Origin: a virus
Virus record (IMG/VR): IMGVR_UViG_3300010885_020050
Span: 1 to 61,724 of that record
DNA length: 61,724 nt
Strand: one strand, 5' to 3'
Shown here one piece after another: positions 1 through 61,724 of the stretch. The position numbers were made by a program, and so were the translations under genes. The notes below the pieces were generated by a model. It had not been told where the DNA came from, ran no database searches, and was given only the letters and a program-made list of their open reading frames with translations. Positions within the stretch are counted from its first letter, which is position 1. Each line of letters opens with the position of its first letter.

Positions 1-1
1 G

Positions 2-199
2 GTTAAAACACAAGATTATGGCATGTTTACTGACGCTGGCAATCAAGCCATCCAAGGCATTGTGATGGTTGCCAGAGTGCATCAACTGTCTCAGAACACT
101 GTTCGTGCCATGCTGTCGGCATTAAGCCTGGAAGAAGCATTTGAAGAAGCCACAGATACTGCTGTGCGTGAAACGGTTTTTAAGGCGTGTTTTGGTTGA
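2..199 (+). CDS. C-terminal fragment of an unidentified protein
   Basis: An open frame runs in from the left edge and ends at a TGA at 197-199, giving 65 residues with no visible start. The visible part is Ala/Gln-rich and probably helical, ending in KACFG. I do not recognise a family. It is treated as coding because it has no internal stop and because its stop codon sits exactly inside the -35 box of the next promoter, an arrangement seen again at two later genes. The N-terminus lies outside the window. Confidence 0.6.
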   Translation, partial: VKTQDYGMFTDAGNQAIQGIVMVARVHQLSQNTVRAMLSALSLEEAFEEATDTAVRETVFKACFG

Positions 200-224
200 C
201 CAGAATTGTGAAATCGGCTATAAT
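196..224 (+). promoter_or_regulatory. Sigma70-type early promoter P1
   Basis: TTGACC (196-201), a 17-base spacer and a perfect TATAAT (219-224). The spacer ends in ATCGGC and is shared almost base for base with the promoters at 773, 1306 and 3107. The TGA stop of the upstream gene (197-199) lies inside the -35 hexamer. Predicted transcription start is near 231, which argues against an ATG at 231 and for the GTG start at 255. Confidence 0.85.
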
Positions 225-254
225 ATACGCATGTTCAGCAAAAAGGAGTCCCAA

Positions 255-533
255 GTGTCTACAGCAACTTACCAAGCACTTACCGAGCAACAAAAACGCG
301 AAGTCCGCATGTACGGCGTGACTGAAGCAGGCATGCGTGAATCGGTAGAATCGTCTATGACTTTTCGTTTCTCTGGTCCTGCTATGATGGCAGCAAGCCT
401 CATGAGCGATGCACAAGAGATGATCAATACCGAATACGGTGAAGTTGATCACATGCGAGCCGAGGATGCTCGTCAGATCCTGAATCGTGCCAAGTGGATC
501 CTGTTTGAATATGTCATGAAGGACGGAGAATAA
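255..533 (+). CDS. Small hypothetical early protein (92 aa)
   Basis: I chose GTG 255 over the in-frame ATG at 231. GGAG at 245-248 sits seven bases before the GTG, whereas ATG 231 falls at the expected transcription start of P1 and would be leaderless. The protein starts VSTATYQALTEQQKREVRMY, is Met- and Glu-rich, predicted mostly helical, and has no membrane segment. I do not recognise the family. Its own strong promoter, small size and position among similar small genes suggest an early host-interaction protein; that is inference only. The next gene begins four bases after its stop, so the two are co-transcribed. Confidence 0.75.
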   Translation: MSTATYQALTEQQKREVRMYGVTEAGMRESVESSMTFRFSGPAMMAASLMSDAQEMINTEYGEVDHMRAEDARQILNRAKWILFEYVMKDGE

Positions 534-536
534 AAC

Positions 537-776
537 ATGCTGGTCAAAGATCTCATTGCAGAGTTAGCGAACATGAACCCTGATGCAGAAGTACACTTCT
601 CCTACAATTATGGTGATCACTGGCGCACTCGGGTTGCTCCTTCTGTGGACCAAGTGTTCGAAGGCTTGGTCAAGCGCAGTGAATACCACGGCATGGACAA
701 GCTCTTGGACGAGAGCGACATGTACGAAGACGAAGGCGACTACGAAGGTACACGCCGCGTGGTAGTTATCGGTTGA
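537..776 (+). CDS. Small acidic hypothetical protein (79 aa)
   Basis: The ATG at 537 follows the previous stop by three bases, with GGACGGAG upstream acting as a plausible ribosome-binding site inside the previous gene. The protein begins MLVKDLIAELANMNPDAEV. The start pattern VKDLIxxLxxxxPDAxV is common in short phage and bacterial proteins of unknown function, which I recall as general family knowledge. The C-terminal half is strongly acidic (DESDMYEDEGDYEG) and ends in a short hydrophobic VVVIG. Its TGA stop (774-776) lies inside the -35 box of promoter P2. No function can be assigned. Confidence 0.8.
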   Translation: MLVKDLIAELANMNPDAEVHFSYNYGDHWRTRVAPSVDQVFEGLVKRSEYHGMDKLLDESDMYEDEGDYEGTRRVVVIG

Positions 777-801
777 CCGGTATTGCAAAATCGGTTATAA
801 T
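773..801 (+). promoter_or_regulatory. Sigma70-type early promoter P2
   Basis: TTGACC (773-778), 17-base spacer, TATAAT (796-801). It is almost identical over the whole spacer and the downstream ATACACAT to P4 at 3107. The TGA stop of the preceding gene is embedded in the -35 box. The gene at 836 follows with an AGGAG site 6-7 bases before its ATG. Confidence 0.88.
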
Positions 802-835
802 ATACACATAGACAGCAACAAACTAGGAGTAAAAA

Positions 836-1309
836 ATGGGTACACGTAGTCGAATTGGTGTGATGCATGGTGACAAGTGCAAGAGCGTTTATGCACATTG
901 GGATGGTTATCTCAGCGGCAATGGCGAGATCCTGCAAAAACACTATGACTCAGCCAAAGCCAATAACCTTGTGGCCTTGGGCGATCTCAGCTCGCTGGCT
1001 AAAGAGATTGGCGAGAAGCACGAGTTCAGCAATCCTAATGCATACGGCAGCAACGAAGCCGAAGCTTGGGACAAGAACTTTGGTGACATGACCACCTTCT
1101 ACGGTCGCGATCGCGGCGAGAAGGACGTGGATTTCCGAGTGAGCCAAAGCTTCGACGAGTTCCTGGAACTGGTAGACGGCTGTGGTGCCGAATACTTCTA
1201 CATCATGAAAGATGGCGTCTGGTACTGCGGTGCTTTGTATGCCGTGGAAGGCATGCTGCCTAACACCTTGTACGTGCTACAAGAGCAGTTGGCCAAACAA
1301 ACTGCTTGA
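836..1309 (+). CDS. Conserved phage protein of unknown function (157 aa)
   Basis: It starts at ATG 836 behind TAGGAG. The N-terminus GTRSRIGVMHGDKCKSVYAH followed by WDGYLSGNGEIL matches a small protein family I recall from T4-like phages of marine bacteria and other large phages; no function is known to me. The rest contains aromatic and acidic stretches (DMTTFYGRDRGEKDVDF, YFYIMKDGVWYCG) suggesting a compact soluble alpha/beta protein. There is no signal peptide or membrane segment. It is transcribed from its own promoter (P2), and its TGA stop (1307-1309) lies inside the -35 hexamer of P3, so transcription of the next gene starts anew here. Confidence 0.88.
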   Translation: MGTRSRIGVMHGDKCKSVYAHWDGYLSGNGEILQKHYDSAKANNLVALGDLSSLAKEIGEKHEFSNPNAYGSNEAEAWDKNFGDMTTFYGRDRGEKDVDFRVSQSFDEFLELVDGCGAEYFYIMKDGVWYCGALYAVEGMLPNTLYVLQEQLAKQTA

Positions 1310-1334
1310 CCTGAAATTCAAGATCGCTTACAAT
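1306..1334 (+). promoter_or_regulatory. Sigma70-type early promoter P3
   Basis: TTGACC (1306-1311), 17-base spacer, TACAAT (1329-1334). The spacer keeps the ATCG block of the family, but the -10 has one mismatch, so it is probably weaker than P1, P2 and P4. The stop codon of the upstream gene lies in the -35 box. It drives the MoxR-like ATPase gene. Confidence 0.8.
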
Positions 1335-1364
1335 ACACTCATCAACAACAGAAAGGTATAGACC

Positions 1365-2450
1365 ATGTCAGATTCACGTACAGTTACTTCGCGCCAGGCG
1401 CATAAATCCCTGCTTAAAGCATTCAAAGTCAAGCGTCCTTTGTTCCTGTGGGGTCCCCCTGGAATTGGCAAGAGCGAGCTGGTAGAAAACATCACCCGTG
1501 ACCTCAATGGTTACATGATTGATCTGCGGTTGGGTCAGATGGAACCCACTGACATTCGTGGTATTCCTTTCTACAACAAAGAAATTGGCAAGATGGATTG
1601 GGCGCCTCCTGTGGAACTGCCCGACGAAGAACTGGCCAGCCAGTATCCTATCGTGGTACTGTTCTTGGACGAACTCAACAGTGCCGCTGCCTCAGTTCAA
1701 GCCGCTGCCTATCAGCTGATTTTGAATCGTCGTATTGGCAAATATCGCCTGCCTGACAATGTTGTTATGGTTGCAGCAGGCAATCGCGAAAGCGACAGAG
1801 GTGTGACGTATCGTATGCCCACTCCGCTGGCAAATCGTTTCATTCACCAAGAAATGAAAGTGGACTTTGCTTCGTGGCAAGAATGGGCTGTGACCAATAA
1901 CATCCACAAGGACGTGGTTGGTTACTTGAGCTTTGCCAAGCAAGACCTGTATGACTTTGATGCCAAGAGCTCAAGCCGTGCATTCGCTACACCGCGCAGC
2001 TGGACCTTTGTGAGCGAGCTGTTGAATGATGCAGACGGCGATGACGACACCTTTACCAACTTGGTAGCAGGTACTGTTGGTGAAGGCTTGGCAGTGAAGT
2101 TTATGGCTCACCGCAAAGTGTCTGGTCGTATGCCCGACCCAGCTGACATCTTGAATGGCAAGGTCAAGGACTTGAACGTGAAAGAGATTAGTGCCATGTA
2201 CAGCCTGGTTATTTCCATGTGCTACGAGCTCAAGGCTGCTGTTGAAAACAAGGTAGAAGAAAAGAAGTTTCATGACATGGCTGACAACTTCCTCAGCTAC
2301 ATGATGCGTAATTTTGAAACTGAGTTGACTGTGATGGGTTCGCGTATTGCGTTGACCACATACAACTTGCCGTTCAAGCCTACCAAGCTCAAGCACTTTG
2401 ATGAGTTCCACAGCAAGTTCGGAAAATACGTGTTGCAAGCCCAAGGCTAA
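1365..2450 (+). CDS. MoxR-type AAA+ ATPase
   Basis: The 361-aa protein has a Walker A GPPGIGKS at residues 30-37 and a Walker B VVLFLDELNSA with the catalytic pair D102-E103. A sensor-1-like VAAGNRESD follows near residue 138, and TPLANRF supplies a likely arginine finger. This is the MoxR/YehL-like subfamily layout, in which the ATPase remodels or activates a partner carrying a von Willebrand factor A domain. Such a partner is encoded nearby at 3456-4742, so the two probably work as a pair in the host cytoplasm. AAAGG precedes the ATG. The gene is transcribed from P3 and followed by a stable hairpin. The substrate cannot be inferred. Confidence 0.92.
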   Translation: MSDSRTVTSRQAHKSLLKAFKVKRPLFLWGPPGIGKSELVENITRDLNGYMIDLRLGQMEPTDIRGIPFYNKEIGKMDWAPPVELPDEELASQYPIVVLFLDELNSAAASVQAAAYQLILNRRIGKYRLPDNVVMVAAGNRESDRGVTYRMPTPLANRFIHQEMKVDFASWQEWAVTNNIHKDVVGYLSFAKQDLYDFDAKSSSRAFATPRSWTFVSELLNDADGDDDTFTNLVAGTVGEGLAVKFMAHRKVSGRMPDPADILNGKVKDLNVKEISAMYSLVISMCYELKAAVENKVEEKKFHDMADNFLSYMMRNFETELTVMGSRIALTTYNLPFKPTKLKHFDEFHSKFGKYVLQAQG

Positions 2451-2457
2451 AACAGGA

Positions 2458-2477
2458 ATGGGGACTACGGTCCCCAT
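2458..2477 (+). terminator. Stable UACG-tetraloop hairpin after the ATPase gene
   Basis: A perfect 8-bp stem, ATGGGGAC (2458-2465) with GTCCCCAT (2470-2477), closes a TACG loop through a C-G pair. This is the exceptionally stable cUNCGg tetraloop class. The downstream tract ATTTCATC is only weakly T-rich, so it may attenuate transcription or protect the 3' end of the mRNA rather than stop transcription fully. It lies 9-27 bases before the next ATG. Confidence 0.65.
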
Positions 2478-2485
2478 ATTTCATC

Positions 2486-2809
2486 ATGCGTTATGAAATT
2501 TCCAAACTAGATTATCGACACAATCATCGCACCAGATATCAATTCATGGTCCGATTCAGCACCAGTCCAATAGGCGGCACTGGTGCATTGGACTTTGACC
2601 GAGCTCGACGTTGGTTCAATCAAACATACGGTTGGGCACAAGAAGCTGAGCTACAGGTGGTAATGAACAAGCAATCCAAAGCAACCAATGATCCTCCTGA
2701 ATCTAATCCACATTGGGCATATCAAACTGAATATCGTGATTATCGTATCTATGTTGCATCCGACAAAGAACTAGCGTGGTTTCAATTGGCTCATGTCCGA
2801 GAAACATAA
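2486..2809 (+). CDS. Small hypothetical protein with C-terminal WFQL motif (107 aa)
   Basis: It starts at ATG 2486 just after the UACG hairpin. The protein is basic at the N-terminus (MRYEISKLDYRHNHRTRYQF), has several tryptophans, and ends KELAWFQLAHVRET. It has no membrane segment. The C-terminal pattern, a Trp/Phe followed by a short hydrophobic strand, recurs in the next gene and in the genes at 6800 and 7119, suggesting a shared small phage fold. The next gene starts inside this one (17-base overlap), so the two are translationally coupled. Function unknown. Confidence 0.8.
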   Translation: MRYEISKLDYRHNHRTRYQFMVRFSTSPIGGTGALDFDRARRWFNQTYGWAQEAELQVVMNKQSKATNDPPESNPHWAYQTEYRDYRIYVASDKELAWFQLAHVRET

Positions 2810-3077
2810 AGTAATTGTCAAAAAGAATCTCATTATCTTTTGCTCACCTGCGCATTGGGATCTTGTTTGGCAAAAGATACTGGCCGACAACAGTGCCAGT
2901 ATTGTTGTGAGTTGGGTATTGAAACGTGAATTGGGATTCACTGTGAGGCAACATGAAGAATGGGTTCAGTTTGTTCCGCCAGGTTCCGTAGTGCAAAGAC
3001 ATCGCTGTGTAAAGCAGGTTCACTTGGACTTTTTTAACGAAGCTGCACTCACTTGGTTCCAGCTAAAATACCTATAA
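2793..3077 (+). CDS. Small hypothetical protein with C-terminal WFQLKY motif (94 aa)
   Basis: The ATG at 2793 overlaps the previous gene by 17 bases. The protein has two hydrophobic stretches (KNLIIFCSPAHWDLVW and SIVVSWVLKRELGF) and ends NEAALTWFQLKYL. The C-terminus resembles that of its upstream neighbour, so the pair may be diverged duplicates, although the remaining sequence shows little obvious identity. Its TAA stop lies within the octamer TATAAATG (3073-3080), one mismatch from the T4 late promoter consensus; this may be chance. Function unknown. Confidence 0.75.
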   Translation: MSEKHKVIVKKNLIIFCSPAHWDLVWQKILADNSASIVVSWVLKRELGFTVRQHEEWVQFVPPGSVVQRHRCVKQVHLDFFNEAALTWFQLKYL

Positions 3078-3106
3078 ATGTTGCAAAAAACCCACACTTT
3101 TTTTGG

Positions 3107-3135
3107 TTGACCGGTATTGGCAGATCGGGTATAAT
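3107..3135 (+). promoter_or_regulatory. Sigma70-type early promoter P4
   Basis: TTGACC (3107-3112), 17-base spacer containing ATCGGG, TATAAT (3130-3135), then ATACACAT as in P2. A T-run lies just upstream of the -35. It drives the gene at 3168, which has an AGGA site ahead of its ATG. Confidence 0.88.
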
Positions 3136-3167
3136 ATACACATACGCAGCAACAACTAGGACCCAAA

Positions 3168-3395
3168 ATGAATCTCAATATTAACGATACCGTGACTTGG
3201 TCTTGTGCAGCCGGTGACCTGACAGGTGTTATCACCAACATCTGTTTGAATCTCAATGCTGCTGATCAAACGGTTCCTTGGATTGACATCCAAGCTATCA
3301 ACAAACAAGGCCGTGCATATAGCGTTCGTCTTTGCGCTACTGAGTCTAATCTCAAGGCAATGCGTGTTGCAAAGGTTGAATTGGCTACGGCATAA
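3168..3395 (+). CDS. Small hypothetical protein (75 aa)
   Basis: The ATG at 3168 follows TAGGACCCAAA, a good ribosome-binding site about 30 bases after the P4 -10 box. The protein begins MNLNINDTVTWSCAAGDLTG and alternates short polar and hydrophobic stretches, consistent with a small beta-barrel such as an SH3- or Tudor-like fold. The pattern of a domain on a DxVxW start is common in small phage proteins, but I cannot assign a family. It is a single-gene unit between P4 and P5. Function unknown. Confidence 0.78.
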   Translation: MNLNINDTVTWSCAAGDLTGVITNICLNLNAADQTVPWIDIQAINKQGRAYSVRLCATESNLKAMRVAKVELATA

Positions 3396-3402
3396 TCTGT
3401 AG

Positions 3403-3431
3403 TTGACTGCTAATTCAGTCCGCAGTATAAT
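3403..3431 (+). promoter_or_regulatory. Sigma70-type early promoter P5
   Basis: TTGACT (3403-3408), 17-base spacer, TATAAT (3426-3431), then ACACACAT. It keeps the spacing and downstream CAT of the P1-P4 family but not the ATCGG block. It drives the VWA-domain gene at 3456. Confidence 0.82.
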
Positions 3432-3455
3432 ACACACATCTACAAGGAACACTCT

Positions 3456-4742
3456 ATGGCAACTGCTAACACCACAGCTAACAAAAAAGAAGATAAATTC
3501 AAAGACCTCATTGGTCCCAAAGACATGAAGCTGGACGTCAAAGTCCGTGAGAAGCTGATCACAGCCCGTGTGGGGTTGCTGTTGAAAGCCAGCTTCTTTG
3601 GCAACTTGGCCACTCGACTCAAGCTGGTTAACGCAGATGAATGGTGCGGTACTGCTGCCACAGACGGACGTCACTTCTATTACAACACTCGCTTTATCGA
3701 ACTGCTCAAGCCCAAGGAAATTGAGTTCTTGTTTGGACATGAAGTGTTGCATTGTGTTTATGATCACTTTGGACGTCGTAACGAACGTGACCCACAGATT
3801 TGGAATGTGGCCAATGACTTCTGCGTTAACGCAGACTTGAAAGAACATGGTGTTGGTGAGTTCATCACGTCAGTGCCTTGTTTGTACGATCGCAAGTACA
3901 ACGGTTGGAGTTCTGAGAAGGTGTACGACGACCTTATGAAGAACGTGAAGAAAATCAGTCTGCAAGATCTTATCAACCAGCTGTTAGATGATCACTTGGA
4001 TGGTGAAGGTGATGCAGACGGTGCTGGCGGTGACAGCGATGGTGACGGCAAAGGCAAAGGTCGTCCACGGATAAGTGAAGCTGAACGTCAGGCCATCAAG
4101 GACGAGATCAAAGAAGCCATGCTGGCTGCTGCTGCCACAGTGGATGGTGCTGGTAATATTCCGTTGGGAGTTCAGCGACTGATCAATGAAATGACAGAGC
4201 CGCAGATGAACTGGCGTGAGCTGCTGCGCATGAACTTGGAAAGTACCATCAAGAGTGACTACACTTGGATGCGAGCAAGCCGTCGAGGCTGGCACATGGA
4301 TGCAGTAATGCCAGGTATGAAGCCTGATGAGATGATTGATATTGCCATTGCAATTGATGCATCTGGCAGTATTGGTATGGATATGCTGCGCGACTTCCTG
4401 GGCGAGATCCAAGGTATTATGGATTCGTTTCCTGCGTACAAGATCCATGTTGTGACTTTTGATACCCAAGCATACAATCCGCAACAATACGATTCTGATA
4501 ACTTGGATAGTATCTGCGATTATGAAGTAACAGGCGGTGGTGGTACAGACTTTGATTGCTTTTACGAATACTTCAAAGAAAACGACATTGTGCCGCGTCG
4601 CTTGGTAGTGTTTACAGATGGTTATCCGTGTGGCAGCTGGGGTGATGAGAACTACTGCGAAGTGACTTGGATCCTGCATGGTACTACCAGCATTGTTCCA
4701 CCCTGGGGCGTTCATGCCTACTACGAGGAACACAAAAAATAA
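3456..4742 (+). CDS. Metallopeptidase-like plus VWA-domain protein, partner of the MoxR ATPase
   Basis: The 428-aa protein has two recognisable parts. Residues 95-99 read HEVLH in FGHEVLHCVYDH, a zinc-binding HExxH with a following HxxxH-like histidine at 104. Residues 301-305 read DASGS, the MIDAS metal-binding start of a von Willebrand factor A domain, followed by a GGGGTDF block and TDGYP. An acidic Gly/Asp linker (about residues 180-205) joins them. This is the layout of the DUF2201-type VWA-like metallopeptidase family, which typically occurs next to MoxR-type ATPases. It probably forms a complex with the product of 1365-2450. AAGGAACACTCT precedes the ATG, and a strong terminator follows the stop. 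The target is unknown. Confidence 0.88.
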   Translation: MATANTTANKKEDKFKDLIGPKDMKLDVKVREKLITARVGLLLKASFFGNLATRLKLVNADEWCGTAATDGRHFYYNTRFIELLKPKEIEFLFGHEVLHCVYDHFGRRNERDPQIWNVANDFCVNADLKEHGVGEFITSVPCLYDRKYNGWSSEKVYDDLMKNVKKISLQDLINQLLDDHLDGEGDADGAGGDSDGDGKGKGRPRISEAERQAIKDEIKEAMLAAAATVDGAGNIPLGVQRLINEMTEPQMNWRELLRMNLESTIKSDYTWMRASRRGWHMDAVMPGMKPDEMIDIAIAIDASGSIGMDMLRDFLGEIQGIMDSFPAYKIHVVTFDTQAYNPQQYDSDNLDSICDYEVTGGGGTDFDCFYEYFKENDIVPRRLVVFTDGYPCGSWGDENYCEVTWILHGTTSIVPPWGVHAYYEEHKK

Positions 4743-4760
4743 CGTCAGCTTGGTTTGCCA

Positions 4761-4796
4761 AAACCCTCTGAAAAATTTATATCAGAGGGTTTTTTT
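4761..4796 (+). terminator. Rho-independent terminator closing the early block
   Basis: An 11-bp stem, AAACCCTCTGA (4761-4771) with TCAGAGGGTTT (4782-4792), with a 10-base A/T loop and a run of seven T residues from 4790. It follows the VWA gene by about 20 bases. The complementary A-rich start could also allow weak termination on the other strand. Confidence 0.93.
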
Positions 4797-4810
4797 ATGT
4801 AAATATCTGT

Positions 4811-5062
4811 ATGGAAAACACCAACACTCAACTCACAATCACTGACATTGCGTTAGCTCGCGATGTGATCGACACTGCTGTCAAACGTGGTGCCTTTGGT
4901 GCTGCTGAAGCAAAACAAGTAGGAACCTTGTATGAAAAGATTGATCTTTTCATCAAGGCTGCTGTGGCCCAAGCAGAAGCAGAAGCAGCCGCCACAGCAG
5001 AAACTCAGCCCCAGGCTGGAGTGCCAGATTCTGCAGAATCTACAAACCCTCAAGGAGCATAA
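4811..5062 (+). CDS. Small hypothetical protein with helical core and Ala/Glu tail (83 aa)
   Basis: ATG 4811 lies 15 bases after the terminator. The core (about residues 8-55) contains ITDIALARDVIDTAVKRG and FGAAEAKQVGTLYEKIDLF. This matches a short helical family I recall in T4-like phages of marine bacteria, with the pattern RGAF-xAxE-xxVGxLYxKxxxF. The C-terminal third is an Ala/Glu/Gln-rich, probably disordered tail. No catalytic residues stand out. The next gene starts two bases after the stop behind AAGGAG, so the two form one unit. Function unknown; a virion or assembly role is possible because the next gene looks structural. Confidence 0.8.
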   Translation: MENTNTQLTITDIALARDVIDTAVKRGAFGAAEAKQVGTLYEKIDLFIKAAVAQAEAEAAATAETQPQAGVPDSAESTNPQGA

Positions 5063-5063
5063 T

Positions 5064-5822
5064 ATGGCATTTTTAAAACACATTGGTAAACATGGCGACC
5101 GTAAAGTTGCAGTGATTTTTAGACAAATTCCTGGCGACGATCACATGTGCCTTTGCATCTATCCAGACCTGCTGCCTATCAGCATTCACGACCCATTGAT
5201 GAAGGTATTGGAAAGTCCAGTTGGGCAAGCTGCTGAAGAATTTGCAGATGCACTCAATCGCAACATCTTGCCCGATGGTCGTAACATGTTGCAGACCTTG
5301 CATAGTGAACGCTTGATGAAACGTGTGCAAACTGAACAGGTATTAATGACACCCAACATGAACTCCAATGTGAGACTCAGTGAACTCAACAAGATCCTCA
5401 ATGAGATGAAAAAAGGCGAGGACGCTGTGCGTAAACTGGCAGAGATTGACAACAGTCGTGGTATTGTTGATCCCAAAACCAAACGTGCTGCCGAAGCCGC
5501 ATACAAAGCTGGACAACAATCACGCTCTAAACCGATAGAGGCAGGTTACACTGCTGCACCCTCAGATGGTGCGTTGGACGACAAGACCATTGCTGCCAAC
5601 ATGCTTACTCAAGCTGTACGCATGCACAATGAAGCAACTGGTATGATCAACGAAGCAGCCAGAATGAAGAAAGAAGCTGAAAGAATGTTTCCTGGTGTGA
5701 AGATGATGGACTTGCCCAAGATGGTGCCAATTCCACAAGTGGAAGTTGACGCACCTAAAGTTGCCGCAGTAAAAAAAGGCCGCCCTTCAAAGGCCAAGGC
5801 TGCTGCTCATGCCACTGAGTGA
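5064..5822 (+). CDS. Conserved phage protein, possible virion component (252 aa)
   Basis: I chose ATG 5064, preceded by AAGGAG at 5052-5057; the frame is open further upstream, but that extension overlaps the previous gene entirely. The protein begins MAFLKHIGKHGDRKVAVIFR. Its N-terminal 100 residues (IPGDDHMCLCIYPDLL, ILPDGRNMLQTLHSE) match a family I recall annotated as a virion structural protein in marine T4-like phages. Residues 150-235 form long helices rich in Ala, Lys and Met with coiled-coil character, and the C-terminus is Lys/Ala-rich. The next gene starts 14 bases before its stop. Confidence 0.82.
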   Translation: MAFLKHIGKHGDRKVAVIFRQIPGDDHMCLCIYPDLLPISIHDPLMKVLESPVGQAAEEFADALNRNILPDGRNMLQTLHSERLMKRVQTEQVLMTPNMNSNVRLSELNKILNEMKKGEDAVRKLAEIDNSRGIVDPKTKRAAEAAYKAGQQSRSKPIEAGYTAAPSDGALDDKTIAANMLTQAVRMHNEATGMINEAARMKKEAERMFPGVKMMDLPKMVPIPQVEVDAPKVAAVKKGRPSKAKAAAHATE

Positions 5823-6111
5823 TGAATTCTTAGCCAAGTGGGATTACATAATTTCTGAAGTCGACAAGACCGAAGTACCGTTAAGATGTATTAACAAAAT
5901 GATTATCAAGATTGATGGTGGTAAACAAAAGACCATCAATCTTGCTAGACTACGTCGCGACGGTCTTGACGATGATGAAGTTGAGGAAATCCTAAACAGG
6001 AATCTTTCAATGCTGGGAGATACAGTACGCACCATTGACTTTGTGGTGGATGTTAACACTGTAGCTGGCATTGTACAACCAGCTACAGATAAATTACTAA
6101 AGAAACTATGA
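5809..6111 (+). CDS. Small hypothetical protein (100 aa)
   Basis: ATG 5809 overlaps the preceding gene by 14 bases, and the TGA stop overlaps the thyX start (ATGA, 6108-6111). The sequence begins MPLSDEFLAKWDYIISEVDK and contains KMIIKIDGGKQKTINLARLR and an acidic helix DDDEVEEILNRNL. A segment with TVRTIDFVVDVNTVAGIVQP follows near the C-terminus. It looks like a small soluble alpha/beta protein, and I recall similar genes next to structural or DNA-metabolism genes in T4-like phages without known function. The coupling to thyX suggests co-expression but not necessarily related activity. Confidence 0.8.
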   Translation: MPLSDEFLAKWDYIISEVDKTEVPLRCINKMIIKIDGGKQKTINLARLRRDGLDDDEVEEILNRNLSMLGDTVRTIDFVVDVNTVAGIVQPATDKLLKKL

Positions 6112-6776
6112 ACGCTCGATTACTCAGCCACAGCCAACCAACAGAAGAATTCGCAAGCCAAGGCATCGATGATGCCCAAGAACTAGTGGCATATTGTGCC
6201 CGGGTAAGCAATCCTTCAAATCAACTCAACACAGATACATCAGCAAAACTCATCAACTACTTGGTCAAACACCAGCACTGGTCACCATTAGAAATGGTAT
6301 CAGCTTGTATTGAGATTACCACCACACGAGACATTGCAAGACAAATCCTACGTCATCGTAGTTTTAGTTTTCAAGAGTTCAGCCAACGTTATGCTGATCC
6401 AACCAAGGATCTAGACTTTGTGTTACGTGAAGCACGACTACAAGACACAAAGAATAGACAGAACAGCATTGACACCGACGATCAAGACCTAGCACTATGG
6501 TGGGACGGTGCTCAACAAGAAGTGATTGCCCTGGTTCGCAAACACTATGCTCGAGCCATTGAGCGTGGTGTTGCCAAAGAACAAGCACGGGCCATCCTGC
6601 CCGAAGGTAACACAGTCAGCAGACTATACATGAATGGCACATTGCGCAGTTGGATTCACTTTATTGAACTGCGTAGTGCAAACGGCACACAGCGAGAACA
6701 TCAAGAAGTTGCGCTGGCTTGTGCTCAAGTTATTGCCCAAATTTTCCCAATGGCCGCCGATCTAGTTGCAAAGTAA
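6108..6776 (+). CDS. thyX: Flavin-dependent thymidylate synthase ThyX
   Basis: The 222-aa product carries the ThyX signature RHRX7S at residues 82-92 (RHRSFSFQEFS) followed by QRY. A C-terminal block, YMNGTLRSWIHFIELR, contains the substrate-binding region. The family converts dUMP to dTMP using methylenetetrahydrofolate, FAD and NADPH, independently of the ThyA family. Length is typical (about 220-250 aa). In a lytic phage it would raise the thymidine nucleotide supply for genome replication in the infected cell. It is translationally coupled to the preceding small gene by an ATGA overlap. No defect is visible. Confidence 0.95.
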   Translation: MNARLLSHSQPTEEFASQGIDDAQELVAYCARVSNPSNQLNTDTSAKLINYLVKHQHWSPLEMVSACIEITTTRDIARQILRHRSFSFQEFSQRYADPTKDLDFVLREARLQDTKNRQNSIDTDDQDLALWWDGAQQEVIALVRKHYARAIERGVAKEQARAILPEGNTVSRLYMNGTLRSWIHFIELRSANGTQREHQEVALACAQVIAQIFPMAADLVAK

Positions 6777-6799
6777 TAGTTGTGGTGCTATACTAGCAC

Positions 6800-7138
6800 A
6801 TGGCCATTTTGCGTAACCTGGAGAGAGAACACAGCAAGCACCGTAGACCACCTGAATGTAAAGTTATCGACGGCAACGTTGTTAAATTTTCAGACATGGT
6901 GGTTCATCGATTCCGCATGGGCGATGTTGATGATCCTGTGCTGTATGCTAGCCAACCCATATGGGAATGGCAACAAACCGAAGCTGGCAAATTTGTGATG
7001 GAGAATGCTGTGGAACCACCTTGGTGGGTACGGCATGTGGATCACTTGTGGCATGGATTTGAGTTTGCAATTATGGCTCGCATGAGAGAATCTGATCAGA
7101 CTTTTTACACCTTGAAGTATGTTAACACCAACTGTTGA
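6800..7138 (+). CDS. Small conserved phage protein (112 aa)
   Basis: ATG 6800 lacks a clear ribosome-binding site. The middle of the protein reads RMGDVDDPVLYASQPIWEWQ followed by an ENAVEPPWWVRHVDH segment. I recall this as a short family in T4-like phages (DDPxxxAAxPIxEWQ...EPP). It ends TFYTLKYVNTNC, with the F-x-L-K-Y type C-terminus shared with neighbours at 2486, 2793 and 7119. It is rich in Trp and Met, with no membrane segment. A candidate promoter upstream (TTGCAA 6766, TATACT 6789) would make the transcript leaderless, so I do not call it. The following gene overlaps by 20 bases. Function unknown. Confidence 0.8.
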   Translation: MAILRNLEREHSKHRRPPECKVIDGNVVKFSDMVVHRFRMGDVDDPVLYASQPIWEWQQTEAGKFVMENAVEPPWWVRHVDHLWHGFEFAIMARMRESDQTFYTLKYVNTNC

Positions 7139-7397
7139 ATTCGTTGACAAGCAGGACATAGTTTTACCGCCGCCGGTTAAGAAACTGATATGGAATGGCA
7201 CAGAGTTTGTTCCGTTCTTGCTGTATCGTAGAAAAGGTACTTTTAGTCCTCAACAGCAAGAATGGTTATGGAACACGTATGGTAAACCCGGTGCGTACAA
7301 ATATGTATGTCATTGGGATTATTTAAAAAGCGGTGATGTTACATATATGGACGATAAAGTCTACATGTTTTACACAATGAAATGGGGAGCAAAATGA
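7119..7397 (+). CDS. Small hypothetical protein (92 aa)
   Basis: ATG 7119 lies inside the preceding gene. The protein has a short hydrophobic, proline-containing segment (IVLPPPVKKLIWNGTEFVPF), an aromatic-rich middle, and ends VYMFYTMKWGAK, again the aromatic-x-L/M-K-aromatic C-terminus seen in three other small genes of the window. The stop TGA overlaps the ATG of the nucleotidyltransferase gene (ATGA at 7394-7397), so it is coupled to the sugar module downstream. Function unknown. Confidence 0.78.
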   Translation: MLTPTVEFVDKQDIVLPPPVKKLIWNGTEFVPFLLYRRKGTFSPQQQEWLWNTYGKPGAYKYVCHWDYLKSGDVTYMDDKVYMFYTMKWGAK

Positions 7398-7885
7398 AAA
7401 TTGGATTCAACTGTAGTAGTTTTGATCTATTACACGCTGGCCACGTTACCATGTTAAAAATGGAAAAGCAGTTGTGCGATTATCTCATTGTGGCATTACA
7501 AATTGATCCTACCATTGACCGGCCAGGTGTTAAAAATCAACCTGTACAAAGTGCATATGAACGGTATGTGCAATTACAGGCCTGTAAGTATGTGGATGAA
7601 ATTCTTATCTACGAAACTGAATACGATCTATTACAATTAATGCAGACTCAACTTATTCATATACGTTTCTTGAGTGACGAATATTTAAATAGAGATTTCA
7701 CAGGTAAGCAATGGTGTATGAATAACGGCGTTGAGCTACACTATCATAAGCGTCAACACAATTATAGCTCAAGCGAATTACGTGCTAGAACGGCCCGACT
7801 TGAAAATGCAAAGAATATAGATGTTAATAACAAAGATAAAAACTTTGCACAATATTCTCCAGAATTAATAAAGGTTCCTGAATGA
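7394..7885 (+). CDS. Cytidylyltransferase-like nucleotidyltransferase
   Basis: I chose ATG 7394 (MKIGFNCSSFDLLHAGH), preceded by GGGGAG at 7384-7389, over an ATG 12 bases upstream inside that site. The 163-aa protein has the HxGH nucleotide-binding motif HAGH at residues 14-17. A C-terminal YSSSELR corresponds to the SSTxxR-type motif of glycerol-3-phosphate cytidylyltransferase and the HldE/RfaE C-terminal domain. The family transfers CMP or AMP to a phosphorylated sugar or alcohol, so it probably makes an activated precursor for the enzymes next to it. It overlaps both neighbours by ATGA. Substrate and nucleotide preference cannot be read from the sequence. Confidence 0.9.
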   Translation: MKIGFNCSSFDLLHAGHVTMLKMEKQLCDYLIVALQIDPTIDRPGVKNQPVQSAYERYVQLQACKYVDEILIYETEYDLLQLMQTQLIHIRFLSDEYLNRDFTGKQWCMNNGVELHYHKRQHNYSSSELRARTARLENAKNIDVNNKDKNFAQYSPELIKVPE

Positions 7886-8859
7886 AGAAAATATTAGTCA
7901 CTGGTGGACTTGGACTCATTGGACACAATGTAGTCAAGAGACTACAAGATCAATCACACACAGTATCCATAGTTGATAACCGGACCACATACGGAATGAT
8001 CCCACAATCAGAACTTGACTACTTGATAAGAGAAAGACTGAAGAAAATAAATCAATCACCTTCACACATGTACACTCGAGATATCTGTGATAGAGAATCT
8101 ATCAACGACATATTTGAAATAGAGCAGCCCGATGTAGTGATACACATGGCGTCATTTCCTCGACAGAAAGTTGTGAATGCTAACCCTGCATGGGGTGCTA
8201 GTGTCATGATGGAAGGATTGATCAATGTGCTCGAGGGTGCCAAACAACACCATGTGAAGCGAGTTGTTTACATCTCTAGCTCAATGGTGTACGGAGACTT
8301 TGTGGATGATGTAACTGAGGATGCTGTGTGCGGGCCACAGGGACAATATGGAATTATGAAACTTGCAGGAGAAGACCTTGTTAAAGACTATACTCGTAGG
8401 GGATGTTTTGATTGTGTTATACTTAGGCCTAGTGCTGTATACGGCCCCTTGGACGTGGAAGACCGCGTGGTCTCAAAATTCATGCTCACAGCAATGTGCG
8501 GCGGAGTGCTCCGAGTTAACGGATCAAGCGAAACACTAGACTTCACTTATGTAGATGATGCCGCTGATGGTGTGGTGGCTGCTGCACTTGTGCCTGCTGC
8601 TGCCAATCAAACATTCAATATCACAAAAAGCCACAGCGTGAGCTTGTTACAGGCTGCTAGAATGATCATTGAGATTGTAGGCAAAGGCTCAATTGAACTA
8701 CGCGATCGAGATGCAGACTTTCCATCACGTGGTGCATTGAATATTGATCGTGCCAAACAAGTTTTAGGTTACAACCCACAGGTTGATGTTGAAGAAGGAT
8801 TTAAAAACTACTATGGCTGGTTTAAAAATAGCATTTACTGGGCTCCCAAGACAGTATAA
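7882..8859 (+). CDS. NAD-dependent sugar epimerase/dehydratase (SDR)
   Basis: The 325-aa protein has the extended short-chain dehydrogenase Rossmann motif GGLGLIG at residues 8-14. The catalytic pair is Y156/K160 (YGIMK), preceded by the serine-rich ISSSMVYGD. This pattern is typical of UDP-glucose 4-epimerase-like and nucleotide-sugar dehydratase enzymes. Length is normal. Set between a nucleotidyltransferase and aminotransferases, it probably isomerises or oxidises a nucleotide sugar in the cytoplasm. The start overlaps the previous stop by ATGA, and the end overlaps the next gene by 47 bases. I cannot decide between epimerase and dehydratase. Confidence 0.93.
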   Translation: MKKILVTGGLGLIGHNVVKRLQDQSHTVSIVDNRTTYGMIPQSELDYLIRERLKKINQSPSHMYTRDICDRESINDIFEIEQPDVVIHMASFPRQKVVNANPAWGASVMMEGLINVLEGAKQHHVKRVVYISSSMVYGDFVDDVTEDAVCGPQGQYGIMKLAGEDLVKDYTRRGCFDCVILRPSAVYGPLDVEDRVVSKFMLTAMCGGVLRVNGSSETLDFTYVDDAADGVVAAALVPAAANQTFNITKSHSVSLLQAARMIIEIVGKGSIELRDRDADFPSRGALNIDRAKQVLGYNPQVDVEEGFKNYYGWFKNSIYWAPKTV

Positions 8860-9904
8860 CAATCTCCGTGAGGAGATCCTGGATGCAACTGACATAGTGT
8901 TGCGTTCTGGTAATCTCATGGATGGTAACAACACCGCTGAGTTTGAATCATGGTTGTCTAAAAAGAATCATAATTTGCATGCGGTAACATGTCACTCGGG
9001 CACACAGGCTCTAGAGATCATTGCCGCCTACTGTTTTGATAACATTCGTGATGCAGGCAAGACTCCCACAGTTTTGGTCCCGGCTATGACATACCCTGCC
9101 ACAGCCAATGCATTCATTATGGCTGGCTGGCAAGTGGAGATCGTGGATACTGACAAATATGGATGTATGGATCCTGCCGTGATCCAGGATGATCACACCC
9201 GCAGCTATGATGCTATCTGTGTTGTGGGCCTATACGGTGCTGCATTAAATGCATTATCGCGATGTTATACCATGACTGATTGTTTGATTGAAGATGGTGC
9301 GCAACATTGGCTGTCGTATAATTGTCACCGGCAAGCTAACTCCACTGCTATCAGCTTTGATCCTACTAAAAATCTACCCAACTATGGCAATGGTGGTGCT
9401 GTAATCACTTCTGATTTGTATCTAGCTGAATATGCTCGCAATTGGTGCAACAACGGCAAAGCTGGCGGGCATACTACTGTAGGTACAAACAGTCGCATGA
9501 GTGAAATTGACTGTGCGCAAATGATGGTCAAGACTCAACATCTAGATGTTTGGCAACTGCGTCGAAGTCAGATAGCAAGATACTGGATGGTACGGCTAGA
9601 AGAAAAATCTATCCGATGTTTGATTGATAGTACCAACTTTAGAGGTCATGCGTTACAGAAGTTTGTGATTGAAGTTGACAACCAGGTTGAATTGCAACAA
9701 CGACTTGCTGCTGGACAAATTGAAACCAAGATACACTACAAGAATCCGCTACATGAGCTAGATGCGTATCAGAATTGTAAAGGACCCAACCTGTTGAGTG
9801 TGAGCTCAAGTCTAGCACGACGCTGCATCTCATTGCCGTTCTATCCTGAACTCACTGATCTGGAAGCCGACTACATTATCAATTCGGTGTTAGCTGCTGT
9901 TTAA
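8813..9904 (+). CDS. DegT/DnrJ/EryC1/StrS-type PLP aminotransferase (copy 1)
   Basis: I chose ATG 8813 (MAGLKIAFTGLPRQYNNLRE, 363 aa); an in-frame ATG at 8786 is an alternative with more overlap into the epimerase gene. The PLP-binding lysine is K186 in SFDPTKNLPNYGNGGAV, and D161 (EDGAQ) should contact the pyridine nitrogen. The family aminates keto-sugars on nucleotide carriers (sugar aminotransferases). Sequence after the lysine lacks the usual GD of GDGG (it reads GNGG). It follows the epimerase directly, fitting a keto-sugar to amino-sugar step. A second copy lies at 11280 but differs clearly, so the two probably act on different substrates or steps. Confidence 0.9.
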   Translation: MAGLKIAFTGLPRQYNNLREEILDATDIVLRSGNLMDGNNTAEFESWLSKKNHNLHAVTCHSGTQALEIIAAYCFDNIRDAGKTPTVLVPAMTYPATANAFIMAGWQVEIVDTDKYGCMDPAVIQDDHTRSYDAICVVGLYGAALNALSRCYTMTDCLIEDGAQHWLSYNCHRQANSTAISFDPTKNLPNYGNGGAVITSDLYLAEYARNWCNNGKAGGHTTVGTNSRMSEIDCAQMMVKTQHLDVWQLRRSQIARYWMVRLEEKSIRCLIDSTNFRGHALQKFVIEVDNQVELQQRLAAGQIETKIHYKNPLHELDAYQNCKGPNLLSVSSSLARRCISLPFYPELTDLEADYIINSVLAAV

Positions 9905-9906
9905 AT

Positions 9907-11289
9907 ATGACAAGATTAGGTTATACCCATAGTTCCGTTGCTGTTGATCAGGCTGCTGATATTTCTCACTTGGACTCTGTGTCCATACAGATATGTAAAA
10001 TGTTAGCCGATGATCCTTTTGTGACTCAAAGAAAAATAGCGGGCACACTACACATTTCTGCAGATCAATTGCGTGAATTATCACAAATGTTACGGCAAGA
10101 TGCCAATGCACAAAATCATATCTTACTCCGTGGTGAGGGCACCAAGTATTGGACTAATACCATCCAACCATTACTCAACAACGGTTCGTTGCATGCTGCT
10201 ATAGATCATAACTACATGTATCCAAATCGCATTGGGTTATACACTGGCATGAGTTGCATGTTCTATTGCAATTTTTGTGGGCGGAATCCTGTTGCCAAAT
10301 ATGATCGGAAGTTTGAACAACATGGGTTTGATGTATTCAAACAGATCATTGATCAAGACTCCAAGACTGATCAATTCTGGGATGATAGATTTAGAATCAG
10401 CGGTGGACTTGAGCCATTGACCAATCGCTATCTAGGTAATATCATTACCTATGGCAAACAGCGTGGTTACAAGATGCAACTCTATACCAATGGTTACATG
10501 ATGACCGCAAAGTATGTAGAGAAGAACCCAGGTATGAAAGATCTGTATGCAGTTCGATTCAGCCTATACGGTGTGGATACAGATAGTGCTTTCAAAGTAA
10601 CCCGGCATTCTGAAAGTTTTGATTGTATCATACAAAACATCATTGACTATATCAACTCAACCACTGATGTGCGTGTGGGGGTAAATTGGATTATCCTTCC
10701 TGGATCTTCTAAAGATGTATTAAAGCTGGTTGATATCATTGATCATATCAACAGTCACACCACTCGTCCTATTGACTTTGTCACTTTGAGAGAAGATTTT
10801 AGTCAAAATGTTCGCATAGTCAGTGACGAGGAGAGAGCACAACTTGTTGATATATTTGACAAGATCAAAGATTTTAAACAAAACAAATGGCCTACTACAC
10901 ATTGGGATTTTGGTTACGCATTAGAGTCTCTGGTACACGGAAAAAATTCTGGTGCATTGAAAATGATCTCCTGGAAGGAAATGGTGCCATACAGTTTTCC
11001 GCAAGTGGCTGTGGCAGTTGATGTCAAGGGCGATGTTTATGTGTACCACGAAAGTGGATTTTTAGATCGACCAGGCGCTGAACGATATATTATTGGAAGC
11101 ATCAATAACAGTAGCGTAGAACAGGTAGTTCAAACTTTTGTACAATCAGGAAAAACAATAAGACCGATGCCTCCTGATGTAGGATATCTAGATGCCTTTG
11201 ATCATGTGGTGAGTAGGCTGATCAATCAGGCCATGGATGACAAAAAGTTTGGTATACCATGGAATCAAGGACCAGTCACATGCAGATAA
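9907..11289 (+). CDS. Radical SAM enzyme with N-terminal helix-turn-helix-like region
   Basis: The 460-aa protein has CMFYCNFC at residues 117-124, the CX3CX2C cluster-binding motif of radical SAM enzymes, followed by ISGGLEPL, the expected second-strand GG/E motif. About 100 residues precede the core. They include DDPFVTQRKIAGTLHISADQ, which reads like a winged or simple helix-turn-helix. Unlike the five radical SAM proteins on the other strand, it has no N-terminal twitch cysteines, so it is a separate subfamily. It sits between two aminotransferase genes (2-base gap before, 10-base overlap after), pointing to a role in the same small-molecule or sugar pathway. Reaction unknown. Confidence 0.9.
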   Translation: MTRLGYTHSSVAVDQAADISHLDSVSIQICKMLADDPFVTQRKIAGTLHISADQLRELSQMLRQDANAQNHILLRGEGTKYWTNTIQPLLNNGSLHAAIDHNYMYPNRIGLYTGMSCMFYCNFCGRNPVAKYDRKFEQHGFDVFKQIIDQDSKTDQFWDDRFRISGGLEPLTNRYLGNIITYGKQRGYKMQLYTNGYMMTAKYVEKNPGMKDLYAVRFSLYGVDTDSAFKVTRHSESFDCIIQNIIDYINSTTDVRVGVNWIILPGSSKDVLKLVDIIDHINSHTTRPIDFVTLREDFSQNVRIVSDEERAQLVDIFDKIKDFKQNKWPTTHWDFGYALESLVHGKNSGALKMISWKEMVPYSFPQVAVAVDVKGDVYVYHESGFLDRPGAERYIIGSINNSSVEQVVQTFVQSGKTIRPMPPDVGYLDAFDHVVSRLINQAMDDKKFGIPWNQGPVTCR

Positions 11290-12371
11290 TCATTCCATAC
11301 GCAAATTTGTTTCAAGAATACACAGAGGCCAAAATTCCTATTGATGCTGCAATCAAACGATGCATTGACAATAGTTCTTTCATTGGTGGCACAGAGGTTA
11401 AGGAGTTTGAAACCAAATTGAAACAATACACTCAGTCCGAAGATTGTGCAGGTGTAAGTAGTGGTACCAGCGCATTGATGTTGTCTTTGTTAGCAGTTGG
11501 TGTGAAATCCGGAGACGAAGTAATTGTACCCGGCATGAGTTTTATTAGCACAGCTGAATGTGTTAGCCAAATTGGTGCTGTACCTCAATTTGTTGACATT
11601 GATCAATATCATACTATAGATGTAGATCAGATCAAAAATACAATCACTAAGAAAACTCGAGCAATTATTTTTGTTGATCTCTACGGGCAAACAGTTGCTC
11701 TACAACAATTGCGAGAATTGGCACCCGGTATTCCACTAATACAAGATGCTGCGCAAAGTGCAGGATGCCGGTACAAAGGTCAACCCATTGGAAATCAGGC
11801 AGATCTAACTTGTTTTAGTTTCTATCCAGGAAAAAACTTAGGAGCAATGGGTGATGCTGGTGCAGTCACTGGCAATCAAAAACTTATCGACAACATAAAA
11901 ATGCTTCGAGATCATGGGCGCCAGGTAAAATATGTCCACCACATTGTGGGGTGGAATGAGCGTCTTGACGCTATGCAGGCAGCTATCTTATCGGCTAAAT
12001 TTGATTTTTTAGACATATGGAATCAAAAAAGAGTTGAGCATGCTCAACAATATCTTGAATTACTCAAACACTGCGATAAAATTCAGTTGCCACAATCAAA
12101 CCGAGTCAGTAGCCATGTTTACAATCAATTTGTAATTATGACTGATCGTAGAGATGAACTTTATGAATCTCTGCTTGACCAGGGGATTCAGGCAGGCATC
12201 CAATTCCCATTAGCCATGCATCAACAACCTGTATATCAAAATATGTCTACAATCAGTTTGCCTAACAGCGAACGTCTAGCTGCTAAATGTATTAGTCTTC
12301 CAGTTCATGCACAGCTCAACCCCGGGGACGTGGATGTGGTTGCACAGGCTGTGCTTGATTTTTTCAATTAA
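11280..12371 (+). CDS. DegT/DnrJ/EryC1/StrS-type PLP aminotransferase (copy 2)
   Basis: I chose ATG 11280 (MQIIIPYANLFQEYTEAKIP, 363 aa), which overlaps the radical SAM gene by 10 bases. The PLP lysine is K185 in CFSFYPGKNLGAMGDAGAV, and D156 of QDAAQS is the pyridine-contacting Asp. This copy carries the classical GDAGAV loop and looks like a canonical sugar aminotransferase (StrS/DegT), for example one acting on a 3- or 4-keto nucleotide sugar. It ends the + strand module. The stop region overlaps the end of the convergent 864-aa gene by 8 bases and no terminator is visible, so read-through antisense transcription is possible. Confidence 0.92.
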   Translation: MQIIIPYANLFQEYTEAKIPIDAAIKRCIDNSSFIGGTEVKEFETKLKQYTQSEDCAGVSSGTSALMLSLLAVGVKSGDEVIVPGMSFISTAECVSQIGAVPQFVDIDQYHTIDVDQIKNTITKKTRAIIFVDLYGQTVALQQLRELAPGIPLIQDAAQSAGCRYKGQPIGNQADLTCFSFYPGKNLGAMGDAGAVTGNQKLIDNIKMLRDHGRQVKYVHHIVGWNERLDAMQAAILSAKFDFLDIWNQKRVEHAQQYLELLKHCDKIQLPQSNRVSSHVYNQFVIMTDRRDELYESLLDQGIQAGIQFPLAMHQQPVYQNMSTISLPNSERLAAKCISLPVHAQLNPGDVDVVAQAVLDFFN

Positions 12372-14958
12372 CTTCCCCATAAAGCGTTGAGAAATAGTTT
12401 CTTAGCCATTGCCAGTTGAAACTATTTTTTCTATAAGCAAAGTCATCTTTGTATTTCTTATAGAACTCTCTTCCATCTTTGGCTCCGGTCAACGCCCATT
12501 CTGCATAATCACCTTTGGCTACTGTTTCCCATATTTTGATACGATATTCAGTTTCAACAGATGGTAATTTTTCCTGCTGGTCATAGAGTTTGCTAACTTC
12601 TCTAAATGCAGTTCTCCAAGTATGATACGGACTGGTGTTGAAATTACCATATGTACTGATGAGAGGTATGACTTCATGGGGAAAGCTCAGTGTGTAATCG
12701 AGACCAAACTCTTGATCTCGATTGTCAAGTATGAGATTGCAATTATACATGATAACTGCCATCTCTCCATACACTAGCTTGTTCACACGATTCTCGCTGT
12801 AAAAGATATAGTGTTTAGGTTGTTGAAAGTAATCAGGCTGGAAAGTAAAATCAAATCCAGGATACAGTTCAGTTTTTCCAAATACACAAAAATACCACGG
12901 AGTTGAACTTAATGCTGCTGCTGCTGCTAATGCATTCTCCATGCCTTCTATGCCATGTACTCTTTTTGCTCTTGGACATTTATCTTGTAATTTTTTCCAG
13001 TTACCCTCTGCTTCGGGTTCGTCATAGGAGATAAAAATTACATCTTGAAGCTGTGCAGGCGTTGTGGATCGTTGTGTTTTGTCTATGTAGGCGTAATCGT
13101 ATAATTGTGTTTTTATAACCGGCACTGCTGTACGTGGAACTATCACTGCATTGGCACCTGGATCCAATGGTATTAAAGTTTTAGTTTCTGCTCTCCACAG
13201 ATTCGCAGCAGGGTAAGTTACAGGAGGTTCTGCACCACCTACAAATAGTGCCACTGGCCCAGACCATGTCATTGTTTTTACTGCGTCAACATGACTATCT
13301 AAATTGTGTTTTATCACAGGCATGTATCTACGTGGCACTGATATGTCAACAAAGTTACAATCGTACCATTCTAGCAATTCCTTGCGTTCTGCATACTCGG
13401 CAAAACTAGGAACATGCATGTAGAATGTATCACCAAATTTTTGGTCATTGCTGGCAAACACATGCAGCATGTTAGCTTGCCATTGTTCAGGATGCCAACT
13501 AAAGTCAAATCCAGTGTAGTCACAGATACTAGAGCAAACCCATACAAACTCGTATTGTCCTTGTAGACTTTTGGCAATACGTATCAATGTATCTCTATAG
13601 TTGTCAAAGTAGCGAACAGTCTTTACTGTATTAGGAATTTGTTCTGTATTACCATCTAAATGATCAATTTCTACAATCACAGCTGACTTTGGATCCACTT
13701 TAATTTTTATTTGTTCTACATATTTTATTTCAGTGGCACCAGGCACAGTGTAAACAGGACCGCCTGTGCGCTGATGTTGTGTTCCAAACTGATATATGTA
13801 AGGAGTTTCAGTAGCGTCTGGTGTCCAGGAAAAATCAAAACTATTGATATCAACACCGTCGGGTATGGTCCAATTTTTGTTGGTGGGCAACATCTTGGCT
13901 GTTTGTCCGGTGACATATTTTATTTCTGTAGCACCGGGTACAGTGTAAACAGGACCGCCGGCACGATTCCATTGTGTACCAAATTGATAGATGTAAGCTG
14001 GATCGTTTTTGTTGGGATGCCAAGTCCAATCAAACGAATCTTTGTTGATGTTTTCCGGAACTGTCCAACAATCATCAATCGAAATTTTGTTTATTTTCAA
14101 TGTTGATACATATTTTATTTCAGTAGCACCGGGTACAGTGTAAACAGGACCGCCTGTGCGCTGATGTTGTGTACCAAATTGATAGATGTAAGCTGGATCT
14201 CCTGGATCAGGAATCCAAGAATAGTCCACAGTGGCTAAGTCAATTGTATCGGGCACAGTCCAATGAGTAATGTTGGAAAGTAACTTTGCCCGTGGCCAAT
14301 GCATGTATTTTCGTTCAGTTGCACCTAACACATGATATTCTACTGTGGACATTTTTTCAGCTGACCACCACTGATTGCCAAACACATATATGTAAGGCGG
14401 ATCGCCTGGGTCCGGGCACCAACTGTAATCCCATTCACAATCTACCAATGTGTGCCAATGACTGTTGTGTTTTTCTGTCAACGTGGCACGAGGTAGATCC
14501 ATGTATTTGTGTTTGGTGGCACCAGGAACACGATATTCTACAGTAGGCATTATGTTTGCTGGCCACCATTGATTACCAAACACATATATGTAAGGAGGAT
14601 CATGTGGATGGGGTGCCCATGTGCAATCAAAATCCGCATGTTCTACCAAGATATCAACTGCCTCTGGAAGACTCTTATTTGGTACAATGTTGCTATGGAA
14701 ATGGTATTTTATTTTACCAGTTTTTGGCACAAGATATGTGCCCGAATATTCATGGTGCTGACTAGGCCATGCGTGCGTAAACTCACGTTGCCACGGTACA
14801 GGTTCAAAAAGGAAATCAAACCCTGAGTAATCCACTAAGTATGAGACCACCCAAAAGAATCTTGTTCGTGACTGTTGCTGTGCTTGCTCAATGTTTTCAA
14901 CCTGTTGCTCGTGTGCAAACAGATCCGGCTTGGTTCCAATATAAAATACATCAAACAT
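12364..14958 (-). CDS. 864-aa repeat protein with C-terminal glycosyltransferase-like domain
   Basis: Residues about 107-415 hold five repeats of 65-68 residues. The consensus is roughly FDxSWxPDPGDPxYIYxFG, then xQW/H, a Val/Tyr strand, VPGATxxKYV and a WTxP linker. Weaker copies occur at about 45-87, 482-522 and 700-740. Residues 638-864 start with FISYDEPEAEGNWKKLQ and align by eye with the protein at 28347-29279, a GT-A-like domain. Here the DGD metal motif is replaced by VFGK, so a catalytic role is doubtful. No signal peptide is seen. The gene faces both flanking + strand blocks: its start codon shares CATG with the divergent gene at 14957. Function unknown; candidate scaffold, glycan-binding protein or substrate. 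Confidence 0.85.
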   Translation of the reverse strand: MFDVFYIGTKPDLFAHEQQVENIEQAQQQSRTRFFWVVSYLVDYSGFDFLFEPVPWQREFTHAWPSQHHEYSGTYLVPKTGKIKYHFHSNIVPNKSLPEAVDILVEHADFDCTWAPHPHDPPYIYVFGNQWWPANIMPTVEYRVPGATKHKYMDLPRATLTEKHNSHWHTLVDCEWDYSWCPDPGDPPYIYVFGNQWWSAEKMSTVEYHVLGATERKYMHWPRAKLLSNITHWTVPDTIDLATVDYSWIPDPGDPAYIYQFGTQHQRTGGPVYTVPGATEIKYVSTLKINKISIDDCWTVPENINKDSFDWTWHPNKNDPAYIYQFGTQWNRAGGPVYTVPGATEIKYVTGQTAKMLPTNKNWTIPDGVDINSFDFSWTPDATETPYIYQFGTQHQRTGGPVYTVPGATEIKYVEQIKIKVDPKSAVIVEIDHLDGNTEQIPNTVKTVRYFDNYRDTLIRIAKSLQGQYEFVWVCSSICDYTGFDFSWHPEQWQANMLHVFASNDQKFGDTFYMHVPSFAEYAERKELLEWYDCNFVDISVPRRYMPVIKHNLDSHVDAVKTMTWSGPVALFVGGAEPPVTYPAANLWRAETKTLIPLDPGANAVIVPRTAVPVIKTQLYDYAYIDKTQRSTTPAQLQDVIFISYDEPEAEGNWKKLQDKCPRAKRVHGIEGMENALAAAAALSSTPWYFCVFGKTELYPGFDFTFQPDYFQQPKHYIFYSENRVNKLVYGEMAVIMYNCNLILDNRDQEFGLDYTLSFPHEVIPLISTYGNFNTSPYHTWRTAFREVSKLYDQQEKLPSVETEYRIKIWETVAKGDYAEWALTGAKDGREFYKKYKDDFAYRKNSFNWQWLRNYFSTLYGEVN
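13714..14640 (-). repeat. Five tandem coding repeats of about 195-205 bp
   Basis: This is the DNA encoding the five central repeats of the 864-aa protein. Copies starting near 13730, 13920 and 14110 are close to identical over about 70 bases (the block around ACAGTGTAAACAGGACCGCC), while the two copies nearest 14330 and 14530 form a second, more diverged subtype. The high DNA identity implies recent duplication or ongoing recombination, so copy number may vary between relatives. Confidence 0.88.
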
Positions 14959-16084
14959 GATTAGAATAGACGAGATTTACGAAAATACATTTTTGCCTTG
15001 GGTAAAAAATAACTTGCCCACAACTGCTCTTTATTATCATGATCCGTTTGGCCATAGTGATCCGGACAGCATTTTTTGCAGGAGCCATATAGATTCTGAA
15101 AAAGAAACCAGTTTCATTTATTTCTTTGACCAAGAGCCTTTGATTTTAGATTATCATTCAAAAACATTTGACAGCATTGATCAGAGAAATAGTAGATTCA
15201 ATCGAGAAAAACGCAGTACAGACAGAAAACCAGGTATCATTATAACCAGTGAGGCTGACAGCAACAATATAGATTATATATGTAAACAGAGAAACTTGCA
15301 ACCTTTTTATTACTTCTTTCATGGATGGGCTGCACTAGATTGGTATCGTGGATACAATCGAACTTTCTTGATCACACCTTGGACACAACGTAGGATACAA
15401 AAAACTTTCTTTAGCGCCAATCGAATCATTGGCGGATTGCGTCAACATCGTGTGTTGATGTTGTATCATTTTGCAAAACTAGATCTCATGCATAACTGGA
15501 TCAGTGCCAGTTCAGTCTGTCCAGCAGAGAATATTTCCATTGAGGAAATTGCCAAACAATATCAAACCCAATATTCTGATATTGCGGATGTGATCAATGA
15601 ATTAGATCTACCTAGATTTTTTCCTGGAGAAGATCATGCCAAAATGAGCAGTTGTTGGTTAGATCAGTTTGAGCCATGTGCAGAAAGTCTAGTGTATCAT
15701 GTGACAGAAACTGTGTACACTGGACGCAGATTGCATCTTACTGAAAAATCATTTAAACCCATTGCTTTGGGTATGCCGTTTATACTCACCGCCACAGCCG
15801 GTAGTCTAGCATACTTACGCAGATATGGGTTCCAGACCTTTGGAGACTTCTGGGACGAGAGTTATGATCTTGAGACTGATGATTTTACTCGAGCCGAAAA
15901 AGTAGCCTCTGTGTTAAAGCAACTGGATAATCTTTCGGAACAAAAAAAGCAAGAACTATTTCAAGCCTGCTGGCCTGTGATTGAACATAACTGGAATTGG
16001 TTTTATCATGGTGGCCTTGAATCGGTACTGTGGAAAGAACTCAACTGTATGTTACAATCAATCAAAACACATGTATCACAATGA
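14957..16084 (+). CDS. Putative glycosyltransferase, TEKxxKPI family (copy A)
   Basis: The 375-aa protein has FDQEPL at residues 57-62 and, near residue 260, LTEKSFKPIALGMPFI. A Leu-rich turn YLRRYGFQTFGDFWDESYD follows. The same C-terminal signature occurs in the proteins at 16081, 24919 and, degraded, 27385. I recall this signature from phage and bacterial exostosin/fucosyltransferase-like GT-B proteins, in which the E-K-x-x-K-P segment binds the nucleotide sugar. The acceptor is unknown. Its start codon overlaps that of the divergent 864-aa gene, and no ribosome-binding site is evident. It is coupled by ATGA to the next gene. Confidence 0.75.
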   Translation: MIRIDEIYENTFLPWVKNNLPTTALYYHDPFGHSDPDSIFCRSHIDSEKETSFIYFFDQEPLILDYHSKTFDSIDQRNSRFNREKRSTDRKPGIIITSEADSNNIDYICKQRNLQPFYYFFHGWAALDWYRGYNRTFLITPWTQRRIQKTFFSANRIIGGLRQHRVLMLYHFAKLDLMHNWISASSVCPAENISIEEIAKQYQTQYSDIADVINELDLPRFFPGEDHAKMSSCWLDQFEPCAESLVYHVTETVYTGRRLHLTEKSFKPIALGMPFILTATAGSLAYLRRYGFQTFGDFWDESYDLETDDFTRAEKVASVLKQLDNLSEQKKQELFQACWPVIEHNWNWFYHGGLESVLWKELNCMLQSIKTHVSQ

Positions 16085-17268
16085 TTTTTGTTGCTGTTGA
16101 TCATATACATCCGGTTACCAGTAGACCTATGCCCAATGGTATACCAGTAGAACTTCATAATCAGCTTGATTTCTTGGATGGAAAACGACTGGATTTTCCC
16201 CGACTGATCTACTATCTACGTGACTGCAAAATACCTGTACAAGTGGGGCGCACCACAGATGCTCCAGTAGGGTCCTGGTACCCAATGGTATTGGGATGGT
16301 TTGATTTTGATCAAGATTATATTGACATGATCTCTGTTGAAGGGCTTGAAAGAATCAAAAGAAAAGAATTCAAATTGATTTTTACCTATCACGAAGGCGA
16401 CCATCCTGGACACATACGAAATCGACTGGACTGGTTGTGCAATCAGCATGGTATTGATCCCAACGTGGTATGGCTGATATCTGGAAATACCACTGCTGAT
16501 CAATATCATAATACCATATATTGGCCTGAACTAGAATTCATGTACTGGCGAACCGTGGATAGAAATGCCGGAGCTAGGTATCATCTCAATCCAAGATCAC
16601 ATGCCTATACTGGACTGTGCAGGATAGACAAACTATGGCGGAAAACATTCATGAGCGATCTTTGGAGTCATGGTCTGCACCACCACGGGTATTTTAGTTA
16701 TACGCAACATCTTTTGGGCAGCGAAGACGACTATCATGGGTGTGCCTTGAGCAATAGTTATCTAGCCAAATGCCAACCCAGGATAGATCAATTTATTGCG
16801 GCCGGGCCGTTCCGTGTGGACAATCTAGATACCCATGCACATAATACCTATGACTTGAATATGACCAACTTGTATATCGACAGTTATTTCAACATTGAGT
16901 TGGAAACCATGATTGATGTTGACAACTCTGGTGGACAATTTGTTACGGAAAAAACTTTCAAACCCATATTCAACAATCAATTCTTTGTGGCAGTGAGTTC
17001 TGTAGATCATCTCCGCCACCTGCGTGATCTAGGATATAAAACTTTTGGTCGTTTTATGGATGAAAGCTACGATACAATTACCAACAATCAAGATCGATTT
17101 GAATCAGTACTTGACCTTACAAAATCATTGATACAGTCTGGTCAGGATAATTTACATCAATTGTATCAAGATCTTGCACCTGAGATACAACACAATTCTC
17201 AAGTTTTCCTTAACGGCATGGGTCATCGATTACAAGCTGTGGTGGATCGTATCAACTACAAACAGTAA
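16081..17268 (+). CDS. Putative glycosyltransferase, TEKxxKPI family (copy B)
   Basis: I chose ATG 16081, which overlaps the previous TGA as ATGA and gives MIFVAVDHIHPVTSRPMPNG (395 aa). The C-terminal signature VTEKTFKPIFNNQFFVAVSS is followed by DLGYKTFGRFMDESYD and NNQDRF, as in copy A and the gene at 24919. Central histidine- and tyrosine-rich stretches (SHGLHHHGYFSYTQHL) are specific to this copy. It is probably a second transferase acting with copy A on the same polymer. The 3' end overlaps the convergent carbamoyltransferase gene by 17 bases, and no terminator lies between them. Confidence 0.75.
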   Translation: MIFVAVDHIHPVTSRPMPNGIPVELHNQLDFLDGKRLDFPRLIYYLRDCKIPVQVGRTTDAPVGSWYPMVLGWFDFDQDYIDMISVEGLERIKRKEFKLIFTYHEGDHPGHIRNRLDWLCNQHGIDPNVVWLISGNTTADQYHNTIYWPELEFMYWRTVDRNAGARYHLNPRSHAYTGLCRIDKLWRKTFMSDLWSHGLHHHGYFSYTQHLLGSEDDYHGCALSNSYLAKCQPRIDQFIAAGPFRVDNLDTHAHNTYDLNMTNLYIDSYFNIELETMIDVDNSGGQFVTEKTFKPIFNNQFFVAVSSVDHLRHLRDLGYKTFGRFMDESYDTITNNQDRFESVLDLTKSLIQSGQDNLHQLYQDLAPEIQHNSQVFLNGMGHRLQAVVDRINYKQ

Positions 17269-18733
17269 TGCCATACAACTGCTGAAATCTATCAGCATCT
17301 GTTCGATCATTTACCATGGGTTCACCACGTATGTTCAAACTGGTATTTAATAGCATAGGGCACCCAGTCATGAAATGCCATTTTTCTAGCAGAGCTCGTA
17401 TTCCTGACCCATCTGCTGGAACTGTTTGTACACGACTAGTGCCGTCATGATGAACAATAGCAGGAAATAATTCTGGATGTCTACAAGTGGCTACCACTTG
17501 CATGTATCTGCTGTTGCTCCAATGTCTAGGCATATCAAAATATTGATCAACATATTCTTCGAGAATAACTGGTGCAAATGGTCTAAACTTTTGCCGTCGT
17601 TTGATTTCGTTTACTTTGTTCTTGATTGAACATCCTCGTGGATCAGCCAGTAGACTCCTATTGCCTAATGCTCTTGGTCCAAATTCTGCACGCCCTGATG
17701 CAACACCAATAATACGATCAGTGAGTAGACCATCAAGTATACTGTTAACAGGATACTCACCAGCAATGTCATGCCCAAGAAAAGCAGTATCCCACCCGAG
17801 ATGACCGCCCATTCCAAGAGCTGCTGCACCAAGACTATTGCCTGCGTCGCCAGGATTGGGCATGATCCAGATGTTTTCATAATATGCCCCCAGGGTGCTG
17901 TTGGCCACACAGTTCAACGCCACTCCACCTCCGTAAACCAGATTACGACTGTGTCCTATCATTCTGGCACGACTGATAATATTTTGTATCAATTGCTCTA
18001 CCAGGAGTTGTGCGCTACAGGCAATGTCCATTATATCTGCATCAGGCAAGAAGTTATCATCAATGCCAATGTGCAAATTTTGCACAAACTGAGAATTGTC
18101 TTTTGAATTTAACAATTGCTGTTGCATCTCTCTAAGATACCGTGGTTTCCCATATGCAGCCATGCCCATGAGAATATATTCTTCATCCAATGGACGTAGA
18201 CCCACACGTTGAGTCATTGCAGAATAAAATAATCCGATACTGTGTGGATACTTCTGACCCCACAACTTGTTATATTCAGCCCGGCCGGTGTGATCATTGT
18301 ACACGGCATCCCATATGGTCACAGTGTCGAACTCACCAATGGCATCAATCACAACCACTGTGGCATCATTGAATGAGCTGGTTTGAAATCCTGCTGCTGC
18401 ATGACACAGATGATGACCATGTGTATGCACACGAGGCCTGCCCATGTGATTATATGTATTGCCTAATAATCGATCCCAGCTAGGCCATTGGAATCCCTCG
18501 CCACTACGCAGTTGTCTAAAGGCTTTGACCCAGGGACGTTCGTAATAATGGTATTCAATCCAGTCTGACTCTACATAAGCTAATGCATCAGCCAATAACT
18601 CTGAACATATATCCTTGTCGTGCTTGTTTTTGCTGTAGCGTTCGCTGTGTGCTGCAAATAAAATATTGCCAGAGTTGTTGACCACGCTGATAGCAGCATC
18701 ATGGAACCCAGCAGATATTCCTATGTAATTCAT
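17252..18733 (-). CDS. NodU/TobZ-type O-carbamoyltransferase
   Basis: The 493-aa protein begins MNYIGISAGFHDAAISVV, the ASKHA start of the family. It has the metal-binding HGHHLCHAAAGF (H107, H111), the kinase-like GGGVALNCVANS near residue 265, GRAEFGPRALGNRSLLADPR near 350 and RPFAPVILEE. All are diagnostic of the carbamoyltransferases that move the carbamoyl group of carbamoyl phosphate, via carbamoyl-AMP, onto a hydroxyl of a sugar or natural product. It is somewhat shorter than NodU or TobZ (about 560-600 aa). It is the last gene of the 15-gene minus-strand cluster, coupled by ATGA to the small gene upstream, and likely adds a terminal carbamoyl cap to the product. Confidence 0.94.
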   Translation of the reverse strand: MNYIGISAGFHDAAISVVNNSGNILFAAHSERYSKNKHDKDICSELLADALAYVESDWIEYHYYERPWVKAFRQLRSGEGFQWPSWDRLLGNTYNHMGRPRVHTHGHHLCHAAAGFQTSSFNDATVVVIDAIGEFDTVTIWDAVYNDHTGRAEYNKLWGQKYPHSIGLFYSAMTQRVGLRPLDEEYILMGMAAYGKPRYLREMQQQLLNSKDNSQFVQNLHIGIDDNFLPDADIMDIACSAQLLVEQLIQNIISRARMIGHSRNLVYGGGVALNCVANSTLGAYYENIWIMPNPGDAGNSLGAAALGMGGHLGWDTAFLGHDIAGEYPVNSILDGLLTDRIIGVASGRAEFGPRALGNRSLLADPRGCSIKNKVNEIKRRQKFRPFAPVILEEYVDQYFDMPRHWSNSRYMQVVATCRHPELFPAIVHHDGTSRVQTVPADGSGIRALLEKWHFMTGCPMLLNTSLNIRGEPMVNDRTDADRFQQLYGITVCS

Positions 18734-18831
18734 TTGTAGATGAAAGGATCACGCTTGCGTAGTTCTTTTAACTTTTTACGATAGCGAATTTCTAGAGTAA
18801 TTTTTGCCCAAAGTCGTCGAATCCAGTTCAT
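18730..18831 (-). CDS. Hidden 33-aa basic protein
   Basis: The ATG at 18831 overlaps the TGA of the upstream gene (ATGA), and its own TGA overlaps the ATG of the carbamoyltransferase gene (ATGA). This gives an exact 33-codon gene between two coupled genes. The product begins MNWIRRLWAKITLEIRYRKK and ends DPFIYK. It is strongly basic, with an amphipathic Trp/Ile/Leu helix, so it could bind membrane, nucleic acid or a partner enzyme. I recall very short phage proteins with similar RRYRKKLKELRKRDPFIYK-type ends, but no function. The double overlap makes chance unlikely. Confidence 0.75.
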   Translation of the reverse strand: MNWIRRLWAKITLEIRYRKKLKELRKRDPFIYK

Positions 18832-19868
18832 TTTAATTTCCTTATTTGTTGTTGTTCATAGTCTGTATCACTCCAGCGATACTTGTATGTAGCTTCACCA
18901 TCACAAGTGCGTATTTTATATACATCTAAGTATTGTGCTAACTGTGCCCATATCACCCGATAGTCTGTGGTACCAAATGTTCGCAATAGATCCACTTGAG
19001 CCACCTTAGGATGGCCAATGGTCAATGATTTGTCCTCTGGATCAAACCCATTCTTTATTAACCAGGTTCTAAATTCGTTAAGAGTTTGAATCTGCCAAGG
19101 AAACGATCCAGGATCATTTGCCCATTCAATATCAAAGTCTCCTGCTGCTTCAGTTTGTGATCGCAATGTAGTTGTAACTAATTCAGACACACGACTATCT
19201 CTCCCTTCATCGTTGAACACTTCCCAATGGTGCTTGCCAACTGCTTTATTTACTCCTACATATATTCCACCCAGCTGACGATTTATTGAATCAATTCCAA
19301 ACAAATTGTAGTCTTCAACATCAAGTGCAAATCTAGGTGCTTGTAACCAACACATTAGCTGTGATGGGCGGCGCCATTCTGGTGCTCTGAGTAATTTACG
19401 TATGCTCAATACCAAACTTTCAAGTTCATGACACAGTAGGTTTAGTTGTCTTATATGCCACCTAGTGCGATCGTCGGCTGCGGTGTAATACGGACTCATT
19501 GCCCCTGATACTCCTTGCAAATCTTCAAAGTATCTGTGAAGTTGATTCATATGTGCATGATTAACTCTGTTATCCTGGGTCATTGTGTCAGTTGGACTGA
19601 AAGAATCGTTTATGGTGTATCCTAGCCCTGCTGCATTGACAGCATCAATACTGCGATTGATTTGGGTACACAAATATTCCAATGTCCGAGCACTTTCGGT
19701 CCACCCTAGCCAACAGTAGTTTTTTTCCAAATGATAGTCTGCACAGATCAACTGATTAAGTGCGGTCATCCATTTACGTGCAAGACTGTTATCGTACACA
19801 TCGATATAAACTGTAAGCAACTGATCATGCACACCGCGCAGATCCATTTCAATTGAGTTGTTAAGCAT
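18828..19868 (-). CDS. Hypothetical protein between radical SAM and carbamoyltransferase genes (346 aa)
   Basis: I do not recognise this family. The N-terminal half is helical (VHDQLLTVYIDVYDNSLARK, then conserved-looking HAHMNQLHRYFEDLQG). The middle has CWLQAPRFALDVEDYNLFGI followed by a beta-rich KAVGKHHWEVFNDEGRD, and the C-terminus has GFDPEDKSLTIGHPKVAQVD. It has no signal peptide, membrane segment or obvious cysteine cluster. The His/Asp/Glu pairs in GKHHWEVFNDEGRD could bind metal. It overlaps the radical SAM gene upstream by 8 bases and the 33-codon gene downstream by 4, so it is an integral member of the operon; an accessory or substrate-carrier role is possible. Confidence 0.85.
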   Translation of the reverse strand: MLNNSIEMDLRGVHDQLLTVYIDVYDNSLARKWMTALNQLICADYHLEKNYCWLGWTESARTLEYLCTQINRSIDAVNAAGLGYTINDSFSPTDTMTQDNRVNHAHMNQLHRYFEDLQGVSGAMSPYYTAADDRTRWHIRQLNLLCHELESLVLSIRKLLRAPEWRRPSQLMCWLQAPRFALDVEDYNLFGIDSINRQLGGIYVGVNKAVGKHHWEVFNDEGRDSRVSELVTTTLRSQTEAAGDFDIEWANDPGSFPWQIQTLNEFRTWLIKNGFDPEDKSLTIGHPKVAQVDLLRTFGTTDYRVIWAQLAQYLDVYKIRTCDGEATYKYRWSDTDYEQQQIRKLK

Positions 19869-21150
19869 TATTCATCCACCATTTTAATACATCAGGTCTT
19901 GCTGCCAGGATATTGGACATTGTGATTGATTGTGTTCTTATCTGTTCTAGTTGTAGAATACGTGCTCGGCCTTTGGTAAATCCTTGTTGATATTCATTGG
20001 GCCATTGTTCTTCAAATGTAGGACGATTCTTTAACTGTATTAGAACAGCCTGCATGGCACCCGACGTATTGTTTATCAATTCGTCTAACCACGGATGCAA
20101 TATATGTCTAGGCAATGCCAATGGACTCATCACAATGTTTGGAGAGAATGAAAAAATAACTTTAGCAAGGATATCTACTCCCTGTTGTTTGGCAAGTTCT
20201 GTAATTCGGCCAACTTCAAACATTCCGGGCAGAGTGAGCGTAAAGTCAATTCTAACTTGTCGAGCATGACGTTGTATTGCAACTGCTCCACGAAAGTTCT
20301 CAAGCCATTTATTGTAGTCAAGACCTGTTCTAATGTACTCGCCAATTGGGCCTGTGCCGTCGAGACTTGCACATATCTGCCAATCCCTAAGCCCAGGAAG
20401 AATGTCGCGATAGAGATTAATCCCACGATACTCAACTCTGGACAAGTTAGTATTATATCTAGCATATACTTTGCTCCCATCTCCCAATTCAATTATGCGT
20501 TGCATGTAGCGCCAATGTTGTTCATACATCAATGGTTCGCCGCCGACCCAATATACTTCTTCAACTCGATGCTGTTCCACAGCGTCTGAAAACTCTTGTT
20601 CAATTTGACTGTCTTGGAATTGGGAAATTTGTTCACGTACTGCGGGCTGCATCCAATTGTTTTTGGAATCTGCCCAGTTGACCATATTGTGAGTTTTTTG
20701 CTCTGACTCCCAGGCGCTGCTTAACATATCGCCGCATGTTCTACATTTAAAATTACACAAATTGCTAAATCTATAATCCCAGCTAACTGGTAATACATCA
20801 CAAGAACCATCATCATGTGTGTTAGACATCAGTTCAGAATATTTATGTTGGAATAAATGCCAAAAATACGTGCGATATACATCTGTATTCAACAGTTGAT
20901 CGTTGCATACTTCGCACTCAGACAGTGTTTCACCTGCTATCATACGTCTACGCACCGACTTCATGTGGTCACTGTTCCAATGCTGAGCCAATGTGATAGG
21001 TATGTAAGTACCTGTTCCAGATTGAGTGTCTATGTACTGTGTAAAATTCTGCGCAGGTTCTCGGCTGGCGCAACACATACGCCTTTCAGTCTGTGGGGAA
21101 AGGTACGTGTGCGTCCACGGTGCCAAACATAAGGTATCAGGTTTTTGCAT
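19861..21150 (-). CDS. Twitch-domain radical SAM protein 1
   Basis: The 429-aa protein has the N-terminal twitch pattern: C8 with PW at 11-12, CC at 26-27 and CEVC at 79-82, probably a second iron-sulfur cluster. The radical SAM motif CNFKCRTC (C132, C136, C139) follows in the context RFSNLCNFKC, then VGGEPL. This is the layout of the phage-associated N-twitch radical SAM family, whose reaction is not known to me. It retains all expected cysteines. It overlaps its upstream neighbour by 14 bases and the unknown 346-aa gene by 8. Confidence 0.92.
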   Translation of the reverse strand: MQKPDTLCLAPWTHTYLSPQTERRMCCASREPAQNFTQYIDTQSGTGTYIPITLAQHWNSDHMKSVRRRMIAGETLSECEVCNDQLLNTDVYRTYFWHLFQHKYSELMSNTHDDGSCDVLPVSWDYRFSNLCNFKCRTCGDMLSSAWESEQKTHNMVNWADSKNNWMQPAVREQISQFQDSQIEQEFSDAVEQHRVEEVYWVGGEPLMYEQHWRYMQRIIELGDGSKVYARYNTNLSRVEYRGINLYRDILPGLRDWQICASLDGTGPIGEYIRTGLDYNKWLENFRGAVAIQRHARQVRIDFTLTLPGMFEVGRITELAKQQGVDILAKVIFSFSPNIVMSPLALPRHILHPWLDELINNTSGAMQAVLIQLKNRPTFEEQWPNEYQQGFTKGRARILQLEQIRTQSITMSNILAARPDVLKWWMNNA

Positions 21151-22348
21151 AATTTAGTAGGTATGCCAATTCCCCATGATCACGATTTAGATCTTGCTGT
21201 CTACGTTGATCTAGCATGCGTATTTGCTGACATGTTTCTACGCCGTCCATGGATTCTCCATTGGTCATAAAGTTGATAATTCTTTCAATTTCTGATTGAT
21301 ATATTGATGGCATATCGCACATGCTGAGATAACTGGCAATTTCTTGTTTGGTTTCTACGGGCAATCGTGAGATTGAGAAATACCACGCATCATGCATGAT
21401 GTTCCAGTATACAAAATCAAATGCTTGTTCAGTTATCCATTGTGCCACTTGATCAAGATATCGCACATTAAACACATTCACAGTGGTGCAACATTGCAAC
21501 TGCAAATTGGGCATGTGCTCACGCATGATCCTGAACCGGTTGATGTTTTCTACCACAGTTTGCCACACAGCATTACTTCGTTGATATTCAAACCTTGCAC
21601 CAATATCATCAATGCTGAATGCCACTTCTACTGTTTTGAAGTGTTGCCATATTTCTGGTCCACGCTCAGGAAACAAGGTGCCATTGGTATTGTAGTGTAT
21701 CTCCACTTGGCCAGCTATACCACGATCCACTATACCTTGCAGCATATCAAAATGCTGATCAATCATGAATGGTTCGCCGCCAGTGAACTCAATATAACGT
21801 ATGTCGTTTAGTATGTGATCAATTTCTGCCCAAAAATGTGTGTTTTCTTTGGGCCAGGCTCCGGCTCGAAGCATCTTGTATGCATGACTGGATTTTTGTT
21901 CTGCTCTTGGCAAAAAAGAAATTTCTTCGCCTGCAAATTGAGAACTTGACCACGATCCGCAGATCCTGCATTTGAGATTGCATATGTTTCCCAGTTTGAG
22001 ATCTAGAAACATCAAGGGTTTGGCATCCCTGGTCCATGGTTCATCTCCAAGAGAATGTTTAAGACGATCCAGCGTATGCATGCGTTTTGATTTGCGACCG
22101 GACTCTTCCTCATTCCAACACCGACGGCAAGTGGTAGGTTTTTTGCCATCTAAAAATTCTAATCGTAGGTTACGCATGTGATTGCTGTTTTGAATATCAA
22201 CAAACTTAGCTGTGGACAAGGTGAATTTATTTCCATTGTTATCTAAGATTTCATCATCAGCTAAACAACAAGGCCTAACTGTGCCAATTGGACTGGCTTC
22301 TATGCTGACCCAAGGCAGCACACAGAATTGATCGTGTGGTGTTTTCAT
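21137..22348 (-). CDS. Twitch-domain radical SAM protein 2
   Basis: The 403-aa protein has C9 with PW at 12-13, CC at 27-28 and CRRC at 74-77. The radical SAM motif CNLKCRIC (C123, C127, C130) is in LKLGNICNLKC, followed by FTGGEPFMID. It is the most canonical of the five twitch proteins (LDLKLGNICNLKCRICGSWS). The start codon forms an ATGA overlap with the upstream gene. Five paralogues in one operon argue for sequential or site-specific steps rather than redundancy. The substrate is unknown. Confidence 0.92.
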   Translation of the reverse strand: MKTPHDQFCVLPWVSIEASPIGTVRPCCLADDEILDNNGNKFTLSTAKFVDIQNSNHMRNLRLEFLDGKKPTTCRRCWNEEESGRKSKRMHTLDRLKHSLGDEPWTRDAKPLMFLDLKLGNICNLKCRICGSWSSSQFAGEEISFLPRAEQKSSHAYKMLRAGAWPKENTHFWAEIDHILNDIRYIEFTGGEPFMIDQHFDMLQGIVDRGIAGQVEIHYNTNGTLFPERGPEIWQHFKTVEVAFSIDDIGARFEYQRSNAVWQTVVENINRFRIMREHMPNLQLQCCTTVNVFNVRYLDQVAQWITEQAFDFVYWNIMHDAWYFSISRLPVETKQEIASYLSMCDMPSIYQSEIERIINFMTNGESMDGVETCQQIRMLDQRRQQDLNRDHGELAYLLNYAKT

Positions 22349-23604
22349 GTTAATGCGTGCAATTCAGGAATCACAGTTAATATTTGTTCTGAGCGTATGG
22401 CATCCAGTTCATGAGTCTTGCGCCAGAACGTATCAATCAAATGTGTATTGTCTGTGGACATCATAAAGTTAACGGCTGATTCAAATCCCACTGTGGCACG
22501 TTGCAATGGATCCCGAGGACGCAACCATTCAATATGCTCCTGATACTTCATGCGTAACTGTTGTTTGTATTTCATTGGTGCAATATCAATTCTATAGAAT
22601 GGAGGATCTTGCAATATATTTACATTGAGATCCTGAGGTTTTATTAATCCACGACTGACCAAGTCTCGATGAAAATCAGGCAGATGCCATGCATTCATAA
22701 TGCTCAGTGTAGGGCTGATATAAAAATCTACCGCAGGGCATATGTCTAACATTTCAAGACGGTTCTTTTCAATTTGATCCCAACGGCTACCTTTTCGTAT
22801 GTATTCAGCATACCGGCCTGACCCATCCAAGCTGGCGCCCACTGATACATTGTCAAACAGTTTCCAGTATTCAAACACACTTTGACCTTTGAGATCTGTA
22901 TGTGTGAAATTTGTATTGTAAATCAGTCTAACATCAAATCTTTCTCTACGCACCAGTTCGTCCAAAATACGATAGTGCTCTTCCATCAACAATGGTTCGC
23001 CACCAGCAAAGTATATTTGCTCAACATAATCCATGTGCGGTAACAACTGTTCCCACATATCAGTTTCTGTTCGGCCGGCATAGTTTAATACTTTGTTGCG
23101 GTCCTTCCAGTCGCCGCCGGCTAATTTGGCCTGATCTTGATACCATTGACTTGAAAAAATATGCCCGCAACTGCGGCATTTAAGATTGCAAAGATTACTA
23201 AAACGTATATCCCAATAAGTCATCTCAAAAGGAGTTTTTTCTATTTTGTTTACATGATGCCCATGATGTTTGTTTGCACTTTTTCTGCCAGAGAAAAATC
23301 CTGATTGTTCTTGTTCGTAACAGCGACCGCATGCTGGATTAGGAGTTTCGCTTAACATGTCAGCTCTTAATTTCTGCATGGGCTGATCTTGCCATATCTC
23401 TTCAAGAGTTTGAGTACGACAATTGCCTACTGGAAATTTCATTTCTGAATGACAACAAGGATATGCTTCCCCGGTAGGATATGCATGCAGATGTATCCAA
23501 GGATAGATACAAAAAGTTTTTGAATCTTCTAATAAGAAACGTTCACGATCGGTAAGATCAATATTGTGAACTAGTTCACTGCTGTTGTATTTGTATTGAG
23601 TCAT
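22345..23604 (-). CDS. Twitch-domain radical SAM protein 3
   Basis: The 419-aa protein has FCIYPW at residues 31-36, CC at 50-51 and CGRC at 92-95. The radical SAM motif CNLKCRSC (C139, C143, C146) sits in DIRFSNLCNLKC, with FAGGEPLLMEEH as the second motif. A His-rich segment NKHHGHHVNK (111-120) is an unusual insertion that could bind metal. It begins 29 bases inside the upstream gene. It resembles protein 1 more than proteins 4 and 5 (shared RFSNLCN context and KVYARYNTN/RLIYNTN-type strand). Confidence 0.92.
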   Translation of the reverse strand: MTQYKYNSSELVHNIDLTDRERFLLEDSKTFCIYPWIHLHAYPTGEAYPCCHSEMKFPVGNCRTQTLEEIWQDQPMQKLRADMLSETPNPACGRCYEQEQSGFFSGRKSANKHHGHHVNKIEKTPFEMTYWDIRFSNLCNLKCRSCGHIFSSQWYQDQAKLAGGDWKDRNKVLNYAGRTETDMWEQLLPHMDYVEQIYFAGGEPLLMEEHYRILDELVRRERFDVRLIYNTNFTHTDLKGQSVFEYWKLFDNVSVGASLDGSGRYAEYIRKGSRWDQIEKNRLEMLDICPAVDFYISPTLSIMNAWHLPDFHRDLVSRGLIKPQDLNVNILQDPPFYRIDIAPMKYKQQLRMKYQEHIEWLRPRDPLQRATVGFESAVNFMMSTDNTHLIDTFWRKTHELDAIRSEQILTVIPELHALT

Positions 23605-24922
23605 ACCAGGATTTTAATTTAGGAAATGTGTAACCAAAGTCTTTGTCTCGACGTTGGTCATACTGTATGTAGAATTGTTTGAAATCGTTTAGCAACTTGG
23701 GCATTTCAAATGATTCTGAATGTGGAGTTTTTACTATGTCAAGATAATCTATCAGCCGTTGTAGATGATTGATTTCATGTTCGTGCAAGAATTCACTGTG
23801 CTGATTGGCCACAAGCCATGTCTCTAATGTGTGTGCATATTGCATACGCATATCATCAGGCAATACCAATGGTGATTGAAAACTAGGAAATCTCAGTATG
23901 TTCAGAGTAAAGCTCAGCGCATCACGCCCGTATTCAGTTTTCCATTGCAGCATGCATTCTAAAAATTGGTCTAGGGTATCCAAGCACAATGCATTGATGG
24001 TGTTCATCACATGTATTCCGCGGAATTGTCCGCTGTCCAACAATCGCTCTACATTGTTTGCCCAGTCATCCCATACTAGACCATCCCTGATGTATTCAGC
24101 TTGTAAGCCTACACTTTCGTTGGAAGTGTAAAGATCAACTTCTAGTCCTGTGATGCTAGCAAGCAATCGATCCAAATCTACTGCTGTGCCCAAATTTGAA
24201 TTGATAGCTAATCGTGTTTGGCTACGTCCAGGATTGTTCTTGAACCAATCAATCAGTTTCCAAGTCTCACCAGACATCAGTGGTTCGCCGCCGGTAATTC
24301 TTAGTTCCTGAAGAGTTTTGTGAAGATCCGTTTCCCACCAGGCAAAGAACGCCTCCACATAAGGATTTGTTTCGCCAAACCGATACAGTTGACTACTTGT
24401 ATGCTCATGAGTAAAGTGATTGCGACCATCAGACACAAGGCCTTTGTAAGGTCCATTTTTATGAATGTCTCGTACCCATGTGCTGCTGAAAGCAGGATTA
24501 CAATAGCTGCAAGCAAATTGACAAGTGCGGTCAAAAGCAATCTCCAAGGTACGGAGGTTGACGTCCTGATCAGGTGGATTGGTATATGCTTCATCTAGAG
24601 CCTTGATGGGATAAATTTTACTCTTGTACACACGGTCGCTGATGGCATCGCTGCCCATGTCCTCAATCTTCCAGCAGTATTCGCAACCTGCAGGACGGTC
24701 ACCTGCCAGCATCTTGCGTCGATCCGCTTTCTTCTGATCAGTATTGTGCAGCAGCTTAGGGTTAGCAGATAACATAGAAATATCCACTAAATGAGCCGGA
24801 GGATGATGGCAACTGGTAGTCATGCCACTCCCTAACCAAATGGTCGCATTGTACCATTTTGCTGCACAAAAACTTGCACTTAGATTGTCTAGTACAGTGC
24901 GTTTAAAATCTAAATCGTTCAC
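23576..24922 (-). CDS. Twitch-domain radical SAM protein 4
   Basis: The 448-aa protein starts at GTG 24922, forming a GTGA overlap with the upstream stop. The twitch region is a variant: C19 in FCAAKWYNATIWL, then CHHPPAH at 38-44 instead of CC, and CEYC at 80-83. The radical SAM motif is CQFACSYC (C134, C138, C141), followed by RITGGEPLMSG. Together with protein 5 it forms a subgroup marked by CxHPPxH, a hint that a histidine replaces a cysteine ligand or that the site binds a different cluster. The C-terminus shares the DQRRDKDFGYTFP pattern with protein 5. Confidence 0.92.
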   Translation of the reverse strand: MNDLDFKRTVLDNLSASFCAAKWYNATIWLGSGMTTSCHHPPAHLVDISMLSANPKLLHNTDQKKADRRKMLAGDRPAGCEYCWKIEDMGSDAISDRVYKSKIYPIKALDEAYTNPPDQDVNLRTLEIAFDRTCQFACSYCNPAFSSTWVRDIHKNGPYKGLVSDGRNHFTHEHTSSQLYRFGETNPYVEAFFAWWETDLHKTLQELRITGGEPLMSGETWKLIDWFKNNPGRSQTRLAINSNLGTAVDLDRLLASITGLEVDLYTSNESVGLQAEYIRDGLVWDDWANNVERLLDSGQFRGIHVMNTINALCLDTLDQFLECMLQWKTEYGRDALSFTLNILRFPSFQSPLVLPDDMRMQYAHTLETWLVANQHSEFLHEHEINHLQRLIDYLDIVKTPHSESFEMPKLLNDFKQFYIQYDQRRDKDFGYTFPKLKSWYDSIQIQQQ

Positions 24923-26034
24923 AGGTTATTTTGAATAAAGTTGGAGAAACGGTACGGGAATTCATCATGTATTTTTGGGCCTATATCAGCCATATGTTGT
25001 TGATTATACTTACTTATTGACTGGGCTGCAACCAGGAATTGATTCAGATCGCTTGAACACAGATCTTCAACCACTTGTGATATTCGATCTAATCGATCTT
25101 GATTGTTGTCTATTTGATCAAATGATTCGTCTATTAGTGTATGATAAGTTTTGAATCCCATGTTACGTAAATCTCTATAGAATTCACGATTGGCCACAAC
25201 CACAAACGGATGACCCATGGCAATAGGTTTATAAATCTTTTCGCTGCGTAAACTGTAAGGATAATCAAATACAGTTTCAGTTATCAAACTAAAATAGGTA
25301 TCAATGTACGGTTCGGCACGAATATATACATCTCCCCATTGGTTGTTGAACAGTTCGTGCTTGATAAACGATTGTTGATATTGGTCTTTAAGACCGTTGA
25401 GATATTGTTCTACTTCATATTCAACTGGCAATAGCTGTATCTCGGATGGTCTGCTTAAGAGATCAGTTTGGTACGTGTGATGATATACAGGAGTTGTATC
25501 TAGATTGGTCCAAAGTGCATGTTCCAATAAATGTGCATCACGCATCTTTTCTATCATGTATTTTCTATGAGGGCGGGTACGTCCATTTAAGAATAGAAAT
25601 TTGTAAGGTTTGGTTGGTTTGTTGTATATTTCATTAATACGATTACCCTGTTCAATATTTTGTTCATAGCCTATTACTCGATTAAGATAGCAATCATACA
25701 CCATGCAATTGAGTTCGGGTTCCATCTCTCCGCAGCCTATCAACAGTAGTTTCTTTTGAGTAATTAACTCTAGGAGTCCTAGGCGTTGACATTGAAGTTT
25801 AAGTACAATTGAACCTTCACTTGGATTGGCCAACACAGGTAAAAAGAATCCTGTTGTGGCCAATTCTTTTATCTTTATGTAATGCTGATTTACTGTTTGT
25901 CTGGCAAAGATTGTGATTGAATTGGCCTGTGGATCGTGCTGATCAAAATCCCAAAATGTATCATCCACCAGATGCTGTATTTCTGGATAAATCTCACAGG
26001 CAGTGTCGCAGATGACTGGTCGATTACCTAACAT
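24919..26034 (-). CDS. Putative glycosyltransferase, TEKxxKPI family (copy C)
   Basis: The 371-aa protein has the C-terminal signature RSEKIYKPIAMGHPFVVVAN followed by NMGFKTYHTLIDESFD and NNQDRLDRIS, the same block as the genes at 14957 and 16081. FLNGRTRPHRKYMIEKM in the middle resembles the conserved arginine-rich strand of exostosin-like enzymes (NGRxRPHR), strengthening the GT-B assignment. It is inserted between radical SAM proteins 5 and 4, with an 11-base overlap upstream and a 4-base overlap downstream, so radical SAM chemistry and glycosyl transfer are clearly co-expressed. Donor and acceptor are unknown. Confidence 0.78.
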   Translation of the reverse strand: MLGNRPVICDTACEIYPEIQHLVDDTFWDFDQHDPQANSITIFARQTVNQHYIKIKELATTGFFLPVLANPSEGSIVLKLQCQRLGLLELITQKKLLLIGCGEMEPELNCMVYDCYLNRVIGYEQNIEQGNRINEIYNKPTKPYKFLFLNGRTRPHRKYMIEKMRDAHLLEHALWTNLDTTPVYHHTYQTDLLSRPSEIQLLPVEYEVEQYLNGLKDQYQQSFIKHELFNNQWGDVYIRAEPYIDTYFSLITETVFDYPYSLRSEKIYKPIAMGHPFVVVANREFYRDLRNMGFKTYHTLIDESFDQIDNNQDRLDRISQVVEDLCSSDLNQFLVAAQSISKYNQQHMADIGPKIHDEFPYRFSNFIQNNL

Positions 26035-27352
26035 GTAAACTACATTGTTTCCACCAAGTTAACATCTCAGGAAAGGTGTTCTCAAAGTTTGTACCTCTAC
26101 GGCGGTCGTGTTCGGTAAAAAATCTATAGAAATCTGCTTGTGCTGTGGGTTGTGGTTGTGCTGATTTCATCCAGGCTATGTCACGTTCTAAGCGTTGCAC
26201 TTCGTAGTCTTTGAATCCATGGAATGGATCATCGGTAGTTTCAAGATTTGCCAACATAAAGTCTCTGGCCTGTTCCAGTTTTGAAGCATAGCTTTCTGGC
26301 AATGTTTGTAGGCTTTGCCATGCAGGCTGTGTTAGAACTGGTGTATCAAACCATACACGTTGATATGTTTTACTGTGTGTTCGACGTAGAGTCAGTATCC
26401 ATTGCATCAACGGCAAAAATCCTGTTACACTTAGATTGTTCATGGTCACAATAAATGTAAGACTATTGCGATATGGGATTTCTGTCAGATATCTTTCTAC
26501 GTTGTTCTGCAATCTTTCAAAATTCAACCCATGCCGAATATATTCTGCCTGCGGTCCAGTTCCTGAGTCAAGACTAACATATTGCATAAAGTGTTCAATG
26601 TTGGTATTGCATAGTCGTTTCACATAGTCAAAGTATTTTTGTGATAATTCAGGCTCTACACTGAAGTTTGAAGTTACTGCCAAATGTAGATCATTTTTAG
26701 GATGTTCCAGCACATAGTCAAACACTCGATAGGTATTCTTGTCCATTAGTGGTTCACCACCGGTCATACGAAAGTGTTTGAGTTCCGGATACAGTGCGGG
26801 CCACCAGGCCCAGAAGGCTTCTACATAAGGGTTGTGATCACGAGAAGGGATAGGCCTGCGATGGCCGCTAAAATGCTCAGGAGCGTTATGGGGAACCAAA
26901 GTAGGAAAGGCGCCGTGGCGTTCAACTTCTTGTTGCCAGCTAGAGCTGAACTGCGGGCTACAATAGCTGCATTTAAGATTGCATGCATTGTTGAAATTAA
27001 CTTCCACATACGATGGTACAACATCTTCTTCTCCGGTTGATTTTTTTATTTTGTCAAAATCTACTGCTGCCCAAGGCTCGCCTGATCTATAATGACGATC
27101 ACTCAGTTTGCCAAGATCTTCCATGTTCCAACAATAACTACATTCACTAGGGCGTTCTTGTTGTAGCATTATTTTTCGTTGTGCTTTTTTATGCTGTGTA
27201 TTATGCAATGCCGCAGGATTGATCGCTATTACATCAGGATCTATCTGGTGCAATGGCGGATGATAACATGAATTATTCAACCCTGTGGTAAGATGTAAGC
27301 TGACCTGTTTCCATTTGGCCAAACATAATGCTGGGCCAAGATCAGCATGCAT
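26024..27352 (-). CDS. Twitch-domain radical SAM protein 5
   Basis: The 442-aa protein is a close paralogue of protein 4. It has C10 in CLAKWKQVSLHL, CYHPPLH at 29-35 and CSYC at 71-74. The radical SAM motif CNLKCSYC (C124, C128, C131) is in NFNNACNLKC, with RMTGGEPLMD afterwards. Both proteins share LHNTxxKKAxRRxML after the CxHPP site. ATG 27352 has no good ribosome-binding site and follows a 32-base gap, the largest inside the operon, so an additional regulatory step here is possible. Confidence 0.92.
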   Translation of the reverse strand: MHADLGPALCLAKWKQVSLHLTTGLNNSCYHPPLHQIDPDVIAINPAALHNTQHKKAQRKIMLQQERPSECSYCWNMEDLGKLSDRHYRSGEPWAAVDFDKIKKSTGEEDVVPSYVEVNFNNACNLKCSYCSPQFSSSWQQEVERHGAFPTLVPHNAPEHFSGHRRPIPSRDHNPYVEAFWAWWPALYPELKHFRMTGGEPLMDKNTYRVFDYVLEHPKNDLHLAVTSNFSVEPELSQKYFDYVKRLCNTNIEHFMQYVSLDSGTGPQAEYIRHGLNFERLQNNVERYLTEIPYRNSLTFIVTMNNLSVTGFLPLMQWILTLRRTHSKTYQRVWFDTPVLTQPAWQSLQTLPESYASKLEQARDFMLANLETTDDPFHGFKDYEVQRLERDIAWMKSAQPQPTAQADFYRFFTEHDRRRGTNFENTFPEMLTWWKQCSLHVR

Positions 27353-27384
27353 CTGTTCGGCAGAAGATAAGAAATTGCTTTTAC

Positions 27385-28347
27385 TCAGATTACCTCCGTT
27401 ACGGTTGTACTATATGTTTGGTTTATTAACAAATTATAATTGTGATCTAGTATGGGTTGCATTTTTTGATACATAGCAACTAGTTTATCTATTGGTCTGG
27501 TTGCTAAATCATCGATAATTTGATAGATTTTTAATAATCTATCTCTGGTTTCGTATCCATCATAATCCTCATCCCAAAAGTCATGAAATGTTTGAAATCC
27601 CATTTGTCTTAGATACGTTAGATGATTCCGAGATGCAAATATTATAAAAGGTTTTTTTAATAACATGGGTCGGGTAGTTTTGTCAGTTGGGAAAAATGTT
27701 CTTCCCATTACATGTGTTTCTCCTACTATATCTACAAATATGTTTTTGTATAATTTAGTCAATGGATCATTATAATCATATCCATTGAACTGTGTATAAC
27801 GATCTTTGCTGGATTGTAATATTGGAAGGTATTTTAATAATTTTGCCGCAAATTCCATAGTATGTATATCATAAGATAGCAATTTATCAAATTCAAATTG
27901 TATCAGTGAATTGTCACTCGTGTTGCATGAAAAATGAATTGTGCTTTGGTTAGGATATTTTTCATTGAGCACGCTGGCCAACGCTAATCTTCCAGCATTG
28001 GGTCGACCATATAAACACATAAAAATCTTTTCTTGATTCCAGCAGTGTAATTTAGGATCAATATCAACTACATATTTTAAACCATTGTAATTATTTTTAT
28101 TGAAACAAAATGTAGGTCCTTGAAAGTTAATTTTGTATTGACTATGTTTTTCCAATGGATTCCAAGTTTTGATAATCACTTGCTCAAAATCAAACAAATC
28201 CAGCAATTTGTATACACCAAGATTTTCTAAATCAATGGCTTCTGACACTATGCTTAGTTCAATGACTTTGTGCTGATTAGCAACCAGATATTCAATAAAC
28301 TCAAATTGATTCCAAAATTTATCATCAACTCCACTTATAACAAACAT
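27385..28347 (-). CDS. Putative glycosyltransferase, diverged TEK-type (copy D)
   Basis: I chose ATG 28347 (MFVISGVDDKFWNQFEFIEY, 320 aa), which forms a TAATG junction with the upstream gene; TTG 28353 is an alternative. The C-terminal signature is partly lost: TRPMLLKKPFIIFASRNHLT replaces TEKxxKPIxxxxPFI, but LRQMGFQTFHDFWDEDYD is intact. FMCLYGRPNAGRLALAS corresponds to the NGRxRPHR strand of copy C. The E-K pair expected to bind the donor is missing, so the enzyme may be inactive or use another donor. It is Asn/Lys/Ile-rich and more AT-rich in codon use than its neighbours, perhaps acquired separately. Confidence 0.7.
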   Translation of the reverse strand: MFVISGVDDKFWNQFEFIEYLVANQHKVIELSIVSEAIDLENLGVYKLLDLFDFEQVIIKTWNPLEKHSQYKINFQGPTFCFNKNNYNGLKYVVDIDPKLHCWNQEKIFMCLYGRPNAGRLALASVLNEKYPNQSTIHFSCNTSDNSLIQFEFDKLLSYDIHTMEFAAKLLKYLPILQSSKDRYTQFNGYDYNDPLTKLYKNIFVDIVGETHVMGRTFFPTDKTTRPMLLKKPFIIFASRNHLTYLRQMGFQTFHDFWDEDYDGYETRDRLLKIYQIIDDLATRPIDKLVAMYQKMQPILDHNYNLLINQTYSTTVTEVI

Positions 28348-29279
28348 TACCAACCTTCTTGCTGACGTATTACATCTATTTCTCTTACCATAACGCCACG
28401 ATTGTGCCAGTTACTACGATAGTGATGTTTGAAAAATGCACTGGCTTCTACAGTGAGCAGGTGCATGGGCAGATCCAATTGTGTGTGCAATTCGTTGGCA
28501 ACATTGTTACTCACATGTTCAGGTTGTTCATCTTTTACAGTATTCCATAGTTCTGCTAATGCATCAAAATTTTGTACCTGTAAGTAATCCCATGCTGTCA
28601 GCATGGTCATATATGTGCCTTGTCGGGCGCCAGCTATAGCCCAATATCCATAGTCTGTATCTGCTCCTACATTGTGCCAAATAGTGAGATGGTCAAGATT
28701 GCGTTGATGAACCCGAACTTGAAACTCAGTCACAGTGGGTCTGCGACCTCGATCCAAACACATCTTTACACCTTCTCTAAATCCTGCACGCCAAGCATGG
28801 AATGCCGATCCATTGGGGTATGTGGTTGAGTAGCAGTCATGCATAGACCAGTACAACGGATCAAAACAAAACTCAACCTGTGTTTCTGTGCGGCCGTCGG
28901 TATTTTCATGCGTGTGCATGTCTTGCACATAAGTCCTAGTCCATGAACTCAACCCACCATTACCATACATGAGTCCATTCACGTGGTTACGTGCTCTCCA
29001 TCTAAATACAGCATGTTCATGATCTTTGGTGGGAAATGATAATGTTTGATTAAAGAACTTTGGATCAGGAAGGTTATCTCCATCAATCAAGATAAAACGT
29101 TCAGTAGTGCTGACATCAGCTGCTGCTTTATGGGCAGCATCACTACCTTTGACTCCGTCTACTCGAGTGGCCCAAGGAACCATATTCTTAATTTTAACCC
29201 AGTGTTCTTCCTTTTGTGGTTCATCATAACTTAGATACACGCAATCTAAGTCTGCAATATCAATTTGTGTCAACGACAT
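28347..29279 (-). CDS. GT2-like glycosyltransferase (GT-A type)
   Basis: The 310-aa protein begins MSLTQIDIADLDCVYLSYDE. A nucleotide-binding style strand (YLSYDEPQKEEHW) is followed by RFILIDGDNLPDP, where DGD is the metal-binding DxD motif of GT-A glycosyltransferases. TTYPNGSAFHAWRAGFREGV near residue 175 aligns with the C-terminal domain of the 864-aa repeat protein (SPYHTWRTAFREVSKL), which lacks DGD. This copy looks catalytically intact. It overlaps the upstream small gene by 20 bases and joins the next gene through TAATG. Donor unknown. Confidence 0.78.
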   Translation of the reverse strand: MSLTQIDIADLDCVYLSYDEPQKEEHWVKIKNMVPWATRVDGVKGSDAAHKAAADVSTTERFILIDGDNLPDPKFFNQTLSFPTKDHEHAVFRWRARNHVNGLMYGNGGLSSWTRTYVQDMHTHENTDGRTETQVEFCFDPLYWSMHDCYSTTYPNGSAFHAWRAGFREGVKMCLDRGRRPTVTEFQVRVHQRNLDHLTIWHNVGADTDYGYWAIAGARQGTYMTMLTAWDYLQVQNFDALAELWNTVKDEQPEHVSNNVANELHTQLDLPMHLLTVEASAFFKHHYRSNWHNRGVMVREIDVIRQQEGW

Positions 29280-29604
29280 TTTCTTTTTTCTTCCAATATC
29301 GGCCTGGTTGTTGATCGACTACAATAGTCACATCATTCGAATGGCAAAGTACACCAGAGTTTCTGGGTACAAGTTTAGTTATTCTGGTTTGTTGCTGGCG
29401 TACTAACTTTCCGTCAATAATCTTGACTGATTGGTCTTGTAGTACAAACTGCTCAGGAGTGATATCAATATGTTTACCGGGTAAATCTTCATGGCTATAA
29501 AACAATGGCTCGCCAACATCATTGTAGTAGAGTCTATAATATACTGATTTAGGTTCAGGCCACTGAAAGATTTTCCAAAATTCCAAGAATTCTTCTTCAG
29601 TCAT
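29260..29604 (-). CDS. Small hypothetical protein (114 aa)
   Basis: ATG 29604 overlaps the upstream GT8-like gene by 8 bases. The sequence begins MTEEEFLEFWKIFQWPEPKS, then VYYRLYYNDVGEPLFYSHED and LPGKHIDI. I recall this YYRLYYDxxGxPLFYSxEDLPG pattern from small phage proteins next to glycosyltransferases, without a known function. A basic C-terminus (RYWKKKENVVDTN) follows. It is predicted as a beta-rich soluble protein and is probably an accessory factor of the cluster. Confidence 0.8.
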   Translation of the reverse strand: MTEEEFLEFWKIFQWPEPKSVYYRLYYNDVGEPLFYSHEDLPGKHIDITPEQFVLQDQSVKIIDGKLVRQQQTRITKLVPRNSGVLCHSNDVTIVVDQQPGRYWKKKENVVDTN

Positions 29605-30370
29605 GTTGCCAATCCTTCACATGATAATGCACTGCACCCCATTGTGCTACAGTGTTGATTCTCAACGGATTCAATTCCCATACTAATTCTTTTGTCCAAT
29701 TGTGTGTTTGAGTTGGAATCACATAGCGTTTCATATGTACCATGCGTGGATATGTTGCAAAGGGCATGGTCACACGATCGGCACCCATGATCTGTGCTGC
29801 CATAGCATATACCAAGTCAGTTGAAGCAACTTCGTCAGGAAATTTTAACAGAGTTTTGTAGTTGGTCCAATGTTCAAAAATCTTTTGAACCAATCGAAAA
29901 AACTCTTGTGCCGTTTCACTCACCCTCCAGTATGTTATAGCATTATAAACGTCTGGCAAGTTGTTGGTATCAAATACTTTTCTGTAAAATCTGCTGTCGG
30001 CTGGTTGATCATAAAAGTCTCTGGCGCCAGTGGATATTACTACATCTCGATGTTCAAACATAGTCCACCAATGATCTATAGCACTGGCAATGACCATGTC
30101 TGCTTCTAGTTTGATAGTTTGTCTAAACGGGCTTGCACCAAACACTTGCCAATCACTGGCATAAGGATTGTCACTTGGCGGAAATGCAAAAGTTTTATGG
30201 TAGTTGAATAGATCAGAATCGTGTTCTTCAGTATTGGTTAATAAACAAATTTCAGCATCAGGGTGGAAATGCCTAATAGATCGAGCCAACTGATTGGCAC
30301 AAGCAACATAGTCTATTGTGTCAGAGTTTTGTGCAACAATAATATACCCGCGTTCAGACTGGATTGGCAA
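29597..30370 (-). CDS. GT8-like glycosyltransferase with modified DxD
   Basis: The 257-aa product begins PIQSERGYIIVAQNSDTIDY after a TTG start at 30370. TTG is preferred because TAGGAG lies six bases upstream and no ATG occurs nearby. YVACANQLARSIRHFHPDAE and TIKLEADMVIAS follow the glycogenin/GT8-type layout, but the metal motif reads E-A-D instead of D-x-D, which may alter metal use. QWGAVHYHVKDW at the C-terminus is the usual HxxGxxKPW-like end region. It overlaps the upstream gene by 17 bases and the downstream gene by 8. Confidence 0.75.
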   Translation of the reverse strand: MPIQSERGYIIVAQNSDTIDYVACANQLARSIRHFHPDAEICLLTNTEEHDSDLFNYHKTFAFPPSDNPYASDWQVFGASPFRQTIKLEADMVIASAIDHWWTMFEHRDVVISTGARDFYDQPADSRFYRKVFDTNNLPDVYNAITYWRVSETAQEFFRLVQKIFEHWTNYKTLLKFPDEVASTDLVYAMAAQIMGADRVTMPFATYPRMVHMKRYVIPTQTHNWTKELVWELNPLRINTVAQWGAVHYHVKDWQHD

Positions 30371-31157
30371 TGATATCTCCTAGATATTTTTTCCCCATGG
30401 CATGAAAGTCCATGCCATGCCACTCCATCTTTTTTGATTGACCTTGATCTTGATATTTGATTTCAAAATGATCTACACCAATTTGTAAGAGTTCATGCTC
30501 GGGCAACACACTGGCTAAACTCCAGGGTATGCTGTGTACTTTTAATGTGTGTCCACTTACTATGCCTAATGCAATGCTGAGTGCATAATCATTACGATAA
30601 TTAGAGCCTTGTATGTGGTATAAATCTCGATAGTGTATCCAGTTTTGTTTGACCATGTTCATACAATCAAAGATGTATTGTGCAATATTACCTTTGCGAA
30701 ACATCATTACTGTGGCCCACCACATGGGAAATTTATTCTGCCCAAAATAGTTTAATCCTTCAAATTGATTGATGGCTGCAACATCCCAGGCCAGGCGATG
30801 ACACGCAAAGTCTTGCGACATATCAAGCACATTTTTTAATTCATTGCTACAAACAACATAGTCAGCATCCAGCACTAGAGTTTGATCCCAAGGAGTCAGA
30901 CTGTATGCATCTGTTCGTCCAGCATTGTACCATGTGATGGTTTCTTTGTAATCATCAAAATATCTTGTGCCACCGCTGACGGGATCTGCATGTATCACTT
31001 GGTCAAACTTGTGTAGCTTAGATTGATCTAAACAGTCAGTTATTACTGCTACCGGAATACCAAGATGACGACGAATACGATCAGCACTCCATGACGCCAT
31101 ACCTACATAGTCAGTGAGTTCGTTGTTGAATGCAAAGATTACAGCGCCAGTGGTCAT
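30354..31157 (-). CDS. GT8-like glycosyltransferase
   Basis: I chose ATG 31157 (MTTGAVIFAFNNELTDYVGM, 267 aa). The open frame extends upstream to a TTG, but that part overlaps the previous gene. The metal motif TLVLDADYVV (DAD) is intact, preceded by WYNAGRTDAYSLTPWDQ, as in GT8-type retaining transferases. It is paralogous to the gene at 29597 (shared Ala-rich first strand, TDYVGMAS versus IDYVACAN). The ATG overlaps the TGA that would end the upstream small gene if its frameshift were repaired (ATGA 31157-31154). Confidence 0.78.
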   Translation of the reverse strand: MTTGAVIFAFNNELTDYVGMASWSADRIRRHLGIPVAVITDCLDQSKLHKFDQVIHADPVSGGTRYFDDYKETITWYNAGRTDAYSLTPWDQTLVLDADYVVCSNELKNVLDMSQDFACHRLAWDVAAINQFEGLNYFGQNKFPMWWATVMMFRKGNIAQYIFDCMNMVKQNWIHYRDLYHIQGSNYRNDYALSIALGIVSGHTLKVHSIPWSLASVLPEHELLQIGVDHFEIKYQDQGQSKKMEWHGMDFHAMGKKYLGDIIANPV

Positions 31158-31174
31158 CGTTTTTTGTTTAATTC

Positions 31175-31458
31175 TTAATGCTCTACCAACCAAGCATTCA
31201 TTTGCTCTTGCCAATGGCTGTGTGCCAACAACTGTAAATCCTTATGTTTACTTTGACCGGAGTTTCATAAAGATCTAGCAATACCACTTGTTCTTCGGGG
31301 CAAGCATGTAATAGTGCAATCAGTTCAGGACCTGCACGCCACATACCGCCAGCATGTGCAAATAGCATTTTAGCTTCATATTTTTCTTTTAACACACGAC
31401 GTGCAGCCGCATGGTCGAACCGGGCTCGCGCATGAGCAAGTAAGTTGTCAGTATTCAT
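31175..31458 (-). pseudogene. Frameshifted small gene, first of the minus-strand cluster
   Basis: As sequenced, the frame from ATG 31458 ends at 31198 (86 aa). The first 71 residues (MNTDNLLAHARARFDHAAAR..., FAHAGGMWRAGPELIALLHA, VVLLDLYETPVKVN) match a small family I recall from T4-like phages. After VKVN the frame reads IRIYSCWHTAIGKSK. One extra base near 31245 would instead give KDLQLLAHSHWQEQMNAWLVEH, ending at a TAA (31175-31177). Past that stop the restored frame continues ELNKKR to a TGA overlapping the next gene's ATG. This indicates a one-base deletion, real or a sequencing error, and possibly a later nonsense change. Function unknown. Confidence 0.7.
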
Positions 31459-31464
31459 TGATGT

Positions 31465-31493
31465 ATTATAAACAAAAAAAGGGCAAAAGTCTA
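31465..31493 (-). promoter_or_regulatory. Candidate promoter for the glycan/radical SAM cluster
   Basis: On the minus strand TAGACT (31493-31488) and TATAAT (31470-31465) are 17 bases apart. The -35 has two mismatches. It is embedded in the loop and stem of the terminator of the upstream fibre gene. The expected start point is at or near the ATG 31458, so the mRNA would be leaderless or the first small gene poorly translated. No other promoter-like site is seen for the following 14 kb. Confidence 0.5.
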
Positions 31494-31503
31494 CCTTTTG
31501 CCC
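31474..31503 (-). terminator. Rho-independent terminator of the structural block
   Basis: On the minus strand GGGCAAAAG (31503-31495) pairs with CTTTTGCCC (31489-31481) around a five-base loop, followed by seven T residues (31480-31474). It lies 18 bases after the stop of the fibre-like gene at 31521 and separates the tail/baseplate operon from the glycan cluster on the same strand. Confidence 0.92.
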
Positions 31504-31520
31504 TTGTGGTGTTTAGCCTA

Positions 31521-32504
31521 TTATACCACTGAAGCAGCAATACTAGGTGTTCCCCAGGTGTTGGCCAATCCCTGTGCAGTTGATGGTGGAAAAAAGGTAC
31601 ACAATGTGGTTGGTGCTGTTCCTGTGATTGTAGTGGCACCAAGTGCAGGTGCTGTTCCGCCTGAGATGTTAGCTGTTGTTCCAGCTGCGGCCACAGCCGG
31701 TTGATTCCAAACGGTGGTCAAGGTCAGTACTGTACTTGAAGTAGCTGTGGCTTGTGTCCGAATAAATTCACCGGTATAAGGAGATGTGGCATTGTTTAGT
31801 TGAAATATGGTTGCAGGTGAGGTGGTCAGTTGATACCACCCAGTGGTTGTGGCCAAAGTGGTTTGTGTTCCGCCTGTGCCACCAATACGTGTGGTTCCAG
31901 TGTAGCTGACGCCGGCAATGGTCTGTGCTGCGCTGTTAACTCTTCCTGTTATATAAATTGATCCACAAAGTCCTGCAAAAGTATTCCAATCAGGGTCAAT
32001 GTCGGTACCTGTACTGGATTTGCCATATTGTAATCGCACACGACCGCCGGCATTCCAAAAATATCTAGCTTGACCAGCACTAGGGAATGTTATGGTATGT
32101 GTAAATGTACTAGTCCAGGCCGCTTGCCCAGAACCAGTGGCAGTGGTTTTACTTGTGGTGCCACTGGCATATCCAACTTCAGCACCCGAACTAGCTGCAT
32201 TACCACGATTGGTAGTACAGTTAGTGATATCTGTAGCTACATTAGTTAAAATGGCAACAACATCACCTGTGACTGGTGCTGTTCTTGCTGTTATCGTAGT
32301 GTTAGTTTGAGCACCCGATGTAGCGAGATTATTGACCAGTGTTGCCCAGTTGGTAGCAGTTACGACCCCGCCGGCGCTGACGGATGAAATTGCAGTTTGT
32401 CCCCATCCGCTGTCAGTTGTTCCTGTACTCCAAATTGCGTTAAGATTTGTAGCAAAGGTATTATAGTCTGCTGCCTGGATTAATCCGCCTGCTGAATATG
32501 TCAT
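31521..32504 (-). CDS. Tail fibre-like structural protein (327 aa)
   Basis: The protein is Thr/Ala/Gly/Ser-rich (TTGWYQLTTSPATIFQLNNA, GTTANISGGTAPALG) with almost no charge clusters, as typical for beta-rich phage fibres or neck/baseplate appendages. The N-terminus MTYSAGGLIQAADYNTFATN followed by GYGQ-like GWGQTAISSV is a pattern I recall at the start of short marine phage structural proteins. A middle section with QARYFWNAGGRVRLQYGKSS may be a folded domain. It is the last gene before the terminator and lies 12 bases after the longer fibre gene. The exact position in the virion is unknown. Confidence 0.78.
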   Translation of the reverse strand: MTYSAGGLIQAADYNTFATNLNAIWSTGTTDSGWGQTAISSVSAGGVVTATNWATLVNNLATSGAQTNTTITARTAPVTGDVVAILTNVATDITNCTTNRGNAASSGAEVGYASGTTSKTTATGSGQAAWTSTFTHTITFPSAGQARYFWNAGGRVRLQYGKSSTGTDIDPDWNTFAGLCGSIYITGRVNSAAQTIAGVSYTGTTRIGGTGGTQTTLATTTGWYQLTTSPATIFQLNNATSPYTGEFIRTQATATSSTVLTLTTVWNQPAVAAAGTTANISGGTAPALGATTITGTAPTTLCTFFPPSTAQGLANTWGTPSIAASVV

Positions 32505-32516
32505 GTCAGTTTCCTA

Positions 32517-33932
32517 TTATTTTATTGTGACAATGGCTTCTATAGTGCCTGTACCGGTGGTTGTTTTGCCAGACAGCGCACGGCCAATCACATTGAATGC
32601 TGTAGCTTCACCTGCTAGTGCTGCACGTGCCATCCCATCACCGGCAGAAATCAACCTGTCACCTTTGTTTACCACACCTGTTACCATTACAGGCACACGA
32701 CCCGTCATGGCCACTGGTGGGTGGGTGTCATTGTCTCCTGCGCCACCGTTCATGGTAAATGCAGGACGAGTAGAAATAACACCAAACACATTTTCACTGG
32801 CATCTATTAACACCCTGGTGATTTCAGCGGATCCGCCCAGTTCAACCACAGTACCAGGTTGGTAGATCTCGTCAGCAGCAAAACGTTCTGCAACGTCGGC
32901 ATACAGTGCTGTGGTAGCTTTTGCAAACACAGTGTTGAAGTAACCGGTGCTGTTTCCAATATTACCAATACCGTTACCATTGGAGTTGGTAATATTTCCA
33001 ACTGCAATATTTCCACCTGCTCCTAAAGTTATTGAAGGAATAGTAACCACACCGGTTGAACCATTGATACTGATGGCATTGGTTGTAACACCACCATCGT
33101 TGACTTGGATTATCAAGTTACCATTGGTAGTTTGATTACGTAAAAATACATCAGACCCAGTCACCGAAGCTTTGAAATCTGAATTTACTCCAACTGCAAG
33201 TCCAGTGTTGTTCAAGATACCCAATGTTCCTGTCATGGTCTGATTGGTAGTGGTAGCTAAAAATCCTGAAGCTGCTATTCCGCCTAGATAATTGGCATTG
33301 TTGGCTGTGCCCTGAAACAAAGGTGTTACACCCGAAATTGGCCCTGACATGGTGAGACCTGGTTGAACTGTTCTGCTACCAGTCCATCCACCACCTGCGG
33401 GAGGTGTAGCAGGTGTATACGCAGCATCCTTGCTGAAGATACCCACAACTGCATCAGCCACATACATTTCCACTGCCACATGACTTACCGCATTGGTATC
33501 TGTGATGGTTGCAACAATTGCTCCAGTTACACCAGTACCACCAGTATAGGCTGGACCTACCAAGATCCAAGCCGCACCGCTGTAAACATTCAGCTGAGCG
33601 TTAACGCTGTCGTACCATAAATCACCGGCTACTGTTGAAACAGAGGGTGCAGTTGAACTAGCCGTGGCACCCGAGATAACTTTAAAAGTTGAGCCAGTGT
33701 ACACTTTCATTGTGCCAGTGGTCTGGTCGTACCATAATTGACCTTGCAGCGGTGCGCCCGGTGCTGTGGTATTTGCTCCATTTTGTAGTAAACGGATGAT
33801 GTTATCATTGATAAACTGCCCGTAACCGGCGTAGTTTTTACCCACCAGGGTCATGCTTGAGCTGGTGTTGATGGTACCGTCGGGTATGGTTGCGAACGTT
33901 GAACCATCGGTAAGAGTGATTGTATATGACAT
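32517..33932 (-). CDS. Tail fibre-like protein with C-terminal chaperone-type domain (471 aa)
   Basis: The N-terminal part (MSYTITLTDGSTFATIPDGT) and the repeated GQLWYDQTTGTMKVYTG and GDLWYDSVNAQLNVYSG units are typical of phage fibre or whisker proteins. The last about 130 residues contain YADVAERFAADEIYQPGTVV, TRPAFTMNGGAGDNDTHPPV and MTGRVPVMVTG. I recall this block as the common C-terminal domain of marine phage fibres, related to intramolecular-chaperone/peptidase G2-type tips. A GGAG site precedes ATG 33932, and a late-type promoter lies about 50 bases upstream. It probably recognises host receptors. Confidence 0.83.
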   Translation of the reverse strand: MSYTITLTDGSTFATIPDGTINTSSSMTLVGKNYAGYGQFINDNIIRLLQNGANTTAPGAPLQGQLWYDQTTGTMKVYTGSTFKVISGATASSTAPSVSTVAGDLWYDSVNAQLNVYSGAAWILVGPAYTGGTGVTGAIVATITDTNAVSHVAVEMYVADAVVGIFSKDAAYTPATPPAGGGWTGSRTVQPGLTMSGPISGVTPLFQGTANNANYLGGIAASGFLATTTNQTMTGTLGILNNTGLAVGVNSDFKASVTGSDVFLRNQTTNGNLIIQVNDGGVTTNAISINGSTGVVTIPSITLGAGGNIAVGNITNSNGNGIGNIGNSTGYFNTVFAKATTALYADVAERFAADEIYQPGTVVELGGSAEITRVLIDASENVFGVISTRPAFTMNGGAGDNDTHPPVAMTGRVPVMVTGVVNKGDRLISAGDGMARAALAGEATAFNVIGRALSGKTTTGTGTIEAIVTIK

Positions 33933-33981
33933 ATTGCTTGCTCCGAATCTTATAGGTATTTATTACCTGTTAATCTACACA

Positions 33982-33989
33982 TATTTATG
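33982..33989 (-). promoter_or_regulatory. Candidate T4-type late promoter
   Basis: On the minus strand the octamer CATAAATA matches the T4 late consensus TATAAATA at seven of eight positions. It lies 50 bases before the ATG of the fibre gene at 33932 and contains the TAA stop of the upstream gene (33987-33985). A gp55-like sigma factor that would read such boxes is encoded at 60729. Confidence 0.45.
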
Positions 33990-34596
33990 CTGTGCTTAGG
34001 TTAGTTAACGTCTGAATCCGCACAGTATAATCAATTTGTATCTGGCGGTTTAGACTTTTCTGTACTGGGTGAAAAATTACATGTGTGAGCAAGCGAAGAT
34101 TGGTGGTATCTCCGTTGACAGCTTTGAGTCCCAACTCATCAAACACATATTCACCATTGAAATTGGTTGAATTATCAAAAGGTTGTTGCCCCGGTGGTTC
34201 GCCGTAGTCCAACAAACAACTAACTAGAATGTCTGTATATACTTGCCCAGACGTGTGCAACACCTGCAGGTAATTGTTAGTTACATCAGTATCAGCAGCA
34301 GAATTGTCATCTACTACTTTGGCAAAAGTTTCATTGTACAAATCTGCATTGATACCAGTGGTATTGGGAGGCAAATATGTGATTACTCCAGTGGGATCAA
34401 CGGAACTTCCTCCGTTGCCAAATGCCATAGCATAAATCCATCCGCCACCTTGTGCCAGAGTTCTATTGCTTAGAGTCTGGGCCAACGCAATACTCATGTT
34501 TTCGTAATGTATGGCATTCTTCTTGTCTACAAAAACTTCACCAGATTTTGGATCAAAAATCTTCACAAAGCCTTGTATTCGAACTGGTATCATCAT
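33985..34596 (-). CDS. Conserved virion structural protein (203 aa)
   Basis: The sequence begins MMIPVRIQGFVKIFDPKSGE then VFVDKKNAIHYENMS. AMAFGNGGSSVDPTGVITYL and CLLDYGEPPGQQPFDNSTNF follow. This series matches a virion structural protein I recall from many T4-like marine phages, normally encoded between the giant structural protein and the fibres. The N-terminal GxVKIxDPxxxxVFV motif also occurs in the tiny gene just upstream. Its start overlaps that gene's stop (ATGA). The position in the particle, perhaps baseplate periphery, is not known to me. Confidence 0.85.
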   Translation of the reverse strand: MMIPVRIQGFVKIFDPKSGEVFVDKKNAIHYENMSIALAQTLSNRTLAQGGGWIYAMAFGNGGSSVDPTGVITYLPPNTTGINADLYNETFAKVVDDNSAADTDVTNNYLQVLHTSGQVYTDILVSCLLDYGEPPGQQPFDNSTNFNGEYVFDELGLKAVNGDTTNLRLLTHVIFHPVQKSLNRQIQIDYTVRIQTLTNLSTA

Positions 34597-34739
34597 GCTC
34601 GTGTCTCCACAAATACTTGTTTGGTCACAGGGTCAGAGATCTTTAACGATCCTGAAACTGCAATAGCGCCACGCTCGTCTGGGCGAGCTACTGGTGTGGG
34701 TTGGGGTGTCTGTGGAGTGATCTGCTGATTTTGCTGCAT
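34593..34739 (-). CDS. 48-aa protein sharing a motif with the downstream structural protein
   Basis: The ATG at 34739 lies 12 bases after the stop of the giant gene, and the TGA overlaps the next ATG (ATGA, 34596-34593). The protein is a Pro/Gln-rich arm (MQQNQQITPQTPQPTPVARP) followed by DERGAIAVSGSLKISDPVTK and QVFVETRA. The second half repeats the start of the next protein (QGFVKIFDPKSGEVFVDKK), suggesting an assembly or docking motif. It is too short for most gene finders. I recall similar tiny genes in marine T4-like phages. Confidence 0.82.
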   Translation of the reverse strand: MQQNQQITPQTPQPTPVARPDERGAIAVSGSLKISDPVTKQVFVETRA

Positions 34740-34751
34740 GATTTATTTACC

Positions 34752-37700
34752 TTAATTTTGTTCTCGGAAGAACCTTGCGGCGTCAGTTTGGGTAATTTGC
34801 AATGCTCTACCATCTGACGGTTCACCGTTTGCTGGTTGATACCACCCAAATCCTTGACGCACCAGGATGGAAACTTCATATCCAGCAGTGGGTGCTGTGT
34901 CAAATGTCACAGTGGCAGGTGCCACAGAATCCACAGTGTATCCAGTGTACACCCGTATTCCAGCCACATATACCAAGATAGCTTGTTCGGCAAAACTCAC
35001 GGTCAATGCACTCAAATCAATATTTGGTGCAGAGAATATTGTGGTACTTCCATCAGCTAGAGTATTGGTATAAACCACATGATCTTGATATTCAGCTGGT
35101 GCCAAATTACCTCTGCCTGTGTTGTACACTATGGAATCTACTTCATGCTCGGCCGCTGCGGTACCTGCTGTGCCACGCAACAAACTGCTGACTGTGTTGT
35201 TGTTGGTGTCAAGCTCACGATACATAATGCGTTCACCGTTGATAGTGATAACACCCCAGATGTTTGCTTGCAAATCAGGTTGTGTTAGTGCACCAGCATT
35301 GGCAACATAGATAGTGTCCTCATCTTTGTACAATTTTTGTGTTAGTGTGGTTGTGGTATCTGGTGTGATTCTGTAGGTAGCTTGCACACCTCGCATGTCT
35401 TGAAAGATTCTAAATTCCATTGCTTCGGGTACCACTGAATCAGTAAACAACTCGGCTACAATAACTGTGGTTGTGCCGATTGGTCCACCATGCACTATCA
35501 ATTCTTCACCAGAGATCAAATAATCATCACCGTAGAAAATACGACTGCCGTTCTTGGTAACCCACATTCTGGTTGGATCCGTGACAATTCTACCCAGTTG
35601 GAAATCATTCACAACAACTTGAACTCCTTCGGTGTAATCAAAGCTGCCGGGATCGTTGGATACATCACCTGCATCAAATACTGTGCTGTCAAATGGCTCG
35701 TTAACAACTGCACCTTCTGTTACAGGACCTTGCCATAGTAGAGTCACTATACTTTGCTGTGCAGTATTATTCCAGCTTGTGACCGATACCACATCGCCGT
35801 ATTGAGGATAGAATCCACCGGTGGTACGGAATACCAATTGATAATTGTCTATGCTACTGCCATCGTCGTATATCACATAGTCAGCTCGGGTAATAACACT
35901 GATCAATACTTCAGATGCCACTGGTGGCGCTGTGGTAAAATCTACATATCTGGTGTCATTGCCTGTGTAAGGTTCTACAATGTAATCAGTCCCTAAATTT
36001 AATTTTTGATTGTCTACATATACCAGTACATCGTTGTCACTTACCAGTGCCAGACTGTATCCTCCGCGATTGGGCAATGCATATCCTGAACTGCCATCTG
36101 CAATGTAAAATGCACCCTCGGGCGGTCTTGCACGAATGCCGTTGACTTCTACTATCAAGTTAGGAATGTTGGTGCCTGACATAGAATTGTCCAGCTGATA
36201 ATCCAACTGACCCAAACTGTTAAAGTATTGTGTCTGCGGAGTAGACCAAGTGTAAGGCAACGATCCGTCAGTATCCCCAATGGCTGTTATGTTGATTTCA
36301 TCAGTTGATGTGTATGTGTCATCAAACAAGATGTCTGTGCTACGATCGATACCTGCACTATATGTATAGTTGGTTATTAGTGTGCCATTAACAAAGATAG
36401 CCATGTCAAATATTTCAGCATTAGCAACTGGAATATTCAAGAAGTTACCAACATTGGCACCATTGAATACGTTTTTGTACAGTTGATTGCCGCCACCAAT
36501 ACCAAACACTGAAATAACCAATGTGTCCCCGTTGGCTGCTGGTGGTGCGCTGACGCTGGGCACAATGGTCACAATATTAGAGACCCAATTGATAGTGTAT
36601 GCTACGTCTTGCACAAGATCACGACCTTGTGTTTGATTGGTCACACGCACTTGTACAGGAGCAGTAATAATGTTGTCAAAACTCTGTGTAGCGGCTGTGG
36701 TGCTGTTGTAGACCCATTTTGTAATCTTCCAAGCAAATCCATGGCCGTTGTTGTCCCAGTCTGATCCTGGACGAGTGTACACACGGAAGTCTAAGGTATC
36801 AAATTCTGATCCAGGTACTAGTTCTTCAGGTGCGTGACTTTCGTAAGGGCCAACAAACTCGCCTCCGTTGACATTGATATCCGTAGGGCGTGTGCCCAAA
36901 TAGGTGTCCAAGAATCTGCTTTCGTAAATGGCATCTAGGATACCTGGATCATATGTAGGCAGTCCTTCTGGACCATATGCAATGTTGTCAAATGGGTTTA
37001 CATCAAAATTGCCTATATCAAAGCCGGTGTTCTGTCCAAAAGTTGGTGCAGATACTTGCACACCTGGGTAAGTTATACCATCAATTAACAAGCCTAGATC
37101 TAACCCAGGCTCGTTTACTGTGGGCACATATAATCCCATGGTACGGTCTACACCACTTAGTGTGGCAGCATTTACCAACAACCAGTTGGCAGGATCGAAT
37201 GTAGCAGTGTCAACTCCAGTTGAATCTGAACTATTTGCAGTCCACACACGATTATCATAGCGTACTTGGGTGCCGTTGTCATAGTTTACATTGGGCTCCC
37301 AATCTACAATGGTTGATACATATTGATACCTATCATATTTCATTGTGATATTGAAACTGCGTACTAGATTATAATACTGTGTATCACCGTAGGTTGCCAG
37401 TGTTGGATTTTGATTTTCTCCGGTGCCCGGACCAGCCATTATGGCCACCAACTGCCCGCCAGTGCCATTTCCGCCGCTAAGAGTAATCAATGCTGTTGTG
37501 GTATACCCTACTCCTGGATTGTTTACTACAACTCCGGTTAATTTTCCAAGACTATTGATTGTCACTGTCAATTCAGCAGGGGTAACACAATCACCTGTGA
37601 CTATTGCTGCTGGAGGAACAGTGTATCCTGACCCGGCTGCTGCTACAGAAGCGCCCACCACAGCTAGAGTGTAATTTTGATACCAGAAATTCCAAGGCTG

Positions 37701-40700
37701 TGTTTGCCATATTAAACTGTCTGATGCAGCGTCGCTGGCATCGTCTGGAGTACCGGTACCAACTGCTGTGCTCACAGTGTACGGAGTCAGTATAGGACTC
37801 ACAAACTGATTGGGAATTATATCGGTATCGTAATATGCCGGAACATCAAAGTCAGCAATTGATCCTTGATAATCATCTAATCCGTTGTAGATCAAGTTGA
37901 ATTCACGTATTTGCACATGATACGGTTTGACTTCTTGAATATAGTCCAACACAAAATCTTGATTGTCTCGACGATATGTTTGGAATGCAATCAATTCACG
38001 AATGGTATGATCCACGTCAATCAATGAAGTCTTTGACAACCAGTCAGGGGCTTCGAACTCGCTGAGTGCAAAATTAAACATCAAGATCAATGCACGATTG
38101 CGATCAATCAACAATTCATCAACTAACAGTTCTTGATTGATTGCTTGAATAATACGTCGTGTTTCAATCACAGGCTCTTGATCAAAGTATTGTGCATCAA
38201 AAACTTCCACATCAAATCCAAAGCGGCCCAATTGATAATCCCATAATTTGGCAGAGATTTTTATGGTACCGTCTTGTAAGGCCACACGATCCCATTTGTC
38301 AGTGGCCACACGCAGATATATTTCCCACTTGTTTTGTGAATTAGCAGTGACTCGCACACTAGAACCCACTGGTGCTTGATACAAACTCAACTTACTTAGG
38401 TCGCTGTATACACCCACTGTGGCAATAACTAATTTGCTGGGATTATAACCTGGTAGATACCAGTTGATATAATTCCAGTATCGACGAGTATCGTAATTTT
38501 GCACTCGTACTAGATCCAATGTGGCAAATGTTTTTGTTGCGGTGACTTGATAGATAGTCCACAGACCGTTCTGATTAGAATCGCTTACCACAAGATACAA
38601 ATAGCCGACTGGAATCTGTGCAAGATCCTGATAACTCAACTCTTCAAGGTTGGCCACTCGTTTGTTCCAGGCTCCTGTTCCTGCCGGTGGCTCAGGTTCT
38701 CTGCTGTTTAACAATGCAAAACTGCGAATTTCTGTAATTGGATACTGTGCCAATACTGAGTTCACTCGGCCAAAATAGTTCTTTAATGCCAGGAATCTAT
38801 CTTCAAACATGCTTTGTCGTGGACGGAATTGTACTCCGTAACGATTAGCAGGGCTTAGAGTAATATCCGGTACTGCTGCACCAGTTGAGTTGACTCCGCA
38901 AAGACTATCTATAAATTTAAGATATAGATTGTCAGGAAGGAATCCGTCGGCCCGATCTTGAGGAATCAAACTGTATTGTGTGTGAACATTGTTACTGGTC
39001 AATTCTTGATCAAACTCAATGCTGAGGATGGTATCTTGTGCGGAAATATCATTCAATGCATTGTAAATACCGGTTGCACTGGCGTTCAAAAATGCCACAT
39101 AAGGAATGCCCGAACTGCGTGGATCTGCAATATATCTAGAAATACCAGCGATACTGAGAGTTTTGCCAGCTGTGGTATTGATTGTGGTAATCCCTTGTAC
39201 CCAGAAATAATAAGTGGTGGTAAAAATTCCATCAGAGTTTATTCCATTGGTTGCATTGTAACTGAAAATATCTCGTGGTGTACCCGGTCCGGTGTACCCA
39301 GCTGGCGGTACTGTACTACTGACCCATTGATACACATCAACAGTTGATCCTGGAAATATTTGTGCCCACCGTCGAGCTGCATAAGTGATATTGTCTTGGT
39401 TAGGATCAATAAATCTCACACTGTTGGTATCCCACCAAATTTCACCTACATGTACTTCGTCCCAGATCCTACCATAGTTGTTTACTGGACCTACATTATA
39501 TGCAGCAGGATCTACCACACTGGTATAATCAATATTTTCAGCAGCGGCTCCTAGTATTTTTCCTTGTAGTGGATCAATAAAATCAAAGAATGTAGTTTTA
39601 GCACCTGTGTTGGCATTGTAACTGTAGACCGAATTGATCAAGTTGATGTTGACCACAGGCAGTTGTTCGTGTATTACTACCCACGCTGGTGTAAGTGTGT
39701 CATTTTTAAATACTGCCACACGCCCATAATTCAGTTCACTGTGAGTGCTGTCATCCACATCACTACCTGGACTGCCTATCATCAGTACACCATTGGTGTA
39801 ATCTATTGCAGTACCAAACTGATCTAGTTCTCTCACACGTTGATCATATATTTGTTGTCCAAATGCAAACTTGCCCGGATCTCTAACAGAGTCAGATGCA
39901 CTACGCAGATAATCGTATGTGTAAACCACTCCAGTCTGATACAATGGTCCATTGAATGTGGTAGTACGGCCGTCAAAATATGTGGTACCCTGATCAAATG
40001 TGTTGGGACGATACAAGTTTCCACCAGGTACTCCCACAGTTAATGTAGTAGCCGACGTATCAATATTCAGTGCTGAGCCAAAATTGGCGTTGATTGACGG
40101 CAACGGGCTGGTAATAGTTTGTGTGTAAGCATAGGTGTTGAATCCAAGTACATAGAACATGTTGCCAATCAGGCCTGGCAATACAGTAAGACGATTGGTA
40201 GGGTCAGCAGCCAACACATTCTTCACACTTAATGTTAGCAATCCAAATGATGTTGTGCCAAGAGCACCGGTACTAGCTATCACGTTAGCAATGCCCGATG
40301 CGTTGATACTATCAACCAACGCAGTCATCCAATTGCTTTGTTTCCAATAGTACGCATTATTGAGTGTTATGCCCACAGGCACAGGTCGAATGGACTGATA
40401 TATCATTCCACTATCCTGAACCACGCTGTTGATAGGCCAACTCACATTGCTGTTCCACTGATCAGGATCTGCAAATACAAATTCTTGATTGTTGATTCTG
40501 AGACTTTGCCCAGGAGTCAATACAGGATTGACGTTAAAACTAGTAGTGGTGCCATACAAGCGACTTTGATTTACATTGCGTTGTACTGATCCAGCGTTGG
40601 CCAACACAGAACTATCGCTTGGTGCGCCAGTGTACACACTGCAACTATATCTACACACGTCCACACTACCACCAAAGTTAGCACTCACACCTGGCGAGTT

Positions 40701-43700
40701 GGCATTCAAGATCTGCAATAGACTAAATGTGTTTGGTTGTATTTGCAACACATCGCCTACTGCCAGTGAAGCTGTCACCGTGACTGTGGCACCGCTCACA
40801 GAGAATGTTCCGCCTATGTTATCTTCGGTGTTGACCAAGAAGGTGTTGTTTAAATTTACAAAAGTGGGTGCAACCAATACACCACCATCCACAGTGTAAG
40901 ATGTTTGTGCAGTATTGGTTACTACAAAATTTTGCACTGAACGATCATATGCGTAAACTGTACCAGCATCCGCAACATTATCAGCATTGGTGTTTGGTGC
41001 ACCAATCAGAATCTGTGTGCCGTCAATGGTACATGCAACACTTTGACCAAATCTACTGTCATCGGCCAATCTGGCTGTGATTGTAGTAGATGCAGTGGTC
41101 TGTCCCGGTGACACAATATATGTACCTGTGCCGCCAGTTCCGGTAAGCAGGGCTGTGATACGTGTACCTTGTGCAACATTGGTGCCACTGAGAACCATGC
41201 CAATCGCAAGAGATTGAAACCCAACAGGTACATCAGTCACTGTGAGTATGTTACCAGCAATTGACGCTGTGAATTCAATAGTGAACTCCAACGCATCAAC
41301 GAATGTGTAGTAGCTGTTGGTGGATACTGTGACTGATGCATTGGCAGCAGGCGGTATAAAGAATATTAAATCTCTACCAGTGGTACTGTAGTCTGCATTG
41401 AATTCGTAATCAATATTTGGACGTTGTAATACTCCATTGATAGAAACAACAAAACTGTAGATGTTGGTTGCGGTGTACAAATATTCGTTCAGTGAGAATA
41501 TGTGTGTTGATCCATCACCAGTGTATGTTACAGAAGTTTGACGAGTGATTTGTAGTACCAAATCACTTGGTGGCGTTGAGTTAAACACCACACTGGTAGC
41601 TGTTAACGTATAATCAAATCCTTGTGTTAGATTTTCATTATTCAGTACCACATTGAGCTGATCAGAATACTGCGAATCAATCACAATGTAATTGCTGTAA
41701 TTAAAAATAGAAGTAGTGCCGTCAGTTATGTATTTTTTAGTTTGAGTCTGAACTTCTACCAATCCGTATGCAAATACTTTGTTGATGCCAGGAGCACCAA
41801 TATACATCCAATGCTCATCTTGGCTGATTGCTACACTGTAACCAAACTCAGCTGGACGTACTAGATCAGTCACAATAGGTACTGTAAGTACACTTGAAGT
41901 TATAAAGGTGCTGGTGTCGGGAATTCTATAAACTGTGGCAGCATAACCTAGATTGTTATTGCTGGCCGGGGCACCTATCACTTGCCAAGTTTGGTCACCA
42001 ATGCTTACAGCATGTCCGTATCCAACAGTGTTTTCTGCGCCAAGCTCAAGCACAGAATTTTCTACCAACGGATTAACTGCTGTTCGTATGTAAGTGTATG
42101 CAGCACCGCTACCTGAATTGTATGCTGGACTACCAACAATTACATAGATATTATCCTTGCTCTGTGCCAGGCTTTGACCATATTGACTATTTGTTTGAGG
42201 TACAGCAGCTTTTATTTCAGAAGTGGATGTGAAAACCAATTGTTTTTCCAACACTTGCCATAGCCCCGATCCATTGTTATCTACCCATACCTTGTTGCCT
42301 GGAATCAAACTGTTGGCATATGGCAATGCGATTACATCACTAGCTTGTTTTACCCGCTGAGTTTGCAATACAAAACCAATGCCGCTGCCAGAGGCAGTGA
42401 TTTGACTGGGGTTAACAAAACTAAATGCAGCAACCAGTTGATTGATACTTGGCACACGTACTACTTCATATACTCCATTGACTTCGTCTGAGAAGAATCG
42501 AATTATAAACAAGCGCCCAGCAGTGGTAATGCCGTGAGGTTGAGTAAAGGTAAACACACTAGTACCATCAAGATTTGTAGTAACTGTACTGAGATATCCC
42601 GGAAGTTGGCTGGTTCTAAAAATTCCCCAGTCGTAGCTATTGATCCGTGCTACCCATATATCAGTTCCTACGTTGATATTGTCAATGTTGGCATTTAGTT
42701 CTGCGGTGTTTGCAATATCAAATACCGTGATATCAACATCATTAAAATTCACATAGCCGGCACTGGGCAATGCCGAATCTTCTATAGGCAATGTTACTGT
42801 GGTTAATATGTTCGGACTGGTTATTTTATAGCTGGTTTTCCATAGGTTACTCAGCAAAACTGTTTGTTCAGCCAAACTAGATTCATTGGGCAACACAACT
42901 TGGATAGTGCTTGGGTTGGCAGTAAGCAACGATTCGTTGAGTTGCAGTTCATAGAAACTGCGATTGGCGTTGGCACCGTATACTCCGCGAAGGATGGCCC
43001 AGTTTTCATAGATCTGATACTGTGTAGGTCCATGCCCTATGTCAGCAAACGAAAATATGTCAGCAGCACGTAGTGTGCCTTTGGTACCTAAAAATTGTTG
43101 ATATAAGCTAACTTGGCTGGTACTATCTAATTCTAGATTCACCATGTACTGTCGAGGTTTCCATCCAATCAACGCATATGAGAATAAATCTTGATTGAGT
43201 TCAAGATTGGCAGTGTAGATATTGTAACTGTTGGCCAGTTGATTGCTTTTGTTGGCCAAATTAGGCAATAATCCTTGTTGGATTAATGTATAGTTAGACA
43301 CTCTCCAGTTGTTGATATCAAACTCTGCAGATGGCTGTACTATGTCAAGAGCACTGTAATAAGTATTTTTCCATTTTACAATTTCACCACGAGCATATTT
43401 TTTCAATGGATTCCATGGTTTAACATCATCTTGATTCAAGATGAACCCTTGAGCATTTAATTGACCGTTCCATTCCGTGGTAGTCCATCCTACCAGTCTA
43501 ATACGGCTTTGTCTTGCAGCAGTTATGGGATTATAGATCAAGTCGGCAAAGATACTGGTATTGTCCAACACAATCATGTTTTCATAACTGGTGAACTTGA
43601 TGTTGAGGAAGTTGATAGTCTCAGTGGTCAAACTGGTAATAGTAAAAGTATTATCCAGTCTTTCAATTACCAAATCTCTAGCGTTGAATGGTGTACGGTC

Positions 43701-45647
43701 AGCATTCAACACCATGTTTTCTGTGGTTTGTACTGCAATGCTATCAACAATTGCACCAACACGTTCTACAATCAATTTGCTTGCACCTGGGTTCAAATTA
43801 ATAATACTACCAGTATCCCATCCTTGATTGCTCCAGTACAAGAATTCACTGACCATTTGATTCCAGTCTAACACATATCCATTTTCTACTGTGTTGAACA
43901 CAAGGCCTTGGCGTTGTAATAGTGCTCCATAACTCAATAAGAAATCAGCTACTAATGTTTGATTAGTAAACACATACCCATATGGAATCTGCACTACATT
44001 ATTGGTATATGCTACCGGAACACGAACTGTGCTACTGCCAGCTGATATGGTACCTAAATTGCCGTTGATCTTGCTTTGTAGAATGTTAAAATATGGTTGG
44101 CTCATATTGTAACCATACACAGCCCAGCCGTTGGTAGTGCTTTGCACAATCACACTAGAGTAGGTGAGTTGGTCAAATGGTACATTTTTGTAAAACAACA
44201 GATTGTAGCTGTCGTCTGGTAACAACAAGCTAGAATTTGAACTGTTAGGGCTAGATTTTTCAGTATAGAGCTCTAGCAGATTTTTTCCGCTAAATGATGC
44301 CATTCTATAACACAATCTCACGTCAAGATTTTTGAGATCAGCTGTAAGTGCATCAGTTGAGTTGATACCACTCACTCGGTTAAAATCTACTATCCAATCA
44401 ATGTAACTGGCTTTGCTGGTACCGTTGCCATACACTTCCACTCCATTGGCATCTAATCTATAACGATTATTGTACAGATACTGATTGTAATCAGTGTCAA
44501 ACTTGTACAGATCTCTGTCAGCAAACAATGAGAAAAATTCAGCCGGGCGAGTCAATGCCAACAATCTCATGATAGCAAATGGATATGCGCTCGAAGTGCG
44601 CCAGGCATTTTCTACAGGACCGTCGTCGCCAGCCACCCAGCTCTTGCGGAAATCAGCTGTGTTGAAGTTACCTACTACCACTTGTTGTGGACTCAATAAT
44701 TGGCCTTCGCTGTCAACTGGAATCACTTGCAGTAGTTCAGGGCGAACATATGCTGCACGAATATAAGGAGCAACTGGATCTCTTACCAGGCCTGCTGCCA
44801 GGTCGCCCCATAACACCAAGTTACCCGAAGTATAAGGTGCTGGGCCATATTGATTTTGCCACCAAATTGGGCGTTCACTGAATCCCAGCAACTCCCAGGG
44901 CCGGGTATCAGGATAGATAGTATCGTAGAAGTAATTATAGATGCCGCGCCAGGCGCCAATCAGCAATGGATCACGTGTGAGTTTGTTTGATGCTGTGCTG
45001 TAATTCCAAGTAAATTCGTTGGTTGCAATGTAATCTTGTGTTTTGTAATCAAGTTTATTCCATCCTACCCAAGTCAAAAAGTCTTGATTTAGAATATTTT
45101 GTATCTCTACCAGACTGTAACCAGTGGTGCGAAATTGTCCTGGAATAACTTCTGCAGCAGTCAATGGCACAGGATTGCCATCCAGTTTCAAGTTGTTGTA
45201 AATCCTTGTTTCAAACTCCAACAACAACTGATCACGGAAATCGCTGAATGCCCTAGTGATAGATCCATCATGCCCGCGAATGACAAATGTGGGTGTTACA
45301 TAAGTTTCATCTAGAAATATTTCAGGAACATACGCTGGATACAATCCCAATTTGGTAGGAGTATTAGGAACATAGCTACCAAAAGTAGCTTCGTACTCTT
45401 GAATGGTCACTACATCACCCACTGCCAATGGTACTAATTCGTCAATAACAATCACCGGTGCATCAACACTGACAATGTATTCTACATTTCTAGTTAGCAG
45501 TCGATTGTTGATGTACACCAGCAATGCTTGATAATTGGCAGACGTGTAATTGTACACTTGTGTGAGGTCAAATACTCTTCCGGTGATTGGTGTATAGTAG
45601 TTTGAAGCTGTGTGTACACGGTACCCGTAGGCAACATGTCTGACCAA
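34752..45647 (-). CDS. Giant virion protein, C-terminal piece (up to 3631 aa)
   Basis: The frame is open for 10.9 kb. Seven FG-GAP-like repeats lie between about 42,200 and 39,700 (for example [60 protein letters not shown]), enough for an integrin-like beta-propeller. Three Trp-rich modules like carbohydrate-binding family 5/12 are present near 43,400, 40,450 and 37,300 ([30 protein letters not shown]). The apparent N-terminus (VRHVAYGYR) is probably not native: the coherent sequence starts at about [20 protein letters not shown] and continues the upstream frame at 45494-46456. Position after gp6 suggests a baseplate wedge component taking the place of gp7 or a host-surface-binding appendage. 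Confidence 0.85.
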
Positions 45648-46456
45648 TAGAATGGATTTGAACTGGTACGACCTGTGTTGATTTCAGAAAATACTGCATT
45701 AAGTATTTCTGCCACTGACATATTTGTGTAGTCACCCTGAATTGCTGTGTTCAAGAACTGAGCTTTGAATTTTTCGTATTCTCTAGAATTGAAAGCCAAC
45801 GATGCGAAGATATCGTAATCAGGTTTGCGTAAAAAGTACCCAGCCAGCGTCATAGGTGAGCTTTGTTGCAAAATGCTCAAACCGTAAGGAACAATATTGC
45901 CCAGGTCTCTTGTGTTATTGGCACCATTCACAATGCCAGTGAGGTTGACTAAATTTTCTGCAATAGTATCATAATGTGTTCTTATGGTACCCAATGTAAA
46001 ATATGGATTATTGCCGTTTAATGGATTGTTTTCCAAGTTGATAGGAACTTGATAAAACCCCGCAGCACTTACCTGATTGCTTAGAACCAATACTTCAACA
46101 ATATCACCCAACACTATTTTTGTTGTGGGATTGAATCTAATGATTGTGGTGTCATCTGTGGTAGTGACTGTGTAATTACCCGGGTCTTGAAATGAACTAC
46201 TGTAGTTTTGACTCACACTGGTGGCATACACTTTAACACTAGGTACCAATCCAGTTGGCACAGCAGCCACATCCAAAATCAATGGTGTAGTTGCTGTGAT
46301 AATTTCCGACAGCACAGTCTGTGACGGGCTAACAATATAAGTTCCTGTTCCGCCGGTGCCTGTGAGTAATCCTGTGATTTGAGTACCCGGAATGACTCCT
46401 TTGCCAGCAAGACTTTGCCCTATCAACAGTGAACCTGTGGCCGGAACCTGTGTCAC
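45494..46456 (-). CDS. Giant virion protein, middle piece (frame-shifted fragment)
   Basis: The first codon shown is a GTG, but the sense of the frame extends upstream to about 46,540 ([18 protein letters not shown]), into the end of the N-terminal piece. It contains [20 protein letters not shown], also found as [20 protein letters not shown] in the C-terminal piece, plus [20 protein letters not shown]. Meaningful sequence ends at about [16 protein letters not shown], after which the frame runs into unrelated residues ([13 protein letters not shown]) and a stop at 45494. It is best read as the middle of one gene with one base missing at each end. Confidence 0.78.
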
Positions 46457-46485
46457 AGTTAGTGTTGTACCTGAGATAGATGCTG

Positions 46486-48924
46486 TTATCGGAGTGGTAC
46501 TGTATGTAAAGTTAACTGTTGATAAATTTGACTTTTGACCGCAGCTTTTTGCCAGCCAAGTTCTTTTACATACACAGTTCGATTTTCATATTGTCGAACA
46601 TGCCCTATACTGATATTTTCAGTTTGTTGTACATTGTCTTTGACATAGATAAACGTGTCTGCATACAGATTGTTATCAAACACAATATCGCCAATGTTGT
46701 TCAAGCTGAGATATTTCAGCGGAAATCCCAACACAGTATCTGCCACTGTACCTGGACCAATTGCATAACTGAATAATGGGCTACCGCCAGTCACAGTACC
46801 AAGATTGTTTTTGTTGGTTGAAAAAGTCGAGCTTGGATACATCACACGATTACCAAGGCTATATCCTGCTTGATCGTACACGTCAAACATAGGATTTTGA
46901 TTCACAACTGTTTTCTGCTGTGCCCGAATCCATTGCACGCCATCATAATAAAAAGTCACGCCTTGCAGGGTGTTACCACTCAAACAAACCACACACTGAT
47001 CAATCAGTGACAATGCGTCATCTGCTGGTACTAGATCAATAATAGGCTGGTCCACTAGCGAACTGTCGGGCAATGGTACCGAAGCTGGGCTGATAAAATT
47101 CACCACATAAATCTTGTTGCGTACATTAAAATCGTCATCCTGTGCAAAGATAACTCTGCTGCCTTGCTGCAATTGATATCCGTCTACATAATATTCAGTA
47201 GCGCCATTCACGTTGGACAGTGCATCAGTTTGGGCAAGATCAATTATGTTCACTGGATCTTTGGCTTGTGTGCCCATATTGTACAAACGTGTACCGCCGC
47301 GAAACTCAATGATAGGACGTTTGGCTCGGAATACATTGTCCAACACTACATTTGTGTTATTGTAAGCGGCGGCTGCGTTGATTACGTCAATATGAAACCA
47401 GCGATTTGATCTTGTCCAAGCATTGAGATCAGCACTGTCTAACGCTATTGTAATGTAATCAGGATCCAATGGTTGATTTAGTGTTCCGTCCCAGTTGCCC
47501 GAATCCCATGGCACAAAATCCCAAGGAGTAGTGGCAGTACGTACAATTTCAGGAGTGACGTAATCGGTTTCCAACAACAACTGTATGGCCGTGCCTACCC
47601 CAGCTACATAGTAAGTCTGCGCCTGATAGCTAGTAGGAAATACTTCACCTTCAAATGTTATCTTTAAATTGTTGGTGAATACTACTCCATTGGGAGAAGT
47701 ATAGTTTTTCTTGCCAAGTATGTCAGTGATCACATCAATGGTCACTGACTGAGTCTGATCTACCAATCTAATTTGCCCAAAAATTTCTGGGTTAGTTCCG
47801 TCTTGATACCACAGTAGATCTTGCACAGCAGTCAGCAATGGTATTTGTTCAAAATAGCCAGATGCATTGAGATACCACTGTGTGGTACTGTATTCAGTAC
47901 CAAACATGATAGTAAATTTGTTCAGGGCAGGAACTGACAACACCGGAATCAGTTGTATAGTTTGACCTAATCCAGTGCCTATATATTGTATTTGATATAC
48001 GTTGGTAGGTGCTGTGGTATTGTCAAATATCACTGTGCGATTTTGAAGATTAGTTATGCCATCTATACCTGAAGGATAGTTGGCAAAGAATGTAGATACC
48101 AATGACCCGTTGATTTGATTATAGTCAATGTTGGTTACTAAATCAACTTGCCCTGCTGTGGGAATAGTAGGAGCCAGAGCTAGATTGTAATAAAACTGTT
48201 GAGCAGTTTTATAAGGCACACTAAAAGTAACAGTTCCTGAATCTTCGCCATTGTTGGTAACACCCAACACAGTTCTTGAGCTGATGTTAGGTGCATAAGG
48301 CAATCGTCCACTTACGCCTGGTTCGGCTTGTATCCAAAAAGCATTAGGCGCTTGATTGACTGCAAACTCATATGTGCCGCCGCGAACCAAAGTGATTACA
48401 GGATTTTTACCTTTTATACTTGAAAATTCATAATATGTAGTTGCTCTGGTTACATCGTATGTGGCAGTGGTAGGAATTGTAGATCCACTTACACCTACGG
48501 ATATTGGCCCGCCGGGTAACCAGTAATATTGGCTGTAATTTGTAAACTTATCAAAGTTTATAAAAGGATCCCAAGTGTAATAATCGCTGGTATAAAGTCT
48601 TGACGAGTTGTTGGTAAACCCGCCTTGACGACCTATTGCATCGGTGATACCTGGATAAGTCACTGCATCTTGAATGGTATTGGTATCAGGTACTAAACTT
48701 ATAACACCCGGTTCCAGCTGATAGTTTGATCGAGACGCAGTGGGTTCGATTACATAGTAGTCGTTGGGATTTACTCCAGGGCCCACATGACGTCCAACAA
48801 ATCCTTGGGTTTTTTTGAACTCAGGTTCCTGAATCAGTTGATCCAAGGTAGCCGATAAGAATTGCTTGTTGGTGCTGGTTTGAAATATTGGTGGTAAAAA
48901 ATCTACCGACTTTGTTGTGGCCAT
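46486..48924 (-). CDS. Giant virion protein, N-terminal piece (812 aa)
   Basis: ATG 48924 overlaps the gp6 stop by one base (TAATG). The protein begins [20 protein letters not shown] and contains [20 protein letters not shown] and [20 protein letters not shown], a block I recall from the giant structural proteins of marine T4-like phages. It has [11 protein letters not shown] and other beta-rich segments. The last residues [14 protein letters not shown] and stop at 46486 result from a frame change beside A-runs at about 46,533-46,550; in the shifted frame the sequence continues as [12 protein letters not shown]. The whole gene would be about 14.2 kb (roughly 4,720 codons). Confidence 0.85.
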
Positions 48925-51900
48925 TAAATTACTCCGCTGCCGGGTGCAGTTCTGATATTAGTTGATGTCAAGGAAGTGATAACCTCCACTGAGCTTACAC
49001 CAGCACCATTTACAAATATTTCATTTGGTGCCGAATGTATTTCATACAAATCACCAAAATATTTTGTCGGATCCAGTGGTACCAAGACCACTGAACTCAC
49101 AATACCGCCCATGTTTCTGTGTATGTACGCAGCCAGTTCTGAGAAATAAAATGTATCTCCAAAATTCCATTTGTCAATACTGAAATATTCATTCAAATTG
49201 GCCACTACCAGGGTTTTAATTTCACTTTCACTGGCAGTGGAATTGGCAGCACGTATTACCTTGATAGTTGCACGTAGATTTTCAGCTGCTTTGGGACCAA
49301 ACAATGGTTTGAATGATACTGAATTTAATACTATATTGTCAGATATCATCTTGTAAGCGTCCAGGCCTTGATACGCGGTGTCAAGTTCATTGATTGTGGG
49401 AACATCTGGTTTGGGAACTGTGTTTGTTGAATCTCTAATCCAATTCTGATAAGAAGTATAGTAGGCCTGTGTGACCACATACAAATCAATAATGTTAGTG
49501 GTGCCTGGATCAATACGATCTGTCAACGGAGCATTGTGCCTGTATTGGAAATACATACCTGATCGACCTACCTTGGCCAACCACTCAGCAGTTACATCTA
49601 GTAGTATTTTTGTTCCATTGGTACTGATTACCAATTGATAAAACGCACCCACTTGTCCAGCCAATGGCCCTACTGTTATTGTTTGAGAATATGCATAAAA
49701 TATCTGTCCAACAATATACTGGGCTTTTACAACTTCAATATCATTCATGGTAGCATAGTCATAATTCACAATGCCCGGAGCAATCAACAAATAACGTTGT
49801 AGATTATCAAAGTCCACAGTCTTTTGGAAAAACACATATTTTGTATTTGAATTCACATTGGGTGCAACAATCTCATCAAAAAAATCAGGATTATCTGTGA
49901 CCCCATCGTTGTTGCGGTCTTCGTAACTGACAATGACTTGGAAGTCGTCAACCAACCCATCAGACTCCACTGGTTGTCCAGTAATTTTGAGATAGATATC
50001 TCCTGGTTGAGGGCTGTTTGAGTCAGGCAAGCTGTTGACTTTGAGCACATTGATATAGTCGCTCACTATGTTGCCCAGTCGAGGATCGTAAATTCGATTG
50101 CCATTCTCAAAGAAGAATCTGGTTTGTAAAACTGATCCCCAGTTGTATAACAAGGCACGATTGGTCACGGTGTATTTTGTTCCATTGGTCACTGCTTGTA
50201 TCATCCATGAAGCATCTTGATTTGTACCCGATGTGCTGCCTGCATTGGCCAAACTAAATTTGGCATCAATGTCTATGTTGTTGGAAGTGATTAGATACCA
50301 AGTGTAAGGAGTCCCTGTGATTTCACCTGTGTTGTCATAACCCAGACCAAAATTTCTATACAGCAAAATTTGCTGTGTGATTTCTGTGATCAAACTACTG
50401 GGCAAACTGGTGATCAACAATGGAATTACTCGTACAGGTATAGCACCAGTTGGTACAAAAACATTCAATGCCACCGGACCTGTTCCGTCCACAAAGTTTC
50501 CTTGCCCTTGATTGGTGCCGTCTAAATAGATACTTAAAGGACTAGCCCAAAAATACAGTCGTTCATCGGCCAAGGTAGGTATACCCAACTTGAGACGATT
50601 GTTAGCATCAAAGAAATATCCAGGTGGTGCTGCAAATTTAACCAAACTGCCCACAGTGATAAACTTTGAATTAGAACTGCTGTATATACTGATAGGCGCA
50701 GGGTTACCAGCAGCATTCTTAAAGTATCCAGTGGTTTCGTTGGCCAAGGTTGTACTCTGATTCCAGGATAAATTTAACACTGCTAGATCTGGTCTAATGA
50801 AGTTGTCATAGTAAAACTGCACAAATGCATTGGTTGATATTAAAGGCTGTACTTGATTAACAATCACATTGGCAATTTCATTGTTGGTAAGCCAAGTAAA
50901 CAAAAATGTAGGCAGCTGATTGTCTTCCCACAAGGCACCGTCAGACGCAAAAATATTTGTAGAGCTATACTTGCCTGTGTTGTCTACTAGATCAAGATAT
51001 CGACTGGTGCCAATACTGGCACGATTTAATGCATAACTCTTTATGATAGAATTGTATTCAGTAAACGGAAAGTTAGTATAATCTTCACCGTTGACCATGC
51101 GATTCTGTGTGTAGTATCTGGCAGGCGCACGTTGTTTGATCTCATCCAGTGTTTCTCTAGCTTGAGCATTACTTACAGGTGTTGTAATACCACAAGTGAA
51201 TGTGATAGTTTCTATTTGCCCTGATCTGCTGATATAGCTGATAGGCAACACAACACTTTGCATTTCGTCTGGATTGATAATGTATTGCAATCCGTTTGAT
51301 GCACGAACATACGCACGAAACAATCCGGTGGGCACAGCTGAGAATACCCCATCACCAAATGTCAATGTAATTTGATCGTTGGCTCTGGATGTTACTGAAA
51401 ACAAACTGCGTTGTTCAGGAGCCAATTGTTCTGCTGCCGCAGCATATACAGACTGTACATACTGCCACTCTTTAGTCACGGTGCCAGTGTTGTCCAATTG
51501 GAACAACCAACGATCTTCGTTGTTTACACCGTCAATATTGATATTAACTGTACGATTAGGGATACGTTCGGCCAAGTTAAAATCTTGATTCTGTAATACA
51601 CCTTGTTTGAAATAAAAAAAGTATCCTGTATTGGCTGCTGCATAACCCAGTGAATCATTGCGGAACAACATGTTGAAAATGCCACTGGGTTGTGGTGCTG
51701 GTTCAAAGATAAACGGTGAAGTTGATGGTGTTCCCACCGAGGTGGCATTCACTGCTTCAAATGGCATGTTGACGCCGTCCACAGTGGCTGTGTAAGGCAG
51801 CACTGGCAAAAATCCAGGCACTAGGTTAATTGAATACTCTGATGTGTCCACACCCACAATAGTTTCACGGTTGCCTGGGCGACCAACTCGCTGTGTATCT

Positions 51901-52394
51901 ACTAATGCTGCATTGACAACAGCGGTGAACTGCTCCAACCAGTTGAAATTGGTAGGATCGTTCCAGTTGATTGTGACATTGGCTAGATCTATACCATTGA
52001 AATCTGTAATATTTTCTGTGGTTTGTACCGAAAACACCTTGAGATATCCACTGGCAGCAGTATTTCTTTTGGGTGTGTAACTTATTAAATTGGCCAGGCG
52101 AACCACGCTGTCTCTACGTTCAGCAGTGTCTATGTAGTTTTCTCTGGTGTTGAGATCGTTACGAAAACTCATGGCCTGACCCATGAATGCTATTACATCT
52201 AATAATGCAATGAATTCGGAACTTTCAATGTAATCATTGAACGTCTCAGGATAATACTGGCGCAGATAGTCTACAAAACTTTTGCGTAAGGTTTCAAAGT
52301 CGTAACTTTGGAAATCCGCTTCTCTATAGGTCTCGTAGATGCGTTTCCAATCTTCTACCCCGAATATAACTGTTTGTCTAGTAGTGGTTGCCAT
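48924..52394 (-). CDS. gp6: Baseplate wedge protein, T4 gp6-like
   Basis: The 1156-aa protein begins MATTTRQTVIFGVEDWKRIY. It has the gp6/GpJ-like N-terminal block FVDYLRQYYPETFNDYIESS then IALLDVIAFMGQAMSFRNDL, RENYIDTAERRDSVVRLANL. YTPKRNTAASGYLKV completes the signature. In T4, gp6 forms the dimeric inner wedge that links baseplate to sheath. This protein is about 1.75 times the length of T4 gp6 (660 aa), as I recall for marine relatives; the extra region lies in the C-terminal half. It follows the gp25-like gene by 48 bases and overlaps the giant gene by one base. Confidence 0.92.
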   Translation of the reverse strand: MATTTRQTVIFGVEDWKRIYETYREADFQSYDFETLRKSFVDYLRQYYPETFNDYIESSEFIALLDVIAFMGQAMSFRNDLNTRENYIDTAERRDSVVRLANLISYTPKRNTAASGYLKVFSVQTTENITDFNGIDLANVTINWNDPTNFNWLEQFTAVVNAALVDTQRVGRPGNRETIVGVDTSEYSINLVPGFLPVLPYTATVDGVNMPFEAVNATSVGTPSTSPFIFEPAPQPSGIFNMLFRNDSLGYAAANTGYFFYFKQGVLQNQDFNLAERIPNRTVNINIDGVNNEDRWLFQLDNTGTVTKEWQYVQSVYAAAAEQLAPEQRSLFSVTSRANDQITLTFGDGVFSAVPTGLFRAYVRASNGLQYIINPDEMQSVVLPISYISRSGQIETITFTCGITTPVSNAQARETLDEIKQRAPARYYTQNRMVNGEDYTNFPFTEYNSIIKSYALNRASIGTSRYLDLVDNTGKYSSTNIFASDGALWEDNQLPTFLFTWLTNNEIANVIVNQVQPLISTNAFVQFYYDNFIRPDLAVLNLSWNQSTTLANETTGYFKNAAGNPAPISIYSSSNSKFITVGSLVKFAAPPGYFFDANNRLKLGIPTLADERLYFWASPLSIYLDGTNQGQGNFVDGTGPVALNVFVPTGAIPVRVIPLLITSLPSSLITEITQQILLYRNFGLGYDNTGEITGTPYTWYLITSNNIDIDAKFSLANAGSTSGTNQDASWMIQAVTNGTKYTVTNRALLYNWGSVLQTRFFFENGNRIYDPRLGNIVSDYINVLKVNSLPDSNSPQPGDIYLKITGQPVESDGLVDDFQVIVSYEDRNNDGVTDNPDFFDEIVAPNVNSNTKYVFFQKTVDFDNLQRYLLIAPGIVNYDYATMNDIEVVKAQYIVGQIFYAYSQTITVGPLAGQVGAFYQLVISTNGTKILLDVTAEWLAKVGRSGMYFQYRHNAPLTDRIDPGTTNIIDLYVVTQAYYTSYQNWIRDSTNTVPKPDVPTINELDTAYQGLDAYKMISDNIVLNSVSFKPLFGPKAAENLRATIKVIRAANSTASESEIKTLVVANLNEYFSIDKWNFGDTFYFSELAAYIHRNMGGIVSSVVLVPLDPTKYFGDLYEIHSAPNEIFVNGAGVSSVEVITSLTSTNIRTAPGSGVI

Positions 52395-52442
52395 GATCGT
52401 CCGTTGTTATTTGTTATTTACCGAATCTATAAACGGCTACGT

Positions 52443-52817
52443 TTATACAAACGATGCTCTACGTTGTTGTTGATCAAAGAACACACTCAGCAATTGAGCA
52501 TCAGTATTAGGAACAAACTGCACTTCAAGTTCAATCAATACACCATTTTCTTGTGGGAATAAATTTACATCTGTTAATGCTACTCTGGGGTCGCCGCCGG
52601 CCACACGCTGCACTTCTCGCAAGATAGCAGCCATGGTAGTTTGATCTTGATTTTCAAACAAAAAATCCCAAAGTATAGTGCCGTATGCAGGACGCCCTGG
52701 CAGTTGTCCTTGCCATATGTTAAAAGCATTCAAGAGGTCACGTTTGATTAGCTCTTGGTCTACTAGAGTAAACTTCTTGTATTGATTTTGTGTGTTGAAT
52801 CCAATGAATGTAGGCAT
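52443..52817 (-). CDS. gp25: Baseplate wedge protein, T4 gp25-like
   Basis: The 124-aa protein has the GPW/gp25 pattern: a start MPTFIGFNTQNQYKKFTLVD, DLLNAFNIWQGQLPGRPAYG then TILWDFLFENQD, and ALTDVNLFPQENGVLIELEV. In T4, gp25 joins the sheath and the wedge and sets the first sheath ring; its lysozyme-like label is historical. Length is close to T4 gp25 (132 aa). It lies directly before the gp6-like gene, the usual order. Confidence 0.93.
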   Translation of the reverse strand: MPTFIGFNTQNQYKKFTLVDQELIKRDLLNAFNIWQGQLPGRPAYGTILWDFLFENQDQTTMAAILREVQRVAGGDPRVALTDVNLFPQENGVLIELEVQFVPNTDAQLLSVFFDQQQRRASFV

Positions 52818-52850
52818 GTTTATATTTATCCATTGGATTCCAGCGCAGAT

Positions 52851-53972
52851 TTACACTGCGGGTATAAAATCTGGAACAGGTATCTTGCTATTACCAATTA
52901 TTGCTGATACTGCTTGATTTACAGTTTGTCTATTCACTGTGTTTGCTGCCGCTGTGGGTGTTACGGTACCTGCTTCAAGAGGATTACCACCGCCGCCCAG
53001 AGAAGAAATATCAGAAGAAAATACCTGCGCAAATTGTGCAGATTGTGCAAAGCCATCTATTGCTGAAGACAACCCAGGCACCGACGGCAATCTCCCAGAT
53101 AATAAACTGCCCGCTCCTCCGGATAACAAACTGCTTGCAGCGCCTGTTAATGCACTTACGTTGTTACTTAATCCATTGGTTATTGCACTTGTGATACCCG
53201 ATGCTCCGGTTGCACTTGATAACCATTCAGTGGCAGTACCTGCACCAAATTTTGTGGCCACATTCACTAAAGGACCCAACTGTGATGCTGATTCTAATCC
53301 CGTGATTGCGCCCAGCTGTTTAAGCTGATCAAAGTTTGTGCTCATTAATCCTTGTTGAACTGAGGTTTGTAAACTGCTGCTGCTGAGTACAGAAGTAAGG
53401 TTAGTGGCACCCAATTTGCCTGTCCAGCTTGTGGGACTTGACAAAATGCTGGTAAATTGTGATGGGTCTAAATTAATCTGATCAGCTACTCCTGGTTTGA
53501 TCAATCCTGAGAGTTGCAGTTGATCAGCATTAAGTCCAAATTGTCCTAGTCCTTTGGTATTGGTAATTACATCTGTGGCTTGATTTACCGATGCAGCAGT
53601 TTGTGCCACCAACCCTTGAATCTGTGTAGATCCAATGGCTCCAATGGATTGTGCTGTGGTCCTGGTGTCAACAAAGTTGCTGACCGTTATAGCATTTGGT
53701 ACTGGCAACCCAGTTAAGTTTGGCAAATTGATATAATTGCCTATTTGTTTTGTTAAACTTATAGCTTGTGGTCCCAACTGTGCTAACGCAGAACTTAACC
53801 CGCCGGCTGATTGTGTAACTGCATTGACTAGCCCGCCCACTGGTAACCCAGTTAACCCACCTGTAGATGTTTGTTGAGCAAACACTGCTTGAGCTTGAGC
53901 AAAAGTAGCAGTGGACGGGCCTTGTACTTCATAAGTTGCGCCATCTGGGCCTGTAAATGTAAAATTACTCAT
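52851..53972 (-). CDS. Low-complexity structural protein (373 aa)
   Basis: I chose ATG 53972, which overlaps the stop of the spike gene as ATGA and gives MSNFTFTGPDGATYEVQGPS then TATFAQAQAVFAQQ. This N-terminal GPDGxxYxVxxPxxxTxxQAxxVF motif is common in phage virion proteins. The remainder is Ser/Gly/Leu/Thr-rich with repeating LSSALAQLG, LTSVLSSSS and ASSLLSGGAG patterns, probably a long helical or elongated structure. Between gp5-like and gp25-like genes it is probably a baseplate or tail-internal protein. Exact role unknown. Confidence 0.82.
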   Translation of the reverse strand: MSNFTFTGPDGATYEVQGPSTATFAQAQAVFAQQTSTGGLTGLPVGGLVNAVTQSAGGLSSALAQLGPQAISLTKQIGNYINLPNLTGLPVPNAITVSNFVDTRTTAQSIGAIGSTQIQGLVAQTAASVNQATDVITNTKGLGQFGLNADQLQLSGLIKPGVADQINLDPSQFTSILSSPTSWTGKLGATNLTSVLSSSSLQTSVQQGLMSTNFDQLKQLGAITGLESASQLGPLVNVATKFGAGTATEWLSSATGASGITSAITNGLSNNVSALTGAASSLLSGGAGSLLSGRLPSVPGLSSAIDGFAQSAQFAQVFSSDISSLGGGGNPLEAGTVTPTAAANTVNRQTVNQAVSAIIGNSKIPVPDFIPAV

Positions 53973-55486
53973 GATTTTCTTATGATACTCCAATTGGTAG
54001 GAACTGGTTCTGCTGCCGGTGGCGGAGTAGGAGACCCTGTACCTCCAAGATTTACACTCACTGCCACACCTTTGTTGTGATACGGATATGGCTCATGTGT
54101 AGGGGCACGAGTAACAATGCTTTCTAAAGATTTGGGTTTTACTTTCCACCCAGTTGAATTATCAAATTCGGTATCATCTAATGTTGTTTTGGGATACAGT
54201 CGAGGAGTTGTAACTGATATTGCTGGCGATCCATTGAGATCTATTCTTGATGCTTTGAATCGCAATGCAGAACCACCATCAAATGATCCAGTTGTCTTGC
54301 TTTGTAATGCCAGTGTTCCGTCAGCTTTTACACCTATGCTTGACTGGCTATATAATACCATTTCACCTTGACTGGCTATATTCATAGTGCCCACAGAACC
54401 TATATTGGTATCAGCATTTGATTTCATATTGAGATTGCCGCCAGCGTACATGTTAATGTCTTTGTCGGCATGTAAGTTTATGGTACCTTGAGTACGAACA
54501 TTTACCGAGTTAGTAGAGTACACATCCACGGTGCCTTCTTCTCCAAACTCTACCCAGGACTGGCCATTGGCATGAATGATCTGAAAGAAATTTTCTGAAT
54601 CATTCATCATGATCTGATGACCTTTAGATGTGCGCAATCTGAACAAAGCATTTTTGTTTTCTAAATCGCCGTCGTCCATTACCAATGTATGGCCGCCTTT
54701 GCGTCCAATCACTGTGACATCTTGCGGTTTAACTGCGCCTGTACTGAGTTGTTTGCGTATGGTAGCAGGATCCAGACCACCTTGATAGATTGGTTGGCCA
54801 GGAGTGGATATTCCATACACTGTGCTTGGACTTTCTCGTTGTGCATTAGAGATAATAGGTCCACGCTCAGGATCTTTGTCTAGTCCTTGTTGGAAAAATA
54901 TAGCTGCTTGATAACTATGTACTGGTTTGGGTTGATCAAAAAATCTTGGATTTTGATCCACTTCTTTGTTGGCAGTGTTGATTTCAGTGACTGGAAGTTG
55001 CGGAGCATTGGCAAAATATGCTGCTTGAGTTTTGTTCTGTGTGACATACTGAGATTTGTTGGCAGCACCAATGGCTGGCAACATGTGATTCAAACTGTTG
55101 TCAATCACACTGCCAATATAATATCCTTGATCAGGATCGCCCTCGACAAAAAAACACATGATTGATGTTCCAATATCTGGAGGAGTAAACCACATGCCAT
55201 AGCTTTGTTGATTGCCTGGATACGAACCTGTACCTGCACTGGTACTGTTTTTTTCTGTTACACCATAAAACGGTGGCAAATATCTCACCCAGCGCCAAGT
55301 TTCAGGATTGGTACTAGGTTGCCCTGTAGCAAATTGTTCAATAAACACTTGTAAACGACCAGTTCGGGTGGCATCAATATTGTTGACAATTCTGCCAATG
55401 AATGGTCCCATCTCGGCTGGTGTACCGCCGCGATCAAACTTGAAATTTTTTGTTGTTCCCGATGCTTGATTGTTGTTGTATGCCAT
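53969..55486 (-). CDS. gp5: Baseplate central spike protein, gp5/VgrG-like, without a lysozyme domain
   Basis: The 505-aa protein has an N-terminal OB-fold region (MGPFIGRIVNNIDATRTGRL, QVFIEQF, GTSIMCFFVEGDPDQGYYIG). The C-terminal part is repetitive (STNSVNVRTQGTINLHADKD, INMYAGGNLNMKSNADTNIG), the triple-stranded beta-helix type seen in gp5 and VgrG needles. TLVMDDGDLENKNALFRLRT precedes the helix. I find no lysozyme region between the OB fold and the helix, unlike T4 gp5, so peptidoglycan cleavage must be done by another protein. It probably forms a homotrimeric membrane-puncturing spike. Confidence 0.88.
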   Translation of the reverse strand: MAYNNNQASGTTKNFKFDRGGTPAEMGPFIGRIVNNIDATRTGRLQVFIEQFATGQPSTNPETWRWVRYLPPFYGVTEKNSTSAGTGSYPGNQQSYGMWFTPPDIGTSIMCFFVEGDPDQGYYIGSVIDNSLNHMLPAIGAANKSQYVTQNKTQAAYFANAPQLPVTEINTANKEVDQNPRFFDQPKPVHSYQAAIFFQQGLDKDPERGPIISNAQRESPSTVYGISTPGQPIYQGGLDPATIRKQLSTGAVKPQDVTVIGRKGGHTLVMDDGDLENKNALFRLRTSKGHQIMMNDSENFFQIIHANGQSWVEFGEEGTVDVYSTNSVNVRTQGTINLHADKDINMYAGGNLNMKSNADTNIGSVGTMNIASQGEMVLYSQSSIGVKADGTLALQSKTTGSFDGGSALRFKASRIDLNGSPAISVTTPRLYPKTTLDDTEFDNSTGWKVKPKSLESIVTRAPTHEPYPYHNKGVAVSVNLGGTGSPTPPPAAEPVPTNWSIIRKS

Positions 55487-55513
55487 TGTTTATTGTTCCT
55501 TATTACTCTTAAT

Positions 55514-57169
55514 TTAGGGTCCCTGATCGTCGTTAACTATACCCTGTGGAGGAGTTGGAGCAGGAGCTGGTGATAAATCTAGGCCATCAAATCCAGCAGT
55601 GGGATTTCCCCGTAGAACCGGTGGCGGTTGAAATTCTGTAGTTGGCTCTGCACCGTCAATACCTGGAGGTTTTGCCGGCAGTAATTCTGCATTGCTAATT
55701 GACGAAATTGAATTGGGAGTTGATGACGATTCAATATTCACTGCTGATGGGGCGCGATCTTGAACATTATTAATGCTGTATACTGATGAACCGGCTAGTA
55801 ATCCTAAAGAATTAACTGCGGTTGGTTGTGCAGCATCTTGAACATTACTAATGCTGCCCACAGTTTTTGTTCCAGTTGCAGGATCAGTTTTTCTACCTGT
55901 GTCAGCAGCAGCCACAGCATTCTTGGCAGGTGTTTGTAACCATGTTCCAGATAGTTCTTGAGTGAATTTTCCGCCACGGAATTTACTTTTTACACCAGTG
56001 GCCTGATACGAAACTGCTTGTTGAGCAATACCTGCTCGACCAGCAGCCCGGTTGGATCCAAAGTTGTTTTGACCAGGATCCATGAGACCAGTTGTGGTAT
56101 TGTAATCGGTTGGCTTGTTCCAGGCAAATTCAAAATATGCTGCACTTGCTGTGGTGTTAATGCTGCCATCGGCAAAAAATGGTGATGTTGTAAATTGCCC
56201 TGGCTGTATGTTGGTAGGTGGCGGAATCCATGCAGGATCTCCCAGTATATTCAATGCAATAGTAGCAGTATCAACGGAGTAAAGATAATCAGCAGCATTA
56301 GCTCCTGGTTCAAATGTATTACCATCGCTGCCTTGTCTGGCTTGATTACTAGCAGGCATGTATCTTTTTTTCCATTGCTCTCTGCTGTTGACTCGACTGG
56401 CTTGGGATTCATTGCCTGCTCTGACAGATACGTCGCTGGTCAAGGCTTGCGTCCAAGCATTGTTGTAGTTTTGTTCAAATTGTGTGACTTGAGAATTCTG
56501 CCCAGTGAACCAGTAGTTGTAAACTTTATGCACACCTCTAAAAGAACCGTTGTCAAAATATTCACTCTGAACAGGAATCTGATACGGTGCAATGATATAA
56601 GTTATTCTGTATGCAAAATCATTCTGCTTGGGATCGTACTCCAGCTGCTCTGCTTGACAAGATATATTAAACCACACAAAGTTTTGTGCAGGTTTTCCGT
56701 TGTATTCCCATGTGTTGGTTTTTGAATTCCATATTACTTTTTGTTGATCTGTGATATAGTTACTGTTACGTAATACTGTATCAATAAATTGTATAATTTG
56801 TTGTCCGGCAGTGGCTGATCGTTGTCGCACTGCCGGACTCATGTTTTGCTTTTCACTGAGTAATTCATCAGCAGCAGTGACCTGCAAAGATCCGCCGGCA
56901 AAACTTTTGTCCAGTGGACCTGGTGGTACCACACTGGCATTGCTCAACAACGGGTCAACAAATTTGATTTCGTATATGTCAGGTATTATACCTTTGGATT
57001 TAGCTATGCCTCCCCAATAGGCATTGAGCGCTGCAATCAATCCAGTGCCGGTATCAGTGGCACCGGGTTTTGGAGCAGAATCAGCCTTGGGTGGTGCGCC
57101 AACACCACCCAGTGCGTTTTCGCCGGGTTTGCTGGAATATCTTGGTTGTGGTTGTAAATTATCAGCCAT
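55514..57169 (-). CDS. Baseplate hub-like structural protein (551 aa)
   Basis: Residues about 1-40 are Pro/Gly/Ala-rich. The central region (IPDIYEIKFVDPLLSNASVV, QQIIQFIDTVLRNSNYITDQ, FAYRITYIIAPYQIPVQSEY) has the look of the beta-rich domains of gp27-type hub proteins. The C-terminal about 170 residues are Ser/Pro-rich with repeated SISNVQD/SINNVQD units. Immediately upstream of the spike gene, where T4 places hub components, it could form the hub together with the 519-aa neighbour. I recall similar proteins as virion structural in marine T4-like phages. Confidence 0.78.
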   Translation of the reverse strand: MADNLQPQPRYSSKPGENALGGVGAPPKADSAPKPGATDTGTGLIAALNAYWGGIAKSKGIIPDIYEIKFVDPLLSNASVVPPGPLDKSFAGGSLQVTAADELLSEKQNMSPAVRQRSATAGQQIIQFIDTVLRNSNYITDQQKVIWNSKTNTWEYNGKPAQNFVWFNISCQAEQLEYDPKQNDFAYRITYIIAPYQIPVQSEYFDNGSFRGVHKVYNYWFTGQNSQVTQFEQNYNNAWTQALTSDVSVRAGNESQASRVNSREQWKKRYMPASNQARQGSDGNTFEPGANAADYLYSVDTATIALNILGDPAWIPPPTNIQPGQFTTSPFFADGSINTTASAAYFEFAWNKPTDYNTTTGLMDPGQNNFGSNRAAGRAGIAQQAVSYQATGVKSKFRGGKFTQELSGTWLQTPAKNAVAAADTGRKTDPATGTKTVGSISNVQDAAQPTAVNSLGLLAGSSVYSINNVQDRAPSAVNIESSSTPNSISSISNAELLPAKPPGIDGAEPTTEFQPPPVLRGNPTAGFDGLDLSPAPAPTPPQGIVNDDQGP

Positions 57170-57170
57170 G

Positions 57171-58730
57171 TTATCCTTCTCCCCATCCGTTGTTGTTGAT
57201 CGCCGCTAGTCTAGCTTGTGCTTGTTGTTGGGGATCTTGAACATTGTTGCTGCCCGGCGGAGATGTTTGGATAGGGACACCATTTCTGGTCTGATCACCT
57301 GCTGCTTCGCTGGCTGTTTGTTGAGCCACAGTTCCGACCAAGATGTCCCTGACAGTGGTTCCTTGGAACTGAAAGTTCTGCGGAATACTACCACGATTGG
57401 TACTAAATCCTGTAGCGGTTCCTGGTAATGTTCCTGCAATTTGATATTCAACCAGTTTGTTAGCTACTTTAAAATCAATGTTGCTAATAATGAAAGGAAT
57501 AAATTTTTCTACTGCTGCTCGATTATCTGTAACTCCAGTACGTCGTGCAATAGGCTGCACAAGATTTCCGTCCACATCGTATCCATAAAATCTTACTACC
57601 ATCACATACATTGCAGCAGAGTAATTTGGCGGAGTTCCTGGTTTGGTAATATTTTTCTTGCTGTACAAATCTGCCACGGCACTGTACAAATTATCTAGCA
57701 AAGAAATTCCATTGGGTTCAGTTATGGTAAAGGTTAAATTGCTAAATGTAGCTGCACCATTGGTTGCAGTACCTGCATAAGCAACGTCAAATTCAAGATT
57801 ATCAATGTAATAGTCCAGTGGAAAAAATGGACTTCGTCCATAGCCCACTGTACCAGATGTTTGCACAGTGGGATCAGTGCCGTTGTTTGCAGGTACTTGA
57901 TTGTTTGCTGGTGCTCCGCCACTTTGTACCAGGAGATAATAGCCTTCAAGATTTCTTTTTGGAGATTTGACCAATTTGTTATAGGTATCTGGATCCACTA
58001 GATACCAGCTGAGACTATAGGTATAGCTGGCATAGTAATCCAAGATATTGTCTTGTGATATGATAGCATTGGCCGCACCACCGTACAGTTCATCCAGTCT
58101 ATTTCGCACTGTATTGGTTGTAGGTTGTGCAGCATCATCTCCCCGTGCGCCTACTCCACCTTGTGTGGCATTGTTCACTGGTGCATAGCTGGGCAATGCT
58201 CCTTGAGTTTGCAAGCTGTTGAACTCTGCTCGTTGTTGAGGATCCAAGAATGGCGGCGCTGACAATGCCCCTGATGGCTCAGGAGATGCAATAGATTGGG
58301 TGTCATTTAATGATCTTGTTTCGTCATCGGTTCCTGAATCCGTATTGCCATTATCAGCAGTATTGGGTAGATTAGCATTGGTATCTACTGTGGGGGGTTT
58401 GTTAGTAATGCGACCATCTGGGGTTTCAACCAGCTGTTGTGGTGCTGTTGCACTGGTATTGGCATTATCATCACGTGCTCCTTGTGCCACGGCTGCAACA
58501 TCGCCGGCGCTGCTTGGTGGAGCGTTGGCCTGCGTTTGTAAAGTGGCCTGTTCCCCTTGCAAGGCAACAAGTCTTTGTTGTTGTTGAGCCAAGTTTCTTT
58601 GAGCCGAGGCTCGTTGCAATGGCGTAATATTTGGATCTTGTAATCTTTCCTCGTATGCACGTACACTGTCTTGAGTGTATTCAATATCCAATTTGACACG
58701 TAAAATTTCGCTTTGAATAAATGATGACAT
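57171..58730 (-). CDS. Baseplate or hub-associated structural protein (519 aa)
   Basis: The N-terminal 70 residues form a Gln/Arg/Leu coiled coil (SVRAYEERLQDPNITPLQRA, SAQRNLAQQQQRLVALQGEQ). A long Asn/Asp/Thr/Ala-rich linker follows to about residue 215. The folded part contains DNILDYYASYTYSLSWYLVD, PLDYYIDNLEFDVAYAG and FIPFIISNIDFKVANKLVEY. The last 40 residues are again Gln/Asn-rich. The paired arrangement with the 551-aa gene (one base between them) suggests a complex. A gp27/hub assignment is plausible from context only. Confidence 0.78.
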   Translation of the reverse strand: MSSFIQSEILRVKLDIEYTQDSVRAYEERLQDPNITPLQRASAQRNLAQQQQRLVALQGEQATLQTQANAPPSSAGDVAAVAQGARDDNANTSATAPQQLVETPDGRITNKPPTVDTNANLPNTADNGNTDSGTDDETRSLNDTQSIASPEPSGALSAPPFLDPQQRAEFNSLQTQGALPSYAPVNNATQGGVGARGDDAAQPTTNTVRNRLDELYGGAANAIISQDNILDYYASYTYSLSWYLVDPDTYNKLVKSPKRNLEGYYLLVQSGGAPANNQVPANNGTDPTVQTSGTVGYGRSPFFPLDYYIDNLEFDVAYAGTATNGAATFSNLTFTITEPNGISLLDNLYSAVADLYSKKNITKPGTPPNYSAAMYVMVVRFYGYDVDGNLVQPIARRTGVTDNRAAVEKFIPFIISNIDFKVANKLVEYQIAGTLPGTATGFSTNRGSIPQNFQFQGTTVRDILVGTVAQQTASEAAGDQTRNGVPIQTSPPGSNNVQDPQQQAQARLAAINNNGWGEG

Positions 58731-58733
58731 TGA

Positions 58734-59033
58734 TTAGAATCCCAATACGCCGCGTAGTGTGGTTATTTTAGGTAGATAAATTTGTACACCTACTTTAAAA
58801 TCCAACGGTGGTGCTGTGAGCGTGTTTGGGTTTCGTTGATAGAAAACCCACCAAAGGCCAGGATTATCATACAAATCTAATGCCAACAGATCGGGTCTAT
58901 ACTGATATGTCTGATTTATTTGCATAAGTCGATCATCGGTTTCTTTGGGGATAGCACGATTAGCCATCACGTCCAGGAAAAATTGACTATACCCTGTGGT
59001 ATAGTATGCACTGGTTGAGTCGTATGTGGCCAT
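58734..59033 (-). CDS. gp53: Baseplate wedge protein, gp53-like
   Basis: I chose ATG 59033, which overlaps the upstream stop by one base (TAATG) and gives MATYDSTSAYYTTGYSQFFL (99 aa). QINQTYQYRPDLLALDLYDN followed by PGLWWVFYQRNPN is the core of gp53-like wedge proteins, which contain a LysM-like fold that clamps the baseplate. DFKVGVQIYLPKITTLRGVL ends the domain. T4 gp53 is about twice as long, so this is a short form, as I recall for marine relatives. Confidence 0.88.
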   Translation of the reverse strand: MATYDSTSAYYTTGYSQFFLDVMANRAIPKETDDRLMQINQTYQYRPDLLALDLYDNPGLWWVFYQRNPNTLTAPPLDFKVGVQIYLPKITTLRGVLGF

Positions 59034-60619
59034 TACCAAAATCCTCCTTTGATCAAGTCACCGTTGGCAAAGCTCTTGAGACTGAACACTTGGCTGACCT
59101 GAGCACGAGTTTGCATAGGCAATAAACTTATTGTACAATCAATCTTGGTAGGAACATAAGTTGGTGAATTTTTACCCAGAGTTGGCGGTGCCTGTGGGCT
59201 CACAATAGCACCTTTGTTGATACCTTGACTAGAGAACAAGTTTTCTAATCTTTTGATAGCACCTGTTATGGGGTTAGTAGGCAAATCTTGTCTTGCTCTG
59301 CGGGTGATCAAATTAGTACCATTGATGTTGGTACTGCCTGCACGAATATAATCTACATCGTTGGGTAAACTATATTGAAAACTACTAACCACACAAGGAT
59401 GTGCTGCAAACTGATATTCTCCAAGACCAGTGAGATATACCATCGGTGGCGGAGCACCACGTTGTGCATCTTGACCATAGAACATTTTTGTTACTGATCT
59501 AAAAAAATGTATCACCGCTAACAAATAATTAGCTTCGGCGGTGTCTTGTGCTGTGAAAGTTGCAGTAAGACTCACTGCATCAGTATAACTGCTTTTGTAA
59601 AAATAACCCTTGTAGTTTGAATGTGTAAGTGCATATGAATCGTAATCAGCTTTGTATGCTACATCAATCTTGGGCATGTATGGAAATATTACTCCTCCAG
59701 TTCGAGCCAATGGTTGCAATATGCCAGGGCTGGATGCATTATACAAATAGGTGGCACCGGCAGCAAGACTAAGGCGAACACGCCAATCACCATTGTTGAC
59801 CAATTTGCGTTGAGCTTCTAATACTGCTTGTCGCTGTGCCAATTGTGTTCCAACCACAGCTTGTGAATTTTGAGCAATGAGTCTATTTGTTTCAGCTGAT
59901 GATTCATTGGGCGTGGCTTCTAGATCTAGTCTTGCCAGTCGAGCTGTTTCAGCATCACTTTGTTCCACATTCTCTGCTGCGTTAGCAGCTACTCTAGCAT
60001 CTACTCCGGCGGCGTCATCACCATAGGGGAATTCTTGTGCTGCTGCTGCGTTAGCAGCTACCTGGGCATCCACACCTGTGGCGTCATCACCATAGGGGAA
60101 TTCTTGTGCTGCTGCTGCGTTAGCAGCTACCTGAGCATCCACACCTGTGGCGTCATCACCATAGGGGAATGGTTGATTTTCTGCTGCGTTAGCAGCTACC
60201 TGAGCATCCACACCTGTGGCGTCATCACCATAGGGAAATGGTTGATTTTCTGCTGCGTTAGCTGCAACTTGTTGATCTATCCCGGTGAATTCATCTACTG
60301 CCTGGGCCGGTGCATCTGTAATAGGAGGTGGCGGTGCTCCCACAATTATGCGTGGATCAGTGAACGGTGCTGATGTAGTCTGCAAAGGAGATTGTGAATT
60401 CAGTGCAACACTTGGTTGTGTATAAGATACTTGTGTTAGTCCCAATGGATCAACAATTCCGCCGGCACCTGGAATTATTGCACCTGCATTGAAATTTGTG
60501 CCGGACCCATATGAAGCAGCATCGGCACTGATTCCAGATTGCGCAGTGGCTTCGGCCACTGATAAACCTTGCTGTATCAATTGATTAAATGTTGTTGCGT
60601 TGCTTTTGATGTATGCCAT
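59033..60619 (-). CDS. Tail/baseplate structural protein with internal 23-residue repeats (528 aa)
   Basis: The C-terminal half (about residues 268-528) starts WRVRLSLAAGATYLYNASSP. It contains DTAEANYLLAVIHFFRSVTK, MFYGQDAQRGAPPPMVYLTG, SSFQYSLPNDVDYIRAG and CTISLLPMQTRAQVSQVFSL, a conserved structural domain I recall from many T4-like marine phages. Residues 109-220 carry about five copies of a 23-residue unit (DDATGVDAQVAANAAENQPF, PYG). The N-terminus includes a VAEATAQSGI repeat-like helix. It is the first gene of the 29-kb structural operon, divergent from the sigma gene. It may be a tail-tube initiator or wedge component. Confidence 0.83.
   Translation of the reverse strand: MAYIKSNATTFNQLIQQGLSVAEATAQSGISADAASYGSGTNFNAGAIIPGAGGIVDPLGLTQVSYTQPSVALNSQSPLQTTSAPFTDPRIIVGAPPPPITDAPAQAVDEFTGIDQQVAANAAENQPFPYGDDATGVDAQVAANAAENQPFPYGDDATGVDAQVAANAAAAQEFPYGDDATGVDAQVAANAAAAQEFPYGDDAAGVDARVAANAAENVEQSDAETARLARLDLEATPNESSAETNRLIAQNSQAVVGTQLAQRQAVLEAQRKLVNNGDWRVRLSLAAGATYLYNASSPGILQPLARTGGVIFPYMPKIDVAYKADYDSYALTHSNYKGYFYKSSYTDAVSLTATFTAQDTAEANYLLAVIHFFRSVTKMFYGQDAQRGAPPPMVYLTGLGEYQFAAHPCVVSSFQYSLPNDVDYIRAGSTNINGTNLITRRARQDLPTNPITGAIKRLENLFSSQGINKGAIVSPQAPPTLGKNSPTYVPTKIDCTISLLPMQTRAQVSQVFSLKSFANGDLIKGGFW
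59951..60295 (-). repeat. Tandem 69-bp coding repeats (five units)
   Basis: The block GGCGTCATCACCATAGGG begins at 60011, 60080, 60149 and 60218, giving an exact 69-base period (23 codons). The units fall into two alternating types, one coding AENQPFPYG and one AAAQEFPYG. The outermost units are diverged. The near identity of the middle copies implies recent slippage or recombination. Confidence 0.92.
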
Positions 60620-60649
60620 GATAATTCCTATCCTTTATTTACCCAAAAA

Positions 60650-60667
60650 ATAAACCGCGCAGTTTAT
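60650..60667. promoter_or_regulatory. Inverted repeat in the divergent region between structural operon and sigma gene
   Basis: ATAAAC (60650-60655) and GTTTAT (60662-60667) flank CGCGCA. On the minus strand the right arm reads TTATAAACTG, close to the late promoter box TATAAATA at six of eight positions, about 45 bases from the structural ATG. It may be a late promoter, an operator or both. The 109-bp interval 60620-60728 holds only this, the + promoter and ribosome-binding sites. Confidence 0.4.
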
Positions 60668-60672
60668 AACCA

Positions 60673-60700
60673 TTGACAAACTGGAAAAATGTGTTATAAT
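60673..60700 (+). promoter_or_regulatory. Sigma70-type promoter of the late sigma gene
   Basis: A perfect TTGACA (60673-60678), a 16-base spacer and a perfect TATAAT (60695-60700), about 28 bases before the ATG. It lacks the conserved spacer of the P1-P5 family. AAAGGA at 60713-60718 is the ribosome-binding site. Confidence 0.82.
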
Positions 60701-60728
60701 AAATAATATTTTAAAGGATCTCGCCCTG

Positions 60729-61628
60729 ATGGCAACCATTACAAGAGCAACACCAAAGACCAACTATCTCAACAACAGAGATATTCTCAAGGAAATTCAC
60801 CTTAGCAAAAAGAATTATTGTGCTTTTAGAGATCCTGTGTTGGATCATCAATACGATATCATCCTACCATCAGTAAGCAAGATCAATCAAAAGAGCACCG
60901 CCGAAGCACGTAGAAATCAAGCAGATCGCATCAAACGTGAAACTGGTGAAATCATTGATCCAAAAAGGATACCCAACACAGACATTGTTTTTCGCATCAT
61001 GACCTGGGAACACATACCCATGGCACCTAAAAAAATCACCAAAGCTGCTGCCAAAAAACGCAAATTAGAAGAGCTGCTGGAGCTAGACGATCCTGTAGAA
61101 GAAGATACACTGGCAGGAATAATCGACGAACCCATGCTAGATCCCACACACATGCGAGTGAACTTTCCTCCATTTTTTCACTATCGTGTGGACGAGAACA
61201 AAATTCCGTTTTTGGTTGGCAAAAGCCATTGGAAAGGAGATCTTGAAACTGGGGAGTTTTCAAAGGATCATGGCGAGATGACTCGCACTCTGGCTCGGAT
61301 GTTTATGAAACTGTGCGAACGTTATGCCACAAGATCAAACTGTAGAGTATACACTTACAATGAAGAAATGCGCGGTCAAGCCTTGTTACAGCTCAGTCAA
61401 ATTGGACTGCAATTTGACGAATCAAAATCGCAGAACCCTTTTGCATATTATACTGCCGCTATCACTAATAGCTTTACTCGTATCCTAAACATTGAAAAGA
61501 AGATGCAGAACATACGTGACGACATCCTGGAGATGAACGGACTCAATCCTTCATGGACTCGGCAAAACTCCGGCAAACACTCAATGGAAGCCATGTCCGG
61601 ACCGGTTGTAAGCACCTTGGATGAGTAG
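60729..61628 (+). CDS. gp55: Late-transcription sigma factor, T4 gp55-like
   Basis: The 299-aa protein begins MATITRATPKTNYLNNRDIL. Its C-terminal half carries the gp55 core: CERYATRSNCRVYTYNEEMR, LLQLSQIGLQFDESKSQNPF, AYYTAAITNSFTRILNIEKK and NIRDDILEMNGLNPSWTRQ. In T4, gp55 directs host RNA polymerase to TATAAATA late promoters with gp33 and the sliding clamp. The protein is longer than T4 gp55 (185 aa). The extra N-terminal part contains a Lys/Ala and then acidic linker (KKITKAAAKKRKLEELLELD) typical of marine relatives as I recall. It is divergent from the late structural operon it would activate. Confidence 0.93.
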   Translation: MATITRATPKTNYLNNRDILKEIHLSKKNYCAFRDPVLDHQYDIILPSVSKINQKSTAEARRNQADRIKRETGEIIDPKRIPNTDIVFRIMTWEHIPMAPKKITKAAAKKRKLEELLELDDPVEEDTLAGIIDEPMLDPTHMRVNFPPFFHYRVDENKIPFLVGKSHWKGDLETGEFSKDHGEMTRTLARMFMKLCERYATRSNCRVYTYNEEMRGQALLQLSQIGLQFDESKSQNPFAYYTAAITNSFTRILNIEKKMQNIRDDILEMNGLNPSWTRQNSGKHSMEAMSGPVVSTLDE

Positions 61629-61634
61629 TATAAT
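61606..61634 (+). promoter_or_regulatory. Possible promoter for the nuclease gene
   Basis: TTGTAA (61606-61611), 17-base spacer and a perfect TATAAT (61629-61634) overlap the end of the sigma gene. The predicted start point would coincide with the ATG 61641, which has AAAGG directly before it, so the site may be chance or an internal promoter. Confidence 0.35.
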
Positions 61635-61640
61635 CAAAGG

Positions 61641-61724
61641 ATGAGTAATCTATTCCGAAAAGCCGCAATCTTCACTGACATCCACTTTGGCCTAAAGAGC
61701 AACAGTGTCACTCACAATGAGGAC
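61641..61724 (+). CDS. gp47: Start of a Mre11/SbcD-type nuclease, T4 gp47-like (partial)
   Basis: Only 28 residues are inside the window, beginning MSNLFRKAAIFTDIHFGLKS. TDIHFG is the first metallophosphoesterase motif (DxHxG) of Mre11/SbcD nucleases, and the placement right after gp55 matches T4-like gene order. In T4, gp46/gp47 resect DNA ends for recombination-dependent replication. AAAGG precedes the ATG by a short spacing. The 3' end lies outside the window. Confidence 0.85.
   Translation, partial: MSNLFRKAAIFTDIHFGLKSNSVTHNED

Follow-up and report, generated by a model that had tools for sequence, protein, structure and literature searches.

What is the function of a viral gene run in which five radical SAM proteins are interleaved with glycosyltransferase-like proteins and followed by a carbamoyltransferase? 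Such a run occupies the minus strand at 17252-31458 of the stretch of viral DNA analysed here (the window, 61,724 nucleotides, IMG/VR record IMGVR_UViG_3300010885_020050). The initial annotation described an operon of fifteen genes in this interval. The operon is there, with 14 ORFs counted instead of fifteen, and the nearly universal overlap of gene junctions was also borne out, since 11 of the 13 junctions are overlaps, 4-29 bases long. Gaps occur at the two remaining junctions, 32 bp between gtD and rS5 and 94 bp between u346 and the carbamoyltransferase. The limits, on the other hand, were drawn too narrowly, as the system reaches beyond them into genes at 7382-12371 and 12364-17268. None of the operon proteins has a membrane-like segment, and 13 genes are under purifying selection (median dN/dS 0.07-0.19). 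Two small products have unknown function, the conserved u114 (29260-29604, minus strand as for all operon genes) and u86 (31198-31458), encoded by the first ORF. The latter is 86 aa long in the window, truncated by a one-base difference near 31244 relative to a longer contig of 99.96% identity, while it can be read at 101-104 aa in all 32 loci measured, the window's own virus among them, when the ATG nearest to 101 aa is taken as start. The TTG start of the following gene, gtF, is doubtful for this reason.

The operon is real and is found beyond one phage. Nine core genes have the same order and strand in all 47 non-redundant loci that span u310 to the carbamoyltransferase (from the best 80 of 138 confirmed matches, 58 non-redundant). 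In a second set, anchored on u346 and consisting of the best 80 of 551 matches plus 4 more loci (50 on other contigs, redundancy kept), the order was conserved in all 15 spanning loci, 13 of which hold the full gene set. Its persistence in dozens of diverged genomes makes the shared order more than a chance pattern. The initial annotation proposed a search for the same gene order in other phages, and took scattered genes as a sign against a single system; the order found in both sets supports its single-system reading. With at least 551 confirmed relatives of u346 in IMG/VR, the system is widespread there, while searches of genome contigs with u346 and with the rS3 profile gave no confirmed relative, and a near-identity search of INPHARED with the 14-kb operon gave no match.

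Within the fixed core, sugar genes are inserted at hotspots. Among the first 25 of 46 cargo families (75 cluster representatives of 196 variable ORFs were scanned) are epimerases, a UDP-sugar dehydrogenase, sugar kinases and hexapeptide transferases, and further a methyltransferase, DegT and additional radical SAM genes. In the window, a set of sugar-nucleotide genes lies on the plus strand outside the operon, and would encode a cytidylyltransferase-like protein (7382-7885), an SDR epimerase/dehydratase (7882-8859), two DegT-type aminotransferases (8783-9904 and 11259-12371) and, between these, a sixth radical SAM protein of the system (9907-11289). The last of these appears DesII-like, with 348 bits against the DesII equivalog TIGR04426 over model positions 29-458 of 468, below the cut-off of 450. 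The adjacent u864 (12364-14958, minus strand) has 213 aa in common with u310 and is otherwise unknown.

The claim of five twitch-type radical SAM proteins was upheld. The N-twitch proteins rS1 (19861-21150), rS2 (21137-22348), rS3 (22345-23604), rS4 (23576-24922) and rS5 (26024-27352) score 286.5, 323.4, 386.8, 289.3 and 318.5 bits, respectively, against the NCBI twitch-radical-SAM model NF033640, which has a curated cut-off of 170 bits. The CX3CX2C motif and the N-terminal cluster cysteines, also noted initially, are invariant in each family (n = 56, 58, 49, 59 and 52 for rS1 to rS5). Each protein has a further invariant cysteine, at position 260 in rS1, 287 in rS2, 289 in rS3, 313 in rS4 and 248 in rS5. 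Judged by sequence, each of the five is a distinct old paralogue, according to a quick tree with 10 sequences per family. A structure was predicted for rS3 alone among the five, at a quality too low to be used in a search for similar folds (pLDDT 56.6, with residues 1-163 below 50), and sequence searches of the PDB with rS3, u310, gtC and u346 returned nothing significant. Sugar genes were expected around N-twitch radical SAM genes outside the core; the neighbours were instead mixed, with ClpP and RecA alongside sugar genes (20 regions among the matches listed, with 122 scanned of the 176 ORFs that reach 120 aa and are not rS-like).

The NodU/TobZ-type O-carbamoyltransferase assigned initially (17252-18733) exceeds both Pfam cut-offs, with 121 bits against PF02543 (cut-off 24) and 160.5 bits against PF16861 (cut-off 27), and stays below the NodU equivalog NF041651 (124 bits, cut-off 1000). 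Its motifs of the HxxxH and GPRALGNRS type are intact: H107, H111, G352-G357 and R359 are present in all 48 sequences, and N358 in 46 of them. A carbamoylated, sugar-related product is likely.

The glycosyltransferase-like proteins are a different matter. The initial annotation counted five, a naming based on motifs, and none of these calls in the operon passes a family cut-off. By motif, gtF (30354-31214), gtE (29597-30370, phrog_1903 of unknown function) and the highly conserved u310 (28347-29279, DGDN motif) resemble GT-A proteins. The conserved gtC (24919-26034) has NGRxRPHR and TEK-KPI motifs, and an EK-KPI motif is found in gtD (27385-28353) and in gtA (14957-16084) and gtB (16030-17268), the last two encoded convergently on the plus strand. 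As a gtD-like match was found in 32 of 80 loci, gtD belongs to the hotspot cargo and not to the core. Pfam gave no match at E 0.05 for gtC, gtD, gtE, gtF and u310 of the window, and no glycosyltransferase at E 0.1 in scans of 39 and 38 GT-like relatives; TAL-effector matches for A8 were discarded as a repeat artefact, with best stretches of 1-42 positions. The one structural hint, for gtE and gtF, was a match to glycogenin that falls short of significance (E 0.18). By tblastn, gtE has a single match in INPHARED (E 8e-3), while u310, gtB, gtC and u346 have none. Glycosyltransferase activity of these proteins is a suggestion from their motifs.

The predicted model of the protein u346 (18828-19868, 346 aa) probably shows a cyclophilin-like fold, into which a helical segment is inserted at about residues 57-162. 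The best 40 structural matches of the model have Z scores of 9.2-6.7 over 137-151 aligned residues, after which the next drops to 5.1; according to the aligner's own warning, best Z scores of 7-8 are common among models with no clear match. Of these 40, 32 are titled cyclophilin or peptidyl-prolyl isomerase, and the others, seven chains of large assemblies and Cpr7, are titled otherwise. Foldseek with the same model found nothing in the PDB at E 0.001, and the sequence matched no Pfam family at E 0.05 and no PDB entry at E 1.

The position of the operon bears on its possible target. A sigma-70-like promoter (TAGACT-N17-TATAAT, 31465-31493, minus strand) stands ahead of the operon with identical layout and at fixed spacing in 32 of 32 loci; in the window alone, one such site compares with 0.7 in shuffled sequences. 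A terminator-like hairpin with a T run (31479-31505, minus strand) lies between the operon and a tail-fibre module. A simple hairpin pattern was found at 24 of the 32 loci, a pattern that the window's own hairpin escapes. With its own promoter-like element and a terminator ahead of it, the operon is not merely transcribed along with the virion genes, a point against a virion target. Late control cannot be argued from the T4 late motif TATAAATA, of which the window has 0 copies where 3.09 would be expected, and Rfam gave no match at 17000-35000. Proteins of the adjoining module match gp355, gp357, gp359 and gp360 of phage PA5oct, all of which carry an ESI-MS/MS annotation. Among them, s327 (31521-32504, minus strand) is a homologue of gp360 (profile E 8e-26) with 30.3% Ser+Thr, and s471 (32517-33932, minus strand) is a homologue of gp359; both are candidate acceptors. 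Of the roles listed initially, this position beside the tail-fibre module points to the one in which a virion component is modified, with the target itself putative.

Taken together, the best account is that the operon encodes a cytosolic system for saccharide assembly and radical tailoring in uncultured jumbo phages, whose acceptor is most likely a virion protein, and we give this reading a probability of about 0.4. Variable building blocks would come from the sugar-nucleotide genes (7382-12371 here, different sugar genes in relatives), and a glycan would be assembled on an intracellular acceptor by the GT-like proteins gtE, gtF, gtC and u310 together with the hotspot cargo. The five non-redundant N-twitch enzymes could then carry out distinct radical steps, for example oxidation, epimerisation or deoxygenation, on a sugar or a sugar-bearing protein; a protein substrate might be held or folded by the cyclophilin-like u346, and a hydroxyl might be capped with carbamoyl by the NodU/TobZ-type enzyme. 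The most likely acceptors would be the Thr-rich tail-fibre-module proteins just upstream, s327 and s471. We infer the chemistry, the order of the steps, the role of u346 and the acceptor. The full picture, in which carbamoylated and radical-tailored saccharides are put on virion or tail-fibre proteins with a cyclophilin-fold holder, a fixed core and exchangeable sugars, is more doubtful than its general outline.

An unlikely alternative is that the system remodels the host surface, altering LPS or capsule in such a way that superinfection is blocked or adsorption is changed. The authors of PMC7029224, in the part of the article available, interpret phage glycosyltransferases next to tail fibres in pelagimyophages in this way, and describe the hypervariable region that holds them as one with radical SAM cassettes as well. 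The variable sugar cargo recalls O-antigen diversity, and the sigma-70-like promoter could permit expression ahead of virion assembly. The superinfection block suggested initially is nevertheless weakened, because the flippase family PF01943 and the undecaprenyl sugar transferase family PF02397 are absent from all 14 large records (controls positive in 13/14 and 9/14, respectively), although host enzymes could supply those steps. These records are possibly incomplete; the window's virus (L001) is one of them, and near-duplicates make up at least two pairs (L037/L038 and L025/L027). Moreover, a membrane-like segment was found in just 2 of 198 inserted ORFs.

We rate about equally low the possibility that modification of a protein or peptide by radical SAM enzymes, as in RiPPs, is the main purpose and the sugars are secondary. 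A virion protein or a small protein (u86, u114 or s327) would then undergo several radical steps, guided by the cyclophilin-like partner. Several peptide-maturase models give weak scores with the N-twitch proteins, and the modelled fold of u346 could bind peptides; in Aeromonas veronii phage 332-Vera, eight radical SAM genes are described inside a structural cluster in the accessible part of PMC12390700. Against this stand the carbamoyltransferase, the GT-like genes and the cargo of sugar genes in the same operon. The ORFs called are those of at least 60-70 aa, a length that short precursor genes may not reach.

Hypermodification of DNA, where a modified base would receive carbamoyl, sugar and radical steps, is less probable still. 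A TobZ-like phage enzyme carbamoylates 5-hydroxymethylcytosine according to the portion of PMC8670742 available, which also places glycosyltransferase-flanked carbamoyltransferases in unmodified contigs. That 5hmC carbamoylation pathway co-occurs with PF00303, and the DNA-modification role named initially is weakened because both PF00303 (control positive in 9/14 genomes) and PF00145 are absent from the same 14, possibly incomplete, large records. Least credible of all is a diffusible saccharide or aminoglycoside-like metabolite produced during infection, for while the DesII-like enzyme, the DegT aminotransferases and the carbamoyltransferase are present and recall antibiotic sugar pathways, no exporter-like or membrane protein was found in the operon, and the DesII-like gene turned up rarely, in 2 of 163 loci including one from the window's own virus, with many loci ending short of that position.

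Our literature search found no published description of the present cluster, and several known systems resemble it in part. One of these is Vibrio phage K566, where four N-twitch-like radical SAM genes are interleaved with two GT8 genes, both over their cut-off, and a weak GT4-like gene below it; Vibrio phage K567 likewise has four radical SAM places. In contrast to the present operon, the stretch of K566 examined has no profile match to the carbamoyltransferase, u346 or u310, its radical SAM proteins fall on a separate branch of the quick tree, and a relation of gtE to a K566 GT8 protein found no support when the two were compared by HH (probability 0.8%, P 0.067). In HTVC008M a carbamoyltransferase lies amid glycosyltransferase, methyltransferase and UDP-glucose dehydrogenase genes, but none of the rS profiles matches its stretch. 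The cassettes of the pelagimyophages, as far as the available text of PMC7029224 describes them, combine glycosyltransferases and radical SAM genes in the tail-fibre region, which is hypervariable there, whereas the core is fixed here.

Virion glycosylation itself is described for mycobacteriophages, with glycans on capsid and tail-tube subunits (Freeman et al. 2023, via PMC12619734); the accessible part of PMC12619734 describes it with neither radical SAM nor carbamoyl steps, names four core glycosyltransferase groups for aquatic 'moraphages' and does not contain the term 'radical SAM'. Phages with many radical SAM genes are already in print: for several of the jumbo and marine kinds, large sets are reported with no role assigned, as far as the sources available go. 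The giant phage 332-Vera has its eight in a structural cluster, which its authors call highly unusual while proposing no function, and is placed by them in a nucleus-forming family, spelled Chimallinviridae (available part of PMC12390700), a difference from our operon. Similarly, the marine T4-like genome TARA_ERS488813_N000010 has 12 radical SAM genes, reported within an iron-sulfur gene set, and with no mention of a glycan operon, in the part of PMC5332604 available. With a fixed five-enzyme core in a conserved locus, this radical SAM oddity becomes a testable pathway, whose parts are the rS1-rS5 families, u346 as candidate substrate holder, a capping enzyme and adjoining candidate acceptors. 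If our reading is true, radical chemistry would join virion glycosylation, with new sugar- or protein-modifying enzymes.

The operon runs from 31458 down to 17252 on the minus strand of the 61,724-base virus record and holds 14 ORFs, in the order u86, gtF, gtE, u114, u310, gtD, rS5, gtC, rS4, rS3, rS2, rS1, u346 and carb; the initial annotation was thus right about the operon and wrong in giving it 15 genes. Its claim of near-universal junction overlap holds, with 11 of 13 junctions overlapping and gaps of 32 and 94 bp at the other two. All five rS proteins of the window exceed the cut-off of NF033640 (N-twitch radical SAM proteins), and carb, the NodU/TobZ-type O-carbamoyltransferase, exceeds that of both carbamoyltransferase Pfam models, in line with the earlier assignments. 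The glycosyltransferase-like calls made alongside them fail family tests, and the gt names denote motif resemblance only. The same block is present in a 191,975-bp contig (L001) with 99.96% identity across 16.6 kb. A one-base difference from this contig near 31244 cuts u86 (31198-31458) to 86 aa in the window and casts doubt on the TTG start of gtF.

The best 80 of 138 confirmed relatives from an rS3 scan of IMG/VR represent 58 non-redundant loci, of which 47 span the region from u310 to carb. A single order and strand, u310-rS5-gtC-rS4-rS3-rS2-rS1-u346-carb, is found in all 47, and in the upstream part s327-u86 and gtF-gtE are neighbours in 30/30 and 47/47 cases, respectively. With u346 as the anchor, a further scan yielded at least 551 relatives; among 50 loci on previously unseen contigs (two from an additional search) 15 span the region, all with the same order and 13 with the complete gene set, a gtC match being missing in L087 and L167. 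The genes are fixed in order rather than scattered, which upholds the earlier single-system reading, and the operon is real and widespread. Across 13 measured genes, median dN/dS values fall within 0.07-0.19. The largest contigs with relatives reach 350 kb, and each of 14 large records has 7-19 N-twitch family matches, counting the core and elsewhere and not all above cut-off. The highest number, 19, is in the L071 record (320,175 bp).

A quick tree, built from 10 members of each rS family, places every family on one branch with a support of 99-100 and a long stem. Neither the N-terminal cysteines nor CX3CX2C vary among the 49-59 sequences of each family, and each has at least one further invariant cysteine (rS1 260, rS2 287, rS3 289, rS4 313, rS5 248 and 437). 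A cysteine of such kind is the hydrogen donor in some radical SAM epimerases. The five enzymes are not copies of one another, and we infer that they perform five distinct steps. The 122 neighbours of N-twitch genes outside the cluster are mixed (ClpP 8, RecA 5, GT8 4, mannose-6-phosphate isomerase 4, epimerase 3), which counts against a saccharide reading.

For u346, a 346-aa protein, no sequence family was found, and its good predicted model (pLDDT 86.6) has no Foldseek match in the PDB at E 0.001. The top 40 VIA-align rows have Z from 9.2 to 6.7, falling thereafter to 5.1, and their titles comprise 32 cyclophilins or peptidyl-prolyl isomerases, 7 large-assembly chains and 1 Cpr7. VIA-align itself cautions that models lacking any clear match often reach a best Z of 7-8, and the cyclophilin-like fold of u346 is therefore only probable; residues ~57-162 we read as a helical insert outside the predicted cyclophilin match. 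Ten phage models match u346 by Foldseek (E <=0.001), one of them from Atu_ph07, which is grown on Agrobacterium C58. It is tempting to propose that u346 holds the substrate.

The operon is a fixed core with exchangeable cargo, gtD being the window's own cargo. The spans contain 210 additional ORFs, mainly after u310 (87), rS2 (42), rS5 (21) and rS3 (18). Within the first 25 of 46 families, the 75 cargo cluster representatives include radical SAM (14) and SDR epimerase (5) matches, besides hexapeptide transferase, UDP-sugar dehydrogenase, sugar kinases, DegT and methyltransferases. Flanking the operon on the plus strand (7382-12371) are family matches to a cytidylyltransferase-like protein, an epimerase, two DegT proteins and a DesII-like radical SAM protein, suggesting by family a deoxyamino-sugar route. 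The DesII-like gene occurs in 2 of 163 loci, one being the same virus, where many loci stop short of the position and many repeat a contig. An 864-aa protein (12364-14958) has 213 aa in common with the very conserved u310, and is present at >40% identity in 59 of the 163 loci, many of which repeat a contig. An AAA/MoxR-like ATPase lies close to a DUF2201 metallopeptidase-VWA protein at 1365-4742.

As to the acceptor, PF00303 and PF00145 are absent from all 14 large records, as are the flippase PF01943 and the transferase PF02397; controls for the four were positive in 9-13 of 14 genomes, and the records may be incomplete, some being near-duplicates. According to one study, the known phage 5hmC carbamoyltransferase goes with PF00303, and carbamoyltransferases in contigs without the modification adjoin glycosyltransferases (PMC8670742). 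Membrane-like segments were found in none of the operon proteins and in only 2 of 198 inserted ORFs. An intracellular protein fits best as acceptor. The leading candidate is s327 (31521-32504, minus strand), whose Ser+Thr content of 30.3% is the highest of 29 window proteins compared and is at least 26.7% throughout 35 loci.

The tail-fibre module big-s203-s471-s327, with s471 at 32517-33932 on the minus strand, directly precedes the operon. Its proteins match gp355, gp357, gp359 and gp360 of phage PA5oct (BLAST E 1e-100; profile E 5e-38, 5e-56 and 8e-26), all four carrying ESI-MS/MS annotation in the PA5oct record. In PA5oct, gp360 is followed by hypothetical ORFs on the opposite strand. None of the records matched by rS3 or carb comes from a Pseudomonas phage. 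The late sigma factor has its nearest isolates among jumbo phages, for example Phosso, Hallingskeid, Atu_ph07 and the PA5oct group, and the virion protein at 59033-60619 has them in the PA5oct and 121Q groups. A terminator-like hairpin and a sigma-70-like promoter separate s327 from u86; in the window alone the promoter is unremarkable (1 site vs 0.7 in shuffles). Its layout, with a spacing of 17, recurs in 32/32 loci with a mean score of 9.7/12 vs 6.9 for shuffles, although single shuffles get to 8-11 and the 32 loci are related. This promoter-like element of its own sets the operon apart from the virion genes, a point against a virion link. The T4 late promoter motif TATAAATA occurs 0 times in the whole window vs 3.09 expected, despite a T4-type late sigma gene.

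Among other phages, Vibrio phage K566 (L081, 13458-23752), whose record lists no host, has a pair of GT8 genes and one weak GT4-like gene interspersed among four radical SAM genes of N-twitch-like type, and in phage C48C1 (L083, 12136-13122) a radical SAM/SPASM protein lies ~1.6 kb from a NodU-like carbamoyltransferase. The closest carbamoyltransferase in INPHARED (48.5%) is that of marine virus AG-345-D19 (L082), a 7,955-base single-cell fragment, where an N-twitch-like radical SAM gene, broken by the contig end, comes immediately after it. Published reports describe 12 radical SAM genes in one marine T4-like genome (PMC5332604), radical SAM cassettes in pelagimyophages (PMC7029224), eight radical SAM genes inside the structural cluster of 332-Vera (PMC12390700), and one or few in further jumbo phages (PMC6143709, PMC5468394). 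No published description of this conserved cluster was found in a literature search that most subscription journals lie outside. A phage saccharide operon is of a known kind; what is new here is the core of five radical SAM proteins together with a partner of probable cyclophilin fold.
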